64,000 nucleotides of DNA, from the NCBI RefSeq assembly GCF_030818015.1, contig NZ_JAUSZX010000001.1, positions 4,526,001 through 4,590,000 of the forward strand. The letters run 5' to 3'. This document shows positions 1 to 64,000 of this stretch, piece by piece. Position 1 is the first letter of the stretch. Every line of letters begins with the position of its first letter. Both the position numbers and the translations under genes were made by a program. Under the pieces are notes generated by a model. That model did not search any database and had not been told where the DNA came from. It was given only the letters and a program-made list of their open reading frames with translations. The DNA comes from Arthrobacter globiformis (lineage in GTDB: Bacteria; Actinomycetota; Actinomycetes; Actinomycetales; Micrococcaceae).

Positions 1-23
1 GCGAATAAACGAAGGAGACTCTC

Positions 24-173
24 ATGTTGCTTTGGATAGCCATCATCATCGCAGTTCTCTGGCTTCTCGGTCTGCTCGGCAACATCGGCGGCGGGTTAAT
101 TCACCTGCTTCTGGTTATCGCCGTGGTCGTCCTGATCTTCCACTTCGTCCGCGGCAGGTCCTCCCGGGTGTAG
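24..173 (+). CDS. lmo0937-type tiny membrane protein
   Basis: A 49-residue protein that is almost entirely hydrophobic. An N-terminal run of Leu, Ile and Trp is followed by a Leu-Gly turn with several glycines, a second hydrophobic stretch, and a short basic tail ending Arg-Gly-Arg-Ser-Ser-Arg-Val. This layout matches the short lmo0937-type membrane proteins found in many Gram-positive genomes, whose function is not established. The start is supported by GGAG about 7 nt before ATG 24. The gene stands alone, and 147 nt separate it from the next gene. Confidence 0.75.
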   Translation: MLLWIAIIIAVLWLLGLLGNIGGGLIHLLLVIAVVVLIFHFVRGRSSRV

Positions 174-320
174 TACGAAACTTGGTTCTGCCGTCGCGGT
201 GGCCTGCTTTACAGCGCCGACAGGCCGCCGTCGGACGCGAGGCCGCGATTTATTGGAGAACTAACGTCACACAACGCGACGGCATCCGGATCCGGACAAG
301 CCACGCCCTACCCTTGAAGC

Positions 321-878
321 GTGACTTTGACTAAGATCCGCACCGCCGCCGCGAGTTCCCTCGCCGCCGCAGGTCTCCTGTTTGCCCTCGCCGCCTGTTC
401 CACACCGGCCGCCACCCAGCCCACTACCTCTGCCGCGGCGCCTACGTCAACGGCTTCATCCAGCGCCGCCTCCGAGCCCTGCGCCGGTGTGAAGGTCATC
501 GTCGATTCAGGCGCCCTGAAGCAGGCTGCCGCTGACACGTCCGTTTGCGTGCCCGTGGACGCGCCGACTCCAGCGTCCAAGGTGCTCGACGAGGCAAAGG
601 TGAAGACCGAGGGCACGGCCGAATATCCCAAGGAACTGGTGTGCCGTGTGAACGGTGTGCCCGCCGCTGACCTCGACATCGCGCACAAGGGCGGCACGTA
701 CCGGGAAAAATGCAGCAAGATGCCCGCTGCCTTTGCCTACTGGGCGCTCTGGGTTAAGCCGGCCTCCGGTGACTGGGCCTACGCGCAGGAAGGCCTCTCC
801 ACCCTGAAAGTGAGCCCGGGACAGAGCCTCGAACTGCTCTACACGGTCGACGGCGCACCGGCCGCACCCGCGGCATGA
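321..878 (+). CDS. Lipoprotein partner of the ECF transporter
   Basis: A 185-residue predicted lipoprotein. The signal sequence ends in a lipobox (Leu-Ala-Ala-Cys, near residue 26) and is followed by a low-complexity Thr/Ser/Ala linker. The C-terminal 110 residues resemble the DUF4430-like ligand-binding fold that often travels with vitamin transporters; this is my recognition by pattern, not a search. The stop overlaps the start of the transporter gene by 4 nt (ATGA), so the two are translationally coupled. GTG 321 lacks a strong ribosome site, but TACCCT at 309-314 sits where a -10 box would give a leaderless transcript starting at the GTG. An extracellular substrate-capture role is inferred from the coupling. 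Confidence 0.7.
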   Translation: MTLTKIRTAAASSLAAAGLLFALAACSTPAATQPTTSAAAPTSTASSSAASEPCAGVKVIVDSGALKQAAADTSVCVPVDAPTPASKVLDEAKVKTEGTAEYPKELVCRVNGVPAADLDIAHKGGTYREKCSKMPAAFAYWALWVKPASGDWAYAQEGLSTLKVSPGQSLELLYTVDGAPAAPAA

Positions 879-3766
879 CCTTTCGGCCCGCGCCGCTACG
901 CGCCGGGGCGGGCCTCGCCGTCATATTCATCGCGGCGCGGGTCATCTACCGCATCCTTTTCAACGGAGCGGGCATTGGTGACACGGTCCTGCTCAACCTG
1001 CCGGCGGTGCCGCTGCCTGCCCCGTACGCCCATGTGGTCCTCCTCGGCCCGATAACGGCGCCTGGCATGTTGGAGGCGGTCCTGTCCGCCCTGCCGATTG
1101 CCGGTATGATCCTCGGTTTCGGCCTGCTCAACGCGTTTGTGGACGTGGCGCGCGGCTTCGTTCACCTGGCCCGCGGCGGCCCCCTGCAGGGCTTGGCCCG
1201 GACGCTTGTGGTCGCCTGGGCAGCGCTCCCGGCCCTCGCCGACGCCGTGACCTCCGTACGCCTGGCGTTCCGGTTGCGGGGCGAACGCTTCGGAGCCCGC
1301 GCCCTGGTGCCCGTGCTCGAGCGCACCCTTGAGCATGCGAGCCGGGTTGCCGCGGCCCTGGAGCTGCGCGGCTTCGGGAGCCGGGCAGCACACCAACCCG
1401 GCCAACACAGCGAAGCACCGATCCTCGTCCGGGACGCGCAGTTCCGCATTGGTGACGCCCAGGTACGCGTCGCAGCGTTCGCGCCGTCGAGCGGGTCCAT
1501 AACCGTCATTACCGGGCCAACAGGCTCCGGCAAGTCCACGATCCTGCGAGGGATCGCTGGCCTCCTCTCACACGTTGACGGCGGAGAAATTTCCGGCACC
1601 GTGCGCATCGCCGGTACGGACCGTGCCACCACGCCGCCTCGCGATACCGCCCGCCTCGTCGGCGTCGTCCTGCAAAATCCCCGCGCCGCATTCGCCTCTA
1701 CCCGGGTCCGGGACGAAATCGCCCTCGCACTTGAGCTGCGCGGCATGGCATCAGCCACCGCCAAAGCCCGGGTGCTGGAGGTCGCGGAGCGTATCGGTGT
1801 GTCGGCGCTGCTGGACCGGAATGTCAGCACCCTCTCGGCGGGTGAGGCAACGCTCGTAGCCATCGCCGCCGCGGTGGTGGAGCATCCGGGCCTGCTCCTG
1901 GTTGATGAGCCCCTGGCCGACCTTGACACCGCAGCACGCGAACACGTCATCGCCGTGCTCAACGCCCTCGCCCGCGATGCCGGTGTCTGCGTCATCGTGG
2001 CGGAGCACCGGGCGGGAGCGCTCGTACCCGTTGCCGACTCGTGGTGGACCATCGACGACGGCGCCCTGGTACCGGGTGCAGCGCCATCCGCGCCTTCGCG
2101 CACTGTCAGTGCCCGTGCGACGTCGGCACAGCCAGCCGAGCACGCGCCCGTGCTGACGGCGGCAAAGCTCGCGGTGCACCGCAAGGGCAAGCCGCTGGTG
2201 CGCGAGGCATCCCTAACCTTGCACCGCGGTGAAGTGGTCGCCCTGGTGGGGCCGAACGGGGCCGGGAAATCGTCCCTCCTGGTGGCGCTTGCCCTGGGTG
2301 AAGCCACGGCCGGTGAAAGCACTGTCGACGGCGGCCGCGTAGCCCTTGTGCCGGACGCCTCGGACGACCTCTTCACCAGGGATACCGTCGCAGGGGAGCT
2401 CCGCGCGGCCGAGCGGCGCCAGGCGCGCGCTGAGCGCCAGGCGCGCGGCGGGCGCCAGTCAGACCGGCGCCGCCCGGGCAGTGACCGGCTTTTGGCAGTG
2501 CCTGCGGCGTCACGGCTGGCCCGTCTGCGGGGAGACGTCCAGATTCCCATTGGACACGAGCATCCCCGGGATCTCTCTGCAGGAGAGCGCAGGATCCTTG
2601 CCATCGCGCTGCAGACCATGGACGACCCCCAGGTGCTCCTGATCGACGAGCCGACGCGCGGACTCGATCCTGCGGCGCGCACAGCAGTCTCGGCGGCGCT
2701 GCGGGCCGCAGCGGACGCCGGCGCGGCGGTCCTGATCGCCACGCACGACCTCGACTTTGCCCACGGCCTCGGCGCCCGGATCCTCCCGATGCGTGACGGC
2801 GTCGCGCCCTCTTCCGCACCGGCCAACGCGCCGGAACCGCCCCCTCTGTTTTCCCGGCAGGCAGGTGCCGGAGTAAAACCAAGGGTCATCGACGAACAAG
2901 CAGACACCCAGGGCGCGGCAAGACGGCGCCGTATCCGGATGCCGCGCGGCGTCGAGCTTACAGTTCTCGCAGCGGCAAACCTTCTGGCCCTCGGCGCCTT
3001 CTGCTGGCCGCTGCTCGCCGCGGCCTTCCCGGAGGATGCCGCCGCGGCCCTCCCCTACGCGGCGCTGGCCATTGCGCCGATTGCGGTCGTCGCCATCGTC
3101 GTGTCCCTGGACGGCTCGGTCCGCTCCGCACACACGGTGGCGTTGCTCGGAGTCCTGGCCGCCGTAGGTTCGGCGGTGCGGGTGGCCAGCACCGGCGTCG
3201 GGGGCGTGGAGGCGGTCTTTATCCTGCTGATCCTGGCGGGCCGGGCCTTCGGTGCCCGTTTCGGCATGCTCCTCGGCGCCGCCACCATCGCCCTCTCAAG
3301 CGCCTTATGGGGCGGCATCGGGCCCTGGACACCGTTCCAGATCTTCGCCTGCGCGTGGGTGGGCGCGGGGGCAGGCCTGCTCCCCCGGCGGGTGCGGGGA
3401 CGAGCCGAACTGTGGATGCTGTGCGGCTACGGCATCCTGGCGTCCTACGTGTTCGGCCTGCTGACCAACCTCTGGTTCTGGCCCTTTGCGGTGGGCGCCG
3501 GCACCGGCATCTCCTACGTTGCCGGCGCCCCGCTGGGCACCAACCTCAGCAGCTTCCTGCTCTATTCGCTCGTGACTTCGACGGCGGGCTGGGACACCCT
3601 GCGTGGCATCACGACGGTCGTCGGAATCGCTGTGGTGGGGCGGGCCATTCTCGCCGCACTCCGGCGCGTGAAGCCGGTCTCCAGCCTGGACAGGCACGCC
3701 GGGCAGGCACACTCCACCCAGGCTCATTCCACGCCGGCCGGGGACTGGCACCAACTCACACCTTGA
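875..3766 (+). CDS. Single-chain ECF transporter (T, A, A' and S modules)
   Basis: A 963-residue fusion of all four parts of an energy-coupling-factor importer. Residues 1-180 form an EcfT-like membrane module ending with the coupling motif Arg-Gly-Phe-Gly. The first ATPase has Walker A GPTGSGKST near residue 214, an LSAGE signature and Walker B LLLVDEP near 340. The second ATPase has GPNGAGKSS near 459, LSAGER near 567 and VLLIDEP near 587. From about residue 690 there are six hydrophobic segments typical of an S component. The substrate is not shown by the sequence. The convergent metH ends 11 nt inside this gene, and the upstream lipoprotein is of a vitamin-linked type, so cobalamin is a reasonable guess. 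Most ECF systems use separate polypeptides. Confidence 0.85.
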   Translation: MTFRPAPLRAGAGLAVIFIAARVIYRILFNGAGIGDTVLLNLPAVPLPAPYAHVVLLGPITAPGMLEAVLSALPIAGMILGFGLLNAFVDVARGFVHLARGGPLQGLARTLVVAWAALPALADAVTSVRLAFRLRGERFGARALVPVLERTLEHASRVAAALELRGFGSRAAHQPGQHSEAPILVRDAQFRIGDAQVRVAAFAPSSGSITVITGPTGSGKSTILRGIAGLLSHVDGGEISGTVRIAGTDRATTPPRDTARLVGVVLQNPRAAFASTRVRDEIALALELRGMASATAKARVLEVAERIGVSALLDRNVSTLSAGEATLVAIAAAVVEHPGLLLVDEPLADLDTAAREHVIAVLNALARDAGVCVIVAEHRAGALVPVADSWWTIDDGALVPGAAPSAPSRTVSARATSAQPAEHAPVLTAAKLAVHRKGKPLVREASLTLHRGEVVALVGPNGAGKSSLLVALALGEATAGESTVDGGRVALVPDASDDLFTRDTVAGELRAAERRQARAERQARGGRQSDRRRPGSDRLLAVPAASRLARLRGDVQIPIGHEHPRDLSAGERRILAIALQTMDDPQVLLIDEPTRGLDPAARTAVSAALRAAADAGAAVLIATHDLDFAHGLGARILPMRDGVAPSSAPANAPEPPPLFSRQAGAGVKPRVIDEQADTQGAARRRRIRMPRGVELTVLAAANLLALGAFCWPLLAAAFPEDAAAALPYAALAIAPIAVVAIVVSLDGSVRSAHTVALLGVLAAVGSAVRVASTGVGGVEAVFILLILAGRAFGARFGMLLGAATIALSSALWGGIGPWTPFQIFACAWVGAGAGLLPRRVRGRAELWMLCGYGILASYVFGLLTNLWFWPFAVGAGTGISYVAGAPLGTNLSSFLLYSLVTSTAGWDTLRGITTVVGIAVVGRAILAALRRVKPVSSLDRHAGQAHSTQAHSTPAGDWHQLTP

Positions 3767-6700
3767 AGTACTTCGCCTCCGGGTGGTGGAACACGAACGC
3801 ATCGGTGGACTGTTCGGGGTGCAGCATGAGCTCATCGCTCAGGACCACGCCCATCCGCTCGGGATGCAGCAGTTCCACCACCTTGCGGCGGTCCTCCATG
3901 TCCGGGCATGCGGGGTATCCGAGCGAGAACCGGGCACCGCGGTAGTCGAGCTTGAACAGACCAGCTTTTTCCTTCGGCTCCTCGGCCGCGAACCCCAGTT
4001 CGGAGCGGATGCGTGCATGCCAGAACTCCGCGAGCGCCTCGGTGAGCTGCATGACCAGGCCGTTGAGCTCGTAGTAGTCGCGATAGTGGTTGCCGGCGAA
4101 CAGCTCGGCAGTCACCTCATCGACATTGCCGCCGGCGGTGACCAGCTGCACCGGCAGGACGTCGATCTGCCCCGACTCGCGCGAGCGCACGAAGTCGGCG
4201 AGGCACAGGTGCCGGTCGCGGCGCTGGCGCGGGAAGTCGAAGCGCAGCCGCTCGGTGCCGATCGGCCCGCCCGATCCGCCGTCGGGGGCGAGAAGCCCCG
4301 GGGTGCCGAGGACGCCGTCGCGATCCTCCCCGTGGTGCAGCACCACCACCTGTTCCCCCTCGGAGACCACCGGGAAATAGCCGTACGCGACGGACGCATC
4401 GAGCATTCCCTCGCCCAGGATGCGGTCCATCCAGTACCGCAGGCGCGGCCGGCCCTCGCGTTCCACCAGTTCCTCATACGAGGCGCCGTCCTCGCCGCGG
4501 CCGGGCTTGAGCCCCCACTGCCCCATGAAGGTGGCGCGTTCGTCGAGGAAGGCCGCGAAGTCGTGGAGTGCGACGCCGCGCACGATGCGCGTGCCCCAGA
4601 ACGGCGGCGAAGGCACGAGATTGTCGGCGGCGACGTCGGAACGCCCGGGCATTGCCTCCGGCTCGGTCAGGGTGAGCTTGGCGCCCCTCTGGTGTTTCCG
4701 CTTCTTCAGCGCGGGAAGGCCGACCTCCGCGGGGTCAGCGCCACGGGCGACCTGCACCAGGGGCTCCATGAGGTCCAGACCCTCGAAGGCGTCCTTCGCG
4801 TAGCGGACCTCGCCCTCAAACTGCCCCGCCAGGTCCTGCTCCACGTAGGCGCGGGTCAGGGCTGCGCCACCGAGGATCACCGGCCACCGCTTCGCGAGCC
4901 CGCGGGACTGCAGCTCCGCGAGGTTCTCCTTCATCACCACCGTGGACTTCACCAGCAGACCGGACATACCGATCACGTCAGCGTTGTGTTCCTCGGCCGC
5001 GGCGATGATGTCGGCGATCGGCTGCTTAATGCCGAGGTTGATCACCTTGTAGCCGTTGTTGGTGAGGATGATGTCCACCAGGTTCTTGCCGATGTCATGC
5101 ACATCGCCGCGCACGGTGGCGATCACCATCGTGCCCTTGCCCGACGCATCCGACTTCTCCATGTGCGGCTCGAGCAGAGCGACCGCGGACTTCATCACCT
5201 CGGCGGACTGCAGCACGAACGGCAACTGCATCTCGCCGGCGCCGAAGCGCTCGCCCACAACCTTCATGCCCTCGAGCAGGTAGTCGTTGATGATGCCGAG
5301 CGGGGTCATGCCCTCGGCGCGAGCCAGGTCGAGGTCCTCTTCAAGGCCCTTGCCCTCGCCGTCGATGATGCGCCGCTCCAGGCGCTCGCCGGTGGGCAGA
5401 GCCGCCAGTTCCGCGGCGCGCTGGTCCTTCAGCGCTGCGGTGTCGACGCCGGCGAACAGGTCAAGCATGCTGGCCAGCGGGTCGTAGGTGATGTTGCCGT
5501 CGGCGTCGTATTCGCGGCGGTCCCAGACGAGGTCCAAGGCCACCTTGCGCTGCTCCTCCGGCAGTGAAGCGAGCGGCACGATCTTGGCCGCATCGATGAT
5601 GCCGCTGGACAGGCCCGCCTGCACGGCCTCGTGCAGGAACACCGAGTTCAGGGCGATGCGCGCTGCCGGGTTCAGGCCGAAGGAGACGTTCGAGACGCCG
5701 AGCGTGGTGTGGATGCCGGGGTACTTCGCGGTGATCTGGCGGATGGCTTCGATCGTTTCGATGGCATCCCGGCGGGTCTCTTCCTGGCCGGTGGCGATGG
5801 GGAAGGTCAGGCAATCGACGATGATGTCTTCGACGCGCATCCCCCATTCGCCCACCAGGGCATCGACGAGGCGCGAGGCGATCGCCACCTTGCCCTCGGT
5901 GGTGCGTGCCTGGCCGTGTTCGTCGATGGTCAGGGCGATCACGGCGGTGCCGTGTTCCTTCACGAGCGGCATGATGCGCGCGAAGCGGCTGTCAGGGCCG
6001 TCGCCGTCCTCGTAGTTGACGGAGTTGATCACCGGGCGCCCGCCGATGTGTTCGAGCCCGGCCTGCAGCACGTGCGGTTCGGTGGAGTCGATGACGAGCG
6101 GGAGCGTGGAGGCCGAAGCGAAACGTGAGACGACCTCCTTGATGTCGGCCACGCCGTCGCGCCCCACATAGTCAATGCAGACGTCGAGCAGGTGGGCGCC
6201 ATCACGGACCTGCTCGCGGGCGATGTCGACACAGTCGTCCCAGCGCTCGTCGAGCATCGCCTGGCGGAACGCCTTCGAACCGTTCGCGTTGGTGCGCTCG
6301 CCAATGGCGAGGTACGCAGACTCCTGGTCGAAATTCACATGATGGTAGAGGGAAGCGATGCCTGCTTCACGCTCGGTGGGGAGGCGTTCGCCGTCGGCGC
6401 CCCTCCCGCCGCTGGTGACGGCGGCACTCGCGCGGAAGGGCGCAAGACGCTCGACGACGGCGGCCATGTGCTCCGGCGTCGTACCGCAACATCCGCCCAC
6501 CAGGCCCAGGCCGAATTCCCGGATGAACTGCTCGTGCGCGGTGGCGAGTTCGGAGGGCGACAGCGGATAGTGCGCGCCGTCGGCGGTGAGGACCGGCAGG
6601 CCGGCGTTGGGCATGCAGGCGATCGCCACGGTGGACTGCTTGGACAGGTGGCGCAGGTGCTCGCTCATCTCATCCGGCCCGGTGGCACAGTTCAGGCCGA

Positions 6701-7406
6701 TGGCGTCGACGCCGAGTGGCTCGAGTGCGGTGAGCGCCGCGCCGATCTCGGATCCCATCAGCATGGTTCCGGTGGTTTCGACGGTCACCTCGACGAAGAT
6801 CGGGAGCCGGATGCCGCGGGCCACGATGGCCTGCTTGCAGCCGTTGACCGCGGCTTTGGTCTGCAGGAGGTCCTGGCTGGTCTCGATGAGGAAGGCGTCC
6901 GCTCCCCCGTCGATGAGGCCTTCGGCCTGCAGGGCGAAGGTCTGCTTGAGGTAGTCGTAGCTGGTGTGGCCGAGGCTGGGGAGCTTGGTGCCCGGCCCCA
7001 TCGAGCCGAGGACCCACCGCATCCGTCCGTCTGTTTTTTCTGCCGCCTCAGCGCGTTCGCGGGCGATCGCCGCACCCGCCCGGGCGAGCTCTTCGATACG
7101 GTCGTCGATGCCGTAGTCGGAGAGGTTGGACCAGTTCGCGCCGAAGGTGTTGGTTTCCACCGCGTCGATTCCCACCGCGAAATACGCGTCATGAATGTCC
7201 GCGAGGACATCCGGGCGGGTGACGTTGAGGATCTCGTTGCAGCCTTCCAGTCCCAGGAAGTCGTCCTCGAGGGACAGTTCCCGCCCCTGCAGCATGGTGC
7301 CCATCGCCCCATCGGCAATGACGACCCGGTGGTTCACTGCATCCAGCAGCTCCTGGGAACGGGCGGGGCGGGCGACGGACTCAATATCAAGCGCAAAACG
7401 AGGCAT
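3756..7406 (-). CDS. metH: Cobalamin-dependent methionine synthase
   Basis: A 1216-residue full-length MetH (the E. coli enzyme is about 1227). It transfers the methyl group of methyltetrahydrofolate to homocysteine through cobalamin. The homocysteine domain shows the zinc ligands: Cys in GLNCATG near residue 239 and the paired Cys in GGCCGTTPEH near 305. The folate domain follows. The cobalamin motif DVHDIGKN lies near residue 768, and the C-terminal activation domain is present to the end. ATG 7406 has no Shine-Dalgarno site, but a -10-like TAGTCT (complement of 7413-7418) ends 6 nt before it, suggesting a leaderless mRNA. I found no cobalamin riboswitch in the upstream DNA. Confidence 0.97.
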   Translation of the reverse strand: MPRFALDIESVARPARSQELLDAVNHRVVIADGAMGTMLQGRELSLEDDFLGLEGCNEILNVTRPDVLADIHDAYFAVGIDAVETNTFGANWSNLSDYGIDDRIEELARAGAAIARERAEAAEKTDGRMRWVLGSMGPGTKLPSLGHTSYDYLKQTFALQAEGLIDGGADAFLIETSQDLLQTKAAVNGCKQAIVARGIRLPIFVEVTVETTGTMLMGSEIGAALTALEPLGVDAIGLNCATGPDEMSEHLRHLSKQSTVAIACMPNAGLPVLTADGAHYPLSPSELATAHEQFIREFGLGLVGGCCGTTPEHMAAVVERLAPFRASAAVTSGGRGADGERLPTEREAGIASLYHHVNFDQESAYLAIGERTNANGSKAFRQAMLDERWDDCVDIAREQVRDGAHLLDVCIDYVGRDGVADIKEVVSRFASASTLPLVIDSTEPHVLQAGLEHIGGRPVINSVNYEDGDGPDSRFARIMPLVKEHGTAVIALTIDEHGQARTTEGKVAIASRLVDALVGEWGMRVEDIIVDCLTFPIATGQEETRRDAIETIEAIRQITAKYPGIHTTLGVSNVSFGLNPAARIALNSVFLHEAVQAGLSSGIIDAAKIVPLASLPEEQRKVALDLVWDRREYDADGNITYDPLASMLDLFAGVDTAALKDQRAAELAALPTGERLERRIIDGEGKGLEEDLDLARAEGMTPLGIINDYLLEGMKVVGERFGAGEMQLPFVLQSAEVMKSAVALLEPHMEKSDASGKGTMVIATVRGDVHDIGKNLVDIILTNNGYKVINLGIKQPIADIIAAAEEHNADVIGMSGLLVKSTVVMKENLAELQSRGLAKRWPVILGGAALTRAYVEQDLAGQFEGEVRYAKDAFEGLDLMEPLVQVARGADPAEVGLPALKKRKHQRGAKLTLTEPEAMPGRSDVAADNLVPSPPFWGTRIVRGVALHDFAAFLDERATFMGQWGLKPGRGEDGASYEELVEREGRPRLRYWMDRILGEGMLDASVAYGYFPVVSEGEQVVVLHHGEDRDGVLGTPGLLAPDGGSGGPIGTERLRFDFPRQRRDRHLCLADFVRSRESGQIDVLPVQLVTAGGNVDEVTAELFAGNHYRDYYELNGLVMQLTEALAEFWHARIRSELGFAAEEPKEKAGLFKLDYRGARFSLGYPACPDMEDRRKVVELLHPERMGVVLSDELMLHPEQSTDAFVFHHPEAKYFKV

Positions 7407-8018
7407 CTAAACAGACTACGGCGGGACCCGAAACATTGCGCCGTGTTTTCCATGTGCTACGACGGCGGGTAGTCGCCTTACTGGTGCATTCTTGTGGCGC
7501 ACCCGCGTAGTTTGTGGCTGAAGTTCTGTCAGTTTCAATGGCCCTTTTTCGTAGACCTCCGCCGCAGGCGCCGCCAACTGCGCACGATACGGCTGCGCGT
7601 AAGCCCGTCCGCTAAGTTCACCGGTAGTCCGCGAGGCGCCAGGCCTCATGCCGCGCGCATGTTCGGCGGGGCACAAGCAGAGCGGACGACGGCGGGACTT
7701 CCGGGGACTTGAGCCTTCGGTTGGCATCAGTGGGAACTCAGTAGGGAATGAAGGCGATAACCGCCGTTATGTACGGTAATTCAGTTGAAGATTCAACTAA
7801 CGCCTTCTTCCAGCTTACCTCAACGGTGTTTAAGTGCCATGCTCCATGTTCCAAGTTCATAGCACGCGAATCGCTCCGCAGACCGTCGTCAGATCGACCG
7901 GCATTTAGCCCAACGTTACTGCCCGGTAAGGGTTATTTTCGCCGACTGCACCCGCTAACCTTTTCGACTGTGGCCCGGGGCAACGATGTGGGTCAGGAGC
8001 TTACGGAGGACCGGATTT
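7407..8018. other. Non-coding gap with two small inverted repeats
   Basis: No convincing gene. The open frames here lack ribosome sites and have arbitrary composition. Two inverted repeats stand out: ATAAC-CGCC-GTTAT at 7757-7770 and AGTTGAA-GA-TTCAACT at 7783-7798. Both are in an AT-richer stretch ahead of the small gene at 8019 and could be operators or recombination scars. Confidence 0.5.
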
Positions 8019-8315
8019 ATGGCAAAAGCAGTGACGTTTTCCGTGACGGCCCTGCCCAGGAACGGCGCACAGGGCAGCTTCCGCAACACCGTTCTGAGCC
8101 TGCGGACAGATGACCTTCAGGACTGCATCCTGTCCGTGTTTCATGTCAGCGACTCGTACGCACTGTTTAACGGCGAAGCACTCCCCGCCCCACACACGAC
8201 CAGCAACGCCGCGCTCCGCGCCTACCTGCTCCGCCGGCTCACCGGAGACGACACCGACCTGGACTTCGACGTGAAGATCGCTCGGGTTTCAGAATCCACC
8301 CGTTCCCGCTCATGA
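8019..8315 (+). CDS. Hypothetical protein, 98 aa
   Basis: I do not recognise this 98-residue protein. ATG 8019 is chosen over earlier in-frame starts because GGAGGA at 8005-8010 lies at a good distance. It looks soluble, with no signal peptide or membrane segment, one Cys, and a Ser/Arg-rich tail. Part of it reads like a beta-strand-rich small domain (alternating Val, Phe and Leu around residues 4-50). No operon partner is evident. Confidence 0.6.
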   Translation: MAKAVTFSVTALPRNGAQGSFRNTVLSLRTDDLQDCILSVFHVSDSYALFNGEALPAPHTTSNAALRAYLLRRLTGDDTDLDFDVKIARVSESTRSRS

Positions 8316-8455
8316 TCTAAACCACGAACGCCGTGCCGGGAGTTTGCAGCTCTTGGGACGGGAGCTGTCACACGGTGAAAGTAACCCCGCCGACGGCCTA
8401 ACTGCCAGAGCGAACAGGCCACTCCCCTGCCTCCCGCACTCCCGCACCCATATCT

Positions 8456-8480
8456 TTACGAAATCTCGGTTATCGGCGTT
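8456..8480 (+). repeat. Directional repeat site A
   Basis: Copy A of the dispersed repeat. It has TTACGAAATCT on the left and GGTTATCGGCGTT on the right, followed by AAACAACG as in copies E and I. It marks the left edge of the repeat-bearing region, in the gap downstream of the gluconokinase gene. Confidence 0.8.
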
Positions 8481-8611
8481 AAACAACGCCAGTCAAGAGG
8501 GGTGAATTTGGGCCTCCAGCTGGCACGTCTACCTCGAAAGCTTGGGCGTTTCGGACTTCGATCGCATTGTCGGCGAACCGGGTCAGCATCCATTGTGACC
8601 TGACGCGATGC

Positions 8612-9172
8612 TCAGGGTTGCCGTTTAAGCATCTCGAATGGCGAAGAACCTATTGTTTCCGTCAGCCAGTGAGCCACGGCCGCGGCGATGGTGGGCGGTG
8701 TGTCTGAGATGTCAAAGACTGCGCCTTTTTCATCAGCGTCGAGCTGTTCGATTGCCTCGAGCTGGGACTGAAGCAGTGTGACCGGCATGAAGTGTTCCTC
8801 CCTGCGGGACATTCTGGCGTGTAGCAGGGCGGCGCTTCCCGTTAGATGTATGAAAACAGTCTCTGGTGCTGCTTGCCGGATGAGGTCGCGGTACGAGCGT
8901 TTTAGCGCGCTGCAGGCGATGACGATCGGTCCTTCCGCAGAGGCCAATCGCAGTCCGACTTTCCGGAGCCATGGGCCGCGGTCTGCGTCGGTGAGGGCTT
9001 GGCCCTTTGCCATTTTTTCGATGTTAGATGTCGGGTGAAGGTCATCGCCGTCCAGGAAGTGTGCATCGAGCATTTCCGCGAGGGTGTGGCCGATCAGGCT
9101 TTTGCCGCTCCCGGAGACTCCCATGGTGATGATGCGGAGTCTGTCCGTCGACGGTGGATGCTGCTCGGTCAT
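8612..9172 (-). CDS. gntK: Gluconokinase
   Basis: A kinase of about 186 residues that phosphorylates gluconate to 6-phosphogluconate in the cytoplasm. It has the P-loop GVSGSGKS near the N terminus, the family motif DGDDLHP, and the SALKRSYRD region typical of GntK. The length is usual for the family. ATG 9172 is preferred to ATG 9190 because it overlaps the stop of the upstream regulator gene by 4 nt (ATGA) and has AAAGG seven bases ahead. It is therefore co-transcribed with the IclR gene. Its presence suggests that the divergent MFS and SDR genes feed gluconate or a keto-derivative into the pentose phosphate pathway. Confidence 0.92.
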   Translation of the reverse strand: MTEQHPPSTDRLRIITMGVSGSGKSLIGHTLAEMLDAHFLDGDDLHPTSNIEKMAKGQALTDADRGPWLRKVGLRLASAEGPIVIACSALKRSYRDLIRQAAPETVFIHLTGSAALLHARMSRREEHFMPVTLLQSQLEAIEQLDADEKGAVFDISDTPPTIAAAVAHWLTETIGSSPFEMLKRQP

Positions 9173-9951
9173 CCGGTTGCCTTTGCCCATGAGGGTGCGG
9201 TCTCGCCTTTAGGCTTCCAGCCGAGCTCGAGCGAAATGGACATGGTTGTCGCCAGAAGGTCAGGAACGCTGCGGCGGAGCTCTTCCAGGCCGGTCTTCTC
9301 CCGGAACGTTGTAATTGATATGGCGCCGGCTACACGATCTGCGTGATCCCATACGGGTGCCGCTATGCAGTTCGAGACGATGTCGAACTCGCCGTCGTCC
9401 TCAGCCCATCCTCGAGCGCGTACCGTTTCAAGACGCTTCACAAATTCGGATCTGGAAGTGATGGAGTTGGGCGTCCGTTGTTCAAAGGTGGCGTTATCCA
9501 GGATGGACTCACGACGGGCACCATCAATGAACGCGAGAATGGCCTTACTGACCCCGGCTGTGTGGATGACTACGAATCCGCCGATTCTTGTGTTCAGGCT
9601 GATGGATTGTTCGGGTTCGACTTTATCGACATAGACAATGCGGCTGGCTTCCGGCACGGCGAACTGAACGGTGTGGCCAAGGTGTTCACTGAGCCGGACG
9701 ATGTGGGGGTGAACGACTGACCTGAGATCGAACTGTTCCAAGGCTGACTGTGCCAGGCCGGCGAGTCTGAACCCGACGCCGAAATAGCCGCGCTCGTCAG
9801 TCCGCACAAACCCCGCTTCGATCATGGTCTGCAGGATCCTGGATGCCGTTGTCCTGTGAACCCCCAGGTCTGCGGCAATGTCTTTCAGCGTCCGCGGGTG
9901 TTCACTGCAATACTCCAGAATTTGGATTGCCCGGGCTACCGTCTGCGACAT
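9169..9951 (-). CDS. IclR-family transcriptional regulator
   Basis: A 260-residue regulator. An N-terminal winged helix (TLKDIAADLGVHRTTASRIL, residues 21-40) is followed by the IclR effector-binding domain. It is divergent from the MFS-SDR-mutarotase operon and overlaps gntK downstream, so it most likely controls both transcripts in response to a sugar acid. The 428-nt divergent region contains three GTGCA-N5-TGCAC-type inverted repeats, which are the best candidates for its operators. The effector cannot be read from the sequence. Confidence 0.92.
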   Translation of the reverse strand: MSQTVARAIQILEYCSEHPRTLKDIAADLGVHRTTASRILQTMIEAGFVRTDERGYFGVGFRLAGLAQSALEQFDLRSVVHPHIVRLSEHLGHTVQFAVPEASRIVYVDKVEPEQSISLNTRIGGFVVIHTAGVSKAILAFIDGARRESILDNATFEQRTPNSITSRSEFVKRLETVRARGWAEDDGEFDIVSNCIAAPVWDHADRVAGAISITTFREKTGLEELRRSVPDLLATTMSISLELGWKPKGETAPSWAKATG

Positions 9952-10168
9952 GGTTTCTGCTCGATCCTGTGTTTTGGTGGTCGGTCGGGTTTACGGCTCA
10001 TCAGCTGATCAGGCTTCCCAGTTTAGACAGCGGGCCAACGCCTGAACCGTGCCGCCAGCCCGGTCTGCCCCTTTTCGCCCGGCGTGCCCCCGGCGCAGAG
10101 GACGATGACAGGTTTGTGCCCCAAAGAATCGGGCCCTATCTCCCTACAAGATCTCCCCCACAAGCTAG

Positions 10169-10303
10169 GTGCATCATGCGCACATGGGGTGTACAAATCT
10201 ACGACTCCGTCCGGGCGGCAGTCAAGGTGAATTGTCCCGGTTTAGCCAGAATAAACGGCCGCATCTGTGCATCTATTGCACTACGTGTGCATATGGTGCA
10301 CAC
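10169..10303. promoter_or_regulatory. Three IclR-type operator candidates
   Basis: Within the 428-nt divergent gap there are three related inverted repeats with identical 5-nt spacers. They are GTGCA-N5-CGCAC at 10169-10183, GTGCA-N5-TGCAC at 10267-10281, and the extended perfect GTGTGCA-N5-TGCACAC at 10285-10303. The last lies about 75 nt before the MFS start. Their repetition between a regulator and its divergent target suggests operator sites. No protein-binding evidence is available. Confidence 0.6.
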
Positions 10304-10379
10304 TGTTTCTCGAGTACGCCAGTCGTTTGGATCGCCAGATGATCCGTTTGCGGCTTTGAATTAAGCCAAAGGAGTCTTG

Positions 10380-11753
10380 ATGAAGACATTGATTTCCGCC
10401 AGGCAGCGCTCGGCCCAGCTCACCTTCGGGGAGCTTGGGGACCGGACCCTGGCAAAGGTACGGCGCCGGATCATCCCCGTGATCTGCCTTCTATATTTCG
10501 TCGCGTTTTTGGACCGGAACAACGTCGGTTTTGCCAAGCTGACCATGAGCCAAGACATCGGCCTGACTGCCTCGGCGTATGGTCTTGGTGCCGGTATTTT
10601 CTTTATTGGGTATGCCCTGTTCGAAGTCCCGAGCAATGGAGGCATGTACAGGTTCGGGGCGAGGAAGTGGATCGCCCGGATCCTGGTCAGCTGGGGCATC
10701 TGTGCCACCGCCATGGCGCTGGTCAGCGGTGAGACGACGTTCTACGTGATCCGTTTCCTGCTCGGAGCCGCCGAAGCCGGCTTCTTTCCCGCCGTTGTCT
10801 TCTACCTCACCCTGTGGTTCCCCGCCGCACAGCGGGTCACCGTCCTCGGGCTGTTCATCCTGGCCCAGCCGATCTCCAACGCCATCGGCGCACCCCTCTC
10901 CGGTCTTCTGCTGAACCTGGACGGGCTGCTGGGCCTCCATGGATGGCAGTGGCTGTACATCATTGAAGGCATCCCCGCCGTCATCCTGGGGTTCCTGGCC
11001 CCTCGCTTGTTGACCGACCGCCCCGAGGAGGCCCACTGGCTCCGTCCGGACGAACGCAGCTGGTTGAGCACGACCATGGCGAACGAGCTGGCGGAGAAGC
11101 AGCGCAGCGGTTCACACAGCTTCCTGGACGGGCTCAAAGACCGGCGCGCCCTCGTGTACGCGTTCTTGAACTTTGGCATGGTCTGCGGTATCTACGGCTT
11201 TGGATTGTGGCTGCCCACCGTGGTCGCCGGACTGGGCAAGCTCGATCCCGCCCAGGTTGGCTTCATCGTCGTCATCCCGTATGCGGCAGCAGCGTTCTTC
11301 GTCTTCTACTGGAGCCGCCGGTCCGACCGGACCGGCAAACGCGCAGTACACGCCAGCATCAGCATGCTCATCGCAGCATTCGGGCTGACGGGAGCCGCGT
11401 TCCTCCTCCCGGTCAACCCTGTCGCAGCACTGGTATTCCTCACGATTGCCGCCATGGGCGTGTTCTCCGCGACAGCGCCCCTCCTTTCCATGCCATCGGC
11501 CGCCTTGGGCGGCGCGGCCGCGGCTGCGGGCCTGGCGCTGGTCAACTCCATCGGAAACGTCGGAGGATTCGTAGCCCCCTACGCGGTCGGGCTGCTCAAC
11601 GACGCCACGCATAGCAACCTTGCCGGCTTGCTCTTCCTGGCCGCCTGCCTGGTGATTACGGCCATCGCCACGTTCCTCTACGCACGGAACCGGCCCGAAG
11701 GCACAGCCGCTCCCAGCGCCGTCGCAGCAGCCGAACTAGCCAAGACCAATTAG
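10380..11753 (+). CDS. MFS importer, anion:cation symporter type
   Basis: A 457-residue, twelve-helix permease. Early in the protein, LDRNNVGFAKL and the GAGIFFIGYALFEVPSN segment are characteristic of the ACS group (galactonate, glucarate, phthalate and similar acids). ATG 10380 is preferred to the TTG just before it because GGAG at 10371-10374 is at normal spacing. It is the first gene of a three-gene operon with an SDR dehydrogenase and an RbsD/FucU mutarotase, and is divergent from the IclR gene. A sugar acid is the likely cargo because a gluconokinase is encoded across the same control region. Confidence 0.88.
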   Translation: MKTLISARQRSAQLTFGELGDRTLAKVRRRIIPVICLLYFVAFLDRNNVGFAKLTMSQDIGLTASAYGLGAGIFFIGYALFEVPSNGGMYRFGARKWIARILVSWGICATAMALVSGETTFYVIRFLLGAAEAGFFPAVVFYLTLWFPAAQRVTVLGLFILAQPISNAIGAPLSGLLLNLDGLLGLHGWQWLYIIEGIPAVILGFLAPRLLTDRPEEAHWLRPDERSWLSTTMANELAEKQRSGSHSFLDGLKDRRALVYAFLNFGMVCGIYGFGLWLPTVVAGLGKLDPAQVGFIVVIPYAAAAFFVFYWSRRSDRTGKRAVHASISMLIAAFGLTGAAFLLPVNPVAALVFLTIAAMGVFSATAPLLSMPSAALGGAAAAAGLALVNSIGNVGGFVAPYAVGLLNDATHSNLAGLLFLAACLVITAIATFLYARNRPEGTAAPSAVAAAELAKTN

Positions 11754-11795
11754 TCGCAGCCGGAGAACCGGCTGGCATGAAAGGAACAAATCATC

Positions 11796-12557
11796 GTGTT
11801 TGAACAGTCACTGCGCGGAAAGACCGCTCTGATTACAGGCGGAGGCACCGGCATCGGCCAAGGCATCGCCCTCGCCCTCGCCAAGACCGGAGCCAGAATC
11901 GCCATCACCTACAACAACCACAAACCCGACCAGGATTTCGCCGATGAAGTGGAACGCCACACGGGACACCCCCTTACCTCCCTGCAGCTGGACGCGACCA
12001 TCGAAACGGAAGTCCAGAGGACAGTCGAGGCCCTCGGCCGCGACTTTGGCCGGCTGGACATTCTTGTCAACAATGTCGGCGGGCTCATTCAGCGCTCTGC
12101 CATCGGCGATATGGATTTCAAACTCTGGAAGCAGGTCCTGGCCGTCAACCTGGACAGCACCTTCCTCATGACCCACTTCGCCCTGCCACTGATCAACGGC
12201 GGCGGCCGCATCATCAATGTCGCCTCGCTGGCAGGCCGTAATGGCGGACACGCCGGGGCGACAGCCTACGCCACATCCAAAGCCGGCATCTTTGGCTTCA
12301 CCCGTGGGCTTTCAAAAGAGTTGGCATCATCCGGTATCACCGTCAATGCCTTGGCCCCTGGCTTCATCGAAGCGACACCCTTCCACGACACCTTCACCAC
12401 TTCCGAGTCCAAAGCCGCCACGATCGAGACGATCCCGCTCGGAAGGGCCGGAGTTCCCGAAGACGTAGCCGGGGCAGCGTTGTGGCTTGCCTCCGAGCAC
12501 GCGCGCTTCGTCACAGGCACAGTTGTCGACATCAACGGCGGACAGTACTTCGCATGA
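11796..12557 (+). CDS. SDR-family dehydrogenase
   Basis: A 253-residue short-chain dehydrogenase. It shows the nucleotide motif TGGGTGIGQG near the N terminus, NNVG in the middle, the catalytic Ser region and YATSK, and the C-terminal substrate loop. Length is standard. The GTG start at 11796 follows AAGGAAC. It lies between an acid-sugar importer and a mutarotase, so it probably interconverts a sugar acid and its keto form before gluconokinase acts. The exact substrate is not readable. Its stop overlaps the next start by 4 nt. Confidence 0.9.
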   Translation: MFEQSLRGKTALITGGGTGIGQGIALALAKTGARIAITYNNHKPDQDFADEVERHTGHPLTSLQLDATIETEVQRTVEALGRDFGRLDILVNNVGGLIQRSAIGDMDFKLWKQVLAVNLDSTFLMTHFALPLINGGGRIINVASLAGRNGGHAGATAYATSKAGIFGFTRGLSKELASSGITVNALAPGFIEATPFHDTFTTSESKAATIETIPLGRAGVPEDVAGAALWLASEHARFVTGTVVDINGGQYFA

Positions 12558-12979
12558 TCACCGGCCAACTGACGCATCCACGCATCATCTCAGCGCTGGC
12601 AGCAGCTGGCCACGGTGCCACAGTCCTCATCACCGACGGACACTATTCAGCAGCCACGGCAGTCGGACCAAACGCACAAACCGTCTACCTGAACCTGCAG
12701 GCAGACTTTCCAACAGTGCCCCAGGTCCTGGCCGTCGTCCTGGGCACCGTCCGAATCGAAAAACTAACGCGGATCACGCCCTCCGAAGACGCAACTCCAT
12801 GCCTCGTTCATGCACAAATCGATGACCTAACGCCCGAAGGCACCGAAACAGAGTTCGTTGACCGGTTCGAATTCTATAGTCTCGCCCGATCACAGAATCT
12901 TGCCTTGTGCATCGTGACGGGCGACTCACGGCGCTTCGCGAACGCACTGCTGACCGTGGGCGTACTCCAAAGGGGCTAA
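12554..12979 (+). CDS. RbsD/FucU-family sugar mutarotase
   Basis: A 141-residue RbsD/FucU-fold protein that interconverts sugar anomers. The family signatures are the start region HPRIISALAAAGHGATVLITDGHY and, near the C terminus, a conserved region around FYSLARSQ and VTGDSRRFAN. ATG 12554 overlaps the SDR stop (ATGA), giving translational coupling. In this operon it would present the correct anomer or lactone-forming sugar to the dehydrogenase. Fucose or a related aldose is possible, since FucU-type proteins of this length act on fucose, but this is inference. Confidence 0.85.
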   Translation: MITGQLTHPRIISALAAAGHGATVLITDGHYSAATAVGPNAQTVYLNLQADFPTVPQVLAVVLGTVRIEKLTRITPSEDATPCLVHAQIDDLTPEGTETEFVDRFEFYSLARSQNLALCIVTGDSRRFANALLTVGVLQRG

Positions 12980-13083
12980 AACGCTGAGTGAACGTCTGAC
13001 ACCAATAACCAGAATGGTATCTGCGTTCGGGCATGCACCAACACTTTCTAGGCTCCCCGTCGCTCTGCAGTAACGAGCGACCG

Positions 13084-13132
13084 GGTGACCGTGCCGGTCA
13101 CAGGCGGTGGCTGCTGTGACCGGCCCGTCACC
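13084..13132 (+). terminator. Long hairpin after the mutarotase operon
   Basis: A perfect 11-bp stem (GCCGGTCACAG at 13093-13103 with CTGTGACCGGC at 13114-13124) is extended by an outer GGTGAC/GTCACC pair. There is no T-run. It probably ends the operon that stops at 12979, although it also precedes the gene at 13172. Confidence 0.5.
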
Positions 13133-13171
13133 GTGGCCGATGAGCTGTGCACGCCCGCTTAGAATGCTCCT

Positions 13172-13618
13172 GTGAAGCGGACTTATCACTCGGGTTCCAT
13201 GAGAAAGCCTCCTGGCGTGCACCCCAACAGCGTGCAGCCCAACAACGATCCCAACCAGCGCCCCAGTAACAGAAGCCTCCGCTTCTGGTCTGGATACTGG
13301 GCCGTGTTTTGGACTCTCTTACTTGGGGTGGGGTCCGCGGTTGGATACGTTTTCCTGAGCAACGTGATCATCGGGCGACCCATTGGCATCCTGTCGGTCC
13401 TGTTCTTCGTGCTCGGATGCGGACTCGGGCTGGGTCTCTGTCTCCCCGAGCACTTCAAAGTCGCCCGTAAGAAGCGGGCCGAGTTTGTGAGGGCTGGCGG
13501 TGATCCTACGGGAATTACTCCTTGGATGTTCGGTGCGATGAGAGGAAGCATCACTGAGGACGGTGTGTGGGAGTGGTACACCCCGTCGGGCTCAAGCGGA
13601 GAGTCAAGTGCGATGTAG
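13172..13618 (+). CDS. Small two-helix membrane protein
   Basis: A 148-residue protein I do not recognise. A polar N-terminal 45 residues is followed by two hydrophobic segments (about 48-70 and 77-96) and a cytosolic tail with a Trp-rich end. GTG 13172 is supported as a leaderless start by TAGAAT at 13160-13165, six bases upstream; ATG 13199 is the alternative. It is the last gene before the first of the closely spaced repeat sites, and a short terminator follows site B. Confidence 0.6.
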   Translation: MKRTYHSGSMRKPPGVHPNSVQPNNDPNQRPSNRSLRFWSGYWAVFWTLLLGVGSAVGYVFLSNVIIGRPIGILSVLFFVLGCGLGLGLCLPEHFKVARKKRAEFVRAGGDPTGITPWMFGAMRGSITEDGVWEWYTPSGSSGESSAM

Positions 13619-13695
13619 TCTCGCGTATCCGTTCTGGCGCGGGGCCCCTATGCGCAGGCGTTAATTGCGGGGACTTCTCGGACCACTCCCGCAGG

Positions 13696-13721
13696 TTGAC
13701 GAAACGTCGGTTATCGGCGTT
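13696..13721 (+). repeat. Directional repeat site B
   Basis: Copy B: TTGACGAAACGT, then CGGTTATCGGCGTT. Its right flank (CCAAAATGCCCGG, then GAGAGGCCC) is shared with copy H, so the similarity extends about 40 nt beyond the core. Confidence 0.85.
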
Positions 13722-13740
13722 CCAAAATGCCCGGGGGAGA

Positions 13741-13760
13741 GGCCCAAAAGGGCCTTTTCC
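13741..13760. terminator. Short terminator GGCCC-AAAA-GGGCC
   Basis: A 5-bp GC stem with an A4 loop is followed by TTTTCC, so it can end transcription from the gene at 13172. A similar hairpin follows copy H, so it may be part of the longer repeat unit. Confidence 0.5.
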
Positions 13761-14447
13761 TTACCTCCCGATGAGCGACCTGTCAGACGGCGGCGGGGCT
13801 GCCTGCGGATCTTCGTCGATGCTGTAGATAGTTTCGAATCTGTCGGTGATCCTGGTGATGTCCTCAAGCGTGATGCTAATGAAGGCTGACCGCTTCTTCA
13901 GGTGCAGGAAGAGCTCTGTTGACGGCCATGTCATCTGGTCAACATATGTCCCGAATGATCGCCCGCTGGCTCTCGTGTAGGCCGACAGAGCCTGTTGGCC
14001 CGTGATCCTTCTGCCGTATGTAAGCTCGATGTCGACATCACCTATTGGATCTATTTCCGGGCTGAGGTAGCTCCCGAAGACCCTGAGCGTATCGATGAAC
14101 ATGGGCTTGCCCGGGTCCGCGTTGTAGGCCTGTGCCCGTTCCAGCAACTCGGAAACGAGCCGGTCTGCAGTCCTTCTGCTGATCGGTTTTCCGAAGCTGG
14201 CCATCGCCAGGGCATTTCCTTGAATGGTCGTGTCCCACCAGACGTCTCCGTCGTCATCGACGCGGACCCTCTCCATATATCCGGCAGCTTCCAGCCCCGC
14301 AAAGACCGCATCCAGTTCATATCCGGCGTCTTCGAGCAGGTCTGCGACGGCTTCTGCGACCATCTCCCGGCCTCTGAACTTACGCACAATCGCACGAGCC
14401 AGCTCGGCCGGCAGTCCAGCGATAGCATCGGTTTTTGAAACCCTCAT
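13761..14447 (-). CDS. Nucleotidyltransferase-fold protein
   Basis: A 228-residue protein. The first 75 residues look like a small helical, possibly HTH-like region. Near residue 115 there is a polymerase-beta-type nucleotidyltransferase motif, FGSY followed about ten residues later by GDVDIEL, meaning the Gly-Ser and Asp-x-Asp metal ligands are present. Proteins of this fold include antitoxin-type and antiviral nucleotidyltransferases, but the target here is unknown. ATG 14447 is chosen over the in-frame TTG two codons earlier. It is the only gene between repeat sites B and C, and is encoded against the direction of the sites. Confidence 0.7.
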   Translation of the reverse strand: MRVSKTDAIAGLPAELARAIVRKFRGREMVAEAVADLLEDAGYELDAVFAGLEAAGYMERVRVDDDGDVWWDTTIQGNALAMASFGKPISRRTADRLVSELLERAQAYNADPGKPMFIDTLRVFGSYLSPEIDPIGDVDIELTYGRRITGQQALSAYTRASGRSFGTYVDQMTWPSTELFLHLKKRSAFISITLEDITRITDRFETIYSIDEDPQAAPPPSDRSLIGR

Positions 14448-14496
14448 GCCCAAAGCCTAAGCACCAAACAGCGGAAGTCTTCGATCGTTGCGCAGG

Positions 14497-14522
14497 TCGT
14501 CGAAAGGTCCATTATCGGCGCT
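14497..14522 (+). repeat. Directional repeat site C
   Basis: Copy C: TCGTCGAAAGGT, then CCATTATCGGCGCTT. It is in the same orientation as all other copies and lies 50 nt upstream of the start of the minus-strand gene at 14447. Confidence 0.8.
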
Positions 14523-14787
14523 TATATTTTGGCCGAGGAAAGGTAGGAGGAGCGCAAGGGCATGGCCTCGGTCTAGGCTGACTCCCGTGGTTCCCCCGTT
14601 TATCCAGCCGGCTCGACCAGGTAGGGGCCCGTTGTTCCGGACGCGGTTTGCGACCGGGCCCGCGAGTTTCACCTCTTTCACCAGTTTCACCTGCTTTCAC
14701 CTCGAAGTCTGGAGATCAGGGAGGGCCCGGGTCGACCGCGCGGCAACGGCACGGACGGAAGCGTCAAGGGATGCCATGACCCCCGGC

Positions 14788-14913
14788 TTAGCGTCCCATC
14801 ACTTCGAGCACGTCGAATACGGTGCGGAGCAGGGCGAGGGCGAGGCTGCATGCCGCTATCCACAGCCCTGCGATCTGGACCCGTGTCGCTTTGCCGCTGC
14901 CTTTTTCATTCAC
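14788..14913 (-). CDS. Possible 41-aa single-helix membrane peptide
   Basis: A small frame with a basic N terminus (Asn-Glu-Lys-Gly-Ser-Gly-Lys), one hydrophobic segment of about 19 residues with Leu/Ala repeats, and an acidic end. GTG 14913 follows AAGGAG, although the spacing of 13 nt is long. It is a small cargo candidate between sites C and E. Existence as a gene is uncertain. Confidence 0.35.
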   Translation of the reverse strand: MNEKGSGKATRVQIAGLWIAACSLALALLRTVFDVLEVMGR

Positions 14914-15377
14914 CTGAGACCACCTGCTCCTTCGAATTGGGTGACCATCGTAGTCGCGGGGCGCTGACACTTTTGGGGAGCCGGACACACCCCGCGGGAC
15001 CGCCATGCACAGCATGTCCACCGCCTGTCCCGTACTGGATCAGGGACCTGTGAAGAATTGCGTCAGCGTTATGCACCGGAAATTGCCGGCGTGTCCGAGC
15101 CTCCGTGAGTGTCGGCGACCATCGAGGCTCTCACGGAGCATCCTGCACTGACCAACACGCCTGCTCGTAGGTTCGTTCTGAACGGGCCAGCCGGCGCCGC
15201 CACTGTCGTATGAGCGCTGCGACGGCCGATGCGCCCGCCTGTGCGAGACGGGTGTCTTGATCGTCAACTCAATCAGTGGCGGGCAGCCCGTCGGGCGATG
15301 GAACTACCGCTAACCCCTTACGGGCGGGTATTGGCGCTTCTCTTGACCCTTTGGTGACGTCAAGCTAGCTTGACTTC
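14914..15377. other. Non-coding gap with a degenerate repeat copy
   Basis: No supported gene. The only recognisable item is a decayed site D at 15318-15339 (TTACGGGCGGG, then TATTGGCGCTT), four bases shorter than the consensus. The promoter of the gene at 15378 occupies the right end. Confidence 0.4.
15343..15374 (+). promoter_or_regulatory. Promoter with overlapping palindrome
   Basis: TTGACC at 15343-15348 and TAGCTT at 15366-15371 are 17 nt apart and place the transcript start at about 15378, the ATG itself. The perfect 16-bp palindrome GTCAAGCTAGCTTGAC (15359-15374) overlaps the -10 box. This is a good operator for autorepression by the HTH-containing product. Confidence 0.6.
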
Positions 15378-15800
15378 ATGGATGGTGATGCGGCGTCGGT
15401 GGAGCAAGCACTGAGCAGCGGTGATGTCCACGAGTTGCTCAAGGTGTGGGAAGACTTCAACAGCGGCGAGACCTGGCGCGAAGTGTCTGCCACCGGCAGC
15501 GACCAGGCGCGGGAGGCCGCAGCACAGTTCCTTGCGGGGGTAAGGGAAGTCGCAGCGCTTGAGGCGCTACGCGCGAACGCGAAGGCCGTCGAGCTGCTCA
15601 CGGCCAGGCGCTGGTACGTCATCAAATCCGCGCGTGAGGGTGGCGCCATGTGGGCCCAGATCGGCGAAGCATTGGGGATCACGAAACAGGCCGCCCATGA
15701 CTTCTACCGTCGCAAGATCGAAGAACAGGAAAAGTACCTGCCTGACCTTCACGACGCGGCAGCCGCGCGTGCGGTTCTGGAAGAAGTGAAGGAAGACTAG
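15378..15800 (+). CDS. HTH-containing hypothetical protein
   Basis: A 140-residue protein, helical and charged. Residues 89-115 (AMWAQIGEALGITKQAAHDFYRRKI region) read as a helix-turn-helix of the sigma-factor or small-regulator type. The N-terminal 80 residues show no known domain. There is no ribosome site, but a promoter puts the transcript start at the ATG, so the mRNA is probably leaderless, and a palindrome overlapping the -10 suggests self-repression. Similar proteins occur in actinobacterial genomes as unknowns. It is a single cargo gene between degenerate sites D and E. Confidence 0.7.
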   Translation: MDGDAASVEQALSSGDVHELLKVWEDFNSGETWREVSATGSDQAREAAAQFLAGVREVAALEALRANAKAVELLTARRWYVIKSAREGGAMWAQIGEALGITKQAAHDFYRRKIEEQEKYLPDLHDAAAARAVLEEVKED

Positions 15801-15866
15801 CCGGGGCTCCCGTACTCAGCCTCGCCCGGAGGTGGAGAATGACTCGTCGGACTACTCCCCCCAAGG

Positions 15867-15884
15867 TTGACGAACACAGGCGTT
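15867..15884 (+). repeat. Directional repeat site E (internally deleted)
   Basis: TTGACGAACAC is followed directly by AGGCGTT, so the central TTATC block is missing. The right flank (CAAACAACGGGAGTAGAAGTAGC, 15885-15907) matches the right flank of copy F over GGGAGTAGAAGTAGC, which confirms the relationship. Confidence 0.6.
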
Positions 15885-16143
15885 CAAACAACGGGAGTAG
15901 AAGTAGCTTCGGGAACTCCCGTTCCATGGTCGATCCCGGTGTTTCCCCGGGTCAAAGTGCGCGACGCCGCAAGAGAATTTCGCTGCGGTCATCCGATGTG
16001 CAGCGATCGGCGCCAAAGCTATAGGTCCCCAAACAGCCAGAATCTATCCTCTTCGCCATTCCACATTTTCCGATACAAAAAGGGCCATTCCTCCTAAAAT
16101 TGTTTCATCGCTTCAAAGCGTTTGGCGGGAAAGGAGAGGAAAA

Positions 16144-16614
16144 ATGAACAAGACATTGAATGCAAAGCAATGGCCACTCATCCTCGGCGCATCGGCCGCA
16201 CTGGTCCTGTCCGCGTGCTCAGGCGGTGGCACGGAGGAACCGTCGGCCGGCCCGCAGTCAGGGGAAACAGCCAAGGCCGCGTCGAAGGCTCCCGCCGCCC
16301 CGAAGGCTCCCGCCGCCCCCGCCATGACCGCGGGGCAGAAGAACGCCCTGGGCAAGGCTGAGAGCTACCTGTCGGTGTCGGCGTTCTCCCGCCCCGGCCT
16401 GATCAAGCAACTGGAGTTCGAGAAGTATCCAACTAAGGATGCGACGTGGGCGGTCGATCACCTCAAAGTCAACTGGAAGGAGCAGGCCGCGAAGAAGGCG
16501 AAGAGCTATCTGGATACGTCGTCGTTCTCGCACCAGGGCTTGGTCGACCAGTTGGTGTTCGAGGGATTCACCGCGGCCGAGGCTGAATACGGTGTCACCA
16601 AGGCCGGGCTCTAA
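16144..16614 (+). CDS. Ltp-family lipoprotein
   Basis: A 156-residue lipoprotein with a signal ending in Leu-Ser-Ala-Cys near residue 26, a Lys/Ala/Pro linker, and then two tandem repeats of about 47 residues. The repeats begin ALGKAESYLSVSAFS and AAKKAKSYLDTSSFS, each followed by a GL-x-x-QL-x-FE segment. This double repeat is the Ltp fold. The family member from Streptococcus phage TP-J34 blocks DNA entry by incoming phage, so a superinfection-exclusion role is plausible but not shown here. A strong ribosome site (AAAGGAGAGG) precedes ATG 16144. It is the only gene between sites E and F. Confidence 0.82.
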   Translation: MNKTLNAKQWPLILGASAALVLSACSGGGTEEPSAGPQSGETAKAASKAPAAPKAPAAPAMTAGQKNALGKAESYLSVSAFSRPGLIKQLEFEKYPTKDATWAVDHLKVNWKEQAAKKAKSYLDTSSFSHQGLVDQLVFEGFTAAEAEYGVTKAGL

Positions 16615-17203
16615 AATCGGACGCCCGGCCATATTCAAGAGGCGGTGTATGCCTGGTTTCCCAGCGCTCAGAAAGAAGAACCGGCGGTACCCACAGCCGC
16701 AACTGCCTCTTCAGGGGATCGGTTCCGGCAAGGGGACGGGGTTGGCGACCTGCCAGTGGTAGTTCCTGAATACATCCCATTCGGAGCAGGCGTCCCCGCA
16801 GCCGTCCGAATGGTGGATGGCCACCAAATCAAGATGACCAAGGAGGGCACCTGTAATCAGGGGGCCACCTTTCACGGCCATGACGAGAAGGTCGGGCCGG
16901 GACCGGTCAGGCACGCTGCTGGCGTGGATCCCGAGCCGACCCCGGTAGCTGGTGGCCCGAGGTGCAGCTGCTTCATGCTCTTGGGCGAGGTGTGGACTGG
17001 CATGCCCCTAAACCATGGGGAGCCAGCGGCGGCCAGGTTAAAGACCGGCACGGCCTCCACTGGCTAATAGGCTACGAACCCCAGCCGTAGCTTGACGGAA
17101 TCTCCATTATCGGGCGTTAAAAGCGTGGGAGTAGAAGTAGCTGCAAGAAGTCCTGCCCATGAAAAACTCTGTCTTGCGAAGTTCGTCATGATGCCGCTGG
17201 GTG
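16615..17203. other. Gap holding site F only
   Basis: I see no supported gene here. The open frames have random composition and no ribosome sites. The right end holds repeat site F with its extended flank GGGAGTAGAAGTAGC. Confidence 0.5.
17092..17118 (+). repeat. Directional repeat site F
   Basis: The copy closest to the consensus: TTGACGGAATCT, then CCATTATCGGGCGTT, with one extra G. It is preceded by CCGTAGC, as in M and H, and followed by AAAAGCGT and GGGAGTAGAAGTAGC. Confidence 0.9.
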
Positions 17204-17887
17204 TCATCCGGCGGACGGCTCGGCTCGCGGGTCACGGCAGTCCCATTGACCATGGTCCAACGGTTGTTTGTTCGAAGTGATCCAACCCCACGGAAACCAC
17301 CAAGCCCTGCGAACGGAGATCCGGAACCACTGGCCCCTTGATTCGGCATCGAGTTTCTTAATGAGCCTGTGGAGTACCGAGTATGTGAGCCGGTCATCGG
17401 GCACGAAAACGTTCGCCCAGGAGCCGGCACCAACTACGCCGCCTATGAAGTAGTCGAACTCAACGAGTGGATAATCATCTCGGAGCATCACCGACACTTC
17501 GGCGAGCAAAGCCACGATGTCCGCCGCGGGAATAGCTGTCGGGAGCTTCCACCCGCTTCTGCTCACGTCGATCGAGCTTTCGAGCCGGACAGTGAGTTTG
17601 GGAAGATGGTGCCGTACGCGCCTGCGGGCCCTTTCCGCTTGCATTTTTGCAAGCATTTTAGCCATCGATATGGATAGACCTGCCGCCGCTTTGACAACTT
17701 CTGGTCCTCCTGCGGCCGCTCCTATTCCAGGAGCAATGCCTGGTCCGGCGGAAACCCCATTGGTGGCCAAAAAGTTTGTGATGCTCGAGACGATTTCGTC
17801 TCGAGGGGGTTCGTGCATCGTATGCGGGAAGCCTGTGCATGAGATTTCAAGCGTCAGTTTAGGTATATCCGTGATAGCTGCAGCCAT
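17204..17887 (-). CDS. Hypothetical protein, 227 aa
   Basis: I do not recognise this protein. A Gly/Ala/Pro-rich stretch (about residues 45-70) could be a membrane-interacting or flexible segment. It is followed by a basic region and a C-terminal half with many aromatic residues (Trp-Trp-Phe-Pro-Trp-Gly-Trp near 195). AGAAAGAGAG lies just before ATG 17887. It is the single gene between sites F and G, encoded against the sites. Confidence 0.6.
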   Translation of the reverse strand: MAAAITDIPKLTLEISCTGFPHTMHEPPRDEIVSSITNFLATNGVSAGPGIAPGIGAAAGGPEVVKAAAGLSISMAKMLAKMQAERARRRVRHHLPKLTVRLESSIDVSRSGWKLPTAIPAADIVALLAEVSVMLRDDYPLVEFDYFIGGVVGAGSWANVFVPDDRLTYSVLHRLIKKLDAESRGQWFRISVRRAWWFPWGWITSNKQPLDHGQWDCRDPRAEPSAG

Positions 17888-18059
17888 TGGGCACTCTCTT
17901 TCTGAGGCCGTGAATCGCCCCGCGGGCTAGCCTAGCCGTCACTAGTGATTCCCCAAGGATCGACGGAACCGCGGCTAACCCTAAGTGATCAGGGACCACA
18001 CCTTCTGGTGGAGCTGGGCCGGTCCGATCCCTCAGCAGAACAAGGTAGGCAGGCTTAGG

Positions 18060-18084
18060 TTGACGAAAGGTCCCTTATCGGCGT
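18060..18084 (+). repeat. Directional repeat site G
   Basis: Copy G: TTGACGAAAGGT, then CCCTTATCGGCGT. It is 68 nt upstream of the first possible start of the DUF3800 gene. Confidence 0.85.
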
Positions 18085-18151
18085 CGGTAACGTCGTTTCC
18101 GACCTCAGCCAGTGGTGCCCCGACACGCCGCCGTGGGTCGGGAACACGACT

Positions 18152-18874
18152 TTGGTGCTGTCTAATCAGAAGGTGCTAACAGCTTTCCTAGATGAGTCTT
18201 ACACAGAGCAGGCCTACTACATTGCGGCGGTGATAGTAGATGCTCCATCACTAAAAAAACTTGAGTTGGAACTCACTCGACTTAAGGTGAAGATCGCAGA
18301 CGATCTGAACATTTCGGTGCTGGCCGAGTTCCATGGGAACGAACTCATGTCGGGCAAGGCCGATTGGTCGTTGATCAAGGGCGATGTCGAAACCGCGAAA
18401 TGGGTTTACAAGTCAGCCCTGGAAGCTATAAAAGACAGCGGCGCCCATTTCATGTACGTGGCCATCGATGTGGATCTTCTCAACAGGCGGTATTCCAAGC
18501 CGTATGATCCGCGTCTGGTCGCTCTCACCTATCTGCTTGAGGCTTTGGATAGGTACGCACTAGGCAACCAGGAGCACATTCGCGTTGTAGCCGATTACAT
18601 CACCAAGCACAACCAGCTTCAGAAAAAGATCAACGAATTCCATGACTCCGGAACGTTTGGCTGGCGACAGAGCACTTTGCGGCGGATTGAGCAGCCCATC
18701 GAATTCTTGGATTCTAAGCACACGCTTGGGTTGCAAGCGGCTGATCTCGTTGCATACATTGTGCGGCGTCATTTAGAGGCTCCCCCAACTACGAATGCTA
18801 GAGCGAGGAAGCTGGCTCGCCAGCTATACGGCACGCTTGACGGGGCTTGGCGCCACTGCCGACGATGGCCCTGA
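18152..18874 (+). CDS. DUF3800-family protein
   Basis: A 240-residue DUF3800 protein. The family signature FLDES is near the N terminus (TAFLDESYT) and the second conserved block, LGLQAADLVAYIVRRHLE, is near residues 193-210. Family members have an RNase H-like fold and often sit in mobile or defence-rich DNA; the biochemical role is not established. The gene is visibly AT-richer than its neighbours, suggesting transfer. The start is TTG 18152 or the following GTG 18155. It sits alone between sites G and H, with its own terminator. Confidence 0.82.
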   Translation: MVLSNQKVLTAFLDESYTEQAYYIAAVIVDAPSLKKLELELTRLKVKIADDLNISVLAEFHGNELMSGKADWSLIKGDVETAKWVYKSALEAIKDSGAHFMYVAIDVDLLNRRYSKPYDPRLVALTYLLEALDRYALGNQEHIRVVADYITKHNQLQKKINEFHDSGTFGWRQSTLRRIEQPIEFLDSKHTLGLQAADLVAYIVRRHLEAPPTTNARARKLARQLYGTLDGAWRHCRRWP

Positions 18875-18886
18875 GCTTAAAACACA

Positions 18887-18906
18887 AAGGCCCCGCTCGG
18901 GGCCTT
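18887..18906. terminator. Terminator after the DUF3800 gene
   Basis: A perfect 9-bp stem AAGGCCCCG with CGGGGCCTT and a 2-nt loop, 13 nt after the stop codon. Confidence 0.7.
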
Positions 18907-19382
18907 CATGGACAACGGCCGCTTTCGACTCGTCGTGATTCGACTGTAGTCCACTTAGTTCTGACGGTTAGAACAATGTGATACATCTCATACTAGCGTG
19001 TCTCGCGGTTGGATTTTGGCGTATCCAGGGGTACCCCCGCCGACCTCACGGGTTGACAGAACCTGCCGACCGGCAAATGTGCCACAGGCTGTGGCACCTT
19101 CAAGGAAAGGGCCACTGGGGCACAGTGGACCGATGCCGGCCGATTAACCGCGGGCATCGGACGCCGTAGCTGGAAGGGCGCTAGATGGCGGAATATCCGT
19201 TATCGGCGTTTCAAAATGGCCGGTGAGAGGCCCGGAAAGGGGCCGCTTCACCAGCCCGTGAAGGTCCTGTTGGCCAGCTGTGGCGAGACTTGTGGGTCTT
19301 GCGTAGCTGTCCGGTCCTCAATCTGTCAGTCTCTCCCGGCGCAAAGTGACCGACGGGTGTTGGAGTCACATGCTCTTACCGT
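18907..19382. other. Gap holding site H
   Basis: No supported gene. Site H and its hairpin-like right flank (GAGAGGCCCGGAAAGGGGCC region) are the only features seen. Confidence 0.45.
19185..19210 (+). repeat. Directional repeat site H
   Basis: Copy H: ATGGCGGAATAT, then CCGTTATCGGCGTT. The right flank TCAAAATGGCCGG and GAGAGGCCC matches copy B. Confidence 0.85.
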
Positions 19383-20156
19383 TTATGGCAACGTGTTGTC
19401 CCAATGGTCGCGCCGGTTTCCGAACAATCCATCGTTCAGGTTTTCAGAGGGGTTACGCCAATGCCGACGGCTCGTCGGCAGGTCAGGGAGCCGATCCTCG
19501 TCCTGAACGGACGTGAAGGTGCCAGGGCGCTGGCTGGCCGAAGGGTTCGGGATCTTCCCCTGCGCTGAAGTTGGCTTTATGGTTTGCTGTTGCTGCAGGG
19601 CCTGCACAGGCACCGGCCTCTTCGGAAGCTCCTTTCTGTGACGCTTGATGTACTCAAGGTCCCTGCCGACATCTTTGAAACCCGGTGTGCCTTTGTGGAT
19701 CCGGGAAAGGTCTAGCAGCTCAGTCTCCCGCCAATACCTCCTGAGCAATGTCTCTGTTCCGGGGTATCCCATGCCTTGTGCCATGATTAGCGCGTGGCCG
19801 GCTTCCACCAGCAGCTGTAGTCTGGCCACTTCTCGGCCGGCCGGGGTAGCTGCCCTGCCGTAGACGTCAGCCAGGGCACCCCACGTGTGAAGCAGCGCGT
19901 CGAGAAGATATTCGTCCTTCAGCGTTTGGCGCACCTTTGAGTTGCCGAGCTCCAGAATGTCCATAACCAACGCATTGGGCATCGTGGCGGAGTCCTCACG
20001 GCTAAGCCGAAGGAAAGCCTCGACCCTTGCGGCTGTAATGCCATAAGCCCTCAGCCAAGTGAGTACCGCCTGAGACTGCCCGGCGCCCGGCCGACGCTCC
20101 TCTATGTAAGTCGCCGCGGTCCACTTGATGAAGAATGCATATGGGTGTGACTTCAT
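19383..20156 (-). CDS. Hypothetical protein with attenuator-like leader
   Basis: A 257-residue helical, soluble-looking protein that I do not recognise. It has a Gln-rich stretch (about 189-195) and a polar, probably disordered tail. An excellent ribosome site (AGGAGGT) sits five bases before ATG 20156. The roughly 220 nt of leader upstream contains two tandem hairpins, each followed by a T-rich run on the coding strand, which is typical of attenuation-controlled genes. The single gene between sites H and I. Function is open; a stress- or antibiotic-inducible role is suggested only by the leader. Confidence 0.65.
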   Translation of the reverse strand: MKSHPYAFFIKWTAATYIEERRPGAGQSQAVLTWLRAYGITAARVEAFLRLSREDSATMPNALVMDILELGNSKVRQTLKDEYLLDALLHTWGALADVYGRAATPAGREVARLQLLVEAGHALIMAQGMGYPGTETLLRRYWRETELLDLSRIHKGTPGFKDVGRDLEYIKRHRKELPKRPVPVQALQQQQTIKPTSAQGKIPNPSASQRPGTFTSVQDEDRLPDLPTSRRHWRNPSENLNDGLFGNRRDHWDNTLP

Positions 20157-20218
20157 GGTTACCTCCTGTGTCTGAAGGCGTCTGCGACGCCCGGAATGAT
20201 GGAAAAGTGCAAAAGAAA

Positions 20219-20338
20219 AAGGACCGTCCAGGAGACGGTCCTTCGAGGGATGACTATTTGAGGCTGACTTGGGGCGGGTGAAGAGGCTGGCTCCTTTCGG
20301 TACTTAAAAGAGAAGAACCCCTGCGGTTGCAGAGGTTC
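20219..20338 (-). promoter_or_regulatory. Leader with two tandem terminator hairpins
   Basis: Read on the minus strand toward the gene at 20156, the first hairpin pairs GAACCTCTGC with GCAGGGGTTC (complement of 20315-20338, one mismatch) and runs into TTCTCTTTT. The second pairs AAGGACCGTC with GACGGTCCTT (complement of 20219-20243, perfect) and runs into a TTTTTCTTTT-type tail. A possible 18-codon upstream frame rich in Arg and His lies at 20379-20435, but it has no ribosome site. Confidence 0.55.
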
Positions 20339-21007
20339 AATGGTTGTTCAGGCAGTATGCCGGTGTCCCGTTACTAATTCAGCGGCCGCGATGACGCGGT
20401 CTGTGCCTAGCTTTCAGAGTGCCCACAAGAATCATGATGGCGGGTCGCGTCAAGGTCTTCGGTTACGCGCAACAGCGAACATCTGTATCTACTTCCCACG
20501 TTAGCAGTCGCTCCAAATTAATTGGGCAAGCAGATCACCAGCAGTGTTTTACCCGCGTCCACAAAGAAACGAGCCTGCGGCAAACAGAGGTCTTTGTTGG
20601 GCTGTGACCGATATTCCCGCAACTTCCGTGTCACTTGCAAGTCAAGGGTGCAGGCGACCATTGCGAAGCAAATTCAGCACCATAGATCAGCCTGCAACTT
20701 CGGTCCTCGATTACTGCGATTCAAATCCTGCGCTGGGAGGAGCTCAGCTTCCTGATCATTGACCATACTGGACCGTGTCAAGATTTTTGCGTCGGCGCTT
20801 CGGCGGCCGGCTGAGGCCTGTTCATATCTCCTGAGATTACCAAGCGCACCAAAACCCGTGCGAACGGACGGTTCTATACGGGTTGCCACGTGGGCGTGTC
20901 CGACGATTTTTCATAGTGTTGGCCGGCGAACTGGGCCGACCCCGGTGGTTGATACCCCAAGCACCGGTTTCTGACAACACACTCTAAAGGTCACCCACTC
21001 CCCAGCC

Positions 21008-21032
21008 TTACAGAATCTCGATTATCGGCGGT
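21008..21032 (+). repeat. Directional repeat site I
   Basis: Copy I: TTACAGAATCT, then CGATTATCGGCGGT, followed by CAAACAACGGG as in copy E. Confidence 0.85.
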
Positions 21033-21388
21033 CAAACAACGGGTCGCACATCGTGAGCCGTCGGACGACGTGACCGCCCGTGTAGGTGAGTTACTGCGGT
21101 TGAACGGGGCCCCTGCGCCGTACAGGGCGTGACGCAGGGGCTCCTAGACCGCTCCAGCTCTTGGGGAAAGCTGGGGTGCCCTGCAGATAACCTATCCGGA
21201 GCCACGGCAGCGAAGCCGCGGTCATATCCGATTTTGATAATTCTTGAGCAAACCTTGAGCCCAGCAGGTGGGAGGATTTCCCTGGACGTTTCTTATTGCT
21301 GCTGGGGTTTGGGTTTGTTCATGCAGCTATTCTCGGGCTCGCTTCCGTTGCCGGATAATGGTGTCCCCTCCACGCCTTTTTCACTGGC

Positions 21389-21420
21389 TTGACGAAAGGT
21401 CAACCAGCCCGATCATCGGC
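21389..21420 (+). repeat. Directional repeat site J (degenerate)
   Basis: TTGACGAAAGGTC is followed by about ten extra bases and then GATCATCGGC. It lies at the end of the RpiR gene, the edge of the next catabolic operon. Confidence 0.5.
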
Positions 21421-21446
21421 AGACCACCGACACGCTGCCGTTGGAG

Positions 21447-22313
21447 TCAACGGCTTAAGTCACCGTTGTCGATCTCGCGTAACTGTTCGTACGCTTCGGC
21501 CACCCTCATGACGCTGCGTTCACCTTGGGAATGCAGATGCTCCAAGACGGCGTCGGTGATCTGCGTTGCAGCGCTCATCGCGGCTGCGTAGCTGTCGAAT
21601 GCACCCACGCTGTCGATGGGGCAATCGACCCAGATGTCCGCGAACTGCGCGTACCTGCGCGCGGTTGAGTCAGCGATGAGCACGGTCTTGGCGCCGGTGC
21701 GGGGCAGGAATCGCATGATGTCGCCGAATCCTGAGACGCGGCGGCGGAACCCGATAACGATAACGACGTCGCCTGTGCCGACGTGGACGAGTTCTTCACC
21801 CAGAGACTGACCCGGCTGGGGCGCGAGGAGCACCCGGGGGCGCACTTGGGCGAGGGACTCACGTAACCGCATGGCAACCGGATAGCCCGTTCGGAACCCA
21901 ACGATGAGGACATTCCCCGCCTTGGCTATGGCCTCGCTCAACTCCGCGAGCCGGCCGCCCTCGAGTTGCTCGCTGACGCGCCGAATGTTCTCGAGCTCCA
22001 TTTTGAATCTCTCACTGCCGTCCACGGGCGAGGGTGTGAATCCCAGAGGTATGCCTCTGCCTCGCAGCGTACGGACGTGGTTTTTGACCTCCGCGAAGTC
22101 TTGAAAGCCCAACCCAGCGAAGAGTCTGCTGACTGTTGCTGGCGAAGTCCCGCTCATTTGGGCGAGTTCTGCAACGCTGTACGTTCCGATGTCTCCGATG
22201 TTGTCCAGCACGATATCGGCGACCCGCTGCGCGCGGGGGGAAAGCGTTGCGTATACGGAATCGATCCTGGCGTAGATGGAGCCCTCATCCTCGTGGGCCG
22301 TTGCGTCTTGCAT
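21447..22313 (-). CDS. RpiR/MurR-family regulator
   Basis: A 288-residue RpiR-type regulator. The N-terminal HTH (SVAELAQMSGTSPATVSRLF, residues 45-64) is followed by a SIS sugar-phosphate-binding domain (about 110-260, with NVLIVGFRTG). It is divergent from the MFS-racemase-amidohydrolase operon, and the gap contains a perfect inverted repeat with 8-bp arms. It probably represses that operon. GGAGAGGAA precedes ATG 22313. Confidence 0.9.
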   Translation of the reverse strand: MQDATAHEDEGSIYARIDSVYATLSPRAQRVADIVLDNIGDIGTYSVAELAQMSGTSPATVSRLFAGLGFQDFAEVKNHVRTLRGRGIPLGFTPSPVDGSERFKMELENIRRVSEQLEGGRLAELSEAIAKAGNVLIVGFRTGYPVAMRLRESLAQVRPRVLLAPQPGQSLGEELVHVGTGDVVIVIGFRRRVSGFGDIMRFLPRTGAKTVLIADSTARRYAQFADIWVDCPIDSVGAFDSYAAAMSAATQITDAVLEHLHSQGERSVMRVAEAYEQLREIDNGDLSR

Positions 22314-22462
22314 CGCCTGATTCCTCTCCCTGCCCGTATGCCGAACAACGATAGCTCAAAGTCCGGACCCCTCAGCGGTTTCTGCCTTCGACAGAACGAA
22401 GGGGTTGCGCGATTTCTTTCATCCTGCCACACTGATGAAACAAACCAATCATAGCGCTCATA

Positions 22463-22482
22463 AATGAATGAAGCCATTCATT
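22463..22482. promoter_or_regulatory. RpiR operator candidate
   Basis: A perfect inverted repeat, AATGAATG-AAGC-CATTCATT, in the divergent gap 150 nt from the regulator start and 104 nt before the MFS start. Position and symmetry suggest the regulator's binding site. Confidence 0.6.
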
Positions 22483-22586
22483 CTCCGCCTAGGCTCCGAT
22501 GCCTACCGGCTATGGCCTTGCGGCTCGCCCACCCTCACGCCTGCCCGCCCCATTACCTGCTATTTCTTGGAAATCTAGGAGCAAAG

Positions 22587-23954
22587 ATGCCCCAACCTAA
22601 CTCTTCGCCGACACCCGAGAGTTCAACACTTGAGGAGCGGAACCGGACGTTCAAACGAATCGCCCTGCGGATTCTTCCCTTCGCGACCGCCGTGTACATC
22701 CTCGCCTGGCTCGACCGCGTCAATGTCGGTTTCGCCAAACTCACCATGCTCGATGACCTCGGCTGGAGCGACGCCATCTACGGGGCCGGTGCGGGAATCT
22801 TCTTCCTCGGCTACTTCCTGTTCGAGGTACCCAGCAACCTGCTCCTGCAAAAAATTGGTGCACCCAAAACGATCATGCGGATCGCCATCGGGTGGGGCGT
22901 GGTGTCCGTGCTCATGGCGTTCTGCACCGAAGCCTGGCACTTTTACCTCTTGCGGTTCCTCCAAGGCGCCTTCGAAGCCGGACTCCATCCGGGCCTGATC
23001 CTGTACCTGACCTTCTGGCTTCCCGCGCATCGCCGGTCCAGGGCCATCGCTATTTTCATGTCCGCCTCGCCCATCGCACTGACGATAGGCAGCCCATTCG
23101 CCGCCTACATCATGAGGACCACCGACGGGCTCCTCGGGGCAGCAGACTGGCAATGGCTGTTCATGATTGAAGGCTTCCCATCGATCGTCCTTGGCGTCCT
23201 GGCCGTCTTTGTGATGACTGCCAAGCCAAAAGATGCCAAATGGCTCAGCCCGGAGGAACGCGCCCATGTCAGCTACGAACTGGACAAGGAAACGGCCGAA
23301 CAGGGCCACCGCGAGCAAAAATTCAGCGCCGCCCTTCGCAACAGGTCCGTTTGGGTCCTCATCCTGACCTTGTTCTGCATCATCACCGGAAACGCCACGC
23401 TTTCCTTCTACGGGCCGAGCCTGATCACAGCAGCTGGCTTCACCGACATCACCTCAGTGGGGTGGATTATGTCCGGCATCTTCCTGTTCGGCTGGATGGG
23501 CATGATGGTCAATGGCTGGCTGTCCGACAGGCGCCGGGAATCACGTTGGCACACTGCCTGCGCAGCCGGCCTGGGCGCCGTCGGCTTGATCCTTGCCGCC
23601 CTCGCCCAACAAGCCGGCAGCCCGGTAGGAGTGATCCTCGCCCTCGCGCTCTCAGCAGCAGGCACAATGGGGTCAATCCCGGTCTTCTGGAGCCTGCCCC
23701 CTCGCTTCATGTCCGGCACGGCCCTTGCCGCGGGCCTGGCTCTGATCAACTCCATCGCAAATCTGGCAGGCTACTTCGCACCCCAGTTTCTCGGCGTCAT
23801 CAAGACCGCCACCGGGGCCTATTCAACCGGCCTGTTCATTATCGCCGCCGTCGAGTTCATCGCCGTTGCCCTCGTCCTGCTCTTTATCCGCAAGGAAACA
23901 CCCAACACCCCGGCTGAAGTTCCCACCACGGCCACCTCAGAAATTCACTCGTGA
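22587..23954 (+). CDS. MFS importer, anion:cation symporter type
   Basis: A 455-residue twelve-helix permease of the ACS group, similar in pattern to the MFS protein at 10380 (LDRVNVGFAKL and GAGIFFLGYFLFEVPSN). ATG 22587 is preferred over the earlier in-frame start at 22464 because AGGAG lies six bases upstream and the extra N-terminal residues are not MFS-like. It leads an operon with a racemase-like protein and a DUF6282-like hydrolase. The substrate is probably an organic acid or a hydantoin-like compound, judging only from the neighbours. Confidence 0.88.
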   Translation: MPQPNSSPTPESSTLEERNRTFKRIALRILPFATAVYILAWLDRVNVGFAKLTMLDDLGWSDAIYGAGAGIFFLGYFLFEVPSNLLLQKIGAPKTIMRIAIGWGVVSVLMAFCTEAWHFYLLRFLQGAFEAGLHPGLILYLTFWLPAHRRSRAIAIFMSASPIALTIGSPFAAYIMRTTDGLLGAADWQWLFMIEGFPSIVLGVLAVFVMTAKPKDAKWLSPEERAHVSYELDKETAEQGHREQKFSAALRNRSVWVLILTLFCIITGNATLSFYGPSLITAAGFTDITSVGWIMSGIFLFGWMGMMVNGWLSDRRRESRWHTACAAGLGAVGLILAALAQQAGSPVGVILALALSAAGTMGSIPVFWSLPPRFMSGTALAAGLALINSIANLAGYFAPQFLGVIKTATGAYSTGLFIIAAVEFIAVALVLLFIRKETPNTPAEVPTTATSEIHS

Positions 23955-24085
23955 ACTCCGACCAGCCCCAACCAGCGCGTGACCGAAGCCCGTCTCTCCG
24001 TCTGTTGCCGGAGCGCGCCGCAACCAATCCCGGATTCCCGCCCGAGGTCCGGCACCCCTATCCAGGGAAGGAGGTAGACCCAACC

Positions 24086-24763
24086 GTGGGAACGATCCTT
24101 CTAATCAACCCAAACACCAGCGAGTCAACAACAGCGGAAATGGTGAACGTCGCCCGCGCATGCAGCCCAACATGCCAGACCATAGTGGGGGCAACAGCAC
24201 ATCGGGGCTCTGCGCTCATAGACGACGCCGCCAAACTCGCAACCAGCGCACAGGCCGTCCTCGAGTACGCCCAAAGCACGGAACTGGAACGATATTCGGG
24301 CATCATCGTGTCGGCGTTCGGCGACCCCGGACTGGAGGAGCTCCGACGCCACTCCCCCGTCCCGGTGACAGGGATCGCAGAGGCAGGAATACTCGAAGCC
24401 GCACAGAACGGCCGCCGATTCTCCATAGTGACAACCACTCCGAAACTGGCCGCCACCATCAACCGGAAAGTGGCCGAATACGGCTTCACGGATCTCTACG
24501 CAGGCCTTCGCCTGACACCGGGAGACCCCGCCGACGTAATGAGGAACCCTGCCCTGCTCCAAGCCAGCCTCATACAGGCTTGTCAGACGGCCATATCAGA
24601 GGATTCAGCCGAAGCCATCGTCATCGGCGGAGGACCACTCGCGATGAGCGCAGTCGCCCTGCGCCAAAAATTCTCCGTCCCAATCATCGAACCCGTCCCA
24701 GCCGCGGTACACCTCGCCTTGGCAAGAGCAACCCAGCACCAGCTCTTCAGATCGGTTTGGTGA
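24086..24763 (+). CDS. Asp/Glu-hydantoin racemase-like protein without catalytic Cys
   Basis: A protein of about 225 residues with the Asp/Glu/hydantoin racemase fold, beginning TILLINPNTSESTT as is usual for the family. The two loops that normally carry catalytic cysteines read VSAFGDPGL (Ala in place of Cys) and IVIGGGPL (Gly in place of Cys), so neither Cys is present. It is therefore unlikely to be a classical two-Cys racemase and may be a decarboxylase-like or isomerase-like relative. GTG 24086 is chosen because GGAGG lies 13 nt upstream; the earlier in-frame ATG 23951 gives a Pro/Arg-rich extension. Confidence 0.78.
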   Translation: MGTILLINPNTSESTTAEMVNVARACSPTCQTIVGATAHRGSALIDDAAKLATSAQAVLEYAQSTELERYSGIIVSAFGDPGLEELRRHSPVPVTGIAEAGILEAAQNGRRFSIVTTTPKLAATINRKVAEYGFTDLYAGLRLTPGDPADVMRNPALLQASLIQACQTAISEDSAEAIVIGGGPLAMSAVALRQKFSVPIIEPVPAAVHLALARATQHQLFRSVW

Positions 24764-24832
24764 ACGACCCGAAGCGGCCAAATGGCATCCACCCCTGACG
24801 CACACTCTTCACCAACAAAAGGAGAACCTAGC

Positions 24833-25924
24833 GTGACCATCACCAGCGAACTAGTCTCGAGCATGACCGAACCAACTACAGGCAGCCCCGACCCTGCCGA
24901 ACAGGCCCGGCTTCCGCACGAAACCTTTGACAACAGGTCAATGGAATTGCCCGACGAACTGATCCGAGGGACCAGCGACGTTCACGTGCACAGCGGCCCA
25001 TGGCTCCAGTCCTGCCCCGGCCGGCTCGACCCCTTCCAAATCGCCGAACAAGCCAAAGCCGCGGGAATGAAATCACTGGTCTTCTACGATCACACCCTCG
25101 GTATCAGCAGCGGCACCGCCCAGCTGACGAGCCGACAGGTTCCAGGAATCAAAATCTTCGGAGGCATCATCCTCACCAGCGTCCTGGGCGGCCTAAACCC
25201 CCGAGCCGTGAAAACCGCACTGCACTACGGATCCGGGGCGAAATTCGTCCACTTCGGCGCGCACTGCACGCACTACATGGTCACCCACGAGGGAAGCTAT
25301 GTTGACGGCAAGCCCGTCCGGTTCGTGGATCATTATCCCAAGTTCGCGAAGGACGAATTGCCACGCTCAATCCGCATCCCCCTCGACGACCCCATTCCCG
25401 AAGAACTCGAAGAAATCCTCACCCTCATCGCAGAGCGCCCCGATGTCCACCTCAACACGGGCCACCTCTCCGTCGACGAAGCAATCCGCCTCGCAGATCT
25501 CGCCATCACCTTCGGCATCAAGAAAATCGTCGTAGCCCACCCCTGCCGAGCACGAATGACCACCGACCAACAGAAAGAACTCGCCCAAAAAGGCGTCCTG
25601 CTCGAAGGCGCTGTATCCGACTGGATGTTCCACCGAGGACTACGCCGGACCAACTACTACGTCGAGCGTGAACTGGCCGACGAAATCGCCGGCATTGCCA
25701 GCACCCCGCAACTCAGCGCCGGCGTTGTGCCCTGGGCCAAACAGATCAGGGAGATCGGCATCAAACACTTCATCCTCGGCACTGACTACGGAATCCGCTC
25801 CGGCCCCACCCCCGTCGAAGGAATGCGCACCCTCATCAGCACACTCCTTGACCTGGAATTCACGTCAGAAGAAATCCACACCCTAACCAAGACGAACCCC
25901 GACAGACTCCTCGACCTCGACTGA
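24833..25924 (+). CDS. DUF6282-like amidohydrolase
   Basis: A 363-residue protein with metal-hydrolase features. There is an HxH-type start (DVHVHSGPW near residue 50), HFGAHCTHY, an HPCRARM segment and a late Asp in LGTDYG, consistent with the TIM-barrel amidohydrolase superfamily and with DUF6282. GTG 24833 follows GGAG by eight bases and is preferred over ATG 24782. It is the last gene of the RpiR-controlled operon and probably hydrolyses a cyclic amide or lactone. The substrate is unknown. Confidence 0.78.
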   Translation: MTITSELVSSMTEPTTGSPDPAEQARLPHETFDNRSMELPDELIRGTSDVHVHSGPWLQSCPGRLDPFQIAEQAKAAGMKSLVFYDHTLGISSGTAQLTSRQVPGIKIFGGIILTSVLGGLNPRAVKTALHYGSGAKFVHFGAHCTHYMVTHEGSYVDGKPVRFVDHYPKFAKDELPRSIRIPLDDPIPEELEEILTLIAERPDVHLNTGHLSVDEAIRLADLAITFGIKKIVVAHPCRARMTTDQQKELAQKGVLLEGAVSDWMFHRGLRRTNYYVERELADEIAGIASTPQLSAGVVPWAKQIREIGIKHFILGTDYGIRSGPTPVEGMRTLISTLLDLEFTSEEIHTLTKTNPDRLLDLD

Positions 25925-25973
25925 CTCCACCATCTTCCCCAACAAGGCAGGGATGTCGCCCTCCTGATCACGT

Positions 25974-26012
25974 TTAGGCTGGGCCGCAAGCACAGCTTGC
26001 GGCCCAGCCTAA
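25974..26012. terminator. Perfect 18-bp hairpin terminator
   Basis: An uninterrupted 18-bp stem (TTAGGCTGGGCCGCAAGC, loop ACA, perfect complement), 50 nt after the amidohydrolase stop. There is no T-run, which is common in high-GC actinobacteria. Confidence 0.8.
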
Positions 26013-26043
26013 GTTCCGCCCCTTCCCTACTCGTACGGGGGCC

Positions 26044-26068
26044 TGACGAAATATCCGTTATCGGTGCT
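26044..26068 (+). repeat. Directional repeat site K
   Basis: Copy K: TGACGAAATAT, then CCGTTATCGGTGCT, followed by GGAAGTAGCTGC, a partial match to the flank of copies E and F. Confidence 0.85.
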
Positions 26069-26185
26069 TTGCAACAGCATTGGAAGTAGCTGCTCACTGG
26101 CGAATACTTCCACTTTTCGCTTGCCGTTTTCACCGTTTCGGTGCAGTATTTGGGCCTAGGCGTCGGCCGATGATGTGGAGACGTT

Positions 26186-26860
26186 TTGGACGAGACCATC
26201 AAATACAGAGAAGAGCTCGTGCGTACGGCAGACGAGCTTAAGCGGCTCAGCCTGAAGCGGCAGGACTTGGTACGGCAGTACGACGCTGAGCAGAAATCTC
26301 TTAAGCCGAGATATAACGAGTCTGAGCAGGCAGCTGCGGCCCGGAAGAACACTCTGGAAGTAGACTTCCACACTAAATTGGTCCGTCTCGAAGAGGAGAT
26401 GCATCAGGTATTTGCGCGCGAGAGAAACGCCAGGGAGCAGTTAGCCGAATCGAGCCGCAAGCTTGATGAGCAGTTGCGCGCCGTCGAGACTCGGGCGTAC
26501 GCCACTACCCGTCCGCCGCTCGGGCCTGGCTTACGTTTGACCGAGCAGGACTACCGACAGGCTCAGAAGAGCATTCCCCCATTTGCTTTCTTCATGGCTA
26601 TATCTGCGGTTGTTTTTGTATCAGTAGTAGCGAACTCTAATCCGGACCTTCCTCTGGAGCTAACAATCGCCCAATCGCTTCTGGGCCTCGCAGTCCCGAC
26701 TGTCATAGGGCTTCGGGCCAACTACTATGCCAAACGCAACGACCGCCGTGCTGAAGAGCAGTTGAAAATGCAACGCGATGCAGCGAAGGCTGAATTTGGA
26801 GCCGAACGTGACGCTCCAGATGACCTGGTTGTAGAGGCAAAGAATGACAATGATCAATGA
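26186..26860 (+). CDS. Coiled-coil protein with two membrane helices
   Basis: A 224-residue protein I do not recognise. Residues 1-100 form a highly charged coiled coil rich in Glu, Lys, Arg and Gln. Two hydrophobic segments follow (about 130-150 and 160-178), then a basic tail. TTG 26186 has GGAG five bases upstream. The gene is AT-richer than the neighbouring catabolic genes, suggesting transfer. It follows site K, and an IS element has inserted just downstream. Confidence 0.65.
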   Translation: MDETIKYREELVRTADELKRLSLKRQDLVRQYDAEQKSLKPRYNESEQAAAARKNTLEVDFHTKLVRLEEEMHQVFARERNAREQLAESSRKLDEQLRAVETRAYATTRPPLGPGLRLTEQDYRQAQKSIPPFAFFMAISAVVFVSVVANSNPDLPLELTIAQSLLGLAVPTVIGLRANYYAKRNDRRAEEQLKMQRDAAKAEFGAERDAPDDLVVEAKNDNDQ

Positions 26861-26875
26861 ATGTGACCACCACCA

Positions 26876-26935
26876 ACAGACGAGCATCCCATGGCAGTCG
26901 CGGGGCAGCCTTATGGAGTGGCTGCTAGCGCTCGT
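26876..26935 (+). repeat. 60-bp direct repeat, left copy
   Basis: Identical to 28702-28761 over all 60 bases. The pair abuts the two ends of the IS and so behaves as a target-site duplication. Confidence 0.9.
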
Positions 26936-28701
26936 CCTGACTTGGCTCATTTGCTTAGTGCGTGAGTTTTGGATTGTGGAGTGCATCGAGGATGGCTTGC
27001 TGGTCGGCGTTGATGTCGGGGGCGAATCTTTGTGTGGTGCCGTTGATGGCGATGGTTGCTGAGCGCAGGGGCCGGAGTTGTTTGATGACGTTGGCGACCG
27101 CCAGTCCGGTCCTGTTTTGGACCGTGCGGGAGAGGGCCAGCGCGGTGAACACGATCGTCAGGTGCGCCTCGATCGCGTCGCGGGTGCGGTGGAACATGGG
27201 CCTGGCCCGCAGGTCTGTCTTGCTCATCCGGAAGGACTGCTCGACGTGCCACAGGTCGTGGTAGGAGCCGATGATTTCCGTTGCGGCCATGACCGTCGCG
27301 GGGATATTCGTGACATAACCCTTGAGGCCGGCCAGTTGCCGGGCACGTGTCAGTGAGGCGTCGTCGAGGCTGCGTTTCCCGCCGGTGGTCTTCACGAAGC
27401 GCGGGACCCGGGCCGCCTTCTGCCCCTCGATGACCTCGCGCGCCCGGTTCTCCTGGGCCGTGAGGGTGGTGGCGTCACGGACCGCTCTCTTCCGCGAGTA
27501 GGCCCACACCGCCCGCCACGAGCCGGGATTCGTTGCGGGGTCCCAGACGGGTTCAGCCCGCACATCGCTGTTGTTCTCGTTCTTATGCCCGGTTCTGGGT
27601 GTGATGGTGTCGATCAGCTGCCCGTCTGTGAACGCGTCGCCGTGCCAGCGGAAATGCGAGGCCAGATCGGCCGGAGCCTTGGTCATTCGGGAGCCGACGA
27701 TGAACCGCAGGTTCGCATCATCCAGCCCACGCAGGTTGCCTGCTGAGAGCATGCCGGCGTCGGCCACGACGACCATATCGGCCAGGTTGTGCCGGGCCTG
27801 GAATTGCTTGATGATCGGGACGATGGTCGCCGTCTCGGCCCTATTGCCTTCGAAGCAGCCGATCTCCAGCGGGAACCCGCCGCGGTCCACCAGCAGACCG
27901 ACGACGATCTGCGGGTCGACGCGGCGTTCTTTGGAGTAGCCGACCTTGCGCAGTTCGTCTTCCTTCTCCGCCTCGAAATAGAGCGTGGTGACGTCGTAGA
28001 GCATGAGGGAGATGTCCCCGCTGGTGCTGGCATGCTGGAAGCACCAGGTCGCGATCCGGTCGCGGTACTTGCCTGCAGCGGCCCGGCCCAGGGTGCGTTT
28101 CATCGTCGAGTAGCTGGCCGCGGACTGGCCAAGATCGCGGAGCACTCTGCCGGTATCAAGCAGTGATGTCGGTTCGACGACCCGGGCGATCACAAGGTCT
28201 CGGAACACTTCGTCACCGAGGCCATCGAACCCCAGCGCCGTGAACACGCTGGCCAAGGCATCGAACAGGATCCCCGAGTCCGTGCCGAGCACGCGTCCCG
28301 GACTGTCGCGACCGGCCGGCGTCACCGCGCCGGCTGTCTCGAAGAGGCCCGCCTCGGCGGGCACAATCAGGCCTTTCATCGGAGGCGTGGGCTCAATACC
28401 GAGCTCGAGGACGCCCTGGGCAGGGTTGTCCAGCAGCTCACGGGCGCGCTGGAGCAGCATGCCGAGTTCGGCCTCCGTATGCGCCGATCCGACGTGCTCC
28501 ACGATCTGCTGCCGGCCACGAACATACTCGGCGATCTGCACTGCCGTCGCTCCCGAGGCCGTCCGAACCCTCCTGATGAACGCCACAACGGAGACACTAG
28601 AACAAAACGCATTAGTGCGTGAAAAGGCACGATTCTGCCAGCATCACCGCAGGTCAGAGCGCTGCACCATCCCAAAACCACCACCCGTGAGCCAAGTCAG
28701 G
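26936..28701 (-). mobile_element. IS1634/IS1549-type insertion sequence
   Basis: A 1766-bp insertion sequence bounded by 14-bp perfect inverted repeats (CCTGACTTGGCTCA at both outer ends) and flanked by an exact 60-bp direct repeat. Long target duplications are a reported trait of the IS1634/IS1549 group. The transposase is intact, and the identity of both direct repeats suggests a recent insertion. Confidence 0.9.
26955..28586 (-). CDS. IS1634-family transposase
   Basis: A 543-residue DDE transposase of the IS4-like IS1634 type. The catalytic Asp residues lie in MLYDVTTLYFE and VVADAGML, and the final Glu is in HVEQSFRMSK, giving the E-x6-K spacing. There is no internal stop or frameshift, so the gene appears functional. 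It lies inside the bounded IS and ends 19 nt from the left terminal repeat. Confidence 0.93.
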   Translation of the reverse strand: MAFIRRVRTASGATAVQIAEYVRGRQQIVEHVGSAHTEAELGMLLQRARELLDNPAQGVLELGIEPTPPMKGLIVPAEAGLFETAGAVTPAGRDSPGRVLGTDSGILFDALASVFTALGFDGLGDEVFRDLVIARVVEPTSLLDTGRVLRDLGQSAASYSTMKRTLGRAAAGKYRDRIATWCFQHASTSGDISLMLYDVTTLYFEAEKEDELRKVGYSKERRVDPQIVVGLLVDRGGFPLEIGCFEGNRAETATIVPIIKQFQARHNLADMVVVADAGMLSAGNLRGLDDANLRFIVGSRMTKAPADLASHFRWHGDAFTDGQLIDTITPRTGHKNENNSDVRAEPVWDPATNPGSWRAVWAYSRKRAVRDATTLTAQENRAREVIEGQKAARVPRFVKTTGGKRSLDDASLTRARQLAGLKGYVTNIPATVMAATEIIGSYHDLWHVEQSFRMSKTDLRARPMFHRTRDAIEAHLTIVFTALALSRTVQNRTGLAVANVIKQLRPLRSATIAINGTTQRFAPDINADQQAILDALHNPKLTH

Positions 28702-28761
28702 ACAGACGAGCATCCCATGGCAGTCGCGGGGCAGCCTTATGGAGTGGCTGCTAGCGCTCGT
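28702..28761 (+). repeat. 60-bp direct repeat, right copy
   Basis: Exact duplicate of 26876-26935, immediately outside the right inverted repeat of the IS. Confidence 0.9.
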
Positions 28762-28791
28762 GTCCGACTCCCCGCCCTGCAGAATCTAGCC

Positions 28792-28816
28792 TTACAGAAT
28801 CTTTATTATCGGCCTT
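28792..28816 (+). repeat. Directional repeat site L
   Basis: Copy L: TTACAGAATCT, then TTATTATCGGCCTTT, followed by AAAAGTAGGTGGGGG. A partial echo, CAGAATCTAGCC, lies 13 nt upstream. Confidence 0.8.
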
Positions 28817-28896
28817 TAAAAGTAGGTGGGGGACCGGCCTTTTTGGCCTGCTTTGGCACCACCGCTTGAAGGGATGCAAGGGCTGTCCGTGTTCCT

Positions 28897-29095
28897 TTAG
28901 GGGGATTCCGCCGTCGGTTCGGCCGAAATGGGGTTCTGCAGGTCGTGGTGATGGATCGCCTCGGGATTAGGGGTGATCGACGCGCGCACCTGGTCAAGGT
29001 CAATCGCGAAGCCTTGGCTCGTGGGCAGGTAGCGGTAGGGCACGGCCGTGCCGCCGAGGTACTCGATCGGGGTAGCTCGGGAAGCCGGGGGTTGG
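28897..29095 (-). pseudogene. PLP aminotransferase remnant
   Basis: On the minus strand about 65 residues read as the middle of a class I/II aminotransferase: a PSYP segment, then IEYLGGTAVPYRYLP, a GFAIDLD segment and LQNPISAE. A frameshift lies near 29065, and neither the N-terminal part, the catalytic Lys region nor the C-terminal half is present. This is a truncated, non-functional fragment just right of site L. The parent gene is not in the window. Confidence 0.6.
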
Positions 29096-29133
29096 GTAGA
29101 GGACCCGTTCCTGAATCAAAGGCAAACAGCATC

Positions 29134-29457
29134 ATGACGAACACCAAACGCACCCCGGTTCACGATGACCTCTCCACCGCCATCGAGCATCTCGACCTCA
29201 CCCCTGAAGGCCTTGCCGACGCCTCGGCCCTCCAGGAGGACACCCGAGGGCCTCGTTCACACTGGAAACAGCTAAGACTGTTGTCCCCTCTGCTCGGGCA
29301 AGGCCCGGCAATTACGCCTGACGACAGCGGTCGCTCTTCGCTTGGGTGCTGTTGGGTCTTCGTCCAGCCAAACCTGCTACACCCACCCTGGTTGACAGGG
29401 TCACTGCACATTTCTATGGGAGCGACGATTCCGGCCTGGTGCACCTGTCTTTCCTAG
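29134..29457 (+). CDS. Doubtful short ORF
   Basis: The first 45 residues (Met-Thr-Asn-Thr-Lys start, acidic, helical) look like real coding sequence. The remainder is Cys/Trp/Pro-rich and looks random, so this may be the start of a gene truncated by rearrangement. No ribosome site is obvious. Confidence 0.3.
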   Translation: MTNTKRTPVHDDLSTAIEHLDLTPEGLADASALQEDTRGPRSHWKQLRLLSPLLGQGPAITPDDSGRSSLGCCWVFVQPNLLHPPWLTGSLHISMGATIPAWCTCLS

Positions 29458-29562
29458 GCTCACTGCTGGAGACAAAGTGGGACTGGAAAACATCCCCGCA
29501 CCGGCGGCGAAAAGTCAGTCCGACCCGCTCAGGATGGGACGCTGCAATTCGAGCCGGCGGGC

Positions 29563-30261
29563 TCACCAGCTAGGCAGTGCTGGCACGGGGCCGTCCGCCT
29601 GGATATGCGCTGCATCGCCGCGCGCCAGCCACTGAAGCAGGCCCTCACGGTCGGACTCGATGTGCAGCGCGCCGTTGCCGATAATCCACTGGTCGCGTTC
29701 CTCGGTCACCAGCTTCATCCCCGGCGCTCCCTTGGCACGCAGTGCACGTACCACGGCCTCGATGGCGTTCAACAGCGAATCGGGGTCGGCCTCCTCGATG
29801 GTCCAGGCGGTCTCAAGGTCATGGTGGTGCACCACCACCTCGGCAATTCTCAGCGCCACAATGGATGTGGCCGGCAGGTCCCGGCCACCTGCCCTTACTT
29901 CCGGCGCCGCAAGTTCCCCGGTCAACCGCTCGGCTTCAGCGGCGAAAGCGGCGGCTGAGTCCCGCACTTCAGCCAGGAGCTCCTCCCGCGGCAGGGCAGC
30001 AAGGGCGGCGATGGCCTCCGAGCGCGCTTCAGGGGATGCGTACAGCCGGCGTTCTTCCCCGGACGTGGCCCAGTCGATCAGCCCTATCAGGGCACGTCCG
30101 CTGGATGCGACGTGGGCGATGACATGGGCGCGGGTCCACCCTTCACACAGCGAAGGTGCAGCCAGCTCTTCATCGGACAAGGAGGAGACCGTGGCCAGGA
30201 ACATATCCGTCTCCCGGCCCAGGCGGGACAGGTCTGAGTGCAGCCGTGCTGGATTGATCAT
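29563..30261 (-). CDS. Mycothiol-dependent maleylpyruvate isomerase-family protein
   Basis: A 232-residue DinB-like protein of the mycothiol-dependent maleylpyruvate isomerase family. The metal-site histidines are in GWTRAHVIAHVA near residue 45 and EVVVHHHDL near 146. These proteins use mycothiol, the actinobacterial thiol, for cis-trans isomerisation or related chemistry. It lies at the left edge of the benzoate cluster. That pathway does not itself make maleylpyruvate, so the substrate is unproven. Confidence 0.85.
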   Translation of the reverse strand: MINPARLHSDLSRLGRETDMFLATVSSLSDEELAAPSLCEGWTRAHVIAHVASSGRALIGLIDWATSGEERRLYASPEARSEAIAALAALPREELLAEVRDSAAAFAAEAERLTGELAAPEVRAGGRDLPATSIVALRIAEVVVHHHDLETAWTIEEADPDSLLNAIEAVVRALRAKGAPGMKLVTEERDQWIIGNGALHIESDREGLLQWLARGDAAHIQADGPVPALPSW

Positions 30262-30365
30262 TCCGCCAGCCTAACCGCGGCGCCCTGCTCCCGGCCATGG
30301 TTACGGCCCGCCTGGTTCATACCGGTCGCCTATGGACTAAGAGCTACCCTCCCACCGCCGCCGGG

Positions 30366-30463
30366 ATGCACCTGCTGTCGGGTGCATGTGGCCTGTTCCC
30401 GCTGCATCTATCGCAAAAACAGCCCCTTTGATACGCGGAAGCGGCACAATGCACCCCCGGTGC
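30366..30463. promoter_or_regulatory. Inverted repeats upstream of the benzoate permease
   Basis: ATGCACC-N8-GGTGCAT at 30366-30387 and GCACC-CCC-GGTGC at 30451-30463 share a GCACC/GGTGC core. They lie in the 328-nt gap before the permease gene and may be regulator sites. The rest of the gap shows nothing. Confidence 0.4.
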
Positions 30464-30589
30464 GAAACCGGGTATTTCCCTCATATGCCGTGCGTCACAT
30501 TACCTGTCAGGCTGGGTTGCCGAGGCCCCGCCGGATCCATCCAAATGACCGCAACGCCTCCACACCCGCCCCCTGAAAGGACATGTGCC

Positions 30590-31963
30590 ATGACGCTGCC
30601 GCACCCCCAATCCACGATCTCCGGAATCCCGGGCAAGGAGGTCCGGACAGCCAACTGGGTGGCTTTCGTCATCTGCGCCGCCCTCCTGTTTGATGGATAC
30701 GACCTGGTGGTCTACGGCACAGTCCTTCCGGGACTGCTCGCAGACGCGGGCCAAATCGGTCATTTTGATGCGGCCACCGCCGGACTCCTGGGGTCCTGGG
30801 CCCTCGTTGGCGTGCTACTGGGGTCGCTGGCATGCGGCGCCATCGGTGACTTCTTTGGCCGGCGCCGGCTGATGCTCGCCGGCATCGCCTGGTTCTCCCT
30901 GGGCATGTTCGCCACCGCCCTGGCCGCGAACGTAACCGCCTTCGGTGCCCTCCGGTTTGCCACCGGACTGGGCCTGGGCGTCGTCATCGCCAGCGCCGGC
31001 GCCACGATGGCCGAGTTCGCTCCCGCGGGACGGCGCCAGTTCTACAACGCGATCGTGTACTCCGGGGTCCCCGCGGGCGGCGTGCTGGCGTCCTTCCTGG
31101 GCATCGCGTTCCTGGACAGTATCGGCTGGCGCGGCCTCTTCGTCATTGGATCCCTGCCCCTCCTCATCATCCTGCCCATTGCCTGGCGGAAGCTTCCGGA
31201 ATCCCCGCGGTGGCTGTTGGCCCGGGGCCGGGAAGAGGAAGCCCTGGCCGCTGCCTGGCGCACCGGGGTGCCGCTCGCCGAAGAGCAGGTGATCCGGCAG
31301 GTCGGCGCCGCTCCGCGGAAGTCCGGGTTCGCCGCCGTCTTCTCCCCCCAGTTCGCCGTGGCATCCATCCTGCTGGGACTGATGTCCTTCTGCGGGCTCC
31401 TCCTGACCTACGGGCTCAACACCTGGCTGCCCAAAATCATGGAGGGCTATGGCTACGGTAGGACCTATGCCCTGTTCTTCCCGCTGGCCCTGAATCTCGG
31501 TGCCGTGGTTGGCGGATTGGTCGCTTCCCGGATGGCCGACAGGAATGGACCGCAGCGGGTTATCGCTGCCACGTTTGCCCTCGCCACCATTTCCCTGGGA
31601 TTGATGACGTTCAGTTTTCCGTTGCCGCTGCTCTTCACCTTCATCGCCACCGCAGGGGTGGGAACCCTGGGCACCCAGGTACTGGTCTACGGTTTCCAGT
31701 CCAACTACTTCACCACCAATGCCCGTGCCGCCGGCGTCGCCTGGTGCGCCAGTGTGGGCCGGCTGGGCGGGGTGCTGGGCCCTATCATCGGCGGTTGGCT
31801 GGCAGCCGCGGGGATCGGCGGGGCAACAGCCTTCTATATCTACGGAGGGGTGGCCCTGCTTGGCGGCGCAGTCACCATCCTGGTACCGCGCCAGCACAGG
31901 CTGGACGAAGCTGCGCCGGCGGCGGAAGAGCAGCAAGATTACGTCGAAAAAGTATCTAAGTAG
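30590..31963 (+). CDS. benK: Aromatic acid:H+ symporter (BenK/PcaK type)
   Basis: A 457-residue MFS permease of the aromatic acid/H+ symporter group. The first helix carries the family motif LLFDGYDLVVYG, with the two Asp needed for transport, and twelve helices follow. ATG 30590 is preferred to the in-frame start at 30386 because AAAGGA lies about nine bases upstream. It is the first gene of a block leading into a catR-like regulator, catB and catC, so benzoate is the probable substrate. A second, unrelated benzoate transporter (BenE family) is encoded at the other end of the cluster. Confidence 0.88.
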   Translation: MTLPHPQSTISGIPGKEVRTANWVAFVICAALLFDGYDLVVYGTVLPGLLADAGQIGHFDAATAGLLGSWALVGVLLGSLACGAIGDFFGRRRLMLAGIAWFSLGMFATALAANVTAFGALRFATGLGLGVVIASAGATMAEFAPAGRRQFYNAIVYSGVPAGGVLASFLGIAFLDSIGWRGLFVIGSLPLLIILPIAWRKLPESPRWLLARGREEEALAAAWRTGVPLAEEQVIRQVGAAPRKSGFAAVFSPQFAVASILLGLMSFCGLLLTYGLNTWLPKIMEGYGYGRTYALFFPLALNLGAVVGGLVASRMADRNGPQRVIAATFALATISLGLMTFSFPLPLLFTFIATAGVGTLGTQVLVYGFQSNYFTTNARAAGVAWCASVGRLGGVLGPIIGGWLAAAGIGGATAFYIYGGVALLGGAVTILVPRQHRLDEAAPAAEEQQDYVEKVSK

Positions 31964-32040
31964 GGCTTTTTATGGTTATTCTATGAATCAATGAGGCTCC
32001 ATCCCGCCTCACCCCGAACGCTTGGAGAGGTGGCACCGCA

Positions 32041-32973
32041 ATGGAGATCCGGCAGCTGAACTACTTCATTGCGGTGGCGGAGGAGCGGCACTTCGGCAGG
32101 GCGGCCAAGCGGCTCCATATGGCGCAGCCGCCCCTGTCCCAGCAGATCCGCCAGCTGGAAGACCAGCTGGGCGTCCAGCTCCTCAACCGCACCACCCGCC
32201 GGGTGGACCTGACGGCGGCGGGCCAGCTCCTGCTGGACCGCGGCCGCCAGATCGTCAACGACGTCGAGACGCTCCGGGCAGATGTCTACCAGGTGGGAAA
32301 GGGCGCCACCGGCGTCCTCCGGGTGGGGTTCTCCGGATCGGCAACCTACGGCGTTATGCCCCGGATAGCGCGTCTCACCAAGCAGGTCCTTCCCGGCCTG
32401 TCGCTGGCGCTGAACGGAGAGATGCTGACGCCGTCCATGGAAGCAGGGCTGCGGAACGGGACCCTGGACGCGGCACTGCTGCGTCCCCCCGTTGCCTCCG
32501 AGGAGATCGACTACCGCGTCGTCTCCCAGGAGCCACTCGTCGTCGCACTTCCCTCCTTCAGCGCCCTGGCGGTGGACCGGCCCGTGGCCATGCACGAACT
32601 GCAGGACCAGGACTTCATCGCCTACACACCGGAGTCCGTGCTGAACCGCATTACCTCGGACCTCTGCCGCCAGGCAGGCTTCCTGCCGCGGATCACGCAA
32701 GTGGTTGGTGAGACCTCCACAATGCTGGCGTTCGTGGCAGCGGGCGGCGGCATCGCCGTCATGCCGTCCAGCGTGCGTGCCTTCCAGCTCGACGGCGTCG
32801 CGTACCGGGAAATCGACAACGTTCCGCCGGTGGAACTGGCCGTCGCCTGGCTGCGCGGCCACCGGTCCGCCCTGCTGCAAAACTTCCTGGACGTCGTGGC
32901 CACGGCAACCGCTGACGCGTCCGCCCCTGCCGCCACCCCCGCTCCTGCTGACGAAAGGCTCCTCCCATCATGA
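32041..32973 (+). CDS. catR: LysR-family regulator of the catechol branch
   Basis: A 310-residue LysR regulator. The N-terminal HTH is classical (FGRAAKRLHMAQPPLSQQIRQLE), followed by the effector domain with CatR/BenM-like patterns. The end is Ala/Pro-rich. Its stop overlaps the start of catB by 4 nt, so regulator and enzyme are translationally coupled. Family knowledge suggests cis,cis-muconate as co-inducer. GGAGAGGTGG precedes the ATG. The symbol is assigned by context and family, not by a search. Confidence 0.82.
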   Translation: MEIRQLNYFIAVAEERHFGRAAKRLHMAQPPLSQQIRQLEDQLGVQLLNRTTRRVDLTAAGQLLLDRGRQIVNDVETLRADVYQVGKGATGVLRVGFSGSATYGVMPRIARLTKQVLPGLSLALNGEMLTPSMEAGLRNGTLDAALLRPPVASEEIDYRVVSQEPLVVALPSFSALAVDRPVAMHELQDQDFIAYTPESVLNRITSDLCRQAGFLPRITQVVGETSTMLAFVAAGGGIAVMPSSVRAFQLDGVAYREIDNVPPVELAVAWLRGHRSALLQNFLDVVATATADASAPAATPAPADERLLPS

Positions 32974-34070
32974 AGATCGCAGCCATCGAGGCGATCCCCT
33001 ACTCGATCCCGTACCGTCACCCGCTGCATTTCGCCTCCGGCTCCGTGCACGAGGCCGACCACGTCCTGGTCCGCGTCCACACCGATGACGGCGTGGTGGG
33101 AACCGCAGACACCCCGCCCCGCCCCTACACCTATGGTGAGACGCAGAAGTCCATCGTTGCGGTGGTGGAGGATGTTTTTGCCCCGCAGCTGGTGGGCATT
33201 GACGTCTTTGACCGGGAAAAGATCCAGGCCGTGATGGCGCGGACCATCCACAACCAGACGGCCAAGGGCGCGGTGGACATTGCCGTGTGGGACGTCATCG
33301 GCAAGACCGTGGGGCAGCCCGTGACCAAACTGCTGGGCGGCTATACCGACTCGCTGCGGGTCTCCCACATGCTCGGGTTCAAACCCGCCCAGGAACTCCT
33401 GGCGCTGGCCCTGGAGTTCCGGGAAACCTACGGCATCAACACCTTCAAGCTGAAAACCGGACGCCGTCCGCTGCACCTGGACATCGAAGCCGCCAGGGTG
33501 CTGCGGGAGGGCCTGGGCGAGGACGCCGAGCTGTACATGGACGCCAACCGCGGCTGGACAGCCAACGAGGCCGCCGAGGTGCTTCGCCGCACCTCCGACC
33601 TTGGCCTGCAGTTCCTTGAGGAGCCCGACGACGCCCGCGAGGTCCTGGGCCGCCGCCGTCTGGTCACCAACTCCCCCATCCCCATTGCCGCGGATGAGTC
33701 CGCCGCCAACCTCGGCGAGGCTGCCCGCGAAATCCTCACTGGCGGGGCCAACCTCCTGTCCGTCAAGACTGCCCGGTCCGGCTTCACCGAGGCTGCCAAG
33801 ATCGTTGGCATGGCCGAGGGCATGGGCATCGACGTCTACATCGGCAACCAGATCGACACCCAGGTGGGAACGGTGGCCTCCGTGGTGTTCGGCGCAGCCT
33901 TCGCCCATACCGCCAAGCGTGCGGCGGAGCTGTCCAACTACCTCGATATGACCGATGACCTGCTGGCCCGGCCGCTGGCCATCACGGGTGGCCGGATCCA
34001 CGTTCCCGAGGGTCCCGGCGCGGGCACGGACGTGGACGATGACAAGCTCGCCCACTACCGCACCGACTGA
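32970..34070 (+). CDS. catB: Muconate cycloisomerase
   Basis: A 366-residue enolase-superfamily enzyme that converts cis,cis-muconate to muconolactone. It shows the catalytic KxK (TFKLKTGR, about residue 154), the metal ligands Asp (YMDANRGW), Glu (LEEPDD) and Asp (AADESAA), and the second-half Lys (SVKTARSGF). Length is typical for CatB. It overlaps catR and is followed by catC after 29 nt. Confidence 0.95.
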   Translation: MKIAAIEAIPYSIPYRHPLHFASGSVHEADHVLVRVHTDDGVVGTADTPPRPYTYGETQKSIVAVVEDVFAPQLVGIDVFDREKIQAVMARTIHNQTAKGAVDIAVWDVIGKTVGQPVTKLLGGYTDSLRVSHMLGFKPAQELLALALEFRETYGINTFKLKTGRRPLHLDIEAARVLREGLGEDAELYMDANRGWTANEAAEVLRRTSDLGLQFLEEPDDAREVLGRRRLVTNSPIPIAADESAANLGEAAREILTGGANLLSVKTARSGFTEAAKIVGMAEGMGIDVYIGNQIDTQVGTVASVVFGAAFAHTAKRAAELSNYLDMTDDLLARPLAITGGRIHVPEGPGAGTDVDDDKLAHYRTD

Positions 34071-34099
34071 CACCCGCCCCTTCCATCGAGAGGTCACCC

Positions 34100-34378
34100 A
34101 TGAAGTACCTGGTCCATATGGACGTCAAACTGCCCGCCGGCATGCCTGCCGAAGAAGCCGCCGGAATCAAGGCAAAGGAGAAGGCCTACTCCCAGGAACT
34201 GCAGCGCTCCGGAAAATGGCCCGAGATCTGGCGCGTGGTGGGGGAATACGCCAACTACTCCATCTTCGACGTCGAATCGAACGACGAGCTCCACGGCATC
34301 CTGCAGGACCTTCCGTTGTTCCCGTACATGGACATCACCGTGGTTCCGCTGGCCAAGCATCCCTCGGACGTGAAGTAG
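34100..34378 (+). CDS. catC: Muconolactone delta-isomerase
   Basis: A 92-residue CatC converting muconolactone to 3-oxoadipate enol-lactone. It has the typical start YLVHMDVKLP, the Trp-rich middle KWPEIWRVVGEY, and the conserved LPLFPYMDI near the C terminus. GAGAGG precedes ATG 34100. It is the last gene of the block and meets benR tail to tail after 17 nt. Genes for the rest of the oxoadipate pathway are not in the window. Confidence 0.95.
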   Translation: MKYLVHMDVKLPAGMPAEEAAGIKAKEKAYSQELQRSGKWPEIWRVVGEYANYSIFDVESNDELHGILQDLPLFPYMDITVVPLAKHPSDVK

Positions 34379-34395
34379 CCGCCACAGTCCCAGGG

Positions 34396-37227
34396 TCAGT
34401 CCTTGTCCCGGAAGGCCGCCGCGAGCTCGCTGCGTGACCGGATTCCCATTTTCCGGTACAGCCGCGTGAGGTGGTACTGCACCGTCTTTTCGGCCAGGAA
34501 CAGGGCCCGGGCTGCCTCCTTGTTGGTTGCCCCCGCAGCCACCAGTTCGGCCACGGCCTGTTCCTGGGCCGTGAGCTGTTGATGGTGGCTGCCCACCGAA
34601 GAGAGCACCGGATCAGCCGGGTCCGGCAGGTTTCCGACGTCCAGGCCTGTCGCCTTCAGCTCGCGGTCGCACCGTTCCACATATGTGGCTGCGCCGAGGG
34701 TGTCATACAGGTCGCGGGCCGCGCGCAGCACTGATGAGGCCAGGCGCCGCTTTCCGGCCCGGCGCATGCTTTGCCCGAACGCGAAACTTATCCGCGCCCG
34801 CAGGTAAGGGCGGTTGAGCCCGCGGAGGTGTCCCAACGCCGCCTCGAAGTGTTCCCTTGCCGTGTCCGGGTCCCCCTGCGCGGCCAGCAGCCGCCCCCGG
34901 GCCCATGCCATGCGGGCCAGGTCCGAAGGGACTTCACGCTCGCGGTGCACTCCTTCAAAAGCGGTAAGGAACGTCTCTGCGGCATCGAGCTTGTCAGTCA
35001 TGACCAGCGCGTTGACGTAGGTGTCCTGCCAAGGCCAGAAGGACACCCGTTGATCGGTCCAGGGGTCCAGCTCAGTCAGCGGTTGCAGGGCAGCCAAGGC
35101 ACTTTCGTAGTCCGCCCGCGCCTCGTGGAAACGGGCGCGTGCCAGGCTGGCCGGGACCTGCATGGCCCGGTAGGTTCCCGGCTGCACCGCGGCCTGCGAA
35201 ACGTAGTAGCGTGCCCGGTCCCAGTCGCCCCGCATGGACCACAGCTCGGCTGCCGTCCAATACAACAGCGGCCGGATCAGCGGCATCCGCGAGGTTTCCA
35301 GCCTGACACTTGCCCGGGAGATGGTGGCGGCGGCCGCATCCCAGTTGCCCAGCACAAGGTGGGTGCGGGCCAGCCAGGCCTCGGCCCACAGGGAGATCCG
35401 CAGCGATCCCCCGCGGTACTCGGTAGGTGCGGCCGACTCAAAGTTCACCAGCGCGGATTCGGCGTTGTCCAGGCGAAGGGCCAGCCAGCCGGCGCCCATC
35501 TGCACCCGCTGCTTCTGGGCGTTCTCGGCTGACTGGGCAGAGGCCCGCTGATAGGAGGCCTCGGCCTCCGATATCCGGCCCTGGGCATAGAGGCCCAGGC
35601 CGTAGATGGCTTCCGACTCGATGTGCGCCGGAGTTCCGGGCTCCGTGAGCGCCATGGCGCGTTCGGCCCAGCCGGTAATCATCGGACCGTCCCAGGAGGC
35701 CACCCCGTGGAGGACGAACCGCTGGGCCACCTGCGCTGCCGCGGCGGGTTCATGCTGCGGATTGCTGGTCCGCCAGGCCATCTCCAGCTGGCTTTCGGCG
35801 CTGTCATTCTGGCCGGACACGGTGGACAGATACCCCAGCACCGAGGAGCGCAAGGGCGACGGCGGCAGGGCATCCACCGCCCCGGCCCAGGCCTGCGCCT
35901 GGGCCACATTGCCGGAGCCGACCAGGGCGTCGACGGCTTTCAGGAGCCGGAGGTTGCGGGCGCGGATATCAGGGGACAGCCGCGAGGCGGAGAACAGCGC
36001 GGTGGAGGCATCCTGCCACGCTCCAACCGTGGCCTGCCGCCGGGCGAACTCTTCCAGTTCCGCGGCCAGGGTTTCGTCTGCGGCCGGGGTGGCGGCAGCG
36101 CGGTGGCCCAGTTGTTCGCCCTCGGACTGGACAGCCTCGGCGGCCTTCCGGTGCAGGGCAATGCGCCGGCTGGGGACGATCTGTTCGTAGACGGCTTCCG
36201 CCGTGCCGGGTTCCAGGAAGACGACGGCGGAGCGGGACTGGTCCACGGACAGTCCGAGCAGCCCGGCTCGGTGCCCCTCATCGAGGGCCGGCATGACGGA
36301 TTCCAGGCCGCCCACCCTGGCCACCTCAGCCAGGCCCGCGCCGGGGCCGAGCACCGATGTGGCCTCAGCGGCGGCGACCAGGGCCGGGGATGCGCCGGCC
36401 AGGACGCTGCGGACCCTGGCGCGCACCCGGGACGTCGGCGGCAATGAAGGAAACCACGACTGCCAGGTCTCCGGGGGCAGCTCACGGAGCAGCTCCACGA
36501 TCGGCTGGGCAATCCCGCCGGTGTGCGTCACCAGCCCATGGGCCGCCGTCGCGCTGAGGTCCAGGCCGAACAGGCTCCGTGCCACGTCCTGGACCTGCTG
36601 CGGCGAAAGGGGCTCCAACGGAATGCGGGCCACCTGGTGGCCGGTGAGGAAGTCGAGCACCCCAGCGGGGACACGCGGCGCATCGACGGGGTTGAGCGTC
36701 AGCAGGAACAGGACCCGCTTGTCGTGCAGCCTGCGCATGACAAAAGTGAGGATGCGCAGGCTCTCCTCGTCGAGTTTGTGGACGTCGTCGACGGCGACCA
36801 CCACGCTGCCGTGCGTCTGCAGGCCTTCGAGATGGGTGCTGAGGGTGGCGGCGTAGTTGACTACCTGGTCGGGGGTCAGGGAGGCGACGGGCCCCGGCGG
36901 CAGGGCCGGACCGCCGTCGTAATCCTTTGCCGTACGGAGCGGCAGGGTACGCATGAGCTGGGAGTAGCCTGCCAGGGCAAACTGCGCCTCCCAGTCGTCC
37001 CCCATGGCCGACAGGACGCGGACGCCACGGGCCGCCGTCCGGCAGTGGTCAAGGAAGAGTTCCAGGAGCGCGGTTTTGCCGGACCCGGAGGGCCCGGACA
37101 GGACAACGGTTCCCACCTTGCCCTTGCGGACGGTCCGGAGGATTTCCAGGAGCTGCTCAAACGCCGCGGCCCGGCCCGCCAGCGGGAAATCCTCCGCCAT
37201 TTCGCCCTGGGTGGAGCCCGCTGTCAT
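34396..37227 (-). CDS. benR: LAL-type LuxR regulator of benzoate genes
   Basis: A 943-residue ATP-binding LuxR regulator. The N-terminal AAA-type ATPase has Walker A GPSGSGKTALLE, then a long helical TPR-like middle, and a C-terminal LuxR HTH (LTAQEQAVAELVAAGATNKEAARALFLAEKTVQYHL region). Large LuxR-type BenR proteins control ben genes in other actinobacteria such as Corynebacterium. ATG 37227 is chosen over the GTG at 37278. The gene follows benD by 59 nt in the same direction, so it may be co-transcribed with the ben operon as a feedback element. Confidence 0.85.
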   Translation of the reverse strand: MTAGSTQGEMAEDFPLAGRAAAFEQLLEILRTVRKGKVGTVVLSGPSGSGKTALLELFLDHCRTAARGVRVLSAMGDDWEAQFALAGYSQLMRTLPLRTAKDYDGGPALPPGPVASLTPDQVVNYAATLSTHLEGLQTHGSVVVAVDDVHKLDEESLRILTFVMRRLHDKRVLFLLTLNPVDAPRVPAGVLDFLTGHQVARIPLEPLSPQQVQDVARSLFGLDLSATAAHGLVTHTGGIAQPIVELLRELPPETWQSWFPSLPPTSRVRARVRSVLAGASPALVAAAEATSVLGPGAGLAEVARVGGLESVMPALDEGHRAGLLGLSVDQSRSAVVFLEPGTAEAVYEQIVPSRRIALHRKAAEAVQSEGEQLGHRAAATPAADETLAAELEEFARRQATVGAWQDASTALFSASRLSPDIRARNLRLLKAVDALVGSGNVAQAQAWAGAVDALPPSPLRSSVLGYLSTVSGQNDSAESQLEMAWRTSNPQHEPAAAAQVAQRFVLHGVASWDGPMITGWAERAMALTEPGTPAHIESEAIYGLGLYAQGRISEAEASYQRASAQSAENAQKQRVQMGAGWLALRLDNAESALVNFESAAPTEYRGGSLRISLWAEAWLARTHLVLGNWDAAAATISRASVRLETSRMPLIRPLLYWTAAELWSMRGDWDRARYYVSQAAVQPGTYRAMQVPASLARARFHEARADYESALAALQPLTELDPWTDQRVSFWPWQDTYVNALVMTDKLDAAETFLTAFEGVHREREVPSDLARMAWARGRLLAAQGDPDTAREHFEAALGHLRGLNRPYLRARISFAFGQSMRRAGKRRLASSVLRAARDLYDTLGAATYVERCDRELKATGLDVGNLPDPADPVLSSVGSHHQQLTAQEQAVAELVAAGATNKEAARALFLAEKTVQYHLTRLYRKMGIRSRSELAAAFRDKD

Positions 37228-37285
37228 GGCCGCAATCCTACCGGAGCGGCCTGGGCGCCCCTGGTGGCGCGCGTCCACACCGGCC

Positions 37286-38113
37286 CTACCCCAGGTCGCC
37301 GCCGGCCACCGGGAGGATGCTGCCGGTCAGGTAGGACGCCTCGTCCGAGGCAAGGAACACGATGGGCGCCGCCTGCTCGTCCAGGGTGCCGTAGCGCTTC
37401 ATGAACGAGGAATCCACCGTCTGGTCAATGATGGTTTGGTACCAGTCCTTCTCAGTGGCGGATTCGGCGTCGGGCCCGCGCTTGACCTTGCGCGGCGGGG
37501 CTTCCGTGCCACCCGGGGCGGTGGCCACCACGCGGATGCCGTGCCCCGCCACCTCCATGGCCAGCGACTGGGTCAGGGCGTTCACGCCACCTTTCGCCGC
37601 GGCATAGGGCACCCGGTGCATTCCCCTGGTGGCTACCGAGGAGACATTCACGATCGTGCCGGAGCCTTGCTCCATCATGGCCGGCAGGACTGCCCGGCAG
37701 GTCCAGAGCGTGGGAAAGAGCGAGCGGCGGATTTCCTTCTCGATCTTGTCCTCGTCGTACTCCTGGTACGGGCGCGCCCAGATGGTGCCGCCCACGTTGT
37801 TGACCAGGACGTCCACGCGCCCGTGGGCCGCTAGCGCGGCCTTGATGGCCTGGGTGGCGCCGGCAAAGGTCTCGAGGTCTGCGGTGACGGACGTGGCCGA
37901 CCCGCCCGAACCCGACGTCTTGGCGGCCTCGTCGATGCCGCGGGCAACATCGTGGACCAGGTCCGCGCGGTCCACCAGGACCACGGCGCCGCCTTCGGCC
38001 CCGATACGCTCGGCCACCTTCTGGCCGATTCCCTGGGCGGCACCGGTGACGACGGCGACCTTGCCGGCGAACCTGCCCGGGGTCACGTATTGCCCGGCGT
38101 ACGGCGCAGCCAT
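37286..38113 (-). CDS. benD: Benzoate cis-diol dehydrogenase
   Basis: A 275-residue SDR enzyme that oxidises the cis-diol of benzoate and decarboxylates it to catechol. It has GAAQGIG near residue 25, NNVGG, catalytic Ser, and YAAAK. Length and the C-terminal VAGGDLG are usual for BenD. Its ATG overlaps the benC stop by one base (TGATG), giving tight translational coupling. Confidence 0.95.
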   Translation of the reverse strand: MAAPYAGQYVTPGRFAGKVAVVTGAAQGIGQKVAERIGAEGGAVVLVDRADLVHDVARGIDEAAKTSGSGGSATSVTADLETFAGATQAIKAALAAHGRVDVLVNNVGGTIWARPYQEYDEDKIEKEIRRSLFPTLWTCRAVLPAMMEQGSGTIVNVSSVATRGMHRVPYAAAKGGVNALTQSLAMEVAGHGIRVVATAPGGTEAPPRKVKRGPDAESATEKDWYQTIIDQTVDSSFMKRYGTLDEQAAPIVFLASDEASYLTGSILPVAGGDLG

Positions 38114-39684
38114 CAGTGTGTGGCCTTGGCGTCGATGGCCCCGACCATTGTCCCCTTGGCATCCTGGGCGTGGGCCATGATGACTTCGCGCAGCCTGGCT
38201 TTGTCCCCGCGTTCAAAGGCGTCGACGACGTCAAGGTGGTCCTGCGTGACGCGTTCGAAGATCGGCGTGCCGGTTTCGAAGGCCGCGGCCATCTGGGCGT
38301 GGACGTCGAGGCGGCGGTAGGACTCCAGGAGCATCGGGTTATCGCAGATCATGAAGAGGTACTCGTGGAATTCCTCGTTGGTGCGTGCGAACTCCTCGGG
38401 ATCGGTGATGTTCCCGCCCTGTACCGAGCGGGTGGTGGCTTCGGCCAGACGGCGGAACTGGTGCAGTTGCTCTTCGCTGAGCCTTCCCAGCAGCAGTTCG
38501 CTGACCGCAAGCTCCAGGCCCATGCGGGCATCGAGCTGGGCGAAGCTGTCCTCCTTGCGGAAATCCAGCCGGCCGGTCTCCAGCGAGGACACGGCCTCGC
38601 CGCGGGTCATGGTGTCGCCGTCGGCCTGGATCTTCTCGGCCGGAGCCGGGGCGCCCGTTTCCGCGTCGCCCCCGGTGGTCTCCTTCGGTGCGAAACGTTC
38701 GAAGTAGAAGTTGGCGGGCTTGATGCCTTCGGTGTCCAGCCACTTGGAGACGGCATTGACCATGGGCGGCGGCCCACAGAGGTAGATGTCCACGTCGCCG
38801 TCGTTGAGGTGCTTCGGTTCGATGATCTGCGTGACGTAGCCGGTGTGCGGTGCGGAGGTGCCGGGCTCGGAGGCGATGTAGTCCCAGGTGAAGCCGGGCA
38901 GCTTCGCCTCGTAGGCGCGCAGCCAGTCCAGGCCCACGATGTCCGCTTCGCGGGTGAGCCCGTAAATGAGGTGGACCGGGGCGGACGGCGGGTTTTCCGC
39001 GAGCTTTTCCAAGATGGACAGTAGCGGGGCCAGCCCGGTGCCGCCGGCCAGGAGCAGCAGGGGCCGCTTGGGCTCACGCAGGAAGAACGACCCGTACGGC
39101 CCCGTGAACTCGATGGCGTCGCCTACGGCGGCGCGGTCGCGCAGGTACTCGGACATGGCGCCCTGCGGAGTCACACGGACCATGAAGGACGCGTCCTGGA
39201 CCTCGGGACCGCTGCTGAAGGAGTAGGAGCGCTCGGCATCCGTGCCGGGAACCTTGAGGTTGACGTACTGGCCGGGGAGGAAGGCCAGCGCATCCCGGTT
39301 GTCCACCTCCAGGGTGAAGGACACCGTGGTGTCCGTATGCCGGTTGAGCTCCTTGATGGTGGAGGCGAAGGACGCGGCTGCAGTCTTCGCCGATTCCGAC
39401 GTGGCCGGGATTTGGATGGCCAGGTCGGACTCCGGAACGGCCTGGCATGTCAGCAGATAGCCCTTTTCGAGTTCCTCCTCGGTCATGGCGTCGTCGATGT
39501 AGTCGCCCGGGTCGAAGGAGCCGGAATCGCAGAACGCCTTGCAGGTGCCGCAGGCACCGTCGCGGCAGTCCGACGGGATGTTGATGCGCGCCTTGTAGGC
39601 GGCATCCATGACGGTCTCATAGTCGCCGACCTTGATGACTTTGGTGACGCCGTCTTCGAAGCTGAGGGCTACTTTGTGGCCCAT
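38113..39684 (-). CDS. benC: Benzoate dioxygenase reductase with fused FCD domain
   Basis: A 523-residue reductase. Residues 1-100 are a plant-type [2Fe-2S] ferredoxin with Cys 40, 45, 48 and 80. About 105-335 form the FAD/NADH module, with RSYSFSS near 152 and GGTGLAP near 214. After a 45-residue Ala/Pro/Glu linker, residues 383-515 read as an FCD domain, the metal- and ligand-binding half of GntR regulators, with His 440, 483 and 505 in the usual places and no HTH. The classical BenC is about 340 residues. ATG 39684 has AGGAGG five bases upstream. The reductase function is secure; the role of the FCD part is unknown. Confidence 0.93.
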   Translation of the reverse strand: MGHKVALSFEDGVTKVIKVGDYETVMDAAYKARINIPSDCRDGACGTCKAFCDSGSFDPGDYIDDAMTEEELEKGYLLTCQAVPESDLAIQIPATSESAKTAAASFASTIKELNRHTDTTVSFTLEVDNRDALAFLPGQYVNLKVPGTDAERSYSFSSGPEVQDASFMVRVTPQGAMSEYLRDRAAVGDAIEFTGPYGSFFLREPKRPLLLLAGGTGLAPLLSILEKLAENPPSAPVHLIYGLTREADIVGLDWLRAYEAKLPGFTWDYIASEPGTSAPHTGYVTQIIEPKHLNDGDVDIYLCGPPPMVNAVSKWLDTEGIKPANFYFERFAPKETTGGDAETGAPAPAEKIQADGDTMTRGEAVSSLETGRLDFRKEDSFAQLDARMGLELAVSELLLGRLSEEQLHQFRRLAEATTRSVQGGNITDPEEFARTNEEFHEYLFMICDNPMLLESYRRLDVHAQMAAAFETGTPIFERVTQDHLDVVDAFERGDKARLREVIMAHAQDAKGTMVGAIDAKATH

Positions 39685-39808
39685 GGGGTCCTCCTGACTG
39701 GCCGGGCGCGTCGTCGCGGCCCGGGAAAAAGTTGTGGCGTGCCCGGCGGGCACGGGGTGGGAGCCGCCGTGCGGCGCCCGTATGTCCCGGGCGCCGGTTG
39801 CGGGCAGG

Positions 39809-40345
39809 TCAGATCATGTAGACGTCCACCACGTGGTGGATGTAGTCGTTCTTCAGGACCACCTTCTTCTTCAGGATCACCGGCTGCGGACCGGACAGGT
39901 CCACCGTGTAGTAGCTGGTGCCGAAGTAGGTGTCCGTCGTGTTGTAGCGGAAGTAGAGGGTGAACCAGTTGAAGCGCACCTCCACCTTGCCGCCGTCGTT
40001 CGCCAAAACCTCGACGTCCGTGATGTTGTGGCCCGTGCGCGGCTCCGGGAGGGAGGTGGCCGAAGACCTGTCGGTCTTGATCCGGAACACCCGGTCCTCG
40101 ATGCCGCCGCGGTTGTCGTAGTAGATCAGGGAGATCTCGTTCTGGGGATCCTGCGTCAGCTGGTCGTCCACGTCCCACGCCGGCATCCAGAATTCGGAGT
40201 CCGGGTGGTAGCACTCCAGCCATTCATCGAACTGGCGGTCGTCCAGCAGCCGGGCTTCCCGGTAAAGGAACGCCCGGACGGTTTCGAGGGTCGCAATGTC
40301 CTCCGCAGTCTTTAGGACCGGGGCGGTGTGGGTCAGGTTGGTCAT
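39809..40345 (-). CDS. benB: Benzoate 1,2-dioxygenase small subunit
   Basis: A 178-residue beta subunit of the ring-hydroxylating dioxygenase. Typical features are FLYREARLLDDRQFDEWLECY near the N terminus and the C-terminal KKKVVLKNDYI. ATG 40345 is chosen because the upstream extension is Arg/Pro-rich and unlike BenB. It lies 35 nt after benA and 124 nt before benC. Confidence 0.95.
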   Translation of the reverse strand: MTNLTHTAPVLKTAEDIATLETVRAFLYREARLLDDRQFDEWLECYHPDSEFWMPAWDVDDQLTQDPQNEISLIYYDNRGGIEDRVFRIKTDRSSATSLPEPRTGHNITDVEVLANDGGKVEVRFNWFTLYFRYNTTDTYFGTSYYTVDLSGPQPVILKKKVVLKNDYIHHVVDVYMI

Positions 40346-40380
40346 GGGTTCTGCGCTCTCTGTGGTTCCGGCGGGCTCTG

Positions 40381-41766
40381 TCAGGCGGTGACGGGGACGG
40401 ATTCCAGCGCCGAACGCTCCTCTTCCTCCGCAAGGGCCCGGTCCATGACTTCCTTCCAGTACCCGTGCTGGATGGGGTAGAGCCCTTCGTCTTCGGTGCG
40501 CACGCCGGAGGCGATCACCCGGGTCATGCCCAGTGCCTGAGCCTGCTCGTCCGGGCCGGTGATCTCGTGGGTGGAGCCGCGGGTCATGTCGTTCCACGGG
40601 GCGCTGGTGGCCCAGTAGGTCTTGTTGCAGGAGCGGAATTCCTCCAGGTCGTCCGGTGTGGCCATGCCCGTGGCGTTGAAGAAGTCCTCGTACTGGCGGA
40701 TCCGCTTGGAACGGTTCTCCTGCGACTCCCCCTTGGGGGCGATGCAGTAGATGGTCACCTCTGTCTGGTCAGCGGAAATCGGCCGGAAGTGGCGGATCTG
40801 CGAGGAGAACTGGTCCATGATGTAGACGTTCGGATACAGGCAGAGGTTGCGGGAGATGTTGATCATGAAGTTGGCCATCTCCTCGCCGTACTTGGCCACA
40901 AGCTCGTCGCGGCGGTCCCACAACGGGCGGTCCTGGGGGTTGGTCCATTCCTGCCACAGCAGCAGGTGCCCGTGGTCGTAGGAGTAGAAGCCGCCTTTGA
41001 CCTTGCCCCACTTGCCGGCGTCCATGGCCTTGGTCTTGTTGGCGGAGTCACCGGCGCTGCGGCGGGCAGTGGTCGCCGCGTAGTTCCAGTGCACGGCCGT
41101 GACGTGGTAGCCGTCGGCGCCGTTCTCGGCCTGGACCTTCCAGTTGCCGTCGTAGGTGTAGGTGGAGGAACCGCGCAGCACCTCCAGGCCCTCGGGCGAC
41201 TGGTCGACGATCGAGTCGATGACCTTGGTGGCATCGCCCAGGTGCACCTCGAGCGGGAGCACGTCAACCTTCAGCGAGCCGAACAGGAAGCCGCGGTAGG
41301 ACTCGAAGCGGGCCACCTTGGTGAGGTCGTGCGAGCCTTCCTTGTTGAAGGTCTCGGGGTACCCGGCGTTCCGGGAATCCTTGACCTTCAGCAGCTCACC
41401 GGAGTTCTTGAAGGTCCACCCGTGGAACGGGCAGGTGAAGGTGGTGCGGTTGTCCGTCTTGCGGCGGCACAGCATGGCGCCCCGGTGCGAACAGGCATTG
41501 ACGAGGCAGTTCAGCTTCCCGTCCTTGTCCCGGGTGATCACCACGGGGGTGCGGCCGATGTAGGTGGTGAAGTAGTCGCCCACGTTGGGTATCTGCGACT
41601 CGTGGGCGAGGTACACCCAGTTGCCTTCGAAGATGTGCTTCATCTCGAGTTCGAAGATCTCCTGGTCAGTGAAGATCTCGCGCTTGGCCCGGATGACACC
41701 GTTCTCGCGGTCGTCGATCACGGCGTCGGCAAGGACCTCGCGGGCATGGATCAGGTTCTCGGTCAT
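40381..41766 (-). CDS. benA: Benzoate 1,2-dioxygenase large subunit
   Basis: A 461-residue Rieske oxygenase alpha subunit. The Rieske cluster ligands are Cys 92, His 94, Cys 112 and His 115. The mononuclear iron His pair is in [12 protein letters not shown], and the carboxylate partner lies further on. Together with BenB and BenC it inserts both oxygen atoms into benzoate. ATG 41766 has AAGGAG seven bases upstream. It is the first gene of benABCD and is divergent from catA. Confidence 0.96.
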
Positions 41767-42091
41767 GGCGTGCTCCTTCATTGGAGATTGCTGGACGGAT
41801 GGGCGGAGGTCCACTCGGGAAGAGGCTTCGGCGGCGGACGTTGTCCAGCAATTCTTGCTGCTCGTGACTAGCCTCACATCAGGCAAATACCTAGGTTCCA
41901 CCAAGGGTGTCTTTATGTACCGATAATGACTCAAAAGACGCCTAGTTGATATTTGTAGCGTCCTTATCTGCGGGCCTACGATTGAGACCGAGATCACGCG
42001 GTGCGGCGCAGGATAAACGACTGGCCCCGCAGCCCGCGTCGGGTGCAGGAGCCCTTCCTGTCCCCAATCAATGAGGAAGGTGGACATCGTC
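41767..42091. promoter_or_regulatory. benA-catA divergent control region
   Basis: A 325-nt gap controlling both directions. GGTGTCTTT at 41906-41914 and AAAGACGCC at 41934-41942 form a widely spaced inverted repeat with one mismatch, 140 nt before benA. It is a candidate regulator site. No other clear motif. Confidence 0.5.
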
Positions 42092-42973
42092 ATGACCCAA
42101 ACCCCAACGGACAGCCGTACGGAAAACGAAGGCACCGCCGTCGAAGCAGGCACCAAGGCAACCGAGCGGTTCGCGGCGTCGGGCAAGCTCTCCAAGGTGG
42201 AAGTGTCCAAGGAACGGGTGAGCCTGCTGGCCGGCGCGCTGATCAAGGCCGCCAACGACATCGTCGTCGAGCACCAGGTCACCTACGAGGAGTACAACGC
42301 GCTCAAAGCCTGGCTGATCAAGGTTGGGACGGACGGTGAATGGCCGCTGTTCCTCGACGTCTGGCTTGAGCACACCGTTGAGGACGTCAACTCCCAGGAC
42401 CGTCCCGGCACCGTGGGCACCATTGAGGGCCCCTACTACGTTCCCAATTCTCCGGAACTTCAGACGCCCGCCACCGTTGAAATGCGCGACGGCGAAGAGG
42501 GCACCCCGCTTCGCTTCAGCGGCCAGTTCACCGACACCGAAGGCAACCCCATCCAGGGTGCCCAGGTGGAGATCTGGCACGCGGACGCCGCCGGCTTCTA
42601 CTCCCAGTACGCCCCCGGCCTGCCCGAGTGGCTCTTCCGGGCCACCGTCAAGGCCTCGGACGACGGCCGGTTCGAAATCAACACGATGCGTCCGGCGCCC
42701 TACCAGATCCCCACGGACGGGGCCTGCGGGCAGCTGATCAGTGCCGCGGGCTGGCACGCCTGGCGTCCGGCGCACATCCACATCAAGGTGTCCGCACCGG
42801 GCTACGAGCCGGTAACCCAGCAGCTGTACTTCCCCGGCGACCCCCACAACGCTGACGACATCGCCTCGGCAGTCAAGCCTGAACTGATGCTGGACCCCCG
42901 TCCCCGCACCGACGGAAAGGGCGAGGAAGTAGTTTATGACTACGTCCTGGCCAAACAGGGCCAGAAGAAGTAG
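42092..42973 (+). CDS. catA: Catechol 1,2-dioxygenase
   Basis: A 293-residue intradiol dioxygenase that opens catechol to cis,cis-muconate. Its non-heme iron ligands are two Tyr (GPYYVP and the PAPYQIP region) and two His (AHIHIKV). It has the helical N-terminal dimerisation domain of the family and ends in the usual [12 protein letters not shown] tail. ATG 42092 is preferred to ATG 42071 because the AGGAAGG site lies between them. It is divergent from benA and has its own terminator. Confidence 0.96.
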
Positions 42974-43000
42974 CACGCAAACCGGGAGATCCCCCCCAAA

Positions 43001-43044
43001 CGGAGGCGCTCCGGAGCTGATGCTTCGGAGCGCCTCCGGTTTTT
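43001..43044 (+). terminator. catA terminator
   Basis: A 13-bp GC-rich stem, CGGAGGCGCTCCG with CGGAGCGCCTCCG, 12-nt loop, followed by GTTTTT: a textbook intrinsic terminator. It lies directly before benE, so benE is probably transcribed by read-through or its own promoter. Confidence 0.85.
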
Positions 43045-43065
43045 CCGCGCCAGCCAGGAGTTCCG

Positions 43066-44349
43066 ATGAGCCATCCCCGCCCCGACCTGCCCGCCACGTC
43101 CGTCGGATCAGCCGCGCTGGCGCCTGAGCCGGAACCCTTACTGGAACGCCCGACGGTCCGGCCCGCAGGCCCGCGCCGGATTCTTCGCGACCTGGGCCTG
43201 TCCTATGTCTCCAACGGGGCCATCGGGCTCATTTTCGCGGCGTCCGGACCCATCGCCGTCACCCTGGCCGTCGGAACGGCGGGCGGCCTGACCCAGGGCC
43301 AGCTGTCGTCCTGGGTTTTTGGCATTTTCTTTTCCGGCGGGGCGGCCACGCTGCTGATGTCACTCATTTACCGGCAGCCCCTGGGCTTCGCCTGGTCCAT
43401 CCCCGGCACGGTTCTCCTGGGACCTTCCCTGCAGCACCTGCCCTTCCCCGAAGTCGTCGGGGCCTTCTTCACCTCCGGCGTGCTGATCCTCGCCCTGGGC
43501 GCCACCGGGGTGGTGCGCAAAGCCATGGCGCTGGCGCCCATGCCGATCGTGATGGCCATGGTGGCCGCGGTGTTCCTGAAGTTCGGCACGGACATCGTCG
43601 CCTCCACCCAGGACAACCCGGCCGTGGCTGCCCCGATGGTGGCCGCGTTCCTGGTGCTTACTGCCGTTCCCATGCTCGGCAGGTATCTGCCGCCGGTCCT
43701 GGGCACGCTGGTGGCAGGCTGCATCGCCGTGGCTGCCAGCGGCCAGTTCAACCTTTCACACGGCGGACCGCTTCTGGCCACCCCGGTTTTCACCGCGCCT
43801 GAATTCACGTCGGCTGCCCAGCTCGAGCTGGTGGTTCCCCTGGCCCTCACCGTGCTGTTCGTTCAAAACGGCCAGGGCATCGCCGTCCTCCGCGCCGCCG
43901 GCCACCATCCGCCGGTGAATGCCTTCGCCATTGCGTCCGGCGCCTTCTCGGTACTGAACGCAGGGTTCGGGGCCGTTTCGGCCTGCGTCACAGGTCCCAC
44001 CAACGCCCTGTTGACGTCGTCAGGGAAGCTCCAGCGCCAATACACGGCCGCCGTGGCGTACGGCCTGCTGGCCCTGGTGTTCGCAGCGTTTGCCCCCACC
44101 CTGACCCGGCTGATGCTGGCCGCGCCCAAGGAGTTCGTCCTGGCGCTGGGTGGCATCGCGATGCTGCGGGCCCTCCAGCAGGCCTTCGTCACAGCCTTCG
44201 CAACCAGCTTCACCCTGGGCTCGCTGGTGACGTTCGTGGTGACCATCTCCGGCATGAACCTCTTCAACATCCATGCAGCCTTCTGGGGCCTGGTGATTGG
44301 CTACGGGGTGTCCAGGCTTCTTGAGCAGAGGGACCATTTGGGTCTCTAA
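43066..44349 (+). CDS. benE: Benzoate/H+ symporter, BenE family
   Basis: A 427-residue membrane permease with about twelve helices. BenE family features are the YVSNGAIGLIFAASGP start, the SIPGTVLLG segment, and the TGPTNALL segment. An N-terminal extension of about 40 residues is Pro-rich and cytosolic. It gives the cluster a second benzoate uptake route besides the MFS permease. AGGAG precedes the ATG. Confidence 0.93.
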   Translation: MSHPRPDLPATSVGSAALAPEPEPLLERPTVRPAGPRRILRDLGLSYVSNGAIGLIFAASGPIAVTLAVGTAGGLTQGQLSSWVFGIFFSGGAATLLMSLIYRQPLGFAWSIPGTVLLGPSLQHLPFPEVVGAFFTSGVLILALGATGVVRKAMALAPMPIVMAMVAAVFLKFGTDIVASTQDNPAVAAPMVAAFLVLTAVPMLGRYLPPVLGTLVAGCIAVAASGQFNLSHGGPLLATPVFTAPEFTSAAQLELVVPLALTVLFVQNGQGIAVLRAAGHHPPVNAFAIASGAFSVLNAGFGAVSACVTGPTNALLTSSGKLQRQYTAAVAYGLLALVFAAFAPTLTRLMLAAPKEFVLALGGIAMLRALQQAFVTAFATSFTLGSLVTFVVTISGMNLFNIHAAFWGLVIGYGVSRLLEQRDHLGL

Positions 44350-44694
44350 GTCGGCCAACCTGCAGCGTCGTCCGCGTACAGGCCCATCCCGGCTTACGTG
44401 ACCGGGATCCATCAACTCCTCCTCCCACAAGGCCAGGTCCTGAGTGCGGGACAGCTGGAGTATCGCGGCAAACCGCGGCTAATGATGATGCCGGGGCAAT
44501 CACCCAGTTCAGTCAACGCGACTTTACGCCGCCAGCCGCGACGCGGTGATCGAAAAGCCCCGCAGGTTCGGCTCCAAAACCGTTCGGGCCGCGGTGGCTG
44601 CCAGTAAGCCCTGGATCCGGGCGGCAAGAATCCGTGAACAGAGAGCTATGGAGTTTCGGCGTTAGGTGGCGGCGTTTTGTATCGCTTCGTGTCG

Positions 44695-44826
44695 CTAGTT
44701 CCCGATGACCAACACGCTTGCTGCTGCTTTCACGACATCATCGGTGATGGTTCCGAGCTGGTTGGTTTTGAGGACGCGGACGATCTGCGGGACAAGCCGT
44801 TCGAGGATCCGGAAGTGGCCTCCAAA
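44695..44826 (-). pseudogene. Unidentified C-terminal protein fragment
   Basis: The minus strand reads about 43 sensible residues (ILERLVPQIVRVLKTNQLG, then VVKAAASVLVIGN) ending in a stop, with no start or upstream coding sequence. The composition is that of a real helical protein, but I cannot name the family. It is probably a truncated remnant. Confidence 0.3.
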
Positions 44827-45068
44827 ACAAAGTGGGGCTCTCCCCGGCCCGAGGGCGCGGCATCGATGCGAGAGGCCGAGACGCGATCGCAGAACGCCGC
44901 CACTTACCGGCAGAATTCACAACAGAGAGGGCCCGGTCGCGCCGTTCCGCGGGACATCCCCCAACGAACAGGGCAACCCGCCCGCAGGCATCGAGGCCGA
45001 CCAGTTTGGGCACACCCCAACCTGACAATTGGCAGCCCGAGGTGCCGTGCCCCCGTCGGCGTAGCTTT

Positions 45069-45093
45069 TTACGGAATCTTCATTATCGGCTTT
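45069..45093 (+). repeat. Directional repeat site M
   Basis: Copy M: TTACGGAATCT, then TCATTATCGGCTTTT. It is preceded by GGCGTAGC as in F. Isolated, 16 kb from site L. Confidence 0.85.
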
Positions 45094-45111
45094 TGAATGG
45101 GTCTTCGCGGC

Positions 45112-45222
45112 ATGACCGAAGACTGGACGCTTCCGCTCCTCGTCACCGCAGGCCTCATGGCGGTCCTCACCATGACCTCGGTGTTTGCAGGGTGGAACCG
45201 GGAAATCAGGGCCTCAACCTGA
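45112..45222 (+). CDS. Possible 36-aa single-helix peptide
   Basis: A short frame starting just after site M. It has an acidic start (Met-Thr-Glu-Asp-Trp), one hydrophobic segment of about 20 residues, and a basic end (Trp-Asn-Arg-Glu-Ile-Arg). An in-frame ATG lies five codons earlier at 45097. No ribosome site. The membrane-peptide composition is the only support. Confidence 0.35.
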   Translation: MTEDWTLPLLVTAGLMAVLTMTSVFAGWNREIRAST

Positions 45223-45382
45223 CCGACTAACACTAGTGGTTAGTTACCAGACGGGTGTGGTCCGGCTTGCATGACTTCCGGGCAGTTCCGCGGCGCGAAG
45301 GGCACTGCGATTCTCCACCGACGGCATCCCCTCGGTTAACCGGGTGCATCTGTGGGAGCACCACAACCGTGCCGTCGGGATT

Positions 45383-46297
45383 CTAAGGCTGCCAATGGTT
45401 GTTCTCGGGCAGCTCGGATAGGTTGATCAGCTCAAGAAACGCATGCGTCGCGGGGCTGGGATTGAATCTGCTCCAAGCTACATATTCGGATCGTGACGGC
45501 CCGTCGGTGATCGGGATGCTGACTAGGGCCGGATGGCGCGGCACATATCCTGCAGGTAGGAGCGCCACGGCCAGGTTGTGGCGTATGAGATCCACGGTGA
45601 GATCCGTAGCCATTGATTCGAAGGCTACTTCTCGGTGGATATTCGCTGCAGCGAAGGCCTGATCACTCTCGTCGCGTGCCGGAGTTCCGCCCGGAAAATC
45701 CGCAAATGTCTCCTGGGCCAGATCACATAGTTTTATTTCGCGAGAGTTTGCCAGACGATGTTCTTGGCTGGTCACAGCGACCAGCGGATCAGAACCCAAA
45801 TGCCGCCACGACACTCCCTTTGGTTTACGGTTTTCCGGCAAACCGAGGAAGCCCACGTCAAGATCTCCCCGCGCGATAGAAGTTTCCAGTTCGTCGCTGC
45901 CGCCGGCCTGCAACATGATGTGGATTTGTGGATGAGCTTCTCTGAATTCTCGCAAGGAGGCTGAAACGTTGATTGCGGTCACTGTTGGAATGACGCCTAC
46001 GCGCAGGCGACCGGTGATGTGCCCTGCCGCCGCTGCCGCGTCAACTGCGGCACGTTCTGCAGCATTGAGGGCGGTACGGGCTGCTGCGAGGAAGGCCGTA
46101 CCTGCTGCTGTCAGTTCAACGCGTCTGCTTGTCCGATTGAACAGCGTGACGCCCAGTTCCTCCTCCAAACGCTTGATCTGGTGACTCAATGCTGACTGCA
46201 CCACGAAACAGCGCGCGGCCGCTCGAGTAAAGTTGCCTTCTTCTGCCACGGCCGCGACGTAGCGGAACTGTTGTAACTCCATCCATCTATGATCCAT
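45383..46297 (-). CDS. LysR-family regulator
   Basis: A 304-residue LysR regulator with a standard N-terminal HTH (FTRAAARCFVVQSALSHQIKRLE) and effector domain. ATG 46282 is an alternative start, since many LysR proteins begin Met-Glu-Leu-Gln-Gln-Phe. It is divergent from the Dabb-cyclase-permease genes and is probably their activator. Ligand unknown. Confidence 0.9.
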   Translation of the reverse strand: MDHRWMELQQFRYVAAVAEEGNFTRAAARCFVVQSALSHQIKRLEEELGVTLFNRTSRRVELTAAGTAFLAAARTALNAAERAAVDAAAAAGHITGRLRVGVIPTVTAINVSASLREFREAHPQIHIMLQAGGSDELETSIARGDLDVGFLGLPENRKPKGVSWRHLGSDPLVAVTSQEHRLANSREIKLCDLAQETFADFPGGTPARDESDQAFAAANIHREVAFESMATDLTVDLIRHNLAVALLPAGYVPRHPALVSIPITDGPSRSEYVAWSRFNPSPATHAFLELINLSELPENNHWQP

Positions 46298-46450
46298 ATC
46301 GATTGTTGTGATGACAAGTATGTGTTGGACTCATAGAGCTGGGCACCGGCAAGATGGCATTACACACGAAAAAGACCAAGAGTGCACACGGCGTCCAAGC
46401 GATGCGAACGCAATAGCGGTGGTCCTCTTAGATCGAGAAGGAGATCAGTT

Positions 46451-46750
46451 TTGATCAGGCACGTATTCATGTGGCAGGCGGCAGAAACGGCTGAAAACTC
46501 GGCCATCCTTGACCTTCTGACCCAGCTTTCAGACAAGCTGCCCGTCATCCGTAGCTGGGAACTTGGCGGCCACGTCGGCGAACCCAACGAGAACGGTGAT
46601 CCGTGGGACGGTGTCCTGATCACGGACTTCGATTCCTGGACTGACCTTGAGTCTTACTCGTCCGACCCGTTCCACGAAGAGATCGTACAGCAGTTGCTGC
46701 CGATGGTGCGCAGCCGTGCCGTCGTCGACTTCATCCGCGAGGCAGAGTAA
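46451..46750 (+). CDS. Dabb-domain protein
   Basis: A 99-residue protein with the alpha/beta-barrel Dabb pattern: IRHVFMW at the start, helix, GD-rich loop, and DLESYSSDPFHEEI near the end. TTG 46451 is chosen because AAGGAG lies seven bases upstream. Dabb proteins are small dimeric enzymes or accessory proteins in aromatic and N-heterocycle breakdown. It ends two bases before the cyclase gene. Confidence 0.78.
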   Translation: MIRHVFMWQAAETAENSAILDLLTQLSDKLPVIRSWELGGHVGEPNENGDPWDGVLITDFDSWTDLESYSSDPFHEEIVQQLLPMVRSRAVVDFIREAE

Positions 46751-46752
46751 TC

Positions 46753-47691
46753 GTGACTGCGAATATTGCAGAAACCAGGGCGGGCATCAAGGTCGCGACG
46801 AGCCCCTACGGTGCTGACGACGAACTCGGAGCGCTGAACACTCTTGCGTTGGCCGCCCAGACCAACGCCCTGGGCCGTGCAGACACCTCAAAGGTCTATG
46901 ACCTAAGCGTGGACTACTTTGTGGGCATGCCAAGTTTCCAAGCGGCAGGTGACCCGTCGTACCAGATTTTCATGAGCCACACGCCGGATGGAACCGTCGT
47001 GGACAACCTCAACGGCGCAGGGGACCACGTTAATCAGCACGTCTGCTACTCGGGCGATGTCGTTTTCCTGTATACCCACACTGGCACCCACATCGATGCC
47101 CTAAACCATTTCGGCGTTGACGGTGCCATCTACAACGGCTTCACAGCCAAGGAACATCTTGGCAGCCGTAACTGGACCAAGGGTGGCGTGGACACGATTC
47201 CGCCAATCATCGCCCGCACCGTGCTGCTGGACATCGCCAAGCTCAAGGGCGTGCAGTGCCTTGAGGACTCCTACGCCATCACGATTGAAGACATCGAAGA
47301 CGAACTGCAGCGCACCGGTTTGACTATCGGGCAGGGCGACGTCGTGTTTGTGCGTACAGGACGGATGGCTTTCTGGCCCGACGGCAGCAAAGCACTCGGC
47401 AACCCTCCCGGCCTCAGCCTGGATGCATCCCGTTGGCTCACTGCACAGGGAATCAGCGTCATCGGCGCGGACCAGGAATGCGTGGAGGTTGGTCCCAGCC
47501 ACCACGAAGACAACTGGCTTCCCGGGCATTGCCACTTCCTGGCAGAGGCCGGCGTACCGATGATTGAGTTGCTGAACCTCGAAGAGCTCTCGGCAGACGA
47601 CGTCAACGAGTTCTGCGTCATTGCGGCGCCAATTCGCCTCAAGGGAGCAACGGGTGCGCCAATCCGCCCCATGGCTCTGAAGCTGATCTAA
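46753..47691 (+). CDS. Cyclase-family metal hydrolase
   Basis: A 312-residue member of the cyclase (kynurenine formamidase/isatin hydrolase-like) family. The metal-binding motif is HTGTHIDALNHF near residue 115, and the second block HHEDNWLPGHCHFL lies near 245. These enzymes hydrolyse amides or lactams with a divalent metal. GTG 46753 is two bases from the Dabb stop. It probably opens or trims an amide intermediate produced in the pathway of the RutA-like monooxygenase downstream. Confidence 0.88.
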   Translation: MTANIAETRAGIKVATSPYGADDELGALNTLALAAQTNALGRADTSKVYDLSVDYFVGMPSFQAAGDPSYQIFMSHTPDGTVVDNLNGAGDHVNQHVCYSGDVVFLYTHTGTHIDALNHFGVDGAIYNGFTAKEHLGSRNWTKGGVDTIPPIIARTVLLDIAKLKGVQCLEDSYAITIEDIEDELQRTGLTIGQGDVVFVRTGRMAFWPDGSKALGNPPGLSLDASRWLTAQGISVIGADQECVEVGPSHHEDNWLPGHCHFLAEAGVPMIELLNLEELSADDVNEFCVIAAPIRLKGATGAPIRPMALKLI

Positions 47692-47707
47692 TTCCGCGAA
47701 CGCGGAA
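47692..47707. terminator. Small hairpin after the cyclase gene
   Basis: TTCCGC-GAAC-GCGGAA directly after the stop codon. Weak; it may limit read-through into the permease gene. Confidence 0.35.
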
Positions 47708-47772
47708 AACAGTTCACCCGTTCAGGTCTAGCTTGACGTGAACGACTATCGAAATAACCAGGGAGCCCAACG

Positions 47773-49245
47773 GTGAACAGCAGACCGGACCCAATGTCCA
47801 GTTTTGCTCAAGAGACCACGGGCTATCAGTTCCAAGTTTCAAAGGAGAAACTCATGGATCTCAAGGGCACAAACAACACGGTCGAGGTTACAGACGCCTT
47901 GTACCGTACTGGTTCCGACGAGGACCAGATGGGCAAATGGTCACTGCTGATGGCGTTCTACGGCATCGCCAGCGCCATGTTCATGCTCTACATCGGCGCA
48001 GCCATGGCGGTCGCATACGGCACGGTCAACGCGATCATCGGCATCGTGCTAACCATTATCACTTACAGCCTGATCAATCGTGTGTTGGCGAAGCATTCGA
48101 TCAACAACCGCACCACTGTCGCGCGGTTCTCCCGGACCATTCTGGGGAAGGCCGGCACGATTATCGCCAGTGTGATCTTGGCATTGACGGCCATCTACTA
48201 CGCCGTGTTCGAGGGCGCAATCGTGGTGTACGCCTTCCAAGCGGCCTTTGGCGGCGAACATTGGATCTGGAGCCTCGTGGTCGTAGCTTACTCCACGCCC
48301 CTCATTCTGGGCGGAGTCCGACGTTTCCTGGACAAACTCAACGGTTGGCTGCTGCCGCTGTACCTGCTGGGATTGGTCGTCATGGTGGTATGGGCCGGGG
48401 TGAAGTTCGGGTTCACCGATGCCTGGCTGACCCAAACTCCCGGAGAGCTTCCCCTCGCGGCCGGCGGCCCTGGATGGCTTGCCACCTTCGCAGCATACTT
48501 GGGCGTGTGGGTGCTGCTGATGTACACCATGGATTACGCGGCGCTCGGCAAGCGGCAGGACACCCGGTTCCACACTAAATACACATTCACTTGGCCGTTC
48601 TGGACACTCACCTACGGCGTGAACGCCCTGGTAGGCATCTTCCTGACCTTCACGATTCCCGGCCTGCAAGTTTCGGAATCAGGCCTATCCGGCGGGCTGG
48701 TGGCTTTGATGGGGCCGATCGGCCTTGTCCTCGTCCTCGTCTTCCAAACTCGAATTAATACCGCCAACTATTTCATCGGCGCAGCCAACCTGCAGGAATT
48801 CGGGGAGCGGCTGTTCCGAGTAAAGCTTCCAGCAGCGTTCTGGGTGATTGTCTCCTCGGTGATCATCTACCTGCTGATGCTGCTGCCGGTCATCCAATAC
48901 CTTCTGCTCGCCTTGGCATGGCAGGGAGTACTGGTCAGCGGATGGGTTTCAATCGCCCTCACGCACATCCTCCTAAACCGGACACGGAAGGAAGAACACG
49001 GTCTGCTCGGAGACGAACACTACAAGCAGGTCCACTACCCGGGACTGATCGCCTGGGTCGCAGCGACCGTGGTTGGCATCTTCCTCACAAGCGCCTTCCC
49101 TTGGGGTGCAACGTGGGGCCCAATCGCAACAGTCGTTGTAGCCAGCGGCCTATATACCGGGCTGAGGGGTGCTTTTAGGCAGCACAGTGCCCTGCACCTG
49201 GAGACCAAAGCCGGCACAACACGGGCCTTAACGGAGGCGGGGTAA
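47773..49245 (+). CDS. NCS1-type permease
   Basis: A 490-residue transporter with about twelve helices and NCS1-like pattern (cytosine, purine, hydantoin and allantoin permeases). An N-terminal cytosolic stretch of about 50 residues precedes MGKWSLLMAFYGIASAMFMLYIGAAM. GGGAG lies seven bases before GTG 47773. Located between a cyclase-family hydrolase and a RutA-like monooxygenase, it probably imports the N-containing substrate of this cluster. Confidence 0.82.
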   Translation: MNSRPDPMSSFAQETTGYQFQVSKEKLMDLKGTNNTVEVTDALYRTGSDEDQMGKWSLLMAFYGIASAMFMLYIGAAMAVAYGTVNAIIGIVLTIITYSLINRVLAKHSINNRTTVARFSRTILGKAGTIIASVILALTAIYYAVFEGAIVVYAFQAAFGGEHWIWSLVVVAYSTPLILGGVRRFLDKLNGWLLPLYLLGLVVMVVWAGVKFGFTDAWLTQTPGELPLAAGGPGWLATFAAYLGVWVLLMYTMDYAALGKRQDTRFHTKYTFTWPFWTLTYGVNALVGIFLTFTIPGLQVSESGLSGGLVALMGPIGLVLVLVFQTRINTANYFIGAANLQEFGERLFRVKLPAAFWVIVSSVIIYLLMLLPVIQYLLLALAWQGVLVSGWVSIALTHILLNRTRKEEHGLLGDEHYKQVHYPGLIAWVAATVVGIFLTSAFPWGATWGPIATVVVASGLYTGLRGAFRQHSALHLETKAGTTRALTEAG

Positions 49246-49377
49246 CCGGCGACTGAACAACAGCAGCGACCGCACCTGACCTCGGCCAGGACCCCGCCCA
49301 ACCGGACCAAGGGCAGACAGCAACCAGGATCGCAGCGACCGTACGCAATTCACAACAATGAAATTGGAGAAGTAGCA

Positions 49378-50460
49378 ATGAAACTCGGAGTCTTCCTTCC
49401 GAATGGTCAAAACGGATACATCATTTCGGAAAACGCACCGCAGTACGAGCCCTCCTTTGAACACTGCCTGGAGATCGCACAGGAGGTCGAAAACATTGGT
49501 CTCGACTTTGTCCTCTCGATGATCAAATATCACGGCTTTGGCGGCAAAACCGGTTACTGGGATGGTTGCCTCGACTCGGTCATCCTGGCTACTGGCATCG
49601 CCGCCCTCACCAGCAAGATCGATGTATTCGCAACGGTTCCGATCCTCGGTATTCCTCCAGTGATCGCGGCCCGCCAGCTTGCGACCTTCGATGAGATTGC
49701 CAAGGGGCGGGGCGGCGTAAACCTTGTAACCGGCTGGAATCGTCCTGAATACGAACCCATGGGTCTGTGGCCAGGCGACGACTACTACGACAGGCGCTAC
49801 GACTACGCAGCGGAGTACGTACAGATCCTTCGTGGGCTCTGGAGAGACGGGCGCACCACGTTTAAGGGTGAGTTCTTCGATATTCAGAACGCGACGTGCT
49901 TGCCGAGCTCGGGTCGTGAACTCCCCATTGTCACCGCCGGACAGTCAAAGAAGGGCCAAGAGTACACCGCGCACCACGGTGACTACAACTTTGTTTTTGC
50001 AGATCGTGCGCTATTGCCACAGATCACGAAGCCGATGAACGAGGAAGCAGAGCGGGTTGGGCGTACAGTCGGCAGCTATGCTCTCTTTACGATTATCGCC
50101 GCGGAGACCGACGAAGAGGCATTGGCAAAGACTCAGCACATCATTGACGGTCGTGACCTGGAAGCGCTCAAAAACGTTGCTGGCAGTGCGTCTCTCGACC
50201 CTCAGACCGGAGGCACCAGTGCACACTTCGTCGCGGGGCTCACTGCGCCTGCTGAAGAGGGCAACCTGACCTTCATGAGCTTTCCGGTCATTCACGGCTC
50301 CTACGAGAATGTGGCTGAGCAGATCGCCACGATGGAGCGTGATACGGGTGCGGCCGGCGTGCTCATGACGTTTGTGGACTACGTGCCGGATATCAAGATA
50401 TTCGGCGAGAAGGTCCTGCCGCTCGTCCGCGAAAAGCTGGCCGCGCTCCAGCCTGCCTAA
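49378..50460 (+). CDS. RutA-like flavin monooxygenase
   Basis: A 360-residue luciferase-like flavin monooxygenase with RutA-type conservation: LSMIKYHGFGGKT, GVNLVTGW, and PEYEPMGLWPGDDYYDRRYDY. RutA opens the uracil ring using a flavin-N5-oxide, and related enzymes cleave other N-heterocyclic amides. The other Rut genes (rutB to rutE) are absent, so the substrate may differ from uracil. It needs reduced FMN; an FMN reductase at 52152 and a flavin reductase at 57191 are in the region. The ATG follows GGAGAAG. Confidence 0.88.
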   Translation: MKLGVFLPNGQNGYIISENAPQYEPSFEHCLEIAQEVENIGLDFVLSMIKYHGFGGKTGYWDGCLDSVILATGIAALTSKIDVFATVPILGIPPVIAARQLATFDEIAKGRGGVNLVTGWNRPEYEPMGLWPGDDYYDRRYDYAAEYVQILRGLWRDGRTTFKGEFFDIQNATCLPSSGRELPIVTAGQSKKGQEYTAHHGDYNFVFADRALLPQITKPMNEEAERVGRTVGSYALFTIIAAETDEEALAKTQHIIDGRDLEALKNVAGSASLDPQTGGTSAHFVAGLTAPAEEGNLTFMSFPVIHGSYENVAEQIATMERDTGAAGVLMTFVDYVPDIKIFGEKVLPLVREKLAALQPA

Positions 50461-50477
50461 GAGGCCAAAGTGCACTG

Positions 50478-50528
50478 CCAGGCTGGTCCTGTCCCGGCGA
50501 CGACGTTGCCGGGACAGGACCAGCCTGG
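50478..50528. terminator. Perfect 21-bp hairpin terminator
   Basis: A 21-bp uninterrupted stem starting CCAGGCTGGTCCTG and closed by a 9-nt loop (GACGACGTT), 17 nt after the monooxygenase stop. There is no T-run. It separates the monooxygenase from the GntR gene. Confidence 0.85.
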
Positions 50529-50591
50529 AAGTCCCCGGCTGGCCTACGGTAGGGCTTGTATTTATCCGCGTCACGTACTTAAAGGCTCGGT

Positions 50592-51248
50592 ATGGGAAAG
50601 TTTTCGGGCACGACCACTTCAGGCCGTAAAAAGGCATACGCGCACCTGCGTGAAAGTGTCCTCACGGATCCGCAGCTGCAAGGCCAGTTCATCAACGAGA
50701 CAGACCTTGCAGCCGACCTCGGCATTTCCCGCACCCCTGTCCGGGAAGCGTTGATGCTCCTCGTCTCAGAAGGTCTCGTCGAGCTGATTCCGCAGCGCGG
50801 CGCATACGTCCCAGCCATCTCTGGCAGGGAAATCTCGGAACTCATGGAACTGCGCAGCGTTCTTGAACGCTACGCATCCCGGCTGGTCATCACGAAACAG
50901 CGTGTGCCGGCTGAAAGAATGCAAACGACACTCGACCTTCAGGCCGCCGTCCCAGATGACGATGATCCAGAGTCCGCCCGCCATTTCATGCGCCTGGGAA
51001 CCCTGTTTCACCAACAGCTCATTGACGCCGCTGGAAGCGATCTGATCTCCCGCACCTACAGCAATCTCCATGTCAGGCAAACGTTGGCAAGCGCTACCGC
51101 TGCGTGCAGGACCTCATGGGGGCGCCATGTCGTCTGCTCCGAACATCAGGGAATACTCGACGCCCTCGTCGCGGGAGACGTTGTCCAGGCCCAAAAGGCA
51201 GCCGATGAGCATCTGGCCTCAACGAAGGACAACCTGTTCCGCAACTGA
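50592..51248 (+). CDS. GntR-family regulator with FCD domain
   Basis: A 218-residue GntR regulator. The N-terminal winged helix is clear (INETDLAADLGISRTPVREAL), followed by the FCD effector domain with the His in the LFHQQL and EHQGILDAL regions. It lies inside the catabolic cluster and probably represses the monooxygenase and amidase genes. ATG 50592 has AAAGG nearby. A small palindrome (CCGGAAAATTCCGG) lies at the stop. Confidence 0.88.
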   Translation: MGKFSGTTTSGRKKAYAHLRESVLTDPQLQGQFINETDLAADLGISRTPVREALMLLVSEGLVELIPQRGAYVPAISGREISELMELRSVLERYASRLVITKQRVPAERMQTTLDLQAAVPDDDDPESARHFMRLGTLFHQQLIDAAGSDLISRTYSNLHVRQTLASATAACRTSWGRHVVCSEHQGILDALVAGDVVQAQKAADEHLASTKDNLFRN

Positions 51249-51301
51249 CCGGAAAATTCCGGCCCACACCTCAATCACGCTTAACCGATGGGAGTTCTTC
51301 C

Positions 51302-52096
51302 ATGCGTCTCGCAGTTGCCCAGATCATCAGCGGTGCCGACCCGACTGCGAATCTTGGCCTCATCAGGCAATACGCTGTTGAGGCCAAGAAAACTGGAGCC
51401 GAGCTGGTCGTATTCCCTGAGGCGGTCATGCGCGCATTCGGTCACTCCCTCAACGACATCGCTGAGCCCCTCGATGGTCCTTGGGCCAACGAGGTCCGCA
51501 GCATCGCAAAAAACTTGGATCTTGTCATCATTGCTGGAATGTTTACCCCCGGCCGCGACGGCCGTGTCCGGAACACACTGCTCGTCACGGGACCCGGCAT
51601 TGAAACTTCATACGACAAGGTGCACCTCTTTGATGCATTCGGATTTGCCGAGTCCGAAAGCGTCGATGCTGGGGAGAAATCGGTGATTTTCCAAGCGAAC
51701 GGTACGGTTTTCGGGCTGGCCACCTGCTATGACGTCCGTTTCCCTGCACTGTTCTCTGCCAATGCCAACGCCGGAGCCCAAGTGAACATCGTCTGTGCTT
51801 CGTGGGGATTTGGAGAAGGTAAAGCCGAGCAATGGGACCTGCTGGTCCGGGCAAGGGCATTGGACAGCACGACGTTCGTCGTCGCTTGCGGTCAGGGCGA
51901 CCCGGAAACCATCGGTGCCGGGCCTGCTGGCGCAGCTCCCACCGGAATCGGTCGCAGTGCTGTTATCTCGCCGCTTGGATCCGTGCTGGCCAAACTTGGC
52001 GGCAAGCCCGAACTTGTGGTCGTTGACATCGAACCGTCACAGGTTGCCGAGGCCCGCCAAAAACTGCCGGTTCTGGCCAACGCCCACCAGTTCTAA
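51302..52096 (+). CDS. Nitrilase-superfamily amidase
   Basis: A 264-residue carbon-nitrogen hydrolase with the catalytic Glu (FPEAVM), Lys (YDKVHLFD) and Cys (ATCYDVRFP) triad. It hydrolyses an amide or carbamoyl bond in the cytoplasm. GGGAG precedes ATG 51302. Its place between the GntR gene and an FMN reductase suggests it acts on the ring-opened product of the monooxygenase. Confidence 0.9.
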   Translation: MRLAVAQIISGADPTANLGLIRQYAVEAKKTGAELVVFPEAVMRAFGHSLNDIAEPLDGPWANEVRSIAKNLDLVIIAGMFTPGRDGRVRNTLLVTGPGIETSYDKVHLFDAFGFAESESVDAGEKSVIFQANGTVFGLATCYDVRFPALFSANANAGAQVNIVCASWGFGEGKAEQWDLLVRARALDSTTFVVACGQGDPETIGAGPAGAAPTGIGRSAVISPLGSVLAKLGGKPELVVVDIEPSQVAEARQKLPVLANAHQF

Positions 52097-52151
52097 GGTC
52101 AAGGCACGGACCATCCATATCTACTGACCACGAAGAAGTGAGAGACACACC

Positions 52152-52685
52152 ATGACACTGAAAGCAACGATCGTCGTAGGCAACCCCAAGCCGCAGTCTC
52201 GCACACTGGAGGTGGCCAAGAGTCTCACCGACAAGCTCCTCGTCCCGGGCACCTACATGCTGGAAATCATCGATCTCGCCGATCACGTCGCGGAAATCTT
52301 CGCCTGGCCATCGGATGAGATGGCTGCATTGAATGCCCGTGTCGCGGAGAGTGATCTTGTGGTTTTCGCCTCCCCGACCTACAAGGCGACCTACACGGGC
52401 CTCCTTAAAGCATTCCTGGATCGGTATCCAACCAATGGTCTAGTCGGTGTCACAGCCATTCCCGTGCACACAGGAGGCGATCTCACCCACGCCATGGGCC
52501 CCACGGTGAACCTCGCACCGCTGCTGGCTGAACTTGGTGCGGTTGTTCCTGGCCGCGGCTTCTACTTCGTGTCCAGCCAGATGGAGAACCTGGACGAAAT
52601 TACTGCCCAGGCGGCGGCGGAGTACGCGGCTAATCTCAGCCGTGCCGCTAACATCGCCGCGTCATTGTCCGCGCCGGTTGCCTGA
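52152..52685 (+). CDS. NADPH-dependent FMN reductase
   Basis: A 177-residue flavodoxin-like FMN reductase. It has the phosphate loop GNPKPQSRTLEVAK near residue 10 and the FASPTYKATYTGLLKAFLD segment that contacts flavin. It is a natural supplier of reduced FMN for the RutA-like enzyme. It starts 55 nt after the amidase gene in the same direction. Confidence 0.88.
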   Translation: MTLKATIVVGNPKPQSRTLEVAKSLTDKLLVPGTYMLEIIDLADHVAEIFAWPSDEMAALNARVAESDLVVFASPTYKATYTGLLKAFLDRYPTNGLVGVTAIPVHTGGDLTHAMGPTVNLAPLLAELGAVVPGRGFYFVSSQMENLDEITAQAAAEYAANLSRAANIAASLSAPVA

Positions 52686-52721
52686 AGGAAGGAACACCAC
52701 GTCTCTCGCCCAAACCCTGCC

Positions 52722-52892
52722 ATGGTCCAGACCCCGGCGTTTGATCCCCGGGTTTTCCGTGACACGCTCGGGCACTACGCTTCCGGCATCACCATCATCA
52801 GCGGCATCGACGAGGACGGCCCGATCGGCTTCACCTGCCAGTCCTTCTACTCCGTCTCGACCGAACCGCTCCCGGACTCCTTCAGGTCATGA
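52722..52892 (+). pseudogene. Truncated flavin reductase copy
   Basis: A 171-nt remnant, nearly identical at DNA level (about three differences over 130 nt) to the 5' part of the intact flavin reductase gene at 57191-57724, but on the opposite strand. After VSTEP the frame is scrambled, one base is missing before the RS, and the sequence stops. The rest of the gene is gone. It directly follows the FMN reductase gene. Confidence 0.8.
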
Positions 52893-53002
52893 CCAACTCC
52901 CCACGGCGCCGACGAGGCCTCTACACGATACATAGGTATCAGTGACCCCCATGCCAATTGACCCCACCATTACGGTGCCGCTTCCACTAGGTTGGGCCTG
53001 CC

Positions 53003-53782
53003 GTGACTAGCGCGGGGGCTCCGGAGCACGGGCGAGAGAATGAGAATGCAATGCGAATGGCACGACTATTGACCAGCGAAGGCATTCGGCATGCCGTCTA
53101 CCTGAATGAGGAATGGCATCACATAGATGATCCGTTTGCTCCGGTTCCAACGTTCTTGGGTCCAGTAACCTCGGCCGGAAAGGCCACACTGCTGGCCCCA
53201 ACCTGCCCGGCGGTTATTGTCGGAATCGGGCACAATGACGGTAATCACCCGCTGCCTATACAGCCTTGGCTCAAGTCAGTCCACACTGTTGCCAGCCCGA
53301 ATGATGTCATCGAGCCGTCGTGGCGGGTGGGCGCTGTGAATGTGGAAGGTGAACTTGCCGTCGTCATTGGTAAGAGTGCTGTTGACCTTACGGCGGAGAA
53401 TGCTCTGGATCATGTCTTGGGCTATACCATCGCCAACGATGTCACCAACGCCACCCAGGCGGTGATTGACGAAAGACTCTTTCAAGCCAAATCAGGAACC
53501 CATTACACGCCGTTGGGGCCGTGGATTGAAACGGATATCGCAGATCCGGGGAACCTTGGCATCGACGTCACGGTCAACGGCCACGCCGAAGCCCGCTCAG
53601 GCACCTTCAACCTTATCTTCGGCGTGGTGGAGTGCTTGGTCCACGTGACGAAGTGGATGGCACTGGAACCCGGTGATGTCGTCATGACTGGAGCCCCTGG
53701 CACTATTGTCGGAGTCCAGCCCGGAGATACGGTGGCCATAACGATTGATGGGATCGGGACCTTGGTCAACGCTGTTGCCTGA
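53003..53782 (+). CDS. Fumarylacetoacetate hydrolase-family protein
   Basis: A 259-residue FAH-family protein. The metal ligands are in the GELAVVIGK region and DVTNA, and the catalytic region reads KSGTHYTPLGPW. The family hydrolyses or decarboxylates carbon-carbon bonds in ring-cleavage intermediates. GTG 53003 is kept; ATG 53051 is an alternative start. It may serve a late step of the preceding cluster. Confidence 0.85.
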   Translation: MTSAGAPEHGRENENAMRMARLLTSEGIRHAVYLNEEWHHIDDPFAPVPTFLGPVTSAGKATLLAPTCPAVIVGIGHNDGNHPLPIQPWLKSVHTVASPNDVIEPSWRVGAVNVEGELAVVIGKSAVDLTAENALDHVLGYTIANDVTNATQAVIDERLFQAKSGTHYTPLGPWIETDIADPGNLGIDVTVNGHAEARSGTFNLIFGVVECLVHVTKWMALEPGDVVMTGAPGTIVGVQPGDTVAITIDGIGTLVNAVA

Positions 53783-54057
53783 TCTTCGTGCGCAGCCGGG
53801 ACAAGGTGCGGCGGGGCGACGTGGTGACTCTGACAGTGGTGCGTGGCCCGGGCAGCGGAGGCCATCGAAGATTACTTTGAAGACCGCAGGATGGTATTGA
53901 TCCGTCTGCACGACTCACAGAGTGTGGATTGTTATCCCCGACGACGCTATCGAGATTGTCTAACGGTGACGACGCCCCTCAAGCAACCAGGGCCACCCAT
54001 CTCGCAACTTGGGGGGCCCTGACCGTTTAACTCCGGGGTAGGGGCTCACTGTGTGAG
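53783..54057. other. Convergent gap with a weak hairpin
   Basis: The gap between two converging genes. A weak stem CAGGGCC at 53988-53994 with GGCCCTG at 54015-54021 may terminate either. A few residues in the frame (IEDYFEDRRMVLIRLHDS) could be a gene remnant but are too short to name. Confidence 0.4.
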
Positions 54058-54696
54058 TTAGTGGAGGATTCCGCGTCGGATGGCTTGGGCGACCGCGGAT
54101 GCCCGGTCAGAGACTTCGAGCTTTTCGTAGATGTGCTGCAGATGCGTCTTAACGGTCGTCAAAGAGATGTGCAGCTCGTTGGCAATCTTCTGACCCGAAT
54201 GGCCATCTGCTGCAAGACGAAGAATATCGACCTCGCGGGCGGTGAGCGTCGGCCTCTTAGGAGTGTCCCGGCGAGTCCGTAGTTCACGGGCGAGAACGTC
54301 CTGCGCGAACGGGGCGATGATGGTTCCACCGGCACCAATGCGCAGGACTGCATCCGTGATCTCGTCAAAGGACGCCGCCTTCTCCAGGAACCCGCGGGCT
54401 CCATGCGTGAAGGCTCTGAAGACCGTCTTGCTGTCCATGTATGCTGTCAAGACAAGAATGCTCGTCGGTGCCGCTTCAGCGAACAGCGTCTCAAGAACTT
54501 CCATGCCGCCGAGTTCAGGCAGTTGTAAATCCATGACTGCCACGTCTGGCTTCAGTTCCCGGATCGCTGCTAGTGCACTCTTGCCGTCTCCGGCGGAGCC
54601 CACAACCTCGATTTGAGGCACGTTCTTCCAGTTCTGGGCGAGGCCCTCCCTGTAGACCGGGTGGTCATCGGCGATGAAGACGGTGAAGATCTTCAT
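54058..54696 (-). CDS. NarL-family response regulator
   Basis: A 212-residue response regulator. The receiver domain has Asp-Asp in IADDHPVYREG, the phospho-acceptor Asp in AVMDLQLPELGG near residue 56, and Lys in FLEKAASFDE. The C-terminal LuxR HTH is LTAREVDILRLAADGHSGQKIANELHISLTTVKTHL. Its ATG overlaps the stop of the upstream kinase by 4 nt, so the two form a pair. Targets are not shown. Confidence 0.93.
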   Translation of the reverse strand: MKIFTVFIADDHPVYREGLAQNWKNVPQIEVVGSAGDGKSALAAIRELKPDVAVMDLQLPELGGMEVLETLFAEAAPTSILVLTAYMDSKTVFRAFTHGARGFLEKAASFDEITDAVLRIGAGGTIIAPFAQDVLARELRTRRDTPKRPTLTAREVDILRLAADGHSGQKIANELHISLTTVKTHLQHIYEKLEVSDRASAVAQAIRRGILH

Positions 54697-56609
54697 GCCA
54701 GAGCTAGCGCCTGGCGAACTGTCCGCGCAAAATGCTCGATATCGAACGGTTTCGTTAGGTAGTCAAGGATTTTCATACTCCGGAGTTCGGCTATGCGCGC
54801 CGGAGTTGCATCTGCGGAAAGAATAATCACCGGGATGTCCTTCGTACGCTGGTCCTGCTGCAAGAGTTTTACGACTTCAACCCCTGACATGTCGGAGAGA
54901 TTCACGTCCAGCAGGATAAGCTGAGGCGCGTTGTCCTGGGCCAAAGCTACCCCGGACTCACCACTTGTGGCGGAAATAAGGTTCAGCCCGCCCATCCCGG
55001 AAATGATGTTCTCCACCAAGCGGATATTCGCGTAAGTGTCTTCAATCTGCAGGATCGTAGCATGAGCAGCGTCGCTGGTGTCGACAGCATCTTTTTTGGG
55101 GGCCGACGTGTCGAGATCCTCCTCCGGCGCAGGCGCGAGCGGCATGTCCACGTAAAAAGTTGATCCCTCGCCCGGGGCGGTGTGTTCAATGCCCAAGGAG
55201 CCGCCCATTTCCTCCACAAGTCGCCGGGAAAGGGCAAGGCCCAAGCCGGACCCCTCAATGGAAGCCGATTGATCAAGGCGCACAAATGGTTTGAACAGCC
55301 GCTCCACGTCGTCCTCGGACATCCCAGGGCCTGTGTCCATGACCAAGAAGCGCAGCGCCCCGTCCACTACCTCGCACCAGACCCTGACAGCACCCTGTGG
55401 GTTGTTGAACTTCACAGCATTGCTCAGCAAGTTGATGAAGACTTGCCTTAGCCGCTGAGTGTCAGCTAGGACGTAACGGTGCAAGGCACCATGCAAATCG
55501 CTAGCGATCTCGATGTCCTGTGCAGCGGCCAGGGGGCGGACCAATTTGAGGGCCTGGTGGATCGAGTCGATTGCCGGTACAGGAGCGGAGGCAATGCCAG
55601 GGGCGCCGGCCTCGATCCAGGTGATGTCCAGAACATCATTAACGAGTGCCAGGAGGTGCTTGCCGGCATCGAGGATATGACTTGTACTCTCGGCTGCGCG
55701 GGGGCTCAGGGGCAAATCCTGAAGCAGTTGCGCGAACCCTAATATGGCGTTCAGCGGCGTCCGCAGCTCGTGGCTCATCCTGGATAGGAATTCGCTTTTC
55801 GATCGGTTAGCACGCTCCGCGTCATGCATCGCTTCCCGCGCGGCCCTTTCTGCCCGTTTCCGGTCAGTGATGTCCGTGGAGATCGCGCCTAGAGCGTATG
55901 GCTTGCCGGCGTCATCCAGAAGCGGGAATTTTATGGACAGCCAACGGCTGTCTTCATCCAATTCGGACTGGTCCCGGTCTGTCGCCAAGAGTTCCTCGAC
56001 TTCGATTGAGCTGGCGGTCCTGATGACCATGTCATCGTTGTTGGAGTAGTTGTCGGCCACGGCCTTGGGAAACAGGTCATAATCAGTCAGGCCGATGATT
56101 GATTCTGCTGTGACCCCCAGGCGTCGGGCGTAGTAGTGGTTGGCAATTAGGTAACGGCCGTCCAGGTCTTTGACGTACATGAGGGCCGCTGAATTATCTA
56201 ATAGATCCTTCAACTGCCTGATTGTCGAGTGTAAGTCGTGTTCGATGGAGTCCGGCTCCGCCAGCGCAGCAAACTGAACGACCAGATACTCCGCAGGATC
56301 GCCGGGTACGTTGAACATCTTGACCTGAGGGCGGTAGGCAGCCAGCTGGTCGCCCAGACGAAACGTCATGGTTTGATCGTCAGCCGGTTCAGAAAGCGAT
56401 GTCGCAACGAGTTTTATCAGGGCCGGTGTTGGGACTTCATCCGGATTAACCGCGGGCTCGGTTGAGTTGTGCAGCAATGCATCGAGCTCGCCGTTGCCTC
56501 CCAGGAACACCAGCTCTGTAGGGGATTCTTTACGAAAGATGGCAGTAGCCAGGGGGGCGGCGTCGAAAGCGCGCTGTTTCAGCAGGCGAAGGGCCTCATC
56601 GGGGCTCAC
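54693..56609 (-). CDS. Hybrid sensor histidine kinase
   Basis: A 638-residue soluble hybrid kinase with no visible membrane segment. Order: an N-terminal sensor region (1-130); a PAS domain (about 150-260, YLIANHYYARRLGVTAESIIG); HisKA with the phosphorylation His in FLSRMSHELRTPLNAIL; the ATPase domain with NLLSNAVKFNN, DTGPGMSE and GSGLGLALS; and a C-terminal receiver with its Asp in LILLDVNLSDMSG. The GTG start at 56609 has only a weak ribosome site. The HisKA-type kinase paired with a NarL-type regulator is an unusual combination. The signal is probably cytosolic. Confidence 0.92.
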   Translation of the reverse strand: MSPDEALRLLKQRAFDAAPLATAIFRKESPTELVFLGGNGELDALLHNSTEPAVNPDEVPTPALIKLVATSLSEPADDQTMTFRLGDQLAAYRPQVKMFNVPGDPAEYLVVQFAALAEPDSIEHDLHSTIRQLKDLLDNSAALMYVKDLDGRYLIANHYYARRLGVTAESIIGLTDYDLFPKAVADNYSNNDDMVIRTASSIEVEELLATDRDQSELDEDSRWLSIKFPLLDDAGKPYALGAISTDITDRKRAERAAREAMHDAERANRSKSEFLSRMSHELRTPLNAILGFAQLLQDLPLSPRAAESTSHILDAGKHLLALVNDVLDITWIEAGAPGIASAPVPAIDSIHQALKLVRPLAAAQDIEIASDLHGALHRYVLADTQRLRQVFINLLSNAVKFNNPQGAVRVWCEVVDGALRFLVMDTGPGMSEDDVERLFKPFVRLDQSASIEGSGLGLALSRRLVEEMGGSLGIEHTAPGEGSTFYVDMPLAPAPEEDLDTSAPKKDAVDTSDAAHATILQIEDTYANIRLVENIISGMGGLNLISATSGESGVALAQDNAPQLILLDVNLSDMSGVEVVKLLQQDQRTKDIPVIILSADATPARIAELRSMKILDYLTKPFDIEHFARTVRQALALA

Positions 56610-56789
56610 GGCAATAGTCTTTCACGGTGCTCGATCATGTCGGCAGGTGCTGCGTTGAATAATTCATGGATCAGCGGATTAGGCGTAAGCGCCTCCATTG
56701 TACTCAGCGCTGGACCTCCAGTTCATTTGCGGGAATGGAAGTCGGCCGGTCCTTTCAGGACCAGGCCGACAAAACATGGCGGGCCGTAG

Positions 56790-57029
56790 TTACCTACCCG
56801 CCACGGCAAGAAGCTTTTCCTGGGACGGGTATTGCCATTCGACCCACTGCAGCGGAAGACCTGCCCGCTCAGCCACAAGAGAATGTGTGACGGTTTCGGG
56901 GCCTCCTGCACCACTTATCTCCGTGATGCAGGCAATGAGGGCAGCGGTCCTTCTTTCGTTGCGCTCCCGGAGAATGTCGGCAACGGTTCTTGCCGGTTTC
57001 GTTTTTCGTTTCTCGCGCCAAAGCGACAT
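56790..57029 (-). CDS. TetR-like DNA-binding domain only
   Basis: A 79-residue protein with the pattern of a TetR-family N-terminal HTH: VADILRERNERRTAALIACITEI, a VTHSLVAERAGLPLQWVEWQYPS segment, and KLLAVAG. The usual ligand domain of about 130 residues is absent, and the frame ends in a stop soon after. It is probably a truncated regulator, possibly a remnant. ATG 57029 is used; ATG 57047 is the alternative. Confidence 0.45.
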   Translation of the reverse strand: MSLWREKRKTKPARTVADILRERNERRTAALIACITEISGAGGPETVTHSLVAERAGLPLQWVEWQYPSQEKLLAVAGR

Positions 57030-57190
57030 ATAAAATACCTCTGGCAAAGTTGGTTGGTCGTAACTTTCTTAGCCATAGTCGTCGTCCCGAGACCAGGCAG
57101 TTCAGTCAGTTCGGGCGACTGCCTGCCCTACCCTCCTGACTTGACCGTCGGGAGGCAGTGCGACGCCTTAGGGATAACGGCGGATGGGGT

Positions 57191-57724
57191 CTACAACTTG
57201 TCGTCGATACCACGGAGGTGGCGGTACTGACCTTTGAAGTAGAGCAGTGGTTCTTCTTTGTGCCAGGTGGCTGGGCTCATTTCGTTGACGCGTCCGATGA
57301 TGATGTAGTGGTCGCCGGCTTCGTGTTCTGCCCAGATGTCGCAGTCGAGCCACATCAGGGTGCCGGCGATGATGGGGTTGCCTGCGTTAGTTTGGGACCA
57401 GTCGATTCCGGCCCATTTGTCGGTGCCTTTGCGGGCGAACTGGTTTGAGACGGTGTCCTGGTCGTGGGCGAGGACGTTTACGACGAACTTGCCGGTCTCG
57501 CGTATCCGCGGGTAGGTCGTAGAGTTGGTCATGACGCTGAAGGAGACCAGGGGCGGTTCGGTCGAGACGGAGTAGAAGGACTGACAGGTGAAGCCGATCG
57601 GGCCGTCCTCGTCGATGCCGCTGATGATGGTGATGCCGGAAGCGTAGTGCCCGAGTGTGTCACGGAAAACCCGCGGATCAAACGCTGGTTCAAGGGCCGT
57701 CTTCTGGTCCAGAGTGATTGTCAT
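57191..57724 (-). CDS. Flavin reductase, RutF/HpaC type
   Basis: A protein of about 177 residues with the flavin reductase domain: LGHYASGITIISG, GFTCQSFYSVSTEPPLVSF, and FVVNVLAHDQ near 100. It supplies reduced flavin to a partner monooxygenase. AAAGGAG and GAGG lie upstream of ATG 57724. The intact version of the fragment at 52722. The RutA-like enzyme at 49378 is the obvious partner, although the two now lie about 7 kb apart and on opposite strands. Confidence 0.9.
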   Translation of the reverse strand: MTITLDQKTALEPAFDPRVFRDTLGHYASGITIISGIDEDGPIGFTCQSFYSVSTEPPLVSFSVMTNSTTYPRIRETGKFVVNVLAHDQDTVSNQFARKGTDKWAGIDWSQTNAGNPIIAGTLMWLDCDIWAEHEAGDHYIIIGRVNEMSPATWHKEEPLLYFKGQYRHLRGIDDKL

Positions 57725-57760
57725 ATTCCTCAACTCCTTTGTGTGGTGTGGATAGTCGTT

Positions 57761-58012
57761 CTATTCGCCGTACATGAGGCCGGCGAGAAATCGTTCAAAT
57801 TCGGGGTTGGGTTGCGTGCCCCGGGCCATTGACTCCGCAGATTCATCGCTTGGCTCGATGTAGACGCCCTCCCAGGCAAAGGCGCTGATCTGTCCGGGTG
57901 CCACAAGGGCTTGGCGTGTCTCTGCAGTCTGGAAAGACTGGTCGGCTGTTGAAGCGGGGATGGCCCTCCGCTTTGAACGGAACGTCATGGGCAGTTGGAA
58001 CGTGATTGACAT
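57761..58012 (-). CDS. Small protein before the flavin reductase
   Basis: An 83-residue protein I do not recognise. The start is strongly supported by AAGGAGG eight bases before ATG 58012. It begins SITFQLPMTFRSKRRA, has an acidic middle (ESAESM) and ends FLAGLMYGE. It precedes the flavin reductase gene by 36 nt in the same direction, so they form an operon. It may be a small accessory protein of a monooxygenase whose main gene has been lost or moved. Confidence 0.65.
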   Translation of the reverse strand: MSITFQLPMTFRSKRRAIPASTADQSFQTAETRQALVAPGQISAFAWEGVYIEPSDESAESMARGTQPNPEFERFLAGLMYGE

Positions 58013-58846
58013 GACGGCTTCCTCCTTGAAGCGAGCTACCAACAACGTGGACAGGAATCTTGAAGATAAGCAGGGACCGTGTTGCCCAGCCACATCAATT
58101 CTTTCGTCAGGTGATGTGGCGCACATCGGCCGGTTGGGTTTCCGATGGGATGGTCTTTTTCCGACCAAAAGGATGATGCAAGTTCCCCAAAGGCTGTGAT
58201 TTGGTAGAGCAAGTCAGCTTCCGGTAGGGAGGCGCCCCGGCAATATCTGCTTTTGGGCCAAATGACGCTAAACATACCGTCTGTGCTTATACCTGAAAAT
58301 AACCTGGCCAGGAGGTCCGCGGCCGATGGCTTTGCCCGCAATGAAACGCTTCTTCCGGTGGCTCGCATCCTGGCGACTTGAACTGGCCGATGGGGAGGGG
58401 CTGGGCAAGAATGAGTGTTCTGACTGCGGACACGACTCTGGGGGAACGGCGGAAAACCTCTATTGGCTCGCCGCACTAAATGGAATCCCAGTCGAAACCA
58501 TGCGTGCAACAGAGGAGCGAAGCAAGGACGACCGTTGCGGCTGCACAAACGATGCACACATCAGATACCGAATTCTAAATCCCTGCCTTAACCCAGTTCC
58601 CTAAGCTGAGCTACCACCGGTGTTCGCTCCACCAGGGCAAATACCGCAAAGACCGAGTACCGCCCCCACAGCCAGGGACAATCCTGATGGGCTATCCACC
58701 GCTACTGCTGCTGAGGGAGCTTTCCCGATGGCTCCCGATTTCCAGCCGTGGATAACCCGGATTGACCCCAACCATGGACAGCCCGCGTGGTCACCTTAAG
58801 CATTGGCTAACAACACCCGATTTAGAACAGGCCCGCGGGCGGTTCC
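58013..58846. other. Gap with one weak ORF
   Basis: About 830 nt. Only the frame at 58326 has any support. The rest has no ribosome sites or recognisable motifs. Confidence 0.45.
58326..58604 (+). CDS. Possible small Cys-rich protein
   Basis: A 92-residue frame with a good ribosome site (AGGAGGT, 58310-58316, nine bases before the ATG). It has a basic, Trp-rich start and two Cys-rich stretches (CSDCGH and CGCTNDAH) that could bind zinc. No family recognised. The frame may be fortuitous. Confidence 0.4.
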   Translation: MALPAMKRFFRWLASWRLELADGEGLGKNECSDCGHDSGGTAENLYWLAALNGIPVETMRATEERSKDDRCGCTNDAHIRYRILNPCLNPVP

Positions 58847-59244
58847 TCACAGGGGTAGAGGGGCGAGTTTGGAGCGGTGCCCGTCGTCCAGGGTGCAGCC
58901 CTTGAACGGCCCGTCAGTTGAGAGCAGAACAGGCATGTGGTGGTCTGCGTGGTCGCGCCACCACACGCTCATCCCCGTGGTGCCGTCCAAGCGCAGGAAC
59001 TCCCAGGCACGCCACAGCGCTTCGAGGCGGCTGATCGCTTCGGCGTGCTTCCACCACTGCGGGCACCAGGTCACACCGCCCTGCACGTTGAGTTGCCGGC
59101 GGTAGGTGTTTGCAAGCTTTTGCTGACGAATTCGGCCACGTTCGGGTAGAACAGCTCAGGGGCGTCCGAGTCCTCCTCGGCGGGCTCGGCGGGGGCTGCG
59201 GTGTCCTCCAGCTCGTCGTCCCACTCCCCCAGGCCCTCACTCAT
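58847..59244 (-). pseudogene. Frameshifted DUF4913 gene
   Basis: On the minus strand the first 50 residues (MSEGLGEWDDELED, then LFYPNVAEFVSKSLQ) and, in another frame, about 80 residues (YRRQLNVQGG, TWCPQWWKHAEAISRLEALWRAWE, MSVWWRDHADHHMPVLL) together make a DUF4913 protein. A frameshift lies near 59105. DUF4913 proteins accompany actinobacterial conjugative or integrative elements, so this is a likely element remnant. It abuts the truncated LacI gene. Confidence 0.75.
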
Positions 59245-59309
59245 TGGGAGGCCCCCGCGGTGATCCACCGGTTGCCGGCCGCGGCCGCCGGCTTGTTCGC
59301 GGGTCATAT

Positions 59310-60077
59310 GCGGTGATAGCGGTCCTCGCGGCAAGCCTGGATGATGACGCTGCACGTGAAGAGGAGCTAGTCAAAGCGTTTCTCCGAAGGCGCGTGGATG
59401 GACTGGTTCTGACCCCGGTCGCCAAAAGCCAGGGGTACCTGCCGGAACATTCCAAGGACCTTCCGATGGTCTTCATCGACAGGGAACCGGTCGGCATCGA
59501 TGCCGATGCAGTCGTAAGCGACAACGCCGCTGGCGCGGCCAAGGCCGCCGCGCACCTGATTTCCCAAGGCCACACCAAACTCGCCTACCTAGGTGGCCGC
59601 ACGGACATCCAGACCGCCCGGGAACGGCGCCACGGCTTTATTAACGAGTTGGGCCGCGCAGGTATTTCGACCGACACAATTCCCTTCCTGGAAGGACTCC
59701 GCAGTGAGGAATCAGCACGGAAGGCGGCAAGAGAGCTACTCACGGGTGCTGAACCGCCGACGGCCATCTTCTCTGCACAGATTTTGGTGACCTTCGGTGT
59801 AATGCGGGCGTTACAGGAACTGGGGCTGAACCGGGCTGTAGCCTTGGTCGGATTCGGCGACTTCACCCTCTCTGACATGATGAACCCCGGTATAACCGTC
59901 GTCGCCCAGCACCCCGAGCACCTGGGTAGAGTAGCCGCAGAGCGGATTTTGGCCCGCATCAACGGAGACCGACAGGAACCGCGAACTTACACCATCCCCT
60001 CTGAGCTGATTCTCCGAGGGTCTGGGGAAGTTCCGCCGCCCCGCCCTAATCGGCGACTGCACTATGCCAAACTCTGA
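59310..60077 (+). pseudogene. LacI-family regulator lacking its DNA-binding end
   Basis: About 255 residues match the sugar-binding part of a LacI regulator: EEELVKAFLRRRVDGLVL, VVSDNAAGAAKAAAHLISQGHTKLAYLGG, and LVGFGDFTLSDMMNPGITVV. The HTH and roughly the first 110 residues are missing. The coding homology begins abruptly near 59310, where the DUF4913 remnant starts on the other strand. This is a truncated gene, probably cut by the insertion or loss of a mobile element. Confidence 0.75.
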
Positions 60078-60313
60078 CGACAGCAGGTCCCCCGGACAAC
60101 GCTAACTACCGCCCTGGTCGCCGCTTCAGCCCACGGCGACCGTGCTCGTCCACATGCGTATCTCGACGCCGAGGGAAAAACACGACAAGCCCCCAACAGC
60201 GTCTATCGGGTTGAGGTACACCCCACACTGACATCAAACGATCCAAGTATCTTGGCCTGCTCCAATAAAGGCCATAGAGCTCAATCCGACAGGTTGAGGG
60301 TTTGGAGGCTCAG

Positions 60314-60879
60314 GTGGCTGGTCAGCGGATCGGGTACGTGCGCGTCAGCACGCTGGACCAGAACGAGAAACGGCAGCTCGAAGGCCAGGTTCTGGACCGG
60401 GTCTTTACGGACAAAGCCTCGGCAGGGACACGTTCAGACCGGAGCTGACTGAGTTGCTGCGGTTCGCCCGTAACGGGGACACCGTGGCGGTGCACAGCAT
60501 GGACCCGCTCGCCCGCAACCTCGATGACCTGCGTGCTCTCGTCCAGGGCCTCACACGCAAAGGGGTCCGGGTGGAGTTCGTCAAAGAGAGCCTGGTCTTC
60601 ACTGGCGAGGACTCCCCCATGGCCAACCTGATGCTCTCGGTGATGGGGGCCTTCGCCGAATTCGAACGCTCCCTGATTCGGGAGCGGCAGAGGGAAGGCA
60701 TAGCCCTGGCCCGGCAGCGCGGCGCCTACAAAGGACGGAAGAAGACCCTCACACCGGAACGGGCGGCCGAACTGGTCCAGAGGGCAGCGCATGGAATCCC
60801 CAAATCCGCCCTCGCCAGCGACTACGGCATCAGCCGGGAATCGGTGTACCAGTACCAGCGCCAAGCCAAGCTTGGGTGA
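60314..60879 (+). pseudogene. Frameshifted serine recombinase
   Basis: A resolvase/invertase-type serine recombinase broken by one missing base near 60420. The first 38 codons read IGYVRVSTLDQN (Tyr, Arg and catalytic Ser present) to TDKAS. The rest is in another frame and continues LRFARNGD, HSMDPLARNLDDLR, GAFAEFERSLIRERQREGIALA, and a C-terminal HTH (ALASDYGISRESVYQY). The conserved active-site MDRLxR reads MDPLAR, replacing one catalytic Arg by Pro. So two independent defects are visible. GGAGG precedes GTG 60314. It ends 48 nt before repeat site N. Confidence 0.85.
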
Positions 60880-60927
60880 AGCCCTCCGCTACTGACCTGC
60901 CGCTGACGCAACAACAACCACACCAGC

Positions 60928-60952
60928 TTGAGGAATCTCCATTATCGGCGCT
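60928..60952 (+). repeat. Directional repeat site N
   Basis: Copy N: TTGAGGAATCT, then CCATTATCGGCGCTT, near-consensus. It is the only copy next to a recombinase gene. Confidence 0.85.
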
Positions 60953-61047
60953 TCCGAGTAGGGGTCCTTCAGCGCGTCCATTTGCGGGCGGAGGGTTTCG
61001 CTGCGAGCGGCTCTTGACGTGTGCGGGTAGTCACATCTATCGTTGAC

Positions 61048-61104
61048 CCTAATCCTTTAGGTAACGCGATAGGAACTCCGCGAAACCTTTCCCTAATCGA
61101 TTAG
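61048..61104. promoter_or_regulatory. LacI operator candidates
   Basis: CCTAATCCTTTAGG at 61048-61061 and the perfect palindrome CTAATCGATTAG at 61093-61104 lie just upstream of the LacI regulator gene. They share the CTAAT half-site and are typical of autoregulated LacI genes. TTGACC at 61043-61048 may be the -35 box. Confidence 0.65.
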
Positions 61105-61118
61105 AAAGCAGTCGCGAA

Positions 61119-62174
61119 ATGGCGAAGAAGCCCACGCTGCGGGACTTGAGCGAAGCCACAGGCCTTTCTTCCTATACGGTTTCGCGCGCCCTGAGTAACG
61201 GCGCGGATGTCTCCGATGCGAGCCGGAAGCTGGTGTTGAAGGCTGCCCGGGAGCTGGGTTACGTCCCGAACCGTGCCGCGCAGGAGCTCCGCAAGAAATC
61301 GCGCAGTTCGATCGCAGTCATCACCGCGAGCACGTCGAACTACTACTACCTGGACCTGATGAAGGGCATTCAGCGGGTTCTGCGGGGATCCAGCCGAAAT
61401 GCCGTTGTGGCCGACATTGCAGCAGAAGGTGTCTACACACCCGAGGTGGAAGATGCCATCGTTCAAGATCTGATCCAGTCACGCACGGCCGGCATTATCA
61501 CTACCCTGACCCTGAGCATGCAGAACGTTAAGCTCCTGGAAAGCTGGGACATTCCCGTGGTTTTCGTGGACTCGGCACCGCCGGAGGACGCGACACAAGT
61601 CCCGAGCATCCTCACAGACAACTTTGCGGCGAGCATGAAAGCGGGGGCGCATTTGGCCCGGCACGGGTATGCGGATTGGCTCTTCCTGGCCTATCCGGGC
61701 CGCTGGTCCACGCGTGCCGAGCGGGAGCGCGGGCTTCGTGAGGCGGCGGCCAAGCACGGGGCTGTACTGCAGGTGCTGGAGACGGAGAACGACGCCGACT
61801 CGGCATACCGGACACTGTCCGCCTATTTGGATACACCCGGCCGGGCCCTGCCCAGGGCGATCATCGCCGGAAACAACCCCCTGCTCCACGGCGTCCTCAC
61901 CGTGCTCCGACAGCGCGGAATTGCTGTCCCCACCCAGGTGGCTCTCATAGCGTTTGACGAGTTTGCCTGGGCTCCCCTGCTGGATCCCCCGCTGACAGTG
62001 GTGGATGAGGACAGCGAATCAATCGGCGTTCTGGCCGCACAGACGCTGACCCGAATCCTGGACGGGCAGCTGGAGGCCGAGCGGCGGGGCGAGTCACCGG
62101 TGCCCGACTACCGTCCCGAGGACCGCCGGGAGGTGAACGCGGACTTAATCGTGCGACAGTCATGCGGATGCTGA
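61119..62174 (+). CDS. LacI-family regulator
   Basis: A 351-residue LacI regulator. The N-terminal HTH (TLRDLSEATGLSSYTVSRALS) and hinge are present, followed by the periplasmic-binding-protein-like sugar domain. The end is Cys-rich (Ser-Cys-Gly-Cys). It lies upstream of a ribose-type ABC transporter in the same direction, so it is the likely repressor. Palindromes in its own promoter suggest autoregulation. Confidence 0.93.
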   Translation: MAKKPTLRDLSEATGLSSYTVSRALSNGADVSDASRKLVLKAARELGYVPNRAAQELRKKSRSSIAVITASTSNYYYLDLMKGIQRVLRGSSRNAVVADIAAEGVYTPEVEDAIVQDLIQSRTAGIITTLTLSMQNVKLLESWDIPVVFVDSAPPEDATQVPSILTDNFAASMKAGAHLARHGYADWLFLAYPGRWSTRAERERGLREAAAKHGAVLQVLETENDADSAYRTLSAYLDTPGRALPRAIIAGNNPLLHGVLTVLRQRGIAVPTQVALIAFDEFAWAPLLDPPLTVVDEDSESIGVLAAQTLTRILDGQLEAERRGESPVPDYRPEDRREVNADLIVRQSCGC

Positions 62175-62529
62175 GCCCCAGCTCCCCCATGACCAAAAGC
62201 AACTGACCTCACCGGCACGTGGCTCGGCTGGTGGCCTCGACGGAAAGCCTGTCCTGGTTTCCACGCGCTGGGTCTGACAACGCAACGGGGCCCTGCCCGC
62301 CCCGACACAAGCCCCTTGCTTTTGGTACTCCAAAGCGTACCGGCAAGGTTTGGTTCCGGCGGAGCCGACCCGCAGAGCTCCGTCCCCCACGGGAACTGAC
62401 CCGACAGCCCCGGTCTTCGCATCGAAGCGAGCCGGCGCAACCTCCACTACCAATTCCATCGACCGCGTTTTTCACGGATCTGGCCGGCCGTCACGGCCTC
62501 GCCGGTTCCGGTTCAAAGGAGATCCGAAA
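62175..62529. other. Gap before the sugar ABC operon
   Basis: 355 nt containing the transporter promoter. The only symmetry seen is TTTGG-TACT-CCAAA at 62321-62334. No CTAAT-type LacI site is visible here. Confidence 0.4.
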
Positions 62530-63492
62530 ATGAATCAGCTCGTCAAGAAGTCGGCAGTTTTCACCGCCGCCGCGACACTGGCCGCGCTCAGCCTGACGTC
62601 CTGCAGTTCTGGCGACACCCAGGCCGGTACCAACAAGCCGACGAAGATCGAGAAGATCGGCCTCATGGTCCAGGACATGTCCAACCCGTTCTTTTCCGCG
62701 ATGGACAAGGGAGCCAAGGAGGCCGCCGCGAAGATCGGCGCCACCGCCAACACCCAGGACGCGCAGCTTGATCTGGCGAATCAGAATACCCAGATTGACA
62801 CGTTCATCCAGCAGGGCGTGAACCTGATTGTCATCAGCGCCGTGGACGAAAACGGCATCCAGCCCGCGATTGAGCGGGCGAAGCAGGCGGGCATCATTGT
62901 CATCGCCGTGGACACCCCGGCCAAGAGCGCGGACGCCGTGGTGATGACCAATGCAGTCCAGGCCGGCGAAAAATCCTGCCAGTACCTGTTCGAGCAGATG
63001 GGAGGAAAGGGCAATGTTCTCTTGGTGGACGGAACCCCGCTCCAGACGATCCGTGACCGCATCACCGGCTGCAAGAACGTCGTGAAGAAGTTCCCTGATA
63101 TCAAAGTTGTCGGGCAGCAGGCCTCCAAGAACGACCGGGCCTCCGGCCTCGCCGTGACCACGGACATGCTCACTGCTACCCCTGACGTTCAGGGCATCTT
63201 CGGCATGAACGACCCGTCCGCCCTCGGTGCGGTTCTGGCGGTCCAGCAGGCCCACAAGGCGGGGACCGTAAAGGTCACCGGTGTGGACGGCAGCCCGGAG
63301 GCGGTGGCGGAACTGAAGCAGTCCGGGTCGCCGTTCATCGGAACCGCAACCCAGAATCCTGCCGAAATGGTCCGCAAGGCCGTCGAAATCGCGCAGAACA
63401 TCATCGACAACAAGCCCCCGGCGGAGAGCACGATCCTGATCCCCAGCGAGCTCGTGACCCGTGAGACCGTCAGCCAGTACAAGGGCTGGTAA
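62530..63492 (+). CDS. Sugar ABC transporter binding protein, ribose type
   Basis: A 320-residue lipoprotein. The signal ends in Leu-Thr-Ser-Cys near residue 25, followed by the type-I sugar-binding fold: GLMVQDMSNPFFSAM, DAQLDLANQNTQIDTFI, VDENGIQPAIERAKQAGI, and GIFGMNDPSALGAV. It captures a sugar outside the membrane for an RbsA/RbsC-like importer. AAAGGAG lies eight bases before ATG 62530. The exact sugar is not shown. Confidence 0.93.
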   Translation: MNQLVKKSAVFTAAATLAALSLTSCSSGDTQAGTNKPTKIEKIGLMVQDMSNPFFSAMDKGAKEAAAKIGATANTQDAQLDLANQNTQIDTFIQQGVNLIVISAVDENGIQPAIERAKQAGIIVIAVDTPAKSADAVVMTNAVQAGEKSCQYLFEQMGGKGNVLLVDGTPLQTIRDRITGCKNVVKKFPDIKVVGQQASKNDRASGLAVTTDMLTATPDVQGIFGMNDPSALGAVLAVQQAHKAGTVKVTGVDGSPEAVAELKQSGSPFIGTATQNPAEMVRKAVEIAQNIIDNKPPAESTILIPSELVTRETVSQYKGW

Positions 63493-63507
63493 GGCTCCCT
63501 GCTGCCG

Positions 63508-63541
63508 TGTGGGGTCGCTCGGCTCCCGCAGCGGCCCCACA
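63508..63541. terminator. Intergenic hairpin in the ABC operon
   Basis: TGTGGGGTCGCT with AGCGGCCCCACA, 10-nt loop, one G-T wobble. It lies between the binding-protein and ATPase genes. Such hairpins usually lower downstream expression relative to the abundant binding protein. Confidence 0.65.
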
Positions 63542-63565
63542 CAACCGGACTAAGAATAGGCCGTC

Positions 63566-64000
63566 ATGACTACAACAACCTCCCGCCAGCCGCTGCTGCA
63601 GCTGGAAGGCATCACAAAGCGCTTCGGCGCCACGCTCGCTCTCAATAACGTCCACTTCGACCTGCGTGCAGGTGAAGTGCATGCTTTGATGGGCGAGAAC
63701 GGAGCTGGTAAATCCACCCTGATGAAGATCTTGGCGGGGAACGTAGCCCGCGATTCCGGACGTATCCTGATGGATGGCACCGAAATCGACATCCGCTCCC
63801 CGCATGAGGCCGTTGCCCACGGCATAGCCATCATCCATCAGGAGCTGAACACGGTCCCGGCGATGACAGTTGCCGAGAATTTGGCCCTCGGACGGGAACC
63901 TTCGACCAAGTTCGGGGCCTTGGACCGTCGCGCCATGATCGTCCAGGCCCGTGAGAAGCTCGCCCGGGTCGGGGCACGGATTGATCCGCGCACTGAGCTC
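63566..64000 (+). CDS. Sugar ABC transporter ATPase (partial)
   Basis: The first 145 residues of an RbsA/MglA-type ATPase; the gene runs off the window. Walker A is MGENGAGKSTLMKIL near residue 43, and the Q-loop IIHQELNTVPAMTVAENLALG follows near 93. These two features are typical of the double-ATPase sugar importers. It forms an operon with the binding protein. Confidence 0.92.
   Translation, partial: MTTTTSRQPLLQLEGITKRFGATLALNNVHFDLRAGEVHALMGENGAGKSTLMKILAGNVARDSGRILMDGTEIDIRSPHEAVAHGIAIIHQELNTVPAMTVAENLALGREPSTKFGALDRRAMIVQAREKLARVGARIDPRTEL

Follow-up and report, generated by a model that had tools for sequence, protein, structure and literature searches.

The repeats that divide the accessory genes of this window (the whole 64-kb stretch of DNA analysed) are, by their sequence, dif-like XerC/XerD sites, and we judge it probable (about 0.78) that the XerC and XerD of the host recombine such sites, exchanging modules between plasmids and the chromosome. 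In bacteria, dif ordinarily serves to separate the chromosomes when the cell divides. As the first-pass annotation had proposed, directional sites partition the cargo. The cargo recurs, reshuffled, in different surroundings, and the breakpoints fall at the sites. Among described systems, the "dif module" of Acinetobacter is the closest.

Site anatomy and the chromosomal dif

A position matrix built from 9 of the 11 window sites picked out 11 strong matches across the 64 kb, every one on the same strand (scores 30.3-37.4), below which the scores dropped to at most 10.3 on the plus strand and 12.2 on the minus strand; the top minus-strand match (12.2) is site 13697 read from its reverse face. 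With an iterated matrix, the 11 sites scored 26.5-46.3 versus at most 10.5 when 640 kb of sequence shuffled in blocks was scanned, and a weak match (13.3) was seen at position 7745. Nine of the 11 sites lie within 8456..28816, and sites 45069 and 60928 lie beyond that range (Table 1). The matrix thus bore out the eleven good copies in a single orientation counted earlier, but of three reported degenerate copies only the one at 15866-15890 could be recognised.

The reverse complement of the repeat reads as an 11-bp XerC arm, a 6-bp centre, and an 11-bp XerD arm (11-6-11), and the conservation profile shows that both arms are kept while the six centre positions vary. The XerC arm matches the dif of the same genome (AACGCCGATAA); ACGCCGATAA is common to the repeats and the dif at C1:2971163, and CGATAA is common to the repeats and the genus dif. 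The XerD arm is mostly TTYCGTCAA, versus TTATGTMAA in dif, so that the ends are alike and two positions are altered. When 149 sites were classed by XerD arm, 114 had TTYYGT, 14 were dif-like, and 21 were neither. TTCCGT is the usual form in the arrays. The genus dif, CGATAA-N6-TTATGTMAA, was present in every one of the 58 good genomes (59 of the 61 searched) and lay at 0.44-0.59 of the chromosome from dnaA in all 27 genomes computed. The available text of one paper suggests a Frankia dif whose arms are identical to it (PMC3025954).

The chromosomal dif itself, a single copy near the terminus, was rejected as an identity for the window sites: the window has 11 of them at 4.53-4.59 Mb, while dif is at 2.97 Mb, about 1.55 Mb away. 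For the same positions, we rejected membership of IMEX, which integrate at the chromosomal dif. IMEX are alike in that dif mimics join foreign DNA to the chromosome, but they are one element at dif, as opposed to many sites far from it.

Table 1. Features of the window. For sites, the minus strand is the XerC-first orientation.
Feature	Position	Strand	Remarks
dif-like site 1	8452..8485 (26-bp start 8456)	-	core CCGAGA, score 41.3
dif-like site 2	13693..13726 (26-bp start 13697)	-	core CCGACG, score 46.3
cargo gene, 230 aa	13761..14453	-	no Pfam match; homologues in other genomes
dif-like site 3	14494..14527 (26-bp start 14498)	-	core TGGACC, score 34.7
cargo gene, 140 aa	15378..15800	+	no Pfam match; many congeners have homologous DNA
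degenerate site	15866..15890	-	about 8 bp gone between arms; by-eye reading
cargo gene, Ltp-type host cell surface-exposed lipoprotein	16144..16614	+	PF07553, E=3.8e-31
dif-like site 4	17089..17122 (26-bp start 17093)	-	core TGGAGA, score 41.3
cargo gene, 227 aa	17204..17887	-	no Pfam match
dif-like site 5	18057..18090 (26-bp start 18061)	-	core GGGACC, score 36.0
cargo gene, DUF3800	18152..18874	+	PF12686, E=2.2e-16
dif-like site 6	19182..19215 (26-bp start 19186)	-	core CGGATA, score 39.4
cargo gene, 257 aa	19383..20156	-	no Pfam match; G036, G065, G106, G109, G143 have homologous DNA
dif-like site 7	21004..21037 (26-bp start 21008)	-	core TCGAGA, score 40.9
dif-like site 8	26040..26073 (26-bp start 26044)	-	core CGGATA, score 34.0
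dif-like site 9	28788..28821 (26-bp start 28792)	-	core TAAAGA, score 42.4
dif-like site 10	45065..45098 (26-bp start 45069)	-	core TGAAGA, score 35.6
serine-resolvase-like coding stretch	60421..60894	+	84% over 163 aa; adjoins XerD side of site 11
dif-like site 11	60924..60957 (26-bp start 60928)	-	core TGGAGA, score 26.5; junction of plasmid-shared block
window part of block shared with plasmid C3	60928..64000	+	LacI regulator, sugar-binding protein, onward (Pfam)

Breakpoints, a hybrid site, and a plasmid-chromosome block

Homology between loci ends at the sites, whereas the first-pass annotation would have been refuted by breakpoints that never fall there. Among 882 alignment ends, 63 lay at a site in both loci (within 25 bp), versus an expected 0.04 (the mean of 500 rounds with shifted sites, in which the maximum was 1). 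At base level, homology broke off in the 6-bp core or at its edge, and none continued beyond. Site 2 is homologous on its XerC side alone to L091 and L092, site 7 on its XerD side alone to G036 and G065, and at the degenerate site the homology blocks of several relatives end at 15872-15874 or begin at 15879. The sequences of pCZY and pACHL02 share 12 kb at 99.9% identity, as far as the boundary of the XerC arm and the core. A hybrid site in NicSoilE8-2 has its XerC half and flank from pAO1 site 19138 and its XerD half and flank from pAO1 site 12000, and its core is a mosaic of those two cores. Lastly, an 8,064-bp block is shared, at 99.13% identity, by the chromosome and its own plasmid C3, with a core-bounded end in both; it continues past the window to chromosomal position 4,594,985. 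Here, site 11 agrees with plasmid C3 site 6202 at 16/16 positions of the XerC half, 5/6 of the core, and 6/12 of the XerD half. Among 101 loci, with one genome per species, no pair X-site-Y versus X-site-cassette-site-Y was found, and the clean gain or loss of single cassettes, which the first-pass annotation had suggested as a check, was not seen in that set.

We propose that the XerC and XerD tyrosine recombinases of the host act on the sites. Strand exchange between two sites would take place in the core, and because of this the XerC half and the XerD half would each keep their own flanking DNA. Modules would pass between mostly conjugative plasmids and the chromosome, perhaps as single-site circles or via cointegrates, and their joining site to site would build arrays of accessory genes. 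The altered XerD arm and the unmatched cores may protect an array from excision.

It is very unlikely that homologous recombination or transposition moves the modules and that the sites just mark inherited boundaries, as terminators or regulatory sequences might. The array contains an IS (window 26955-28586), and conserved stretches 50-200 bp off the sites could seed homologous recombination, but breaks at or in the core, beyond which homology is absent, and a hybrid with one half per parent speak against this, as do the plasmid records matching the consensus (E up to 10), of which 34 of 37 show no annotated feature beneath the match in a gene table that is incomplete.

Least credible of all is the serine recombinase site proposed in the first-pass annotation, which we rejected because of the site anatomy and the crossover position: dif-matching arms around a 6-bp core, with crossovers at or inside that core, form a tyrosine pattern, while serine recombinases typically have a 2-bp central overlap. 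In nine loci, one of them in this window, a resolvase gene or fragment does end no more than about 80 bp from a site; the named relative of the window's resolvase-like stretch, in pASPHE301, belongs to PF00239. Most site-bearing loci, however, have no adjoining resolvase.

Cargo, spread, and polarity of the sites

In the ORF lists, if the degenerate site is counted, each of the six intervals from 13.7 to 21.0 kb holds one plausible gene, as claimed earlier, whereas the five longer intervals (8.5-13.7, 21.0-26.0, 26.0-28.8, 28.8-45.1, and 45.1-60.9 kb) hold more than one. The earlier Ltp and DUF3800 labels agree with Pfam, but the nucleotidyltransferase and HTH labels had no Pfam match at E<=0.001. 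None of 8 cargo proteins belonged to a known defence family, and an Rfam search of the window returned nothing at gathering scores. Array DNA compared with plasmids gave just transporter and IS1634-type matches, or unannotated matches at those places. The gene metH beside the array was rejected as a common integration point, as a site scoring above 18 was found at 5 of 40 metH-side loci (L140 being without metH and L141 stopping short of the array side). Chromosomal synteny at the metH end stops at 7,429-7,483, with a few separate matches elsewhere.

Of 150 congeneric genomes, 93 had sites, which were also found on plasmids of the Arthrobacter group, those seen being typed as conjugative or, for pSI-1, as mobilizable with a MOBP relaxase. 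Adjacent sites were co-oriented in 51 of 55 pairs from fetched stretches of six complete chromosomes, and in 2 of 4 pairs on plasmid contigs; modules with inverted sites are present in pAO1 (12000/19138) and in L048 (11483/12430). The XerD arm pointed towards the terminus in 94 of 103 chromosomal sites, which occupy three zones only, so that independent events may be few and a p value for this bias is not to be relied on as it stands. By zone, the counts were 46/46 in the terminus-proximal zone of the dnaA-direction arm, 25/32 in its origin-proximal zone, and 23/25 in the origin-proximal zone of the other arm. The random orientation elsewhere that the first-pass annotation had raised against itself was not seen; the bias is strong, with exceptions.

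No adjacent pair among 94 had an identical core. For co-oriented neighbours within 20 kb, the depletion of identical cores was not significant (3 observed versus 3.96 expected). Inverted pairs shared a core in 4 of 36 cases (0.9 expected) versus 4 of 178 for co-oriented pairs (Fisher p=0.029), on numbers that are few and non-independent.

We hypothesize, tentatively and with somewhat less than even confidence, that Arthrobacter and its kin have an integron-like cassette system running on the cell-division recombinases, with a weak XerD arm and an array polarity that follows FtsK. Sites with a dif-like XerC arm and a weakened XerD arm would escape routine FtsK-driven excision, and plasmid modules would therefore build up on the chromosome in co-oriented arrays, with a polarity following FtsK travel towards the terminus.

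Known systems and candidate recombinases

In the available parts of the sources, Acinetobacter dif modules (pdif) are likewise accessory modules between XerC-6 bp-XerD sites (PMC13141974, PMC12907356, PMC11705084). Both systems show shuffled contexts, spacer crossovers, modules on plasmid and chromosome, and a serine recombinase gene among the cargo, and inverted-site modules occur in Arthrobacter too. As far as those texts describe Acinetobacter, the systems differ in phylum and site sequence; Arthrobacter sites recurrently depart from the host dif in the XerD arm and are biased relative to the terminus; its chromosomal sites are mostly co-oriented, whereas Acinetobacter C and D modules alternate, with inverted sites; and its plasmids are large and by mobility typing mostly conjugative, which may set them apart from the Rep_3/OrfX plasmids of Acinetobacter. 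The portion available of a 2026 paper describes dif modules as found uniquely in Acinetobacter, where they move resistance genes (PMC13141974). In the open-licence literature, we found no description of dif modules in Actinobacteria. The earlier statement that no described cassette system with such a site was known is therefore partly right, in keeping with that search for Actinobacteria but not with Acinetobacter, whose modules have the same logic.

Chromosomal integrons similarly have directional arrays of several small cargo units that are shuffled between contexts, but the window has no integrase gene, its sites are dif-like, and its cargo lies on either strand. Across 147 sites there was no attC-type folding (z-scores -0.15 and -0.25 versus -0.21 for control flanks), and matched flanks paired no better than re-paired ones, in keeping with the first-pass view that the site is not attC-like. 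With neither an intI-type integrase by the array nor a one-strand attC fold, integron membership was rejected.

The same dif-module logic would operate in a second phylum, on catabolic plasmids such as pAO1 and in chromosomal arrays, and therefore either arose twice or is far more general. Soil Actinobacteria would thereby have a cassette system without an integron. Two questions can now be tested directly, namely what keeps the many dif-like sites of one chromosome from destroying each other and whether their orientation is determined by the direction of FtsK.

The genome has XerC and XerD genes (L035, L036). The XerD protein scored 343 bits with TIGR02225, above the cut-off, and XerC scored 309 bits with TIGR02224, below the curated cut-off of 335, yet this was the best model for that protein. 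None of the genome's 8 Phage_integrase matches falls in the window, which confirms the earlier report of no tyrosine integrase there.

Four observations run against the XerCD module reading. In most sites the XerD arm is off from dif at two positions; the 101 loci, from one genome per species, gave no clean single-cassette pair; neighbouring cores are unmatched, versus the identical or near-identical spacers given for Acinetobacter reactions in the available text of PMC13141974; and a second tyrosine recombinase family beside some dif-type sites could be the actor.

We regard it as unlikely that this separate recombinase of about 377 aa, whose gene is on plasmids or next to dif, recombines the sites instead of XerCD. 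Its family is distinct from XerC/XerD, and its gene lies about 190-340 bp from dif-type sites, comparable to an integron integrase beside attI. The gene or part of it adjoins a site in pSI-1, pJ337-114, pB, pAO1, G141:C2, and G058, a 434-bp fragment adjoins the NicSoilE8-2 site, and G052, G029, G017, G016, G012, G066, and others have the gene at their chromosomal dif. However, it occurs in 54 of 150 genomes versus 93 of 150 for the sites, and sites were found in 37 of the 54 genomes with the gene and in 56 of the 96 without it (Fisher p=0.23, assuming the same 150 genomes), so there is no clear link between the recombinase and site carriage. Moreover, the seven sites beside the gene had the XerD arms TTATGT (5), TTACGT (1), and TTCCGT (1, the NicSoilE8-2 hybrid).

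Dif-like anatomy and spread of the repeats

A position-matrix scan of the 64-kb window (4,526,001-4,590,000 of a 4.94-Mb chromosome) revealed 11 strong copies of the repeat, all in one orientation as the first-pass annotation had described, and one degenerate copy was recognised by eye; two sites (45069 and 60928) fall beyond the interval 8456..28816 first assigned to the array. With the initial matrix the sites scored 30.3-37.4 and the best other plus-strand match in the window 10.3, while the refined matrix gave 26.5-46.3 versus a best score of 10.5 in 640 kb of shuffled sequence, so the background of the search is low.

On the opposite strand the consensus is TTTTAAACGCCGATAA-TCGAGA-TTCCGTCAAGCT, weakly conserved at its middle six positions. 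We compared it with the chromosomal dif of the same genome (CGATAATCAGCATTATGTAAA at 2,971,163, preceded by AACGC), with the genus dif (CGATAA-N6-TTATGTMAA, found in 58/58 good-quality genomes and 59/61 of all those searched, at 0.44-0.59 of the chromosome from dnaA in each of the 27 genomes for which the distance was calculated), and with the dif suggested for Frankia in PMC3025954. The latter is CACGCCGATAATGCACATTATGTCAAGT. By this comparison, the repeats have the layout of dif and its XerC arm, with a variable centre and a putative XerD arm changed at two positions. Among the 149 sites scoring at least 24 (from 167 found in 61 loci), the XerD arm carried TTYYGT in 114, the dif-like TTA[TC]GT in 14, and neither in 21. 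G-C skew was also seen to flip at the sites (n = 147), from -0.21 in the C-rich 30 bp flanking the XerC side to +0.19 in the G-rich 30 bp flanking the XerD side.

When related Arthrobacter genomes were searched, as the annotation had proposed, 93 of 150 congeneric genomes had the strict pattern, and none of the 150 rows had a control match. A family survey matched 60 of 395 genomes, covering 8 of 32 genera, and 41 of the 60 were of the same genus as the window even though other genera made up most of the survey. A 25-position pattern run on public species genomes matched 58 stretches, 43 from Arthrobacter, Pseudarthrobacter or Paenarthrobacter and 15 from other taxa, where some of the matches will have arisen by chance. 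Searching 72,556 plasmids with the consensus (E up to 10) returned 37 records, 34 from the Arthrobacter group and pAO1, pACHL02, and pSI-1 among them; in viral contigs a similar pattern, known from pattern scan and scoring, matched seven stretches.

Homology breakpoints at the sites

Strain comparisons in which breakpoints never fall at the sites were named at the outset as evidence against a role for them. In an all-versus-all comparison of 61 loci, 63 of 882 usable ends of alignments of at least 300 bp had a site no more than 25 bp away in each of the two partners, versus a mean of 0.04 and a maximum of 1 in 500 runs with randomly shifted site positions; the majority of ends (819) were not at sites in both loci. 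For comparisons between different genomes alone, the count was 48 of 731, against a null with a mean of 0.027 and a maximum of 2 in 300 runs. These counts are not independent, because the loci were picked for holding sites or matches and several alignments come from one repeat family; nevertheless, the contrast with the null is very large.

Base-level inspection of 14 site pairs, picked because alignments ended there, revealed one-sided homology halting at or beside the core in 13, while the 14th lay within a duplicated block and matched on both sides. Plasmids pCZY and pACHL02 share 12 kb at 99.9% identity, continuing through the XerC arm (16/16), and diverge from the first core base. The NicSoilE8-2 site combines halves of two pAO1 sites: its XerC half, with 626 bp of adjoining sequence (99.4%), matches site 19138, and its XerD half, with 3.9 kb of adjoining sequence (96%), matches site 12000. 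Its core reads CGGATA, a mosaic of the two pAO1 cores, CGGATG and CGAATA. A junction of this kind is expected when two such sites recombine by a crossover within the core; since the pAO1 sites are inverted, an inversion would yield it. The remainder of the NicSoilE8-2 segment did not match pAO1.

Within the window's own genome, chromosomal positions 60,928-68,985 (window numbering, past its end) and plasmid C3 share 8,064 bp at 99.13% identity, and the block stops at a dif-like site in both (XerC half 16/16, core 5/6, XerD half 6/12, flank 21/60). On the opposite side of this site is a LacI-type regulator with no DNA-binding domain among its Pfam matches, and 746 bp of that region show a 94% match to the plasmid block at its far end. 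Site-to-site units are also shared between compared genomes: one of ~820 bp, with unrelated flanks on either side, by G109 and G063 (85%), and one of ~970 bp, whose sites are inverted with their XerC arms facing inwards, by G000 (at 2.2 Mb) and G129 (89%). Clean gain or loss of a single module with one site kept was not found among 101 loci, perhaps because one genome per species was available.

Orientation relative to the terminus

The proposed orientation bias proved strong, but with exceptions. In the stretches retrieved from six complete chromosomes (G000, G055, G058, G129, G141, and G191), 51 of 55 pairs of adjacent sites were co-oriented, as were 31 of 35 on draft contigs and 2 of 4 on plasmid contigs of complete genomes. 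Across 26 chromosomes, some with sizes accurate only to 0.1 Mb, the XerD arm faced dif in 94 of 103 sites (chromosomal zero-mismatch matches, leaving aside dif itself and plasmid contigs). The nine exceptions all lie close to the origin (relative position 0.03-0.23); seven of them belong to the dnaA-direction arm and the remaining two to the opposite arm. The middle of both arms is empty, with 0/103 sites at 0.3-0.6 of the way from dnaA to dif. The sites occupy just three zones, with 46/46 (terminus-proximal, on one arm only), 25/32, and 23/25 facing the terminus, so the orientation rule may stand on few independent cases. It would fit the behaviour of FtsK, which PMC11705084 describes as following oriented KOPS motifs to dif and as activating XerD. 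Two genomes carry inverted site pairs with identical cores that bracket ~6.2-6.6 kb and would allow inversion.

Candidate recombinases and related systems

A genome-wide profile search gave no Phage_integrase match inside the window, in agreement with the tyrosine integrase reported absent there. The genome encodes both XerC, scoring below the curated cut-off, and XerD. XerCD are most likely the actors at the sites, because they are the host dif enzymes and the dif XerC arm occurs in the sites. A tyrosine recombinase family of ~377 aa, present in 54 of 150 genomes, is an improbable second candidate: its gene often lies ~190-340 bp from dif or another dif-type site, yet sites occur in 37 of the 54 genomes with it and in 56 of the 96 without it (Fisher p = 0.23, assuming both counts used the same genomes), and it is thus unnecessary for their presence. 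XerD arms of seven sites beside this gene read TTATGT (five), TTACGT (one), and TTCCGT (one, the hybrid NicSoilE8-2 site). One subtype lies on the XerC side and another on the XerD side.

Features beside or between the sites
Feature	Location	Remark
377-aa recombinase adjoining chromosomal dif or dif-type plasmid site	dif regions of G052, G029, G017, G016, G012, G066, G040; loci L224, L231, L234 and others	
Three-gene recombinase trio	L211:19357-23862; L219:5975-16578	pAO1, pB
Serine resolvase gene or fragment	window 60421-60894; L053, L067, L071, L074, L089, L093, L122, L221	PF00239 in pASPHE301
Inverted site pairs	G129 L076:9662-16219; G058 L093:6595-12791	core CCGGCC
LacI-type regulator	window 59244-60077	
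DDE transposase	window 26955-28586	span with repeats 26876-28761

PMC13141974 and PMC12907356 describe Acinetobacter dif modules with the same logic as the Arthrobacter sites: XerC/XerD sites with 6-bp spacers, shuffled modules, and flow between plasmid and chromosome. A serine recombinase is also among those modules, as a resolvase is beside sites here, whereas the C and D modules alternate in Acinetobacter and the chromosomal arrays here mostly do not. PMC13141974 calls the system unique to Acinetobacter, and we found no description of sites of this kind from Arthrobacter or from other Actinobacteria in the open-licence library searched.

The resolvase gene or fragment recurs next to dif-like sites, one of its ends lying no more than ~80 bp from the XerD side. 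The trio, which we take to be Tn554-like, comprises a DUF6262 protein and two tyrosine recombinases and is seemingly inserted near the 3' end of the 377-aa recombinase gene. The DDE transposase resembles IS1634-family records; a perfect 60-bp direct repeat borders it at each end and may represent a long target duplication.
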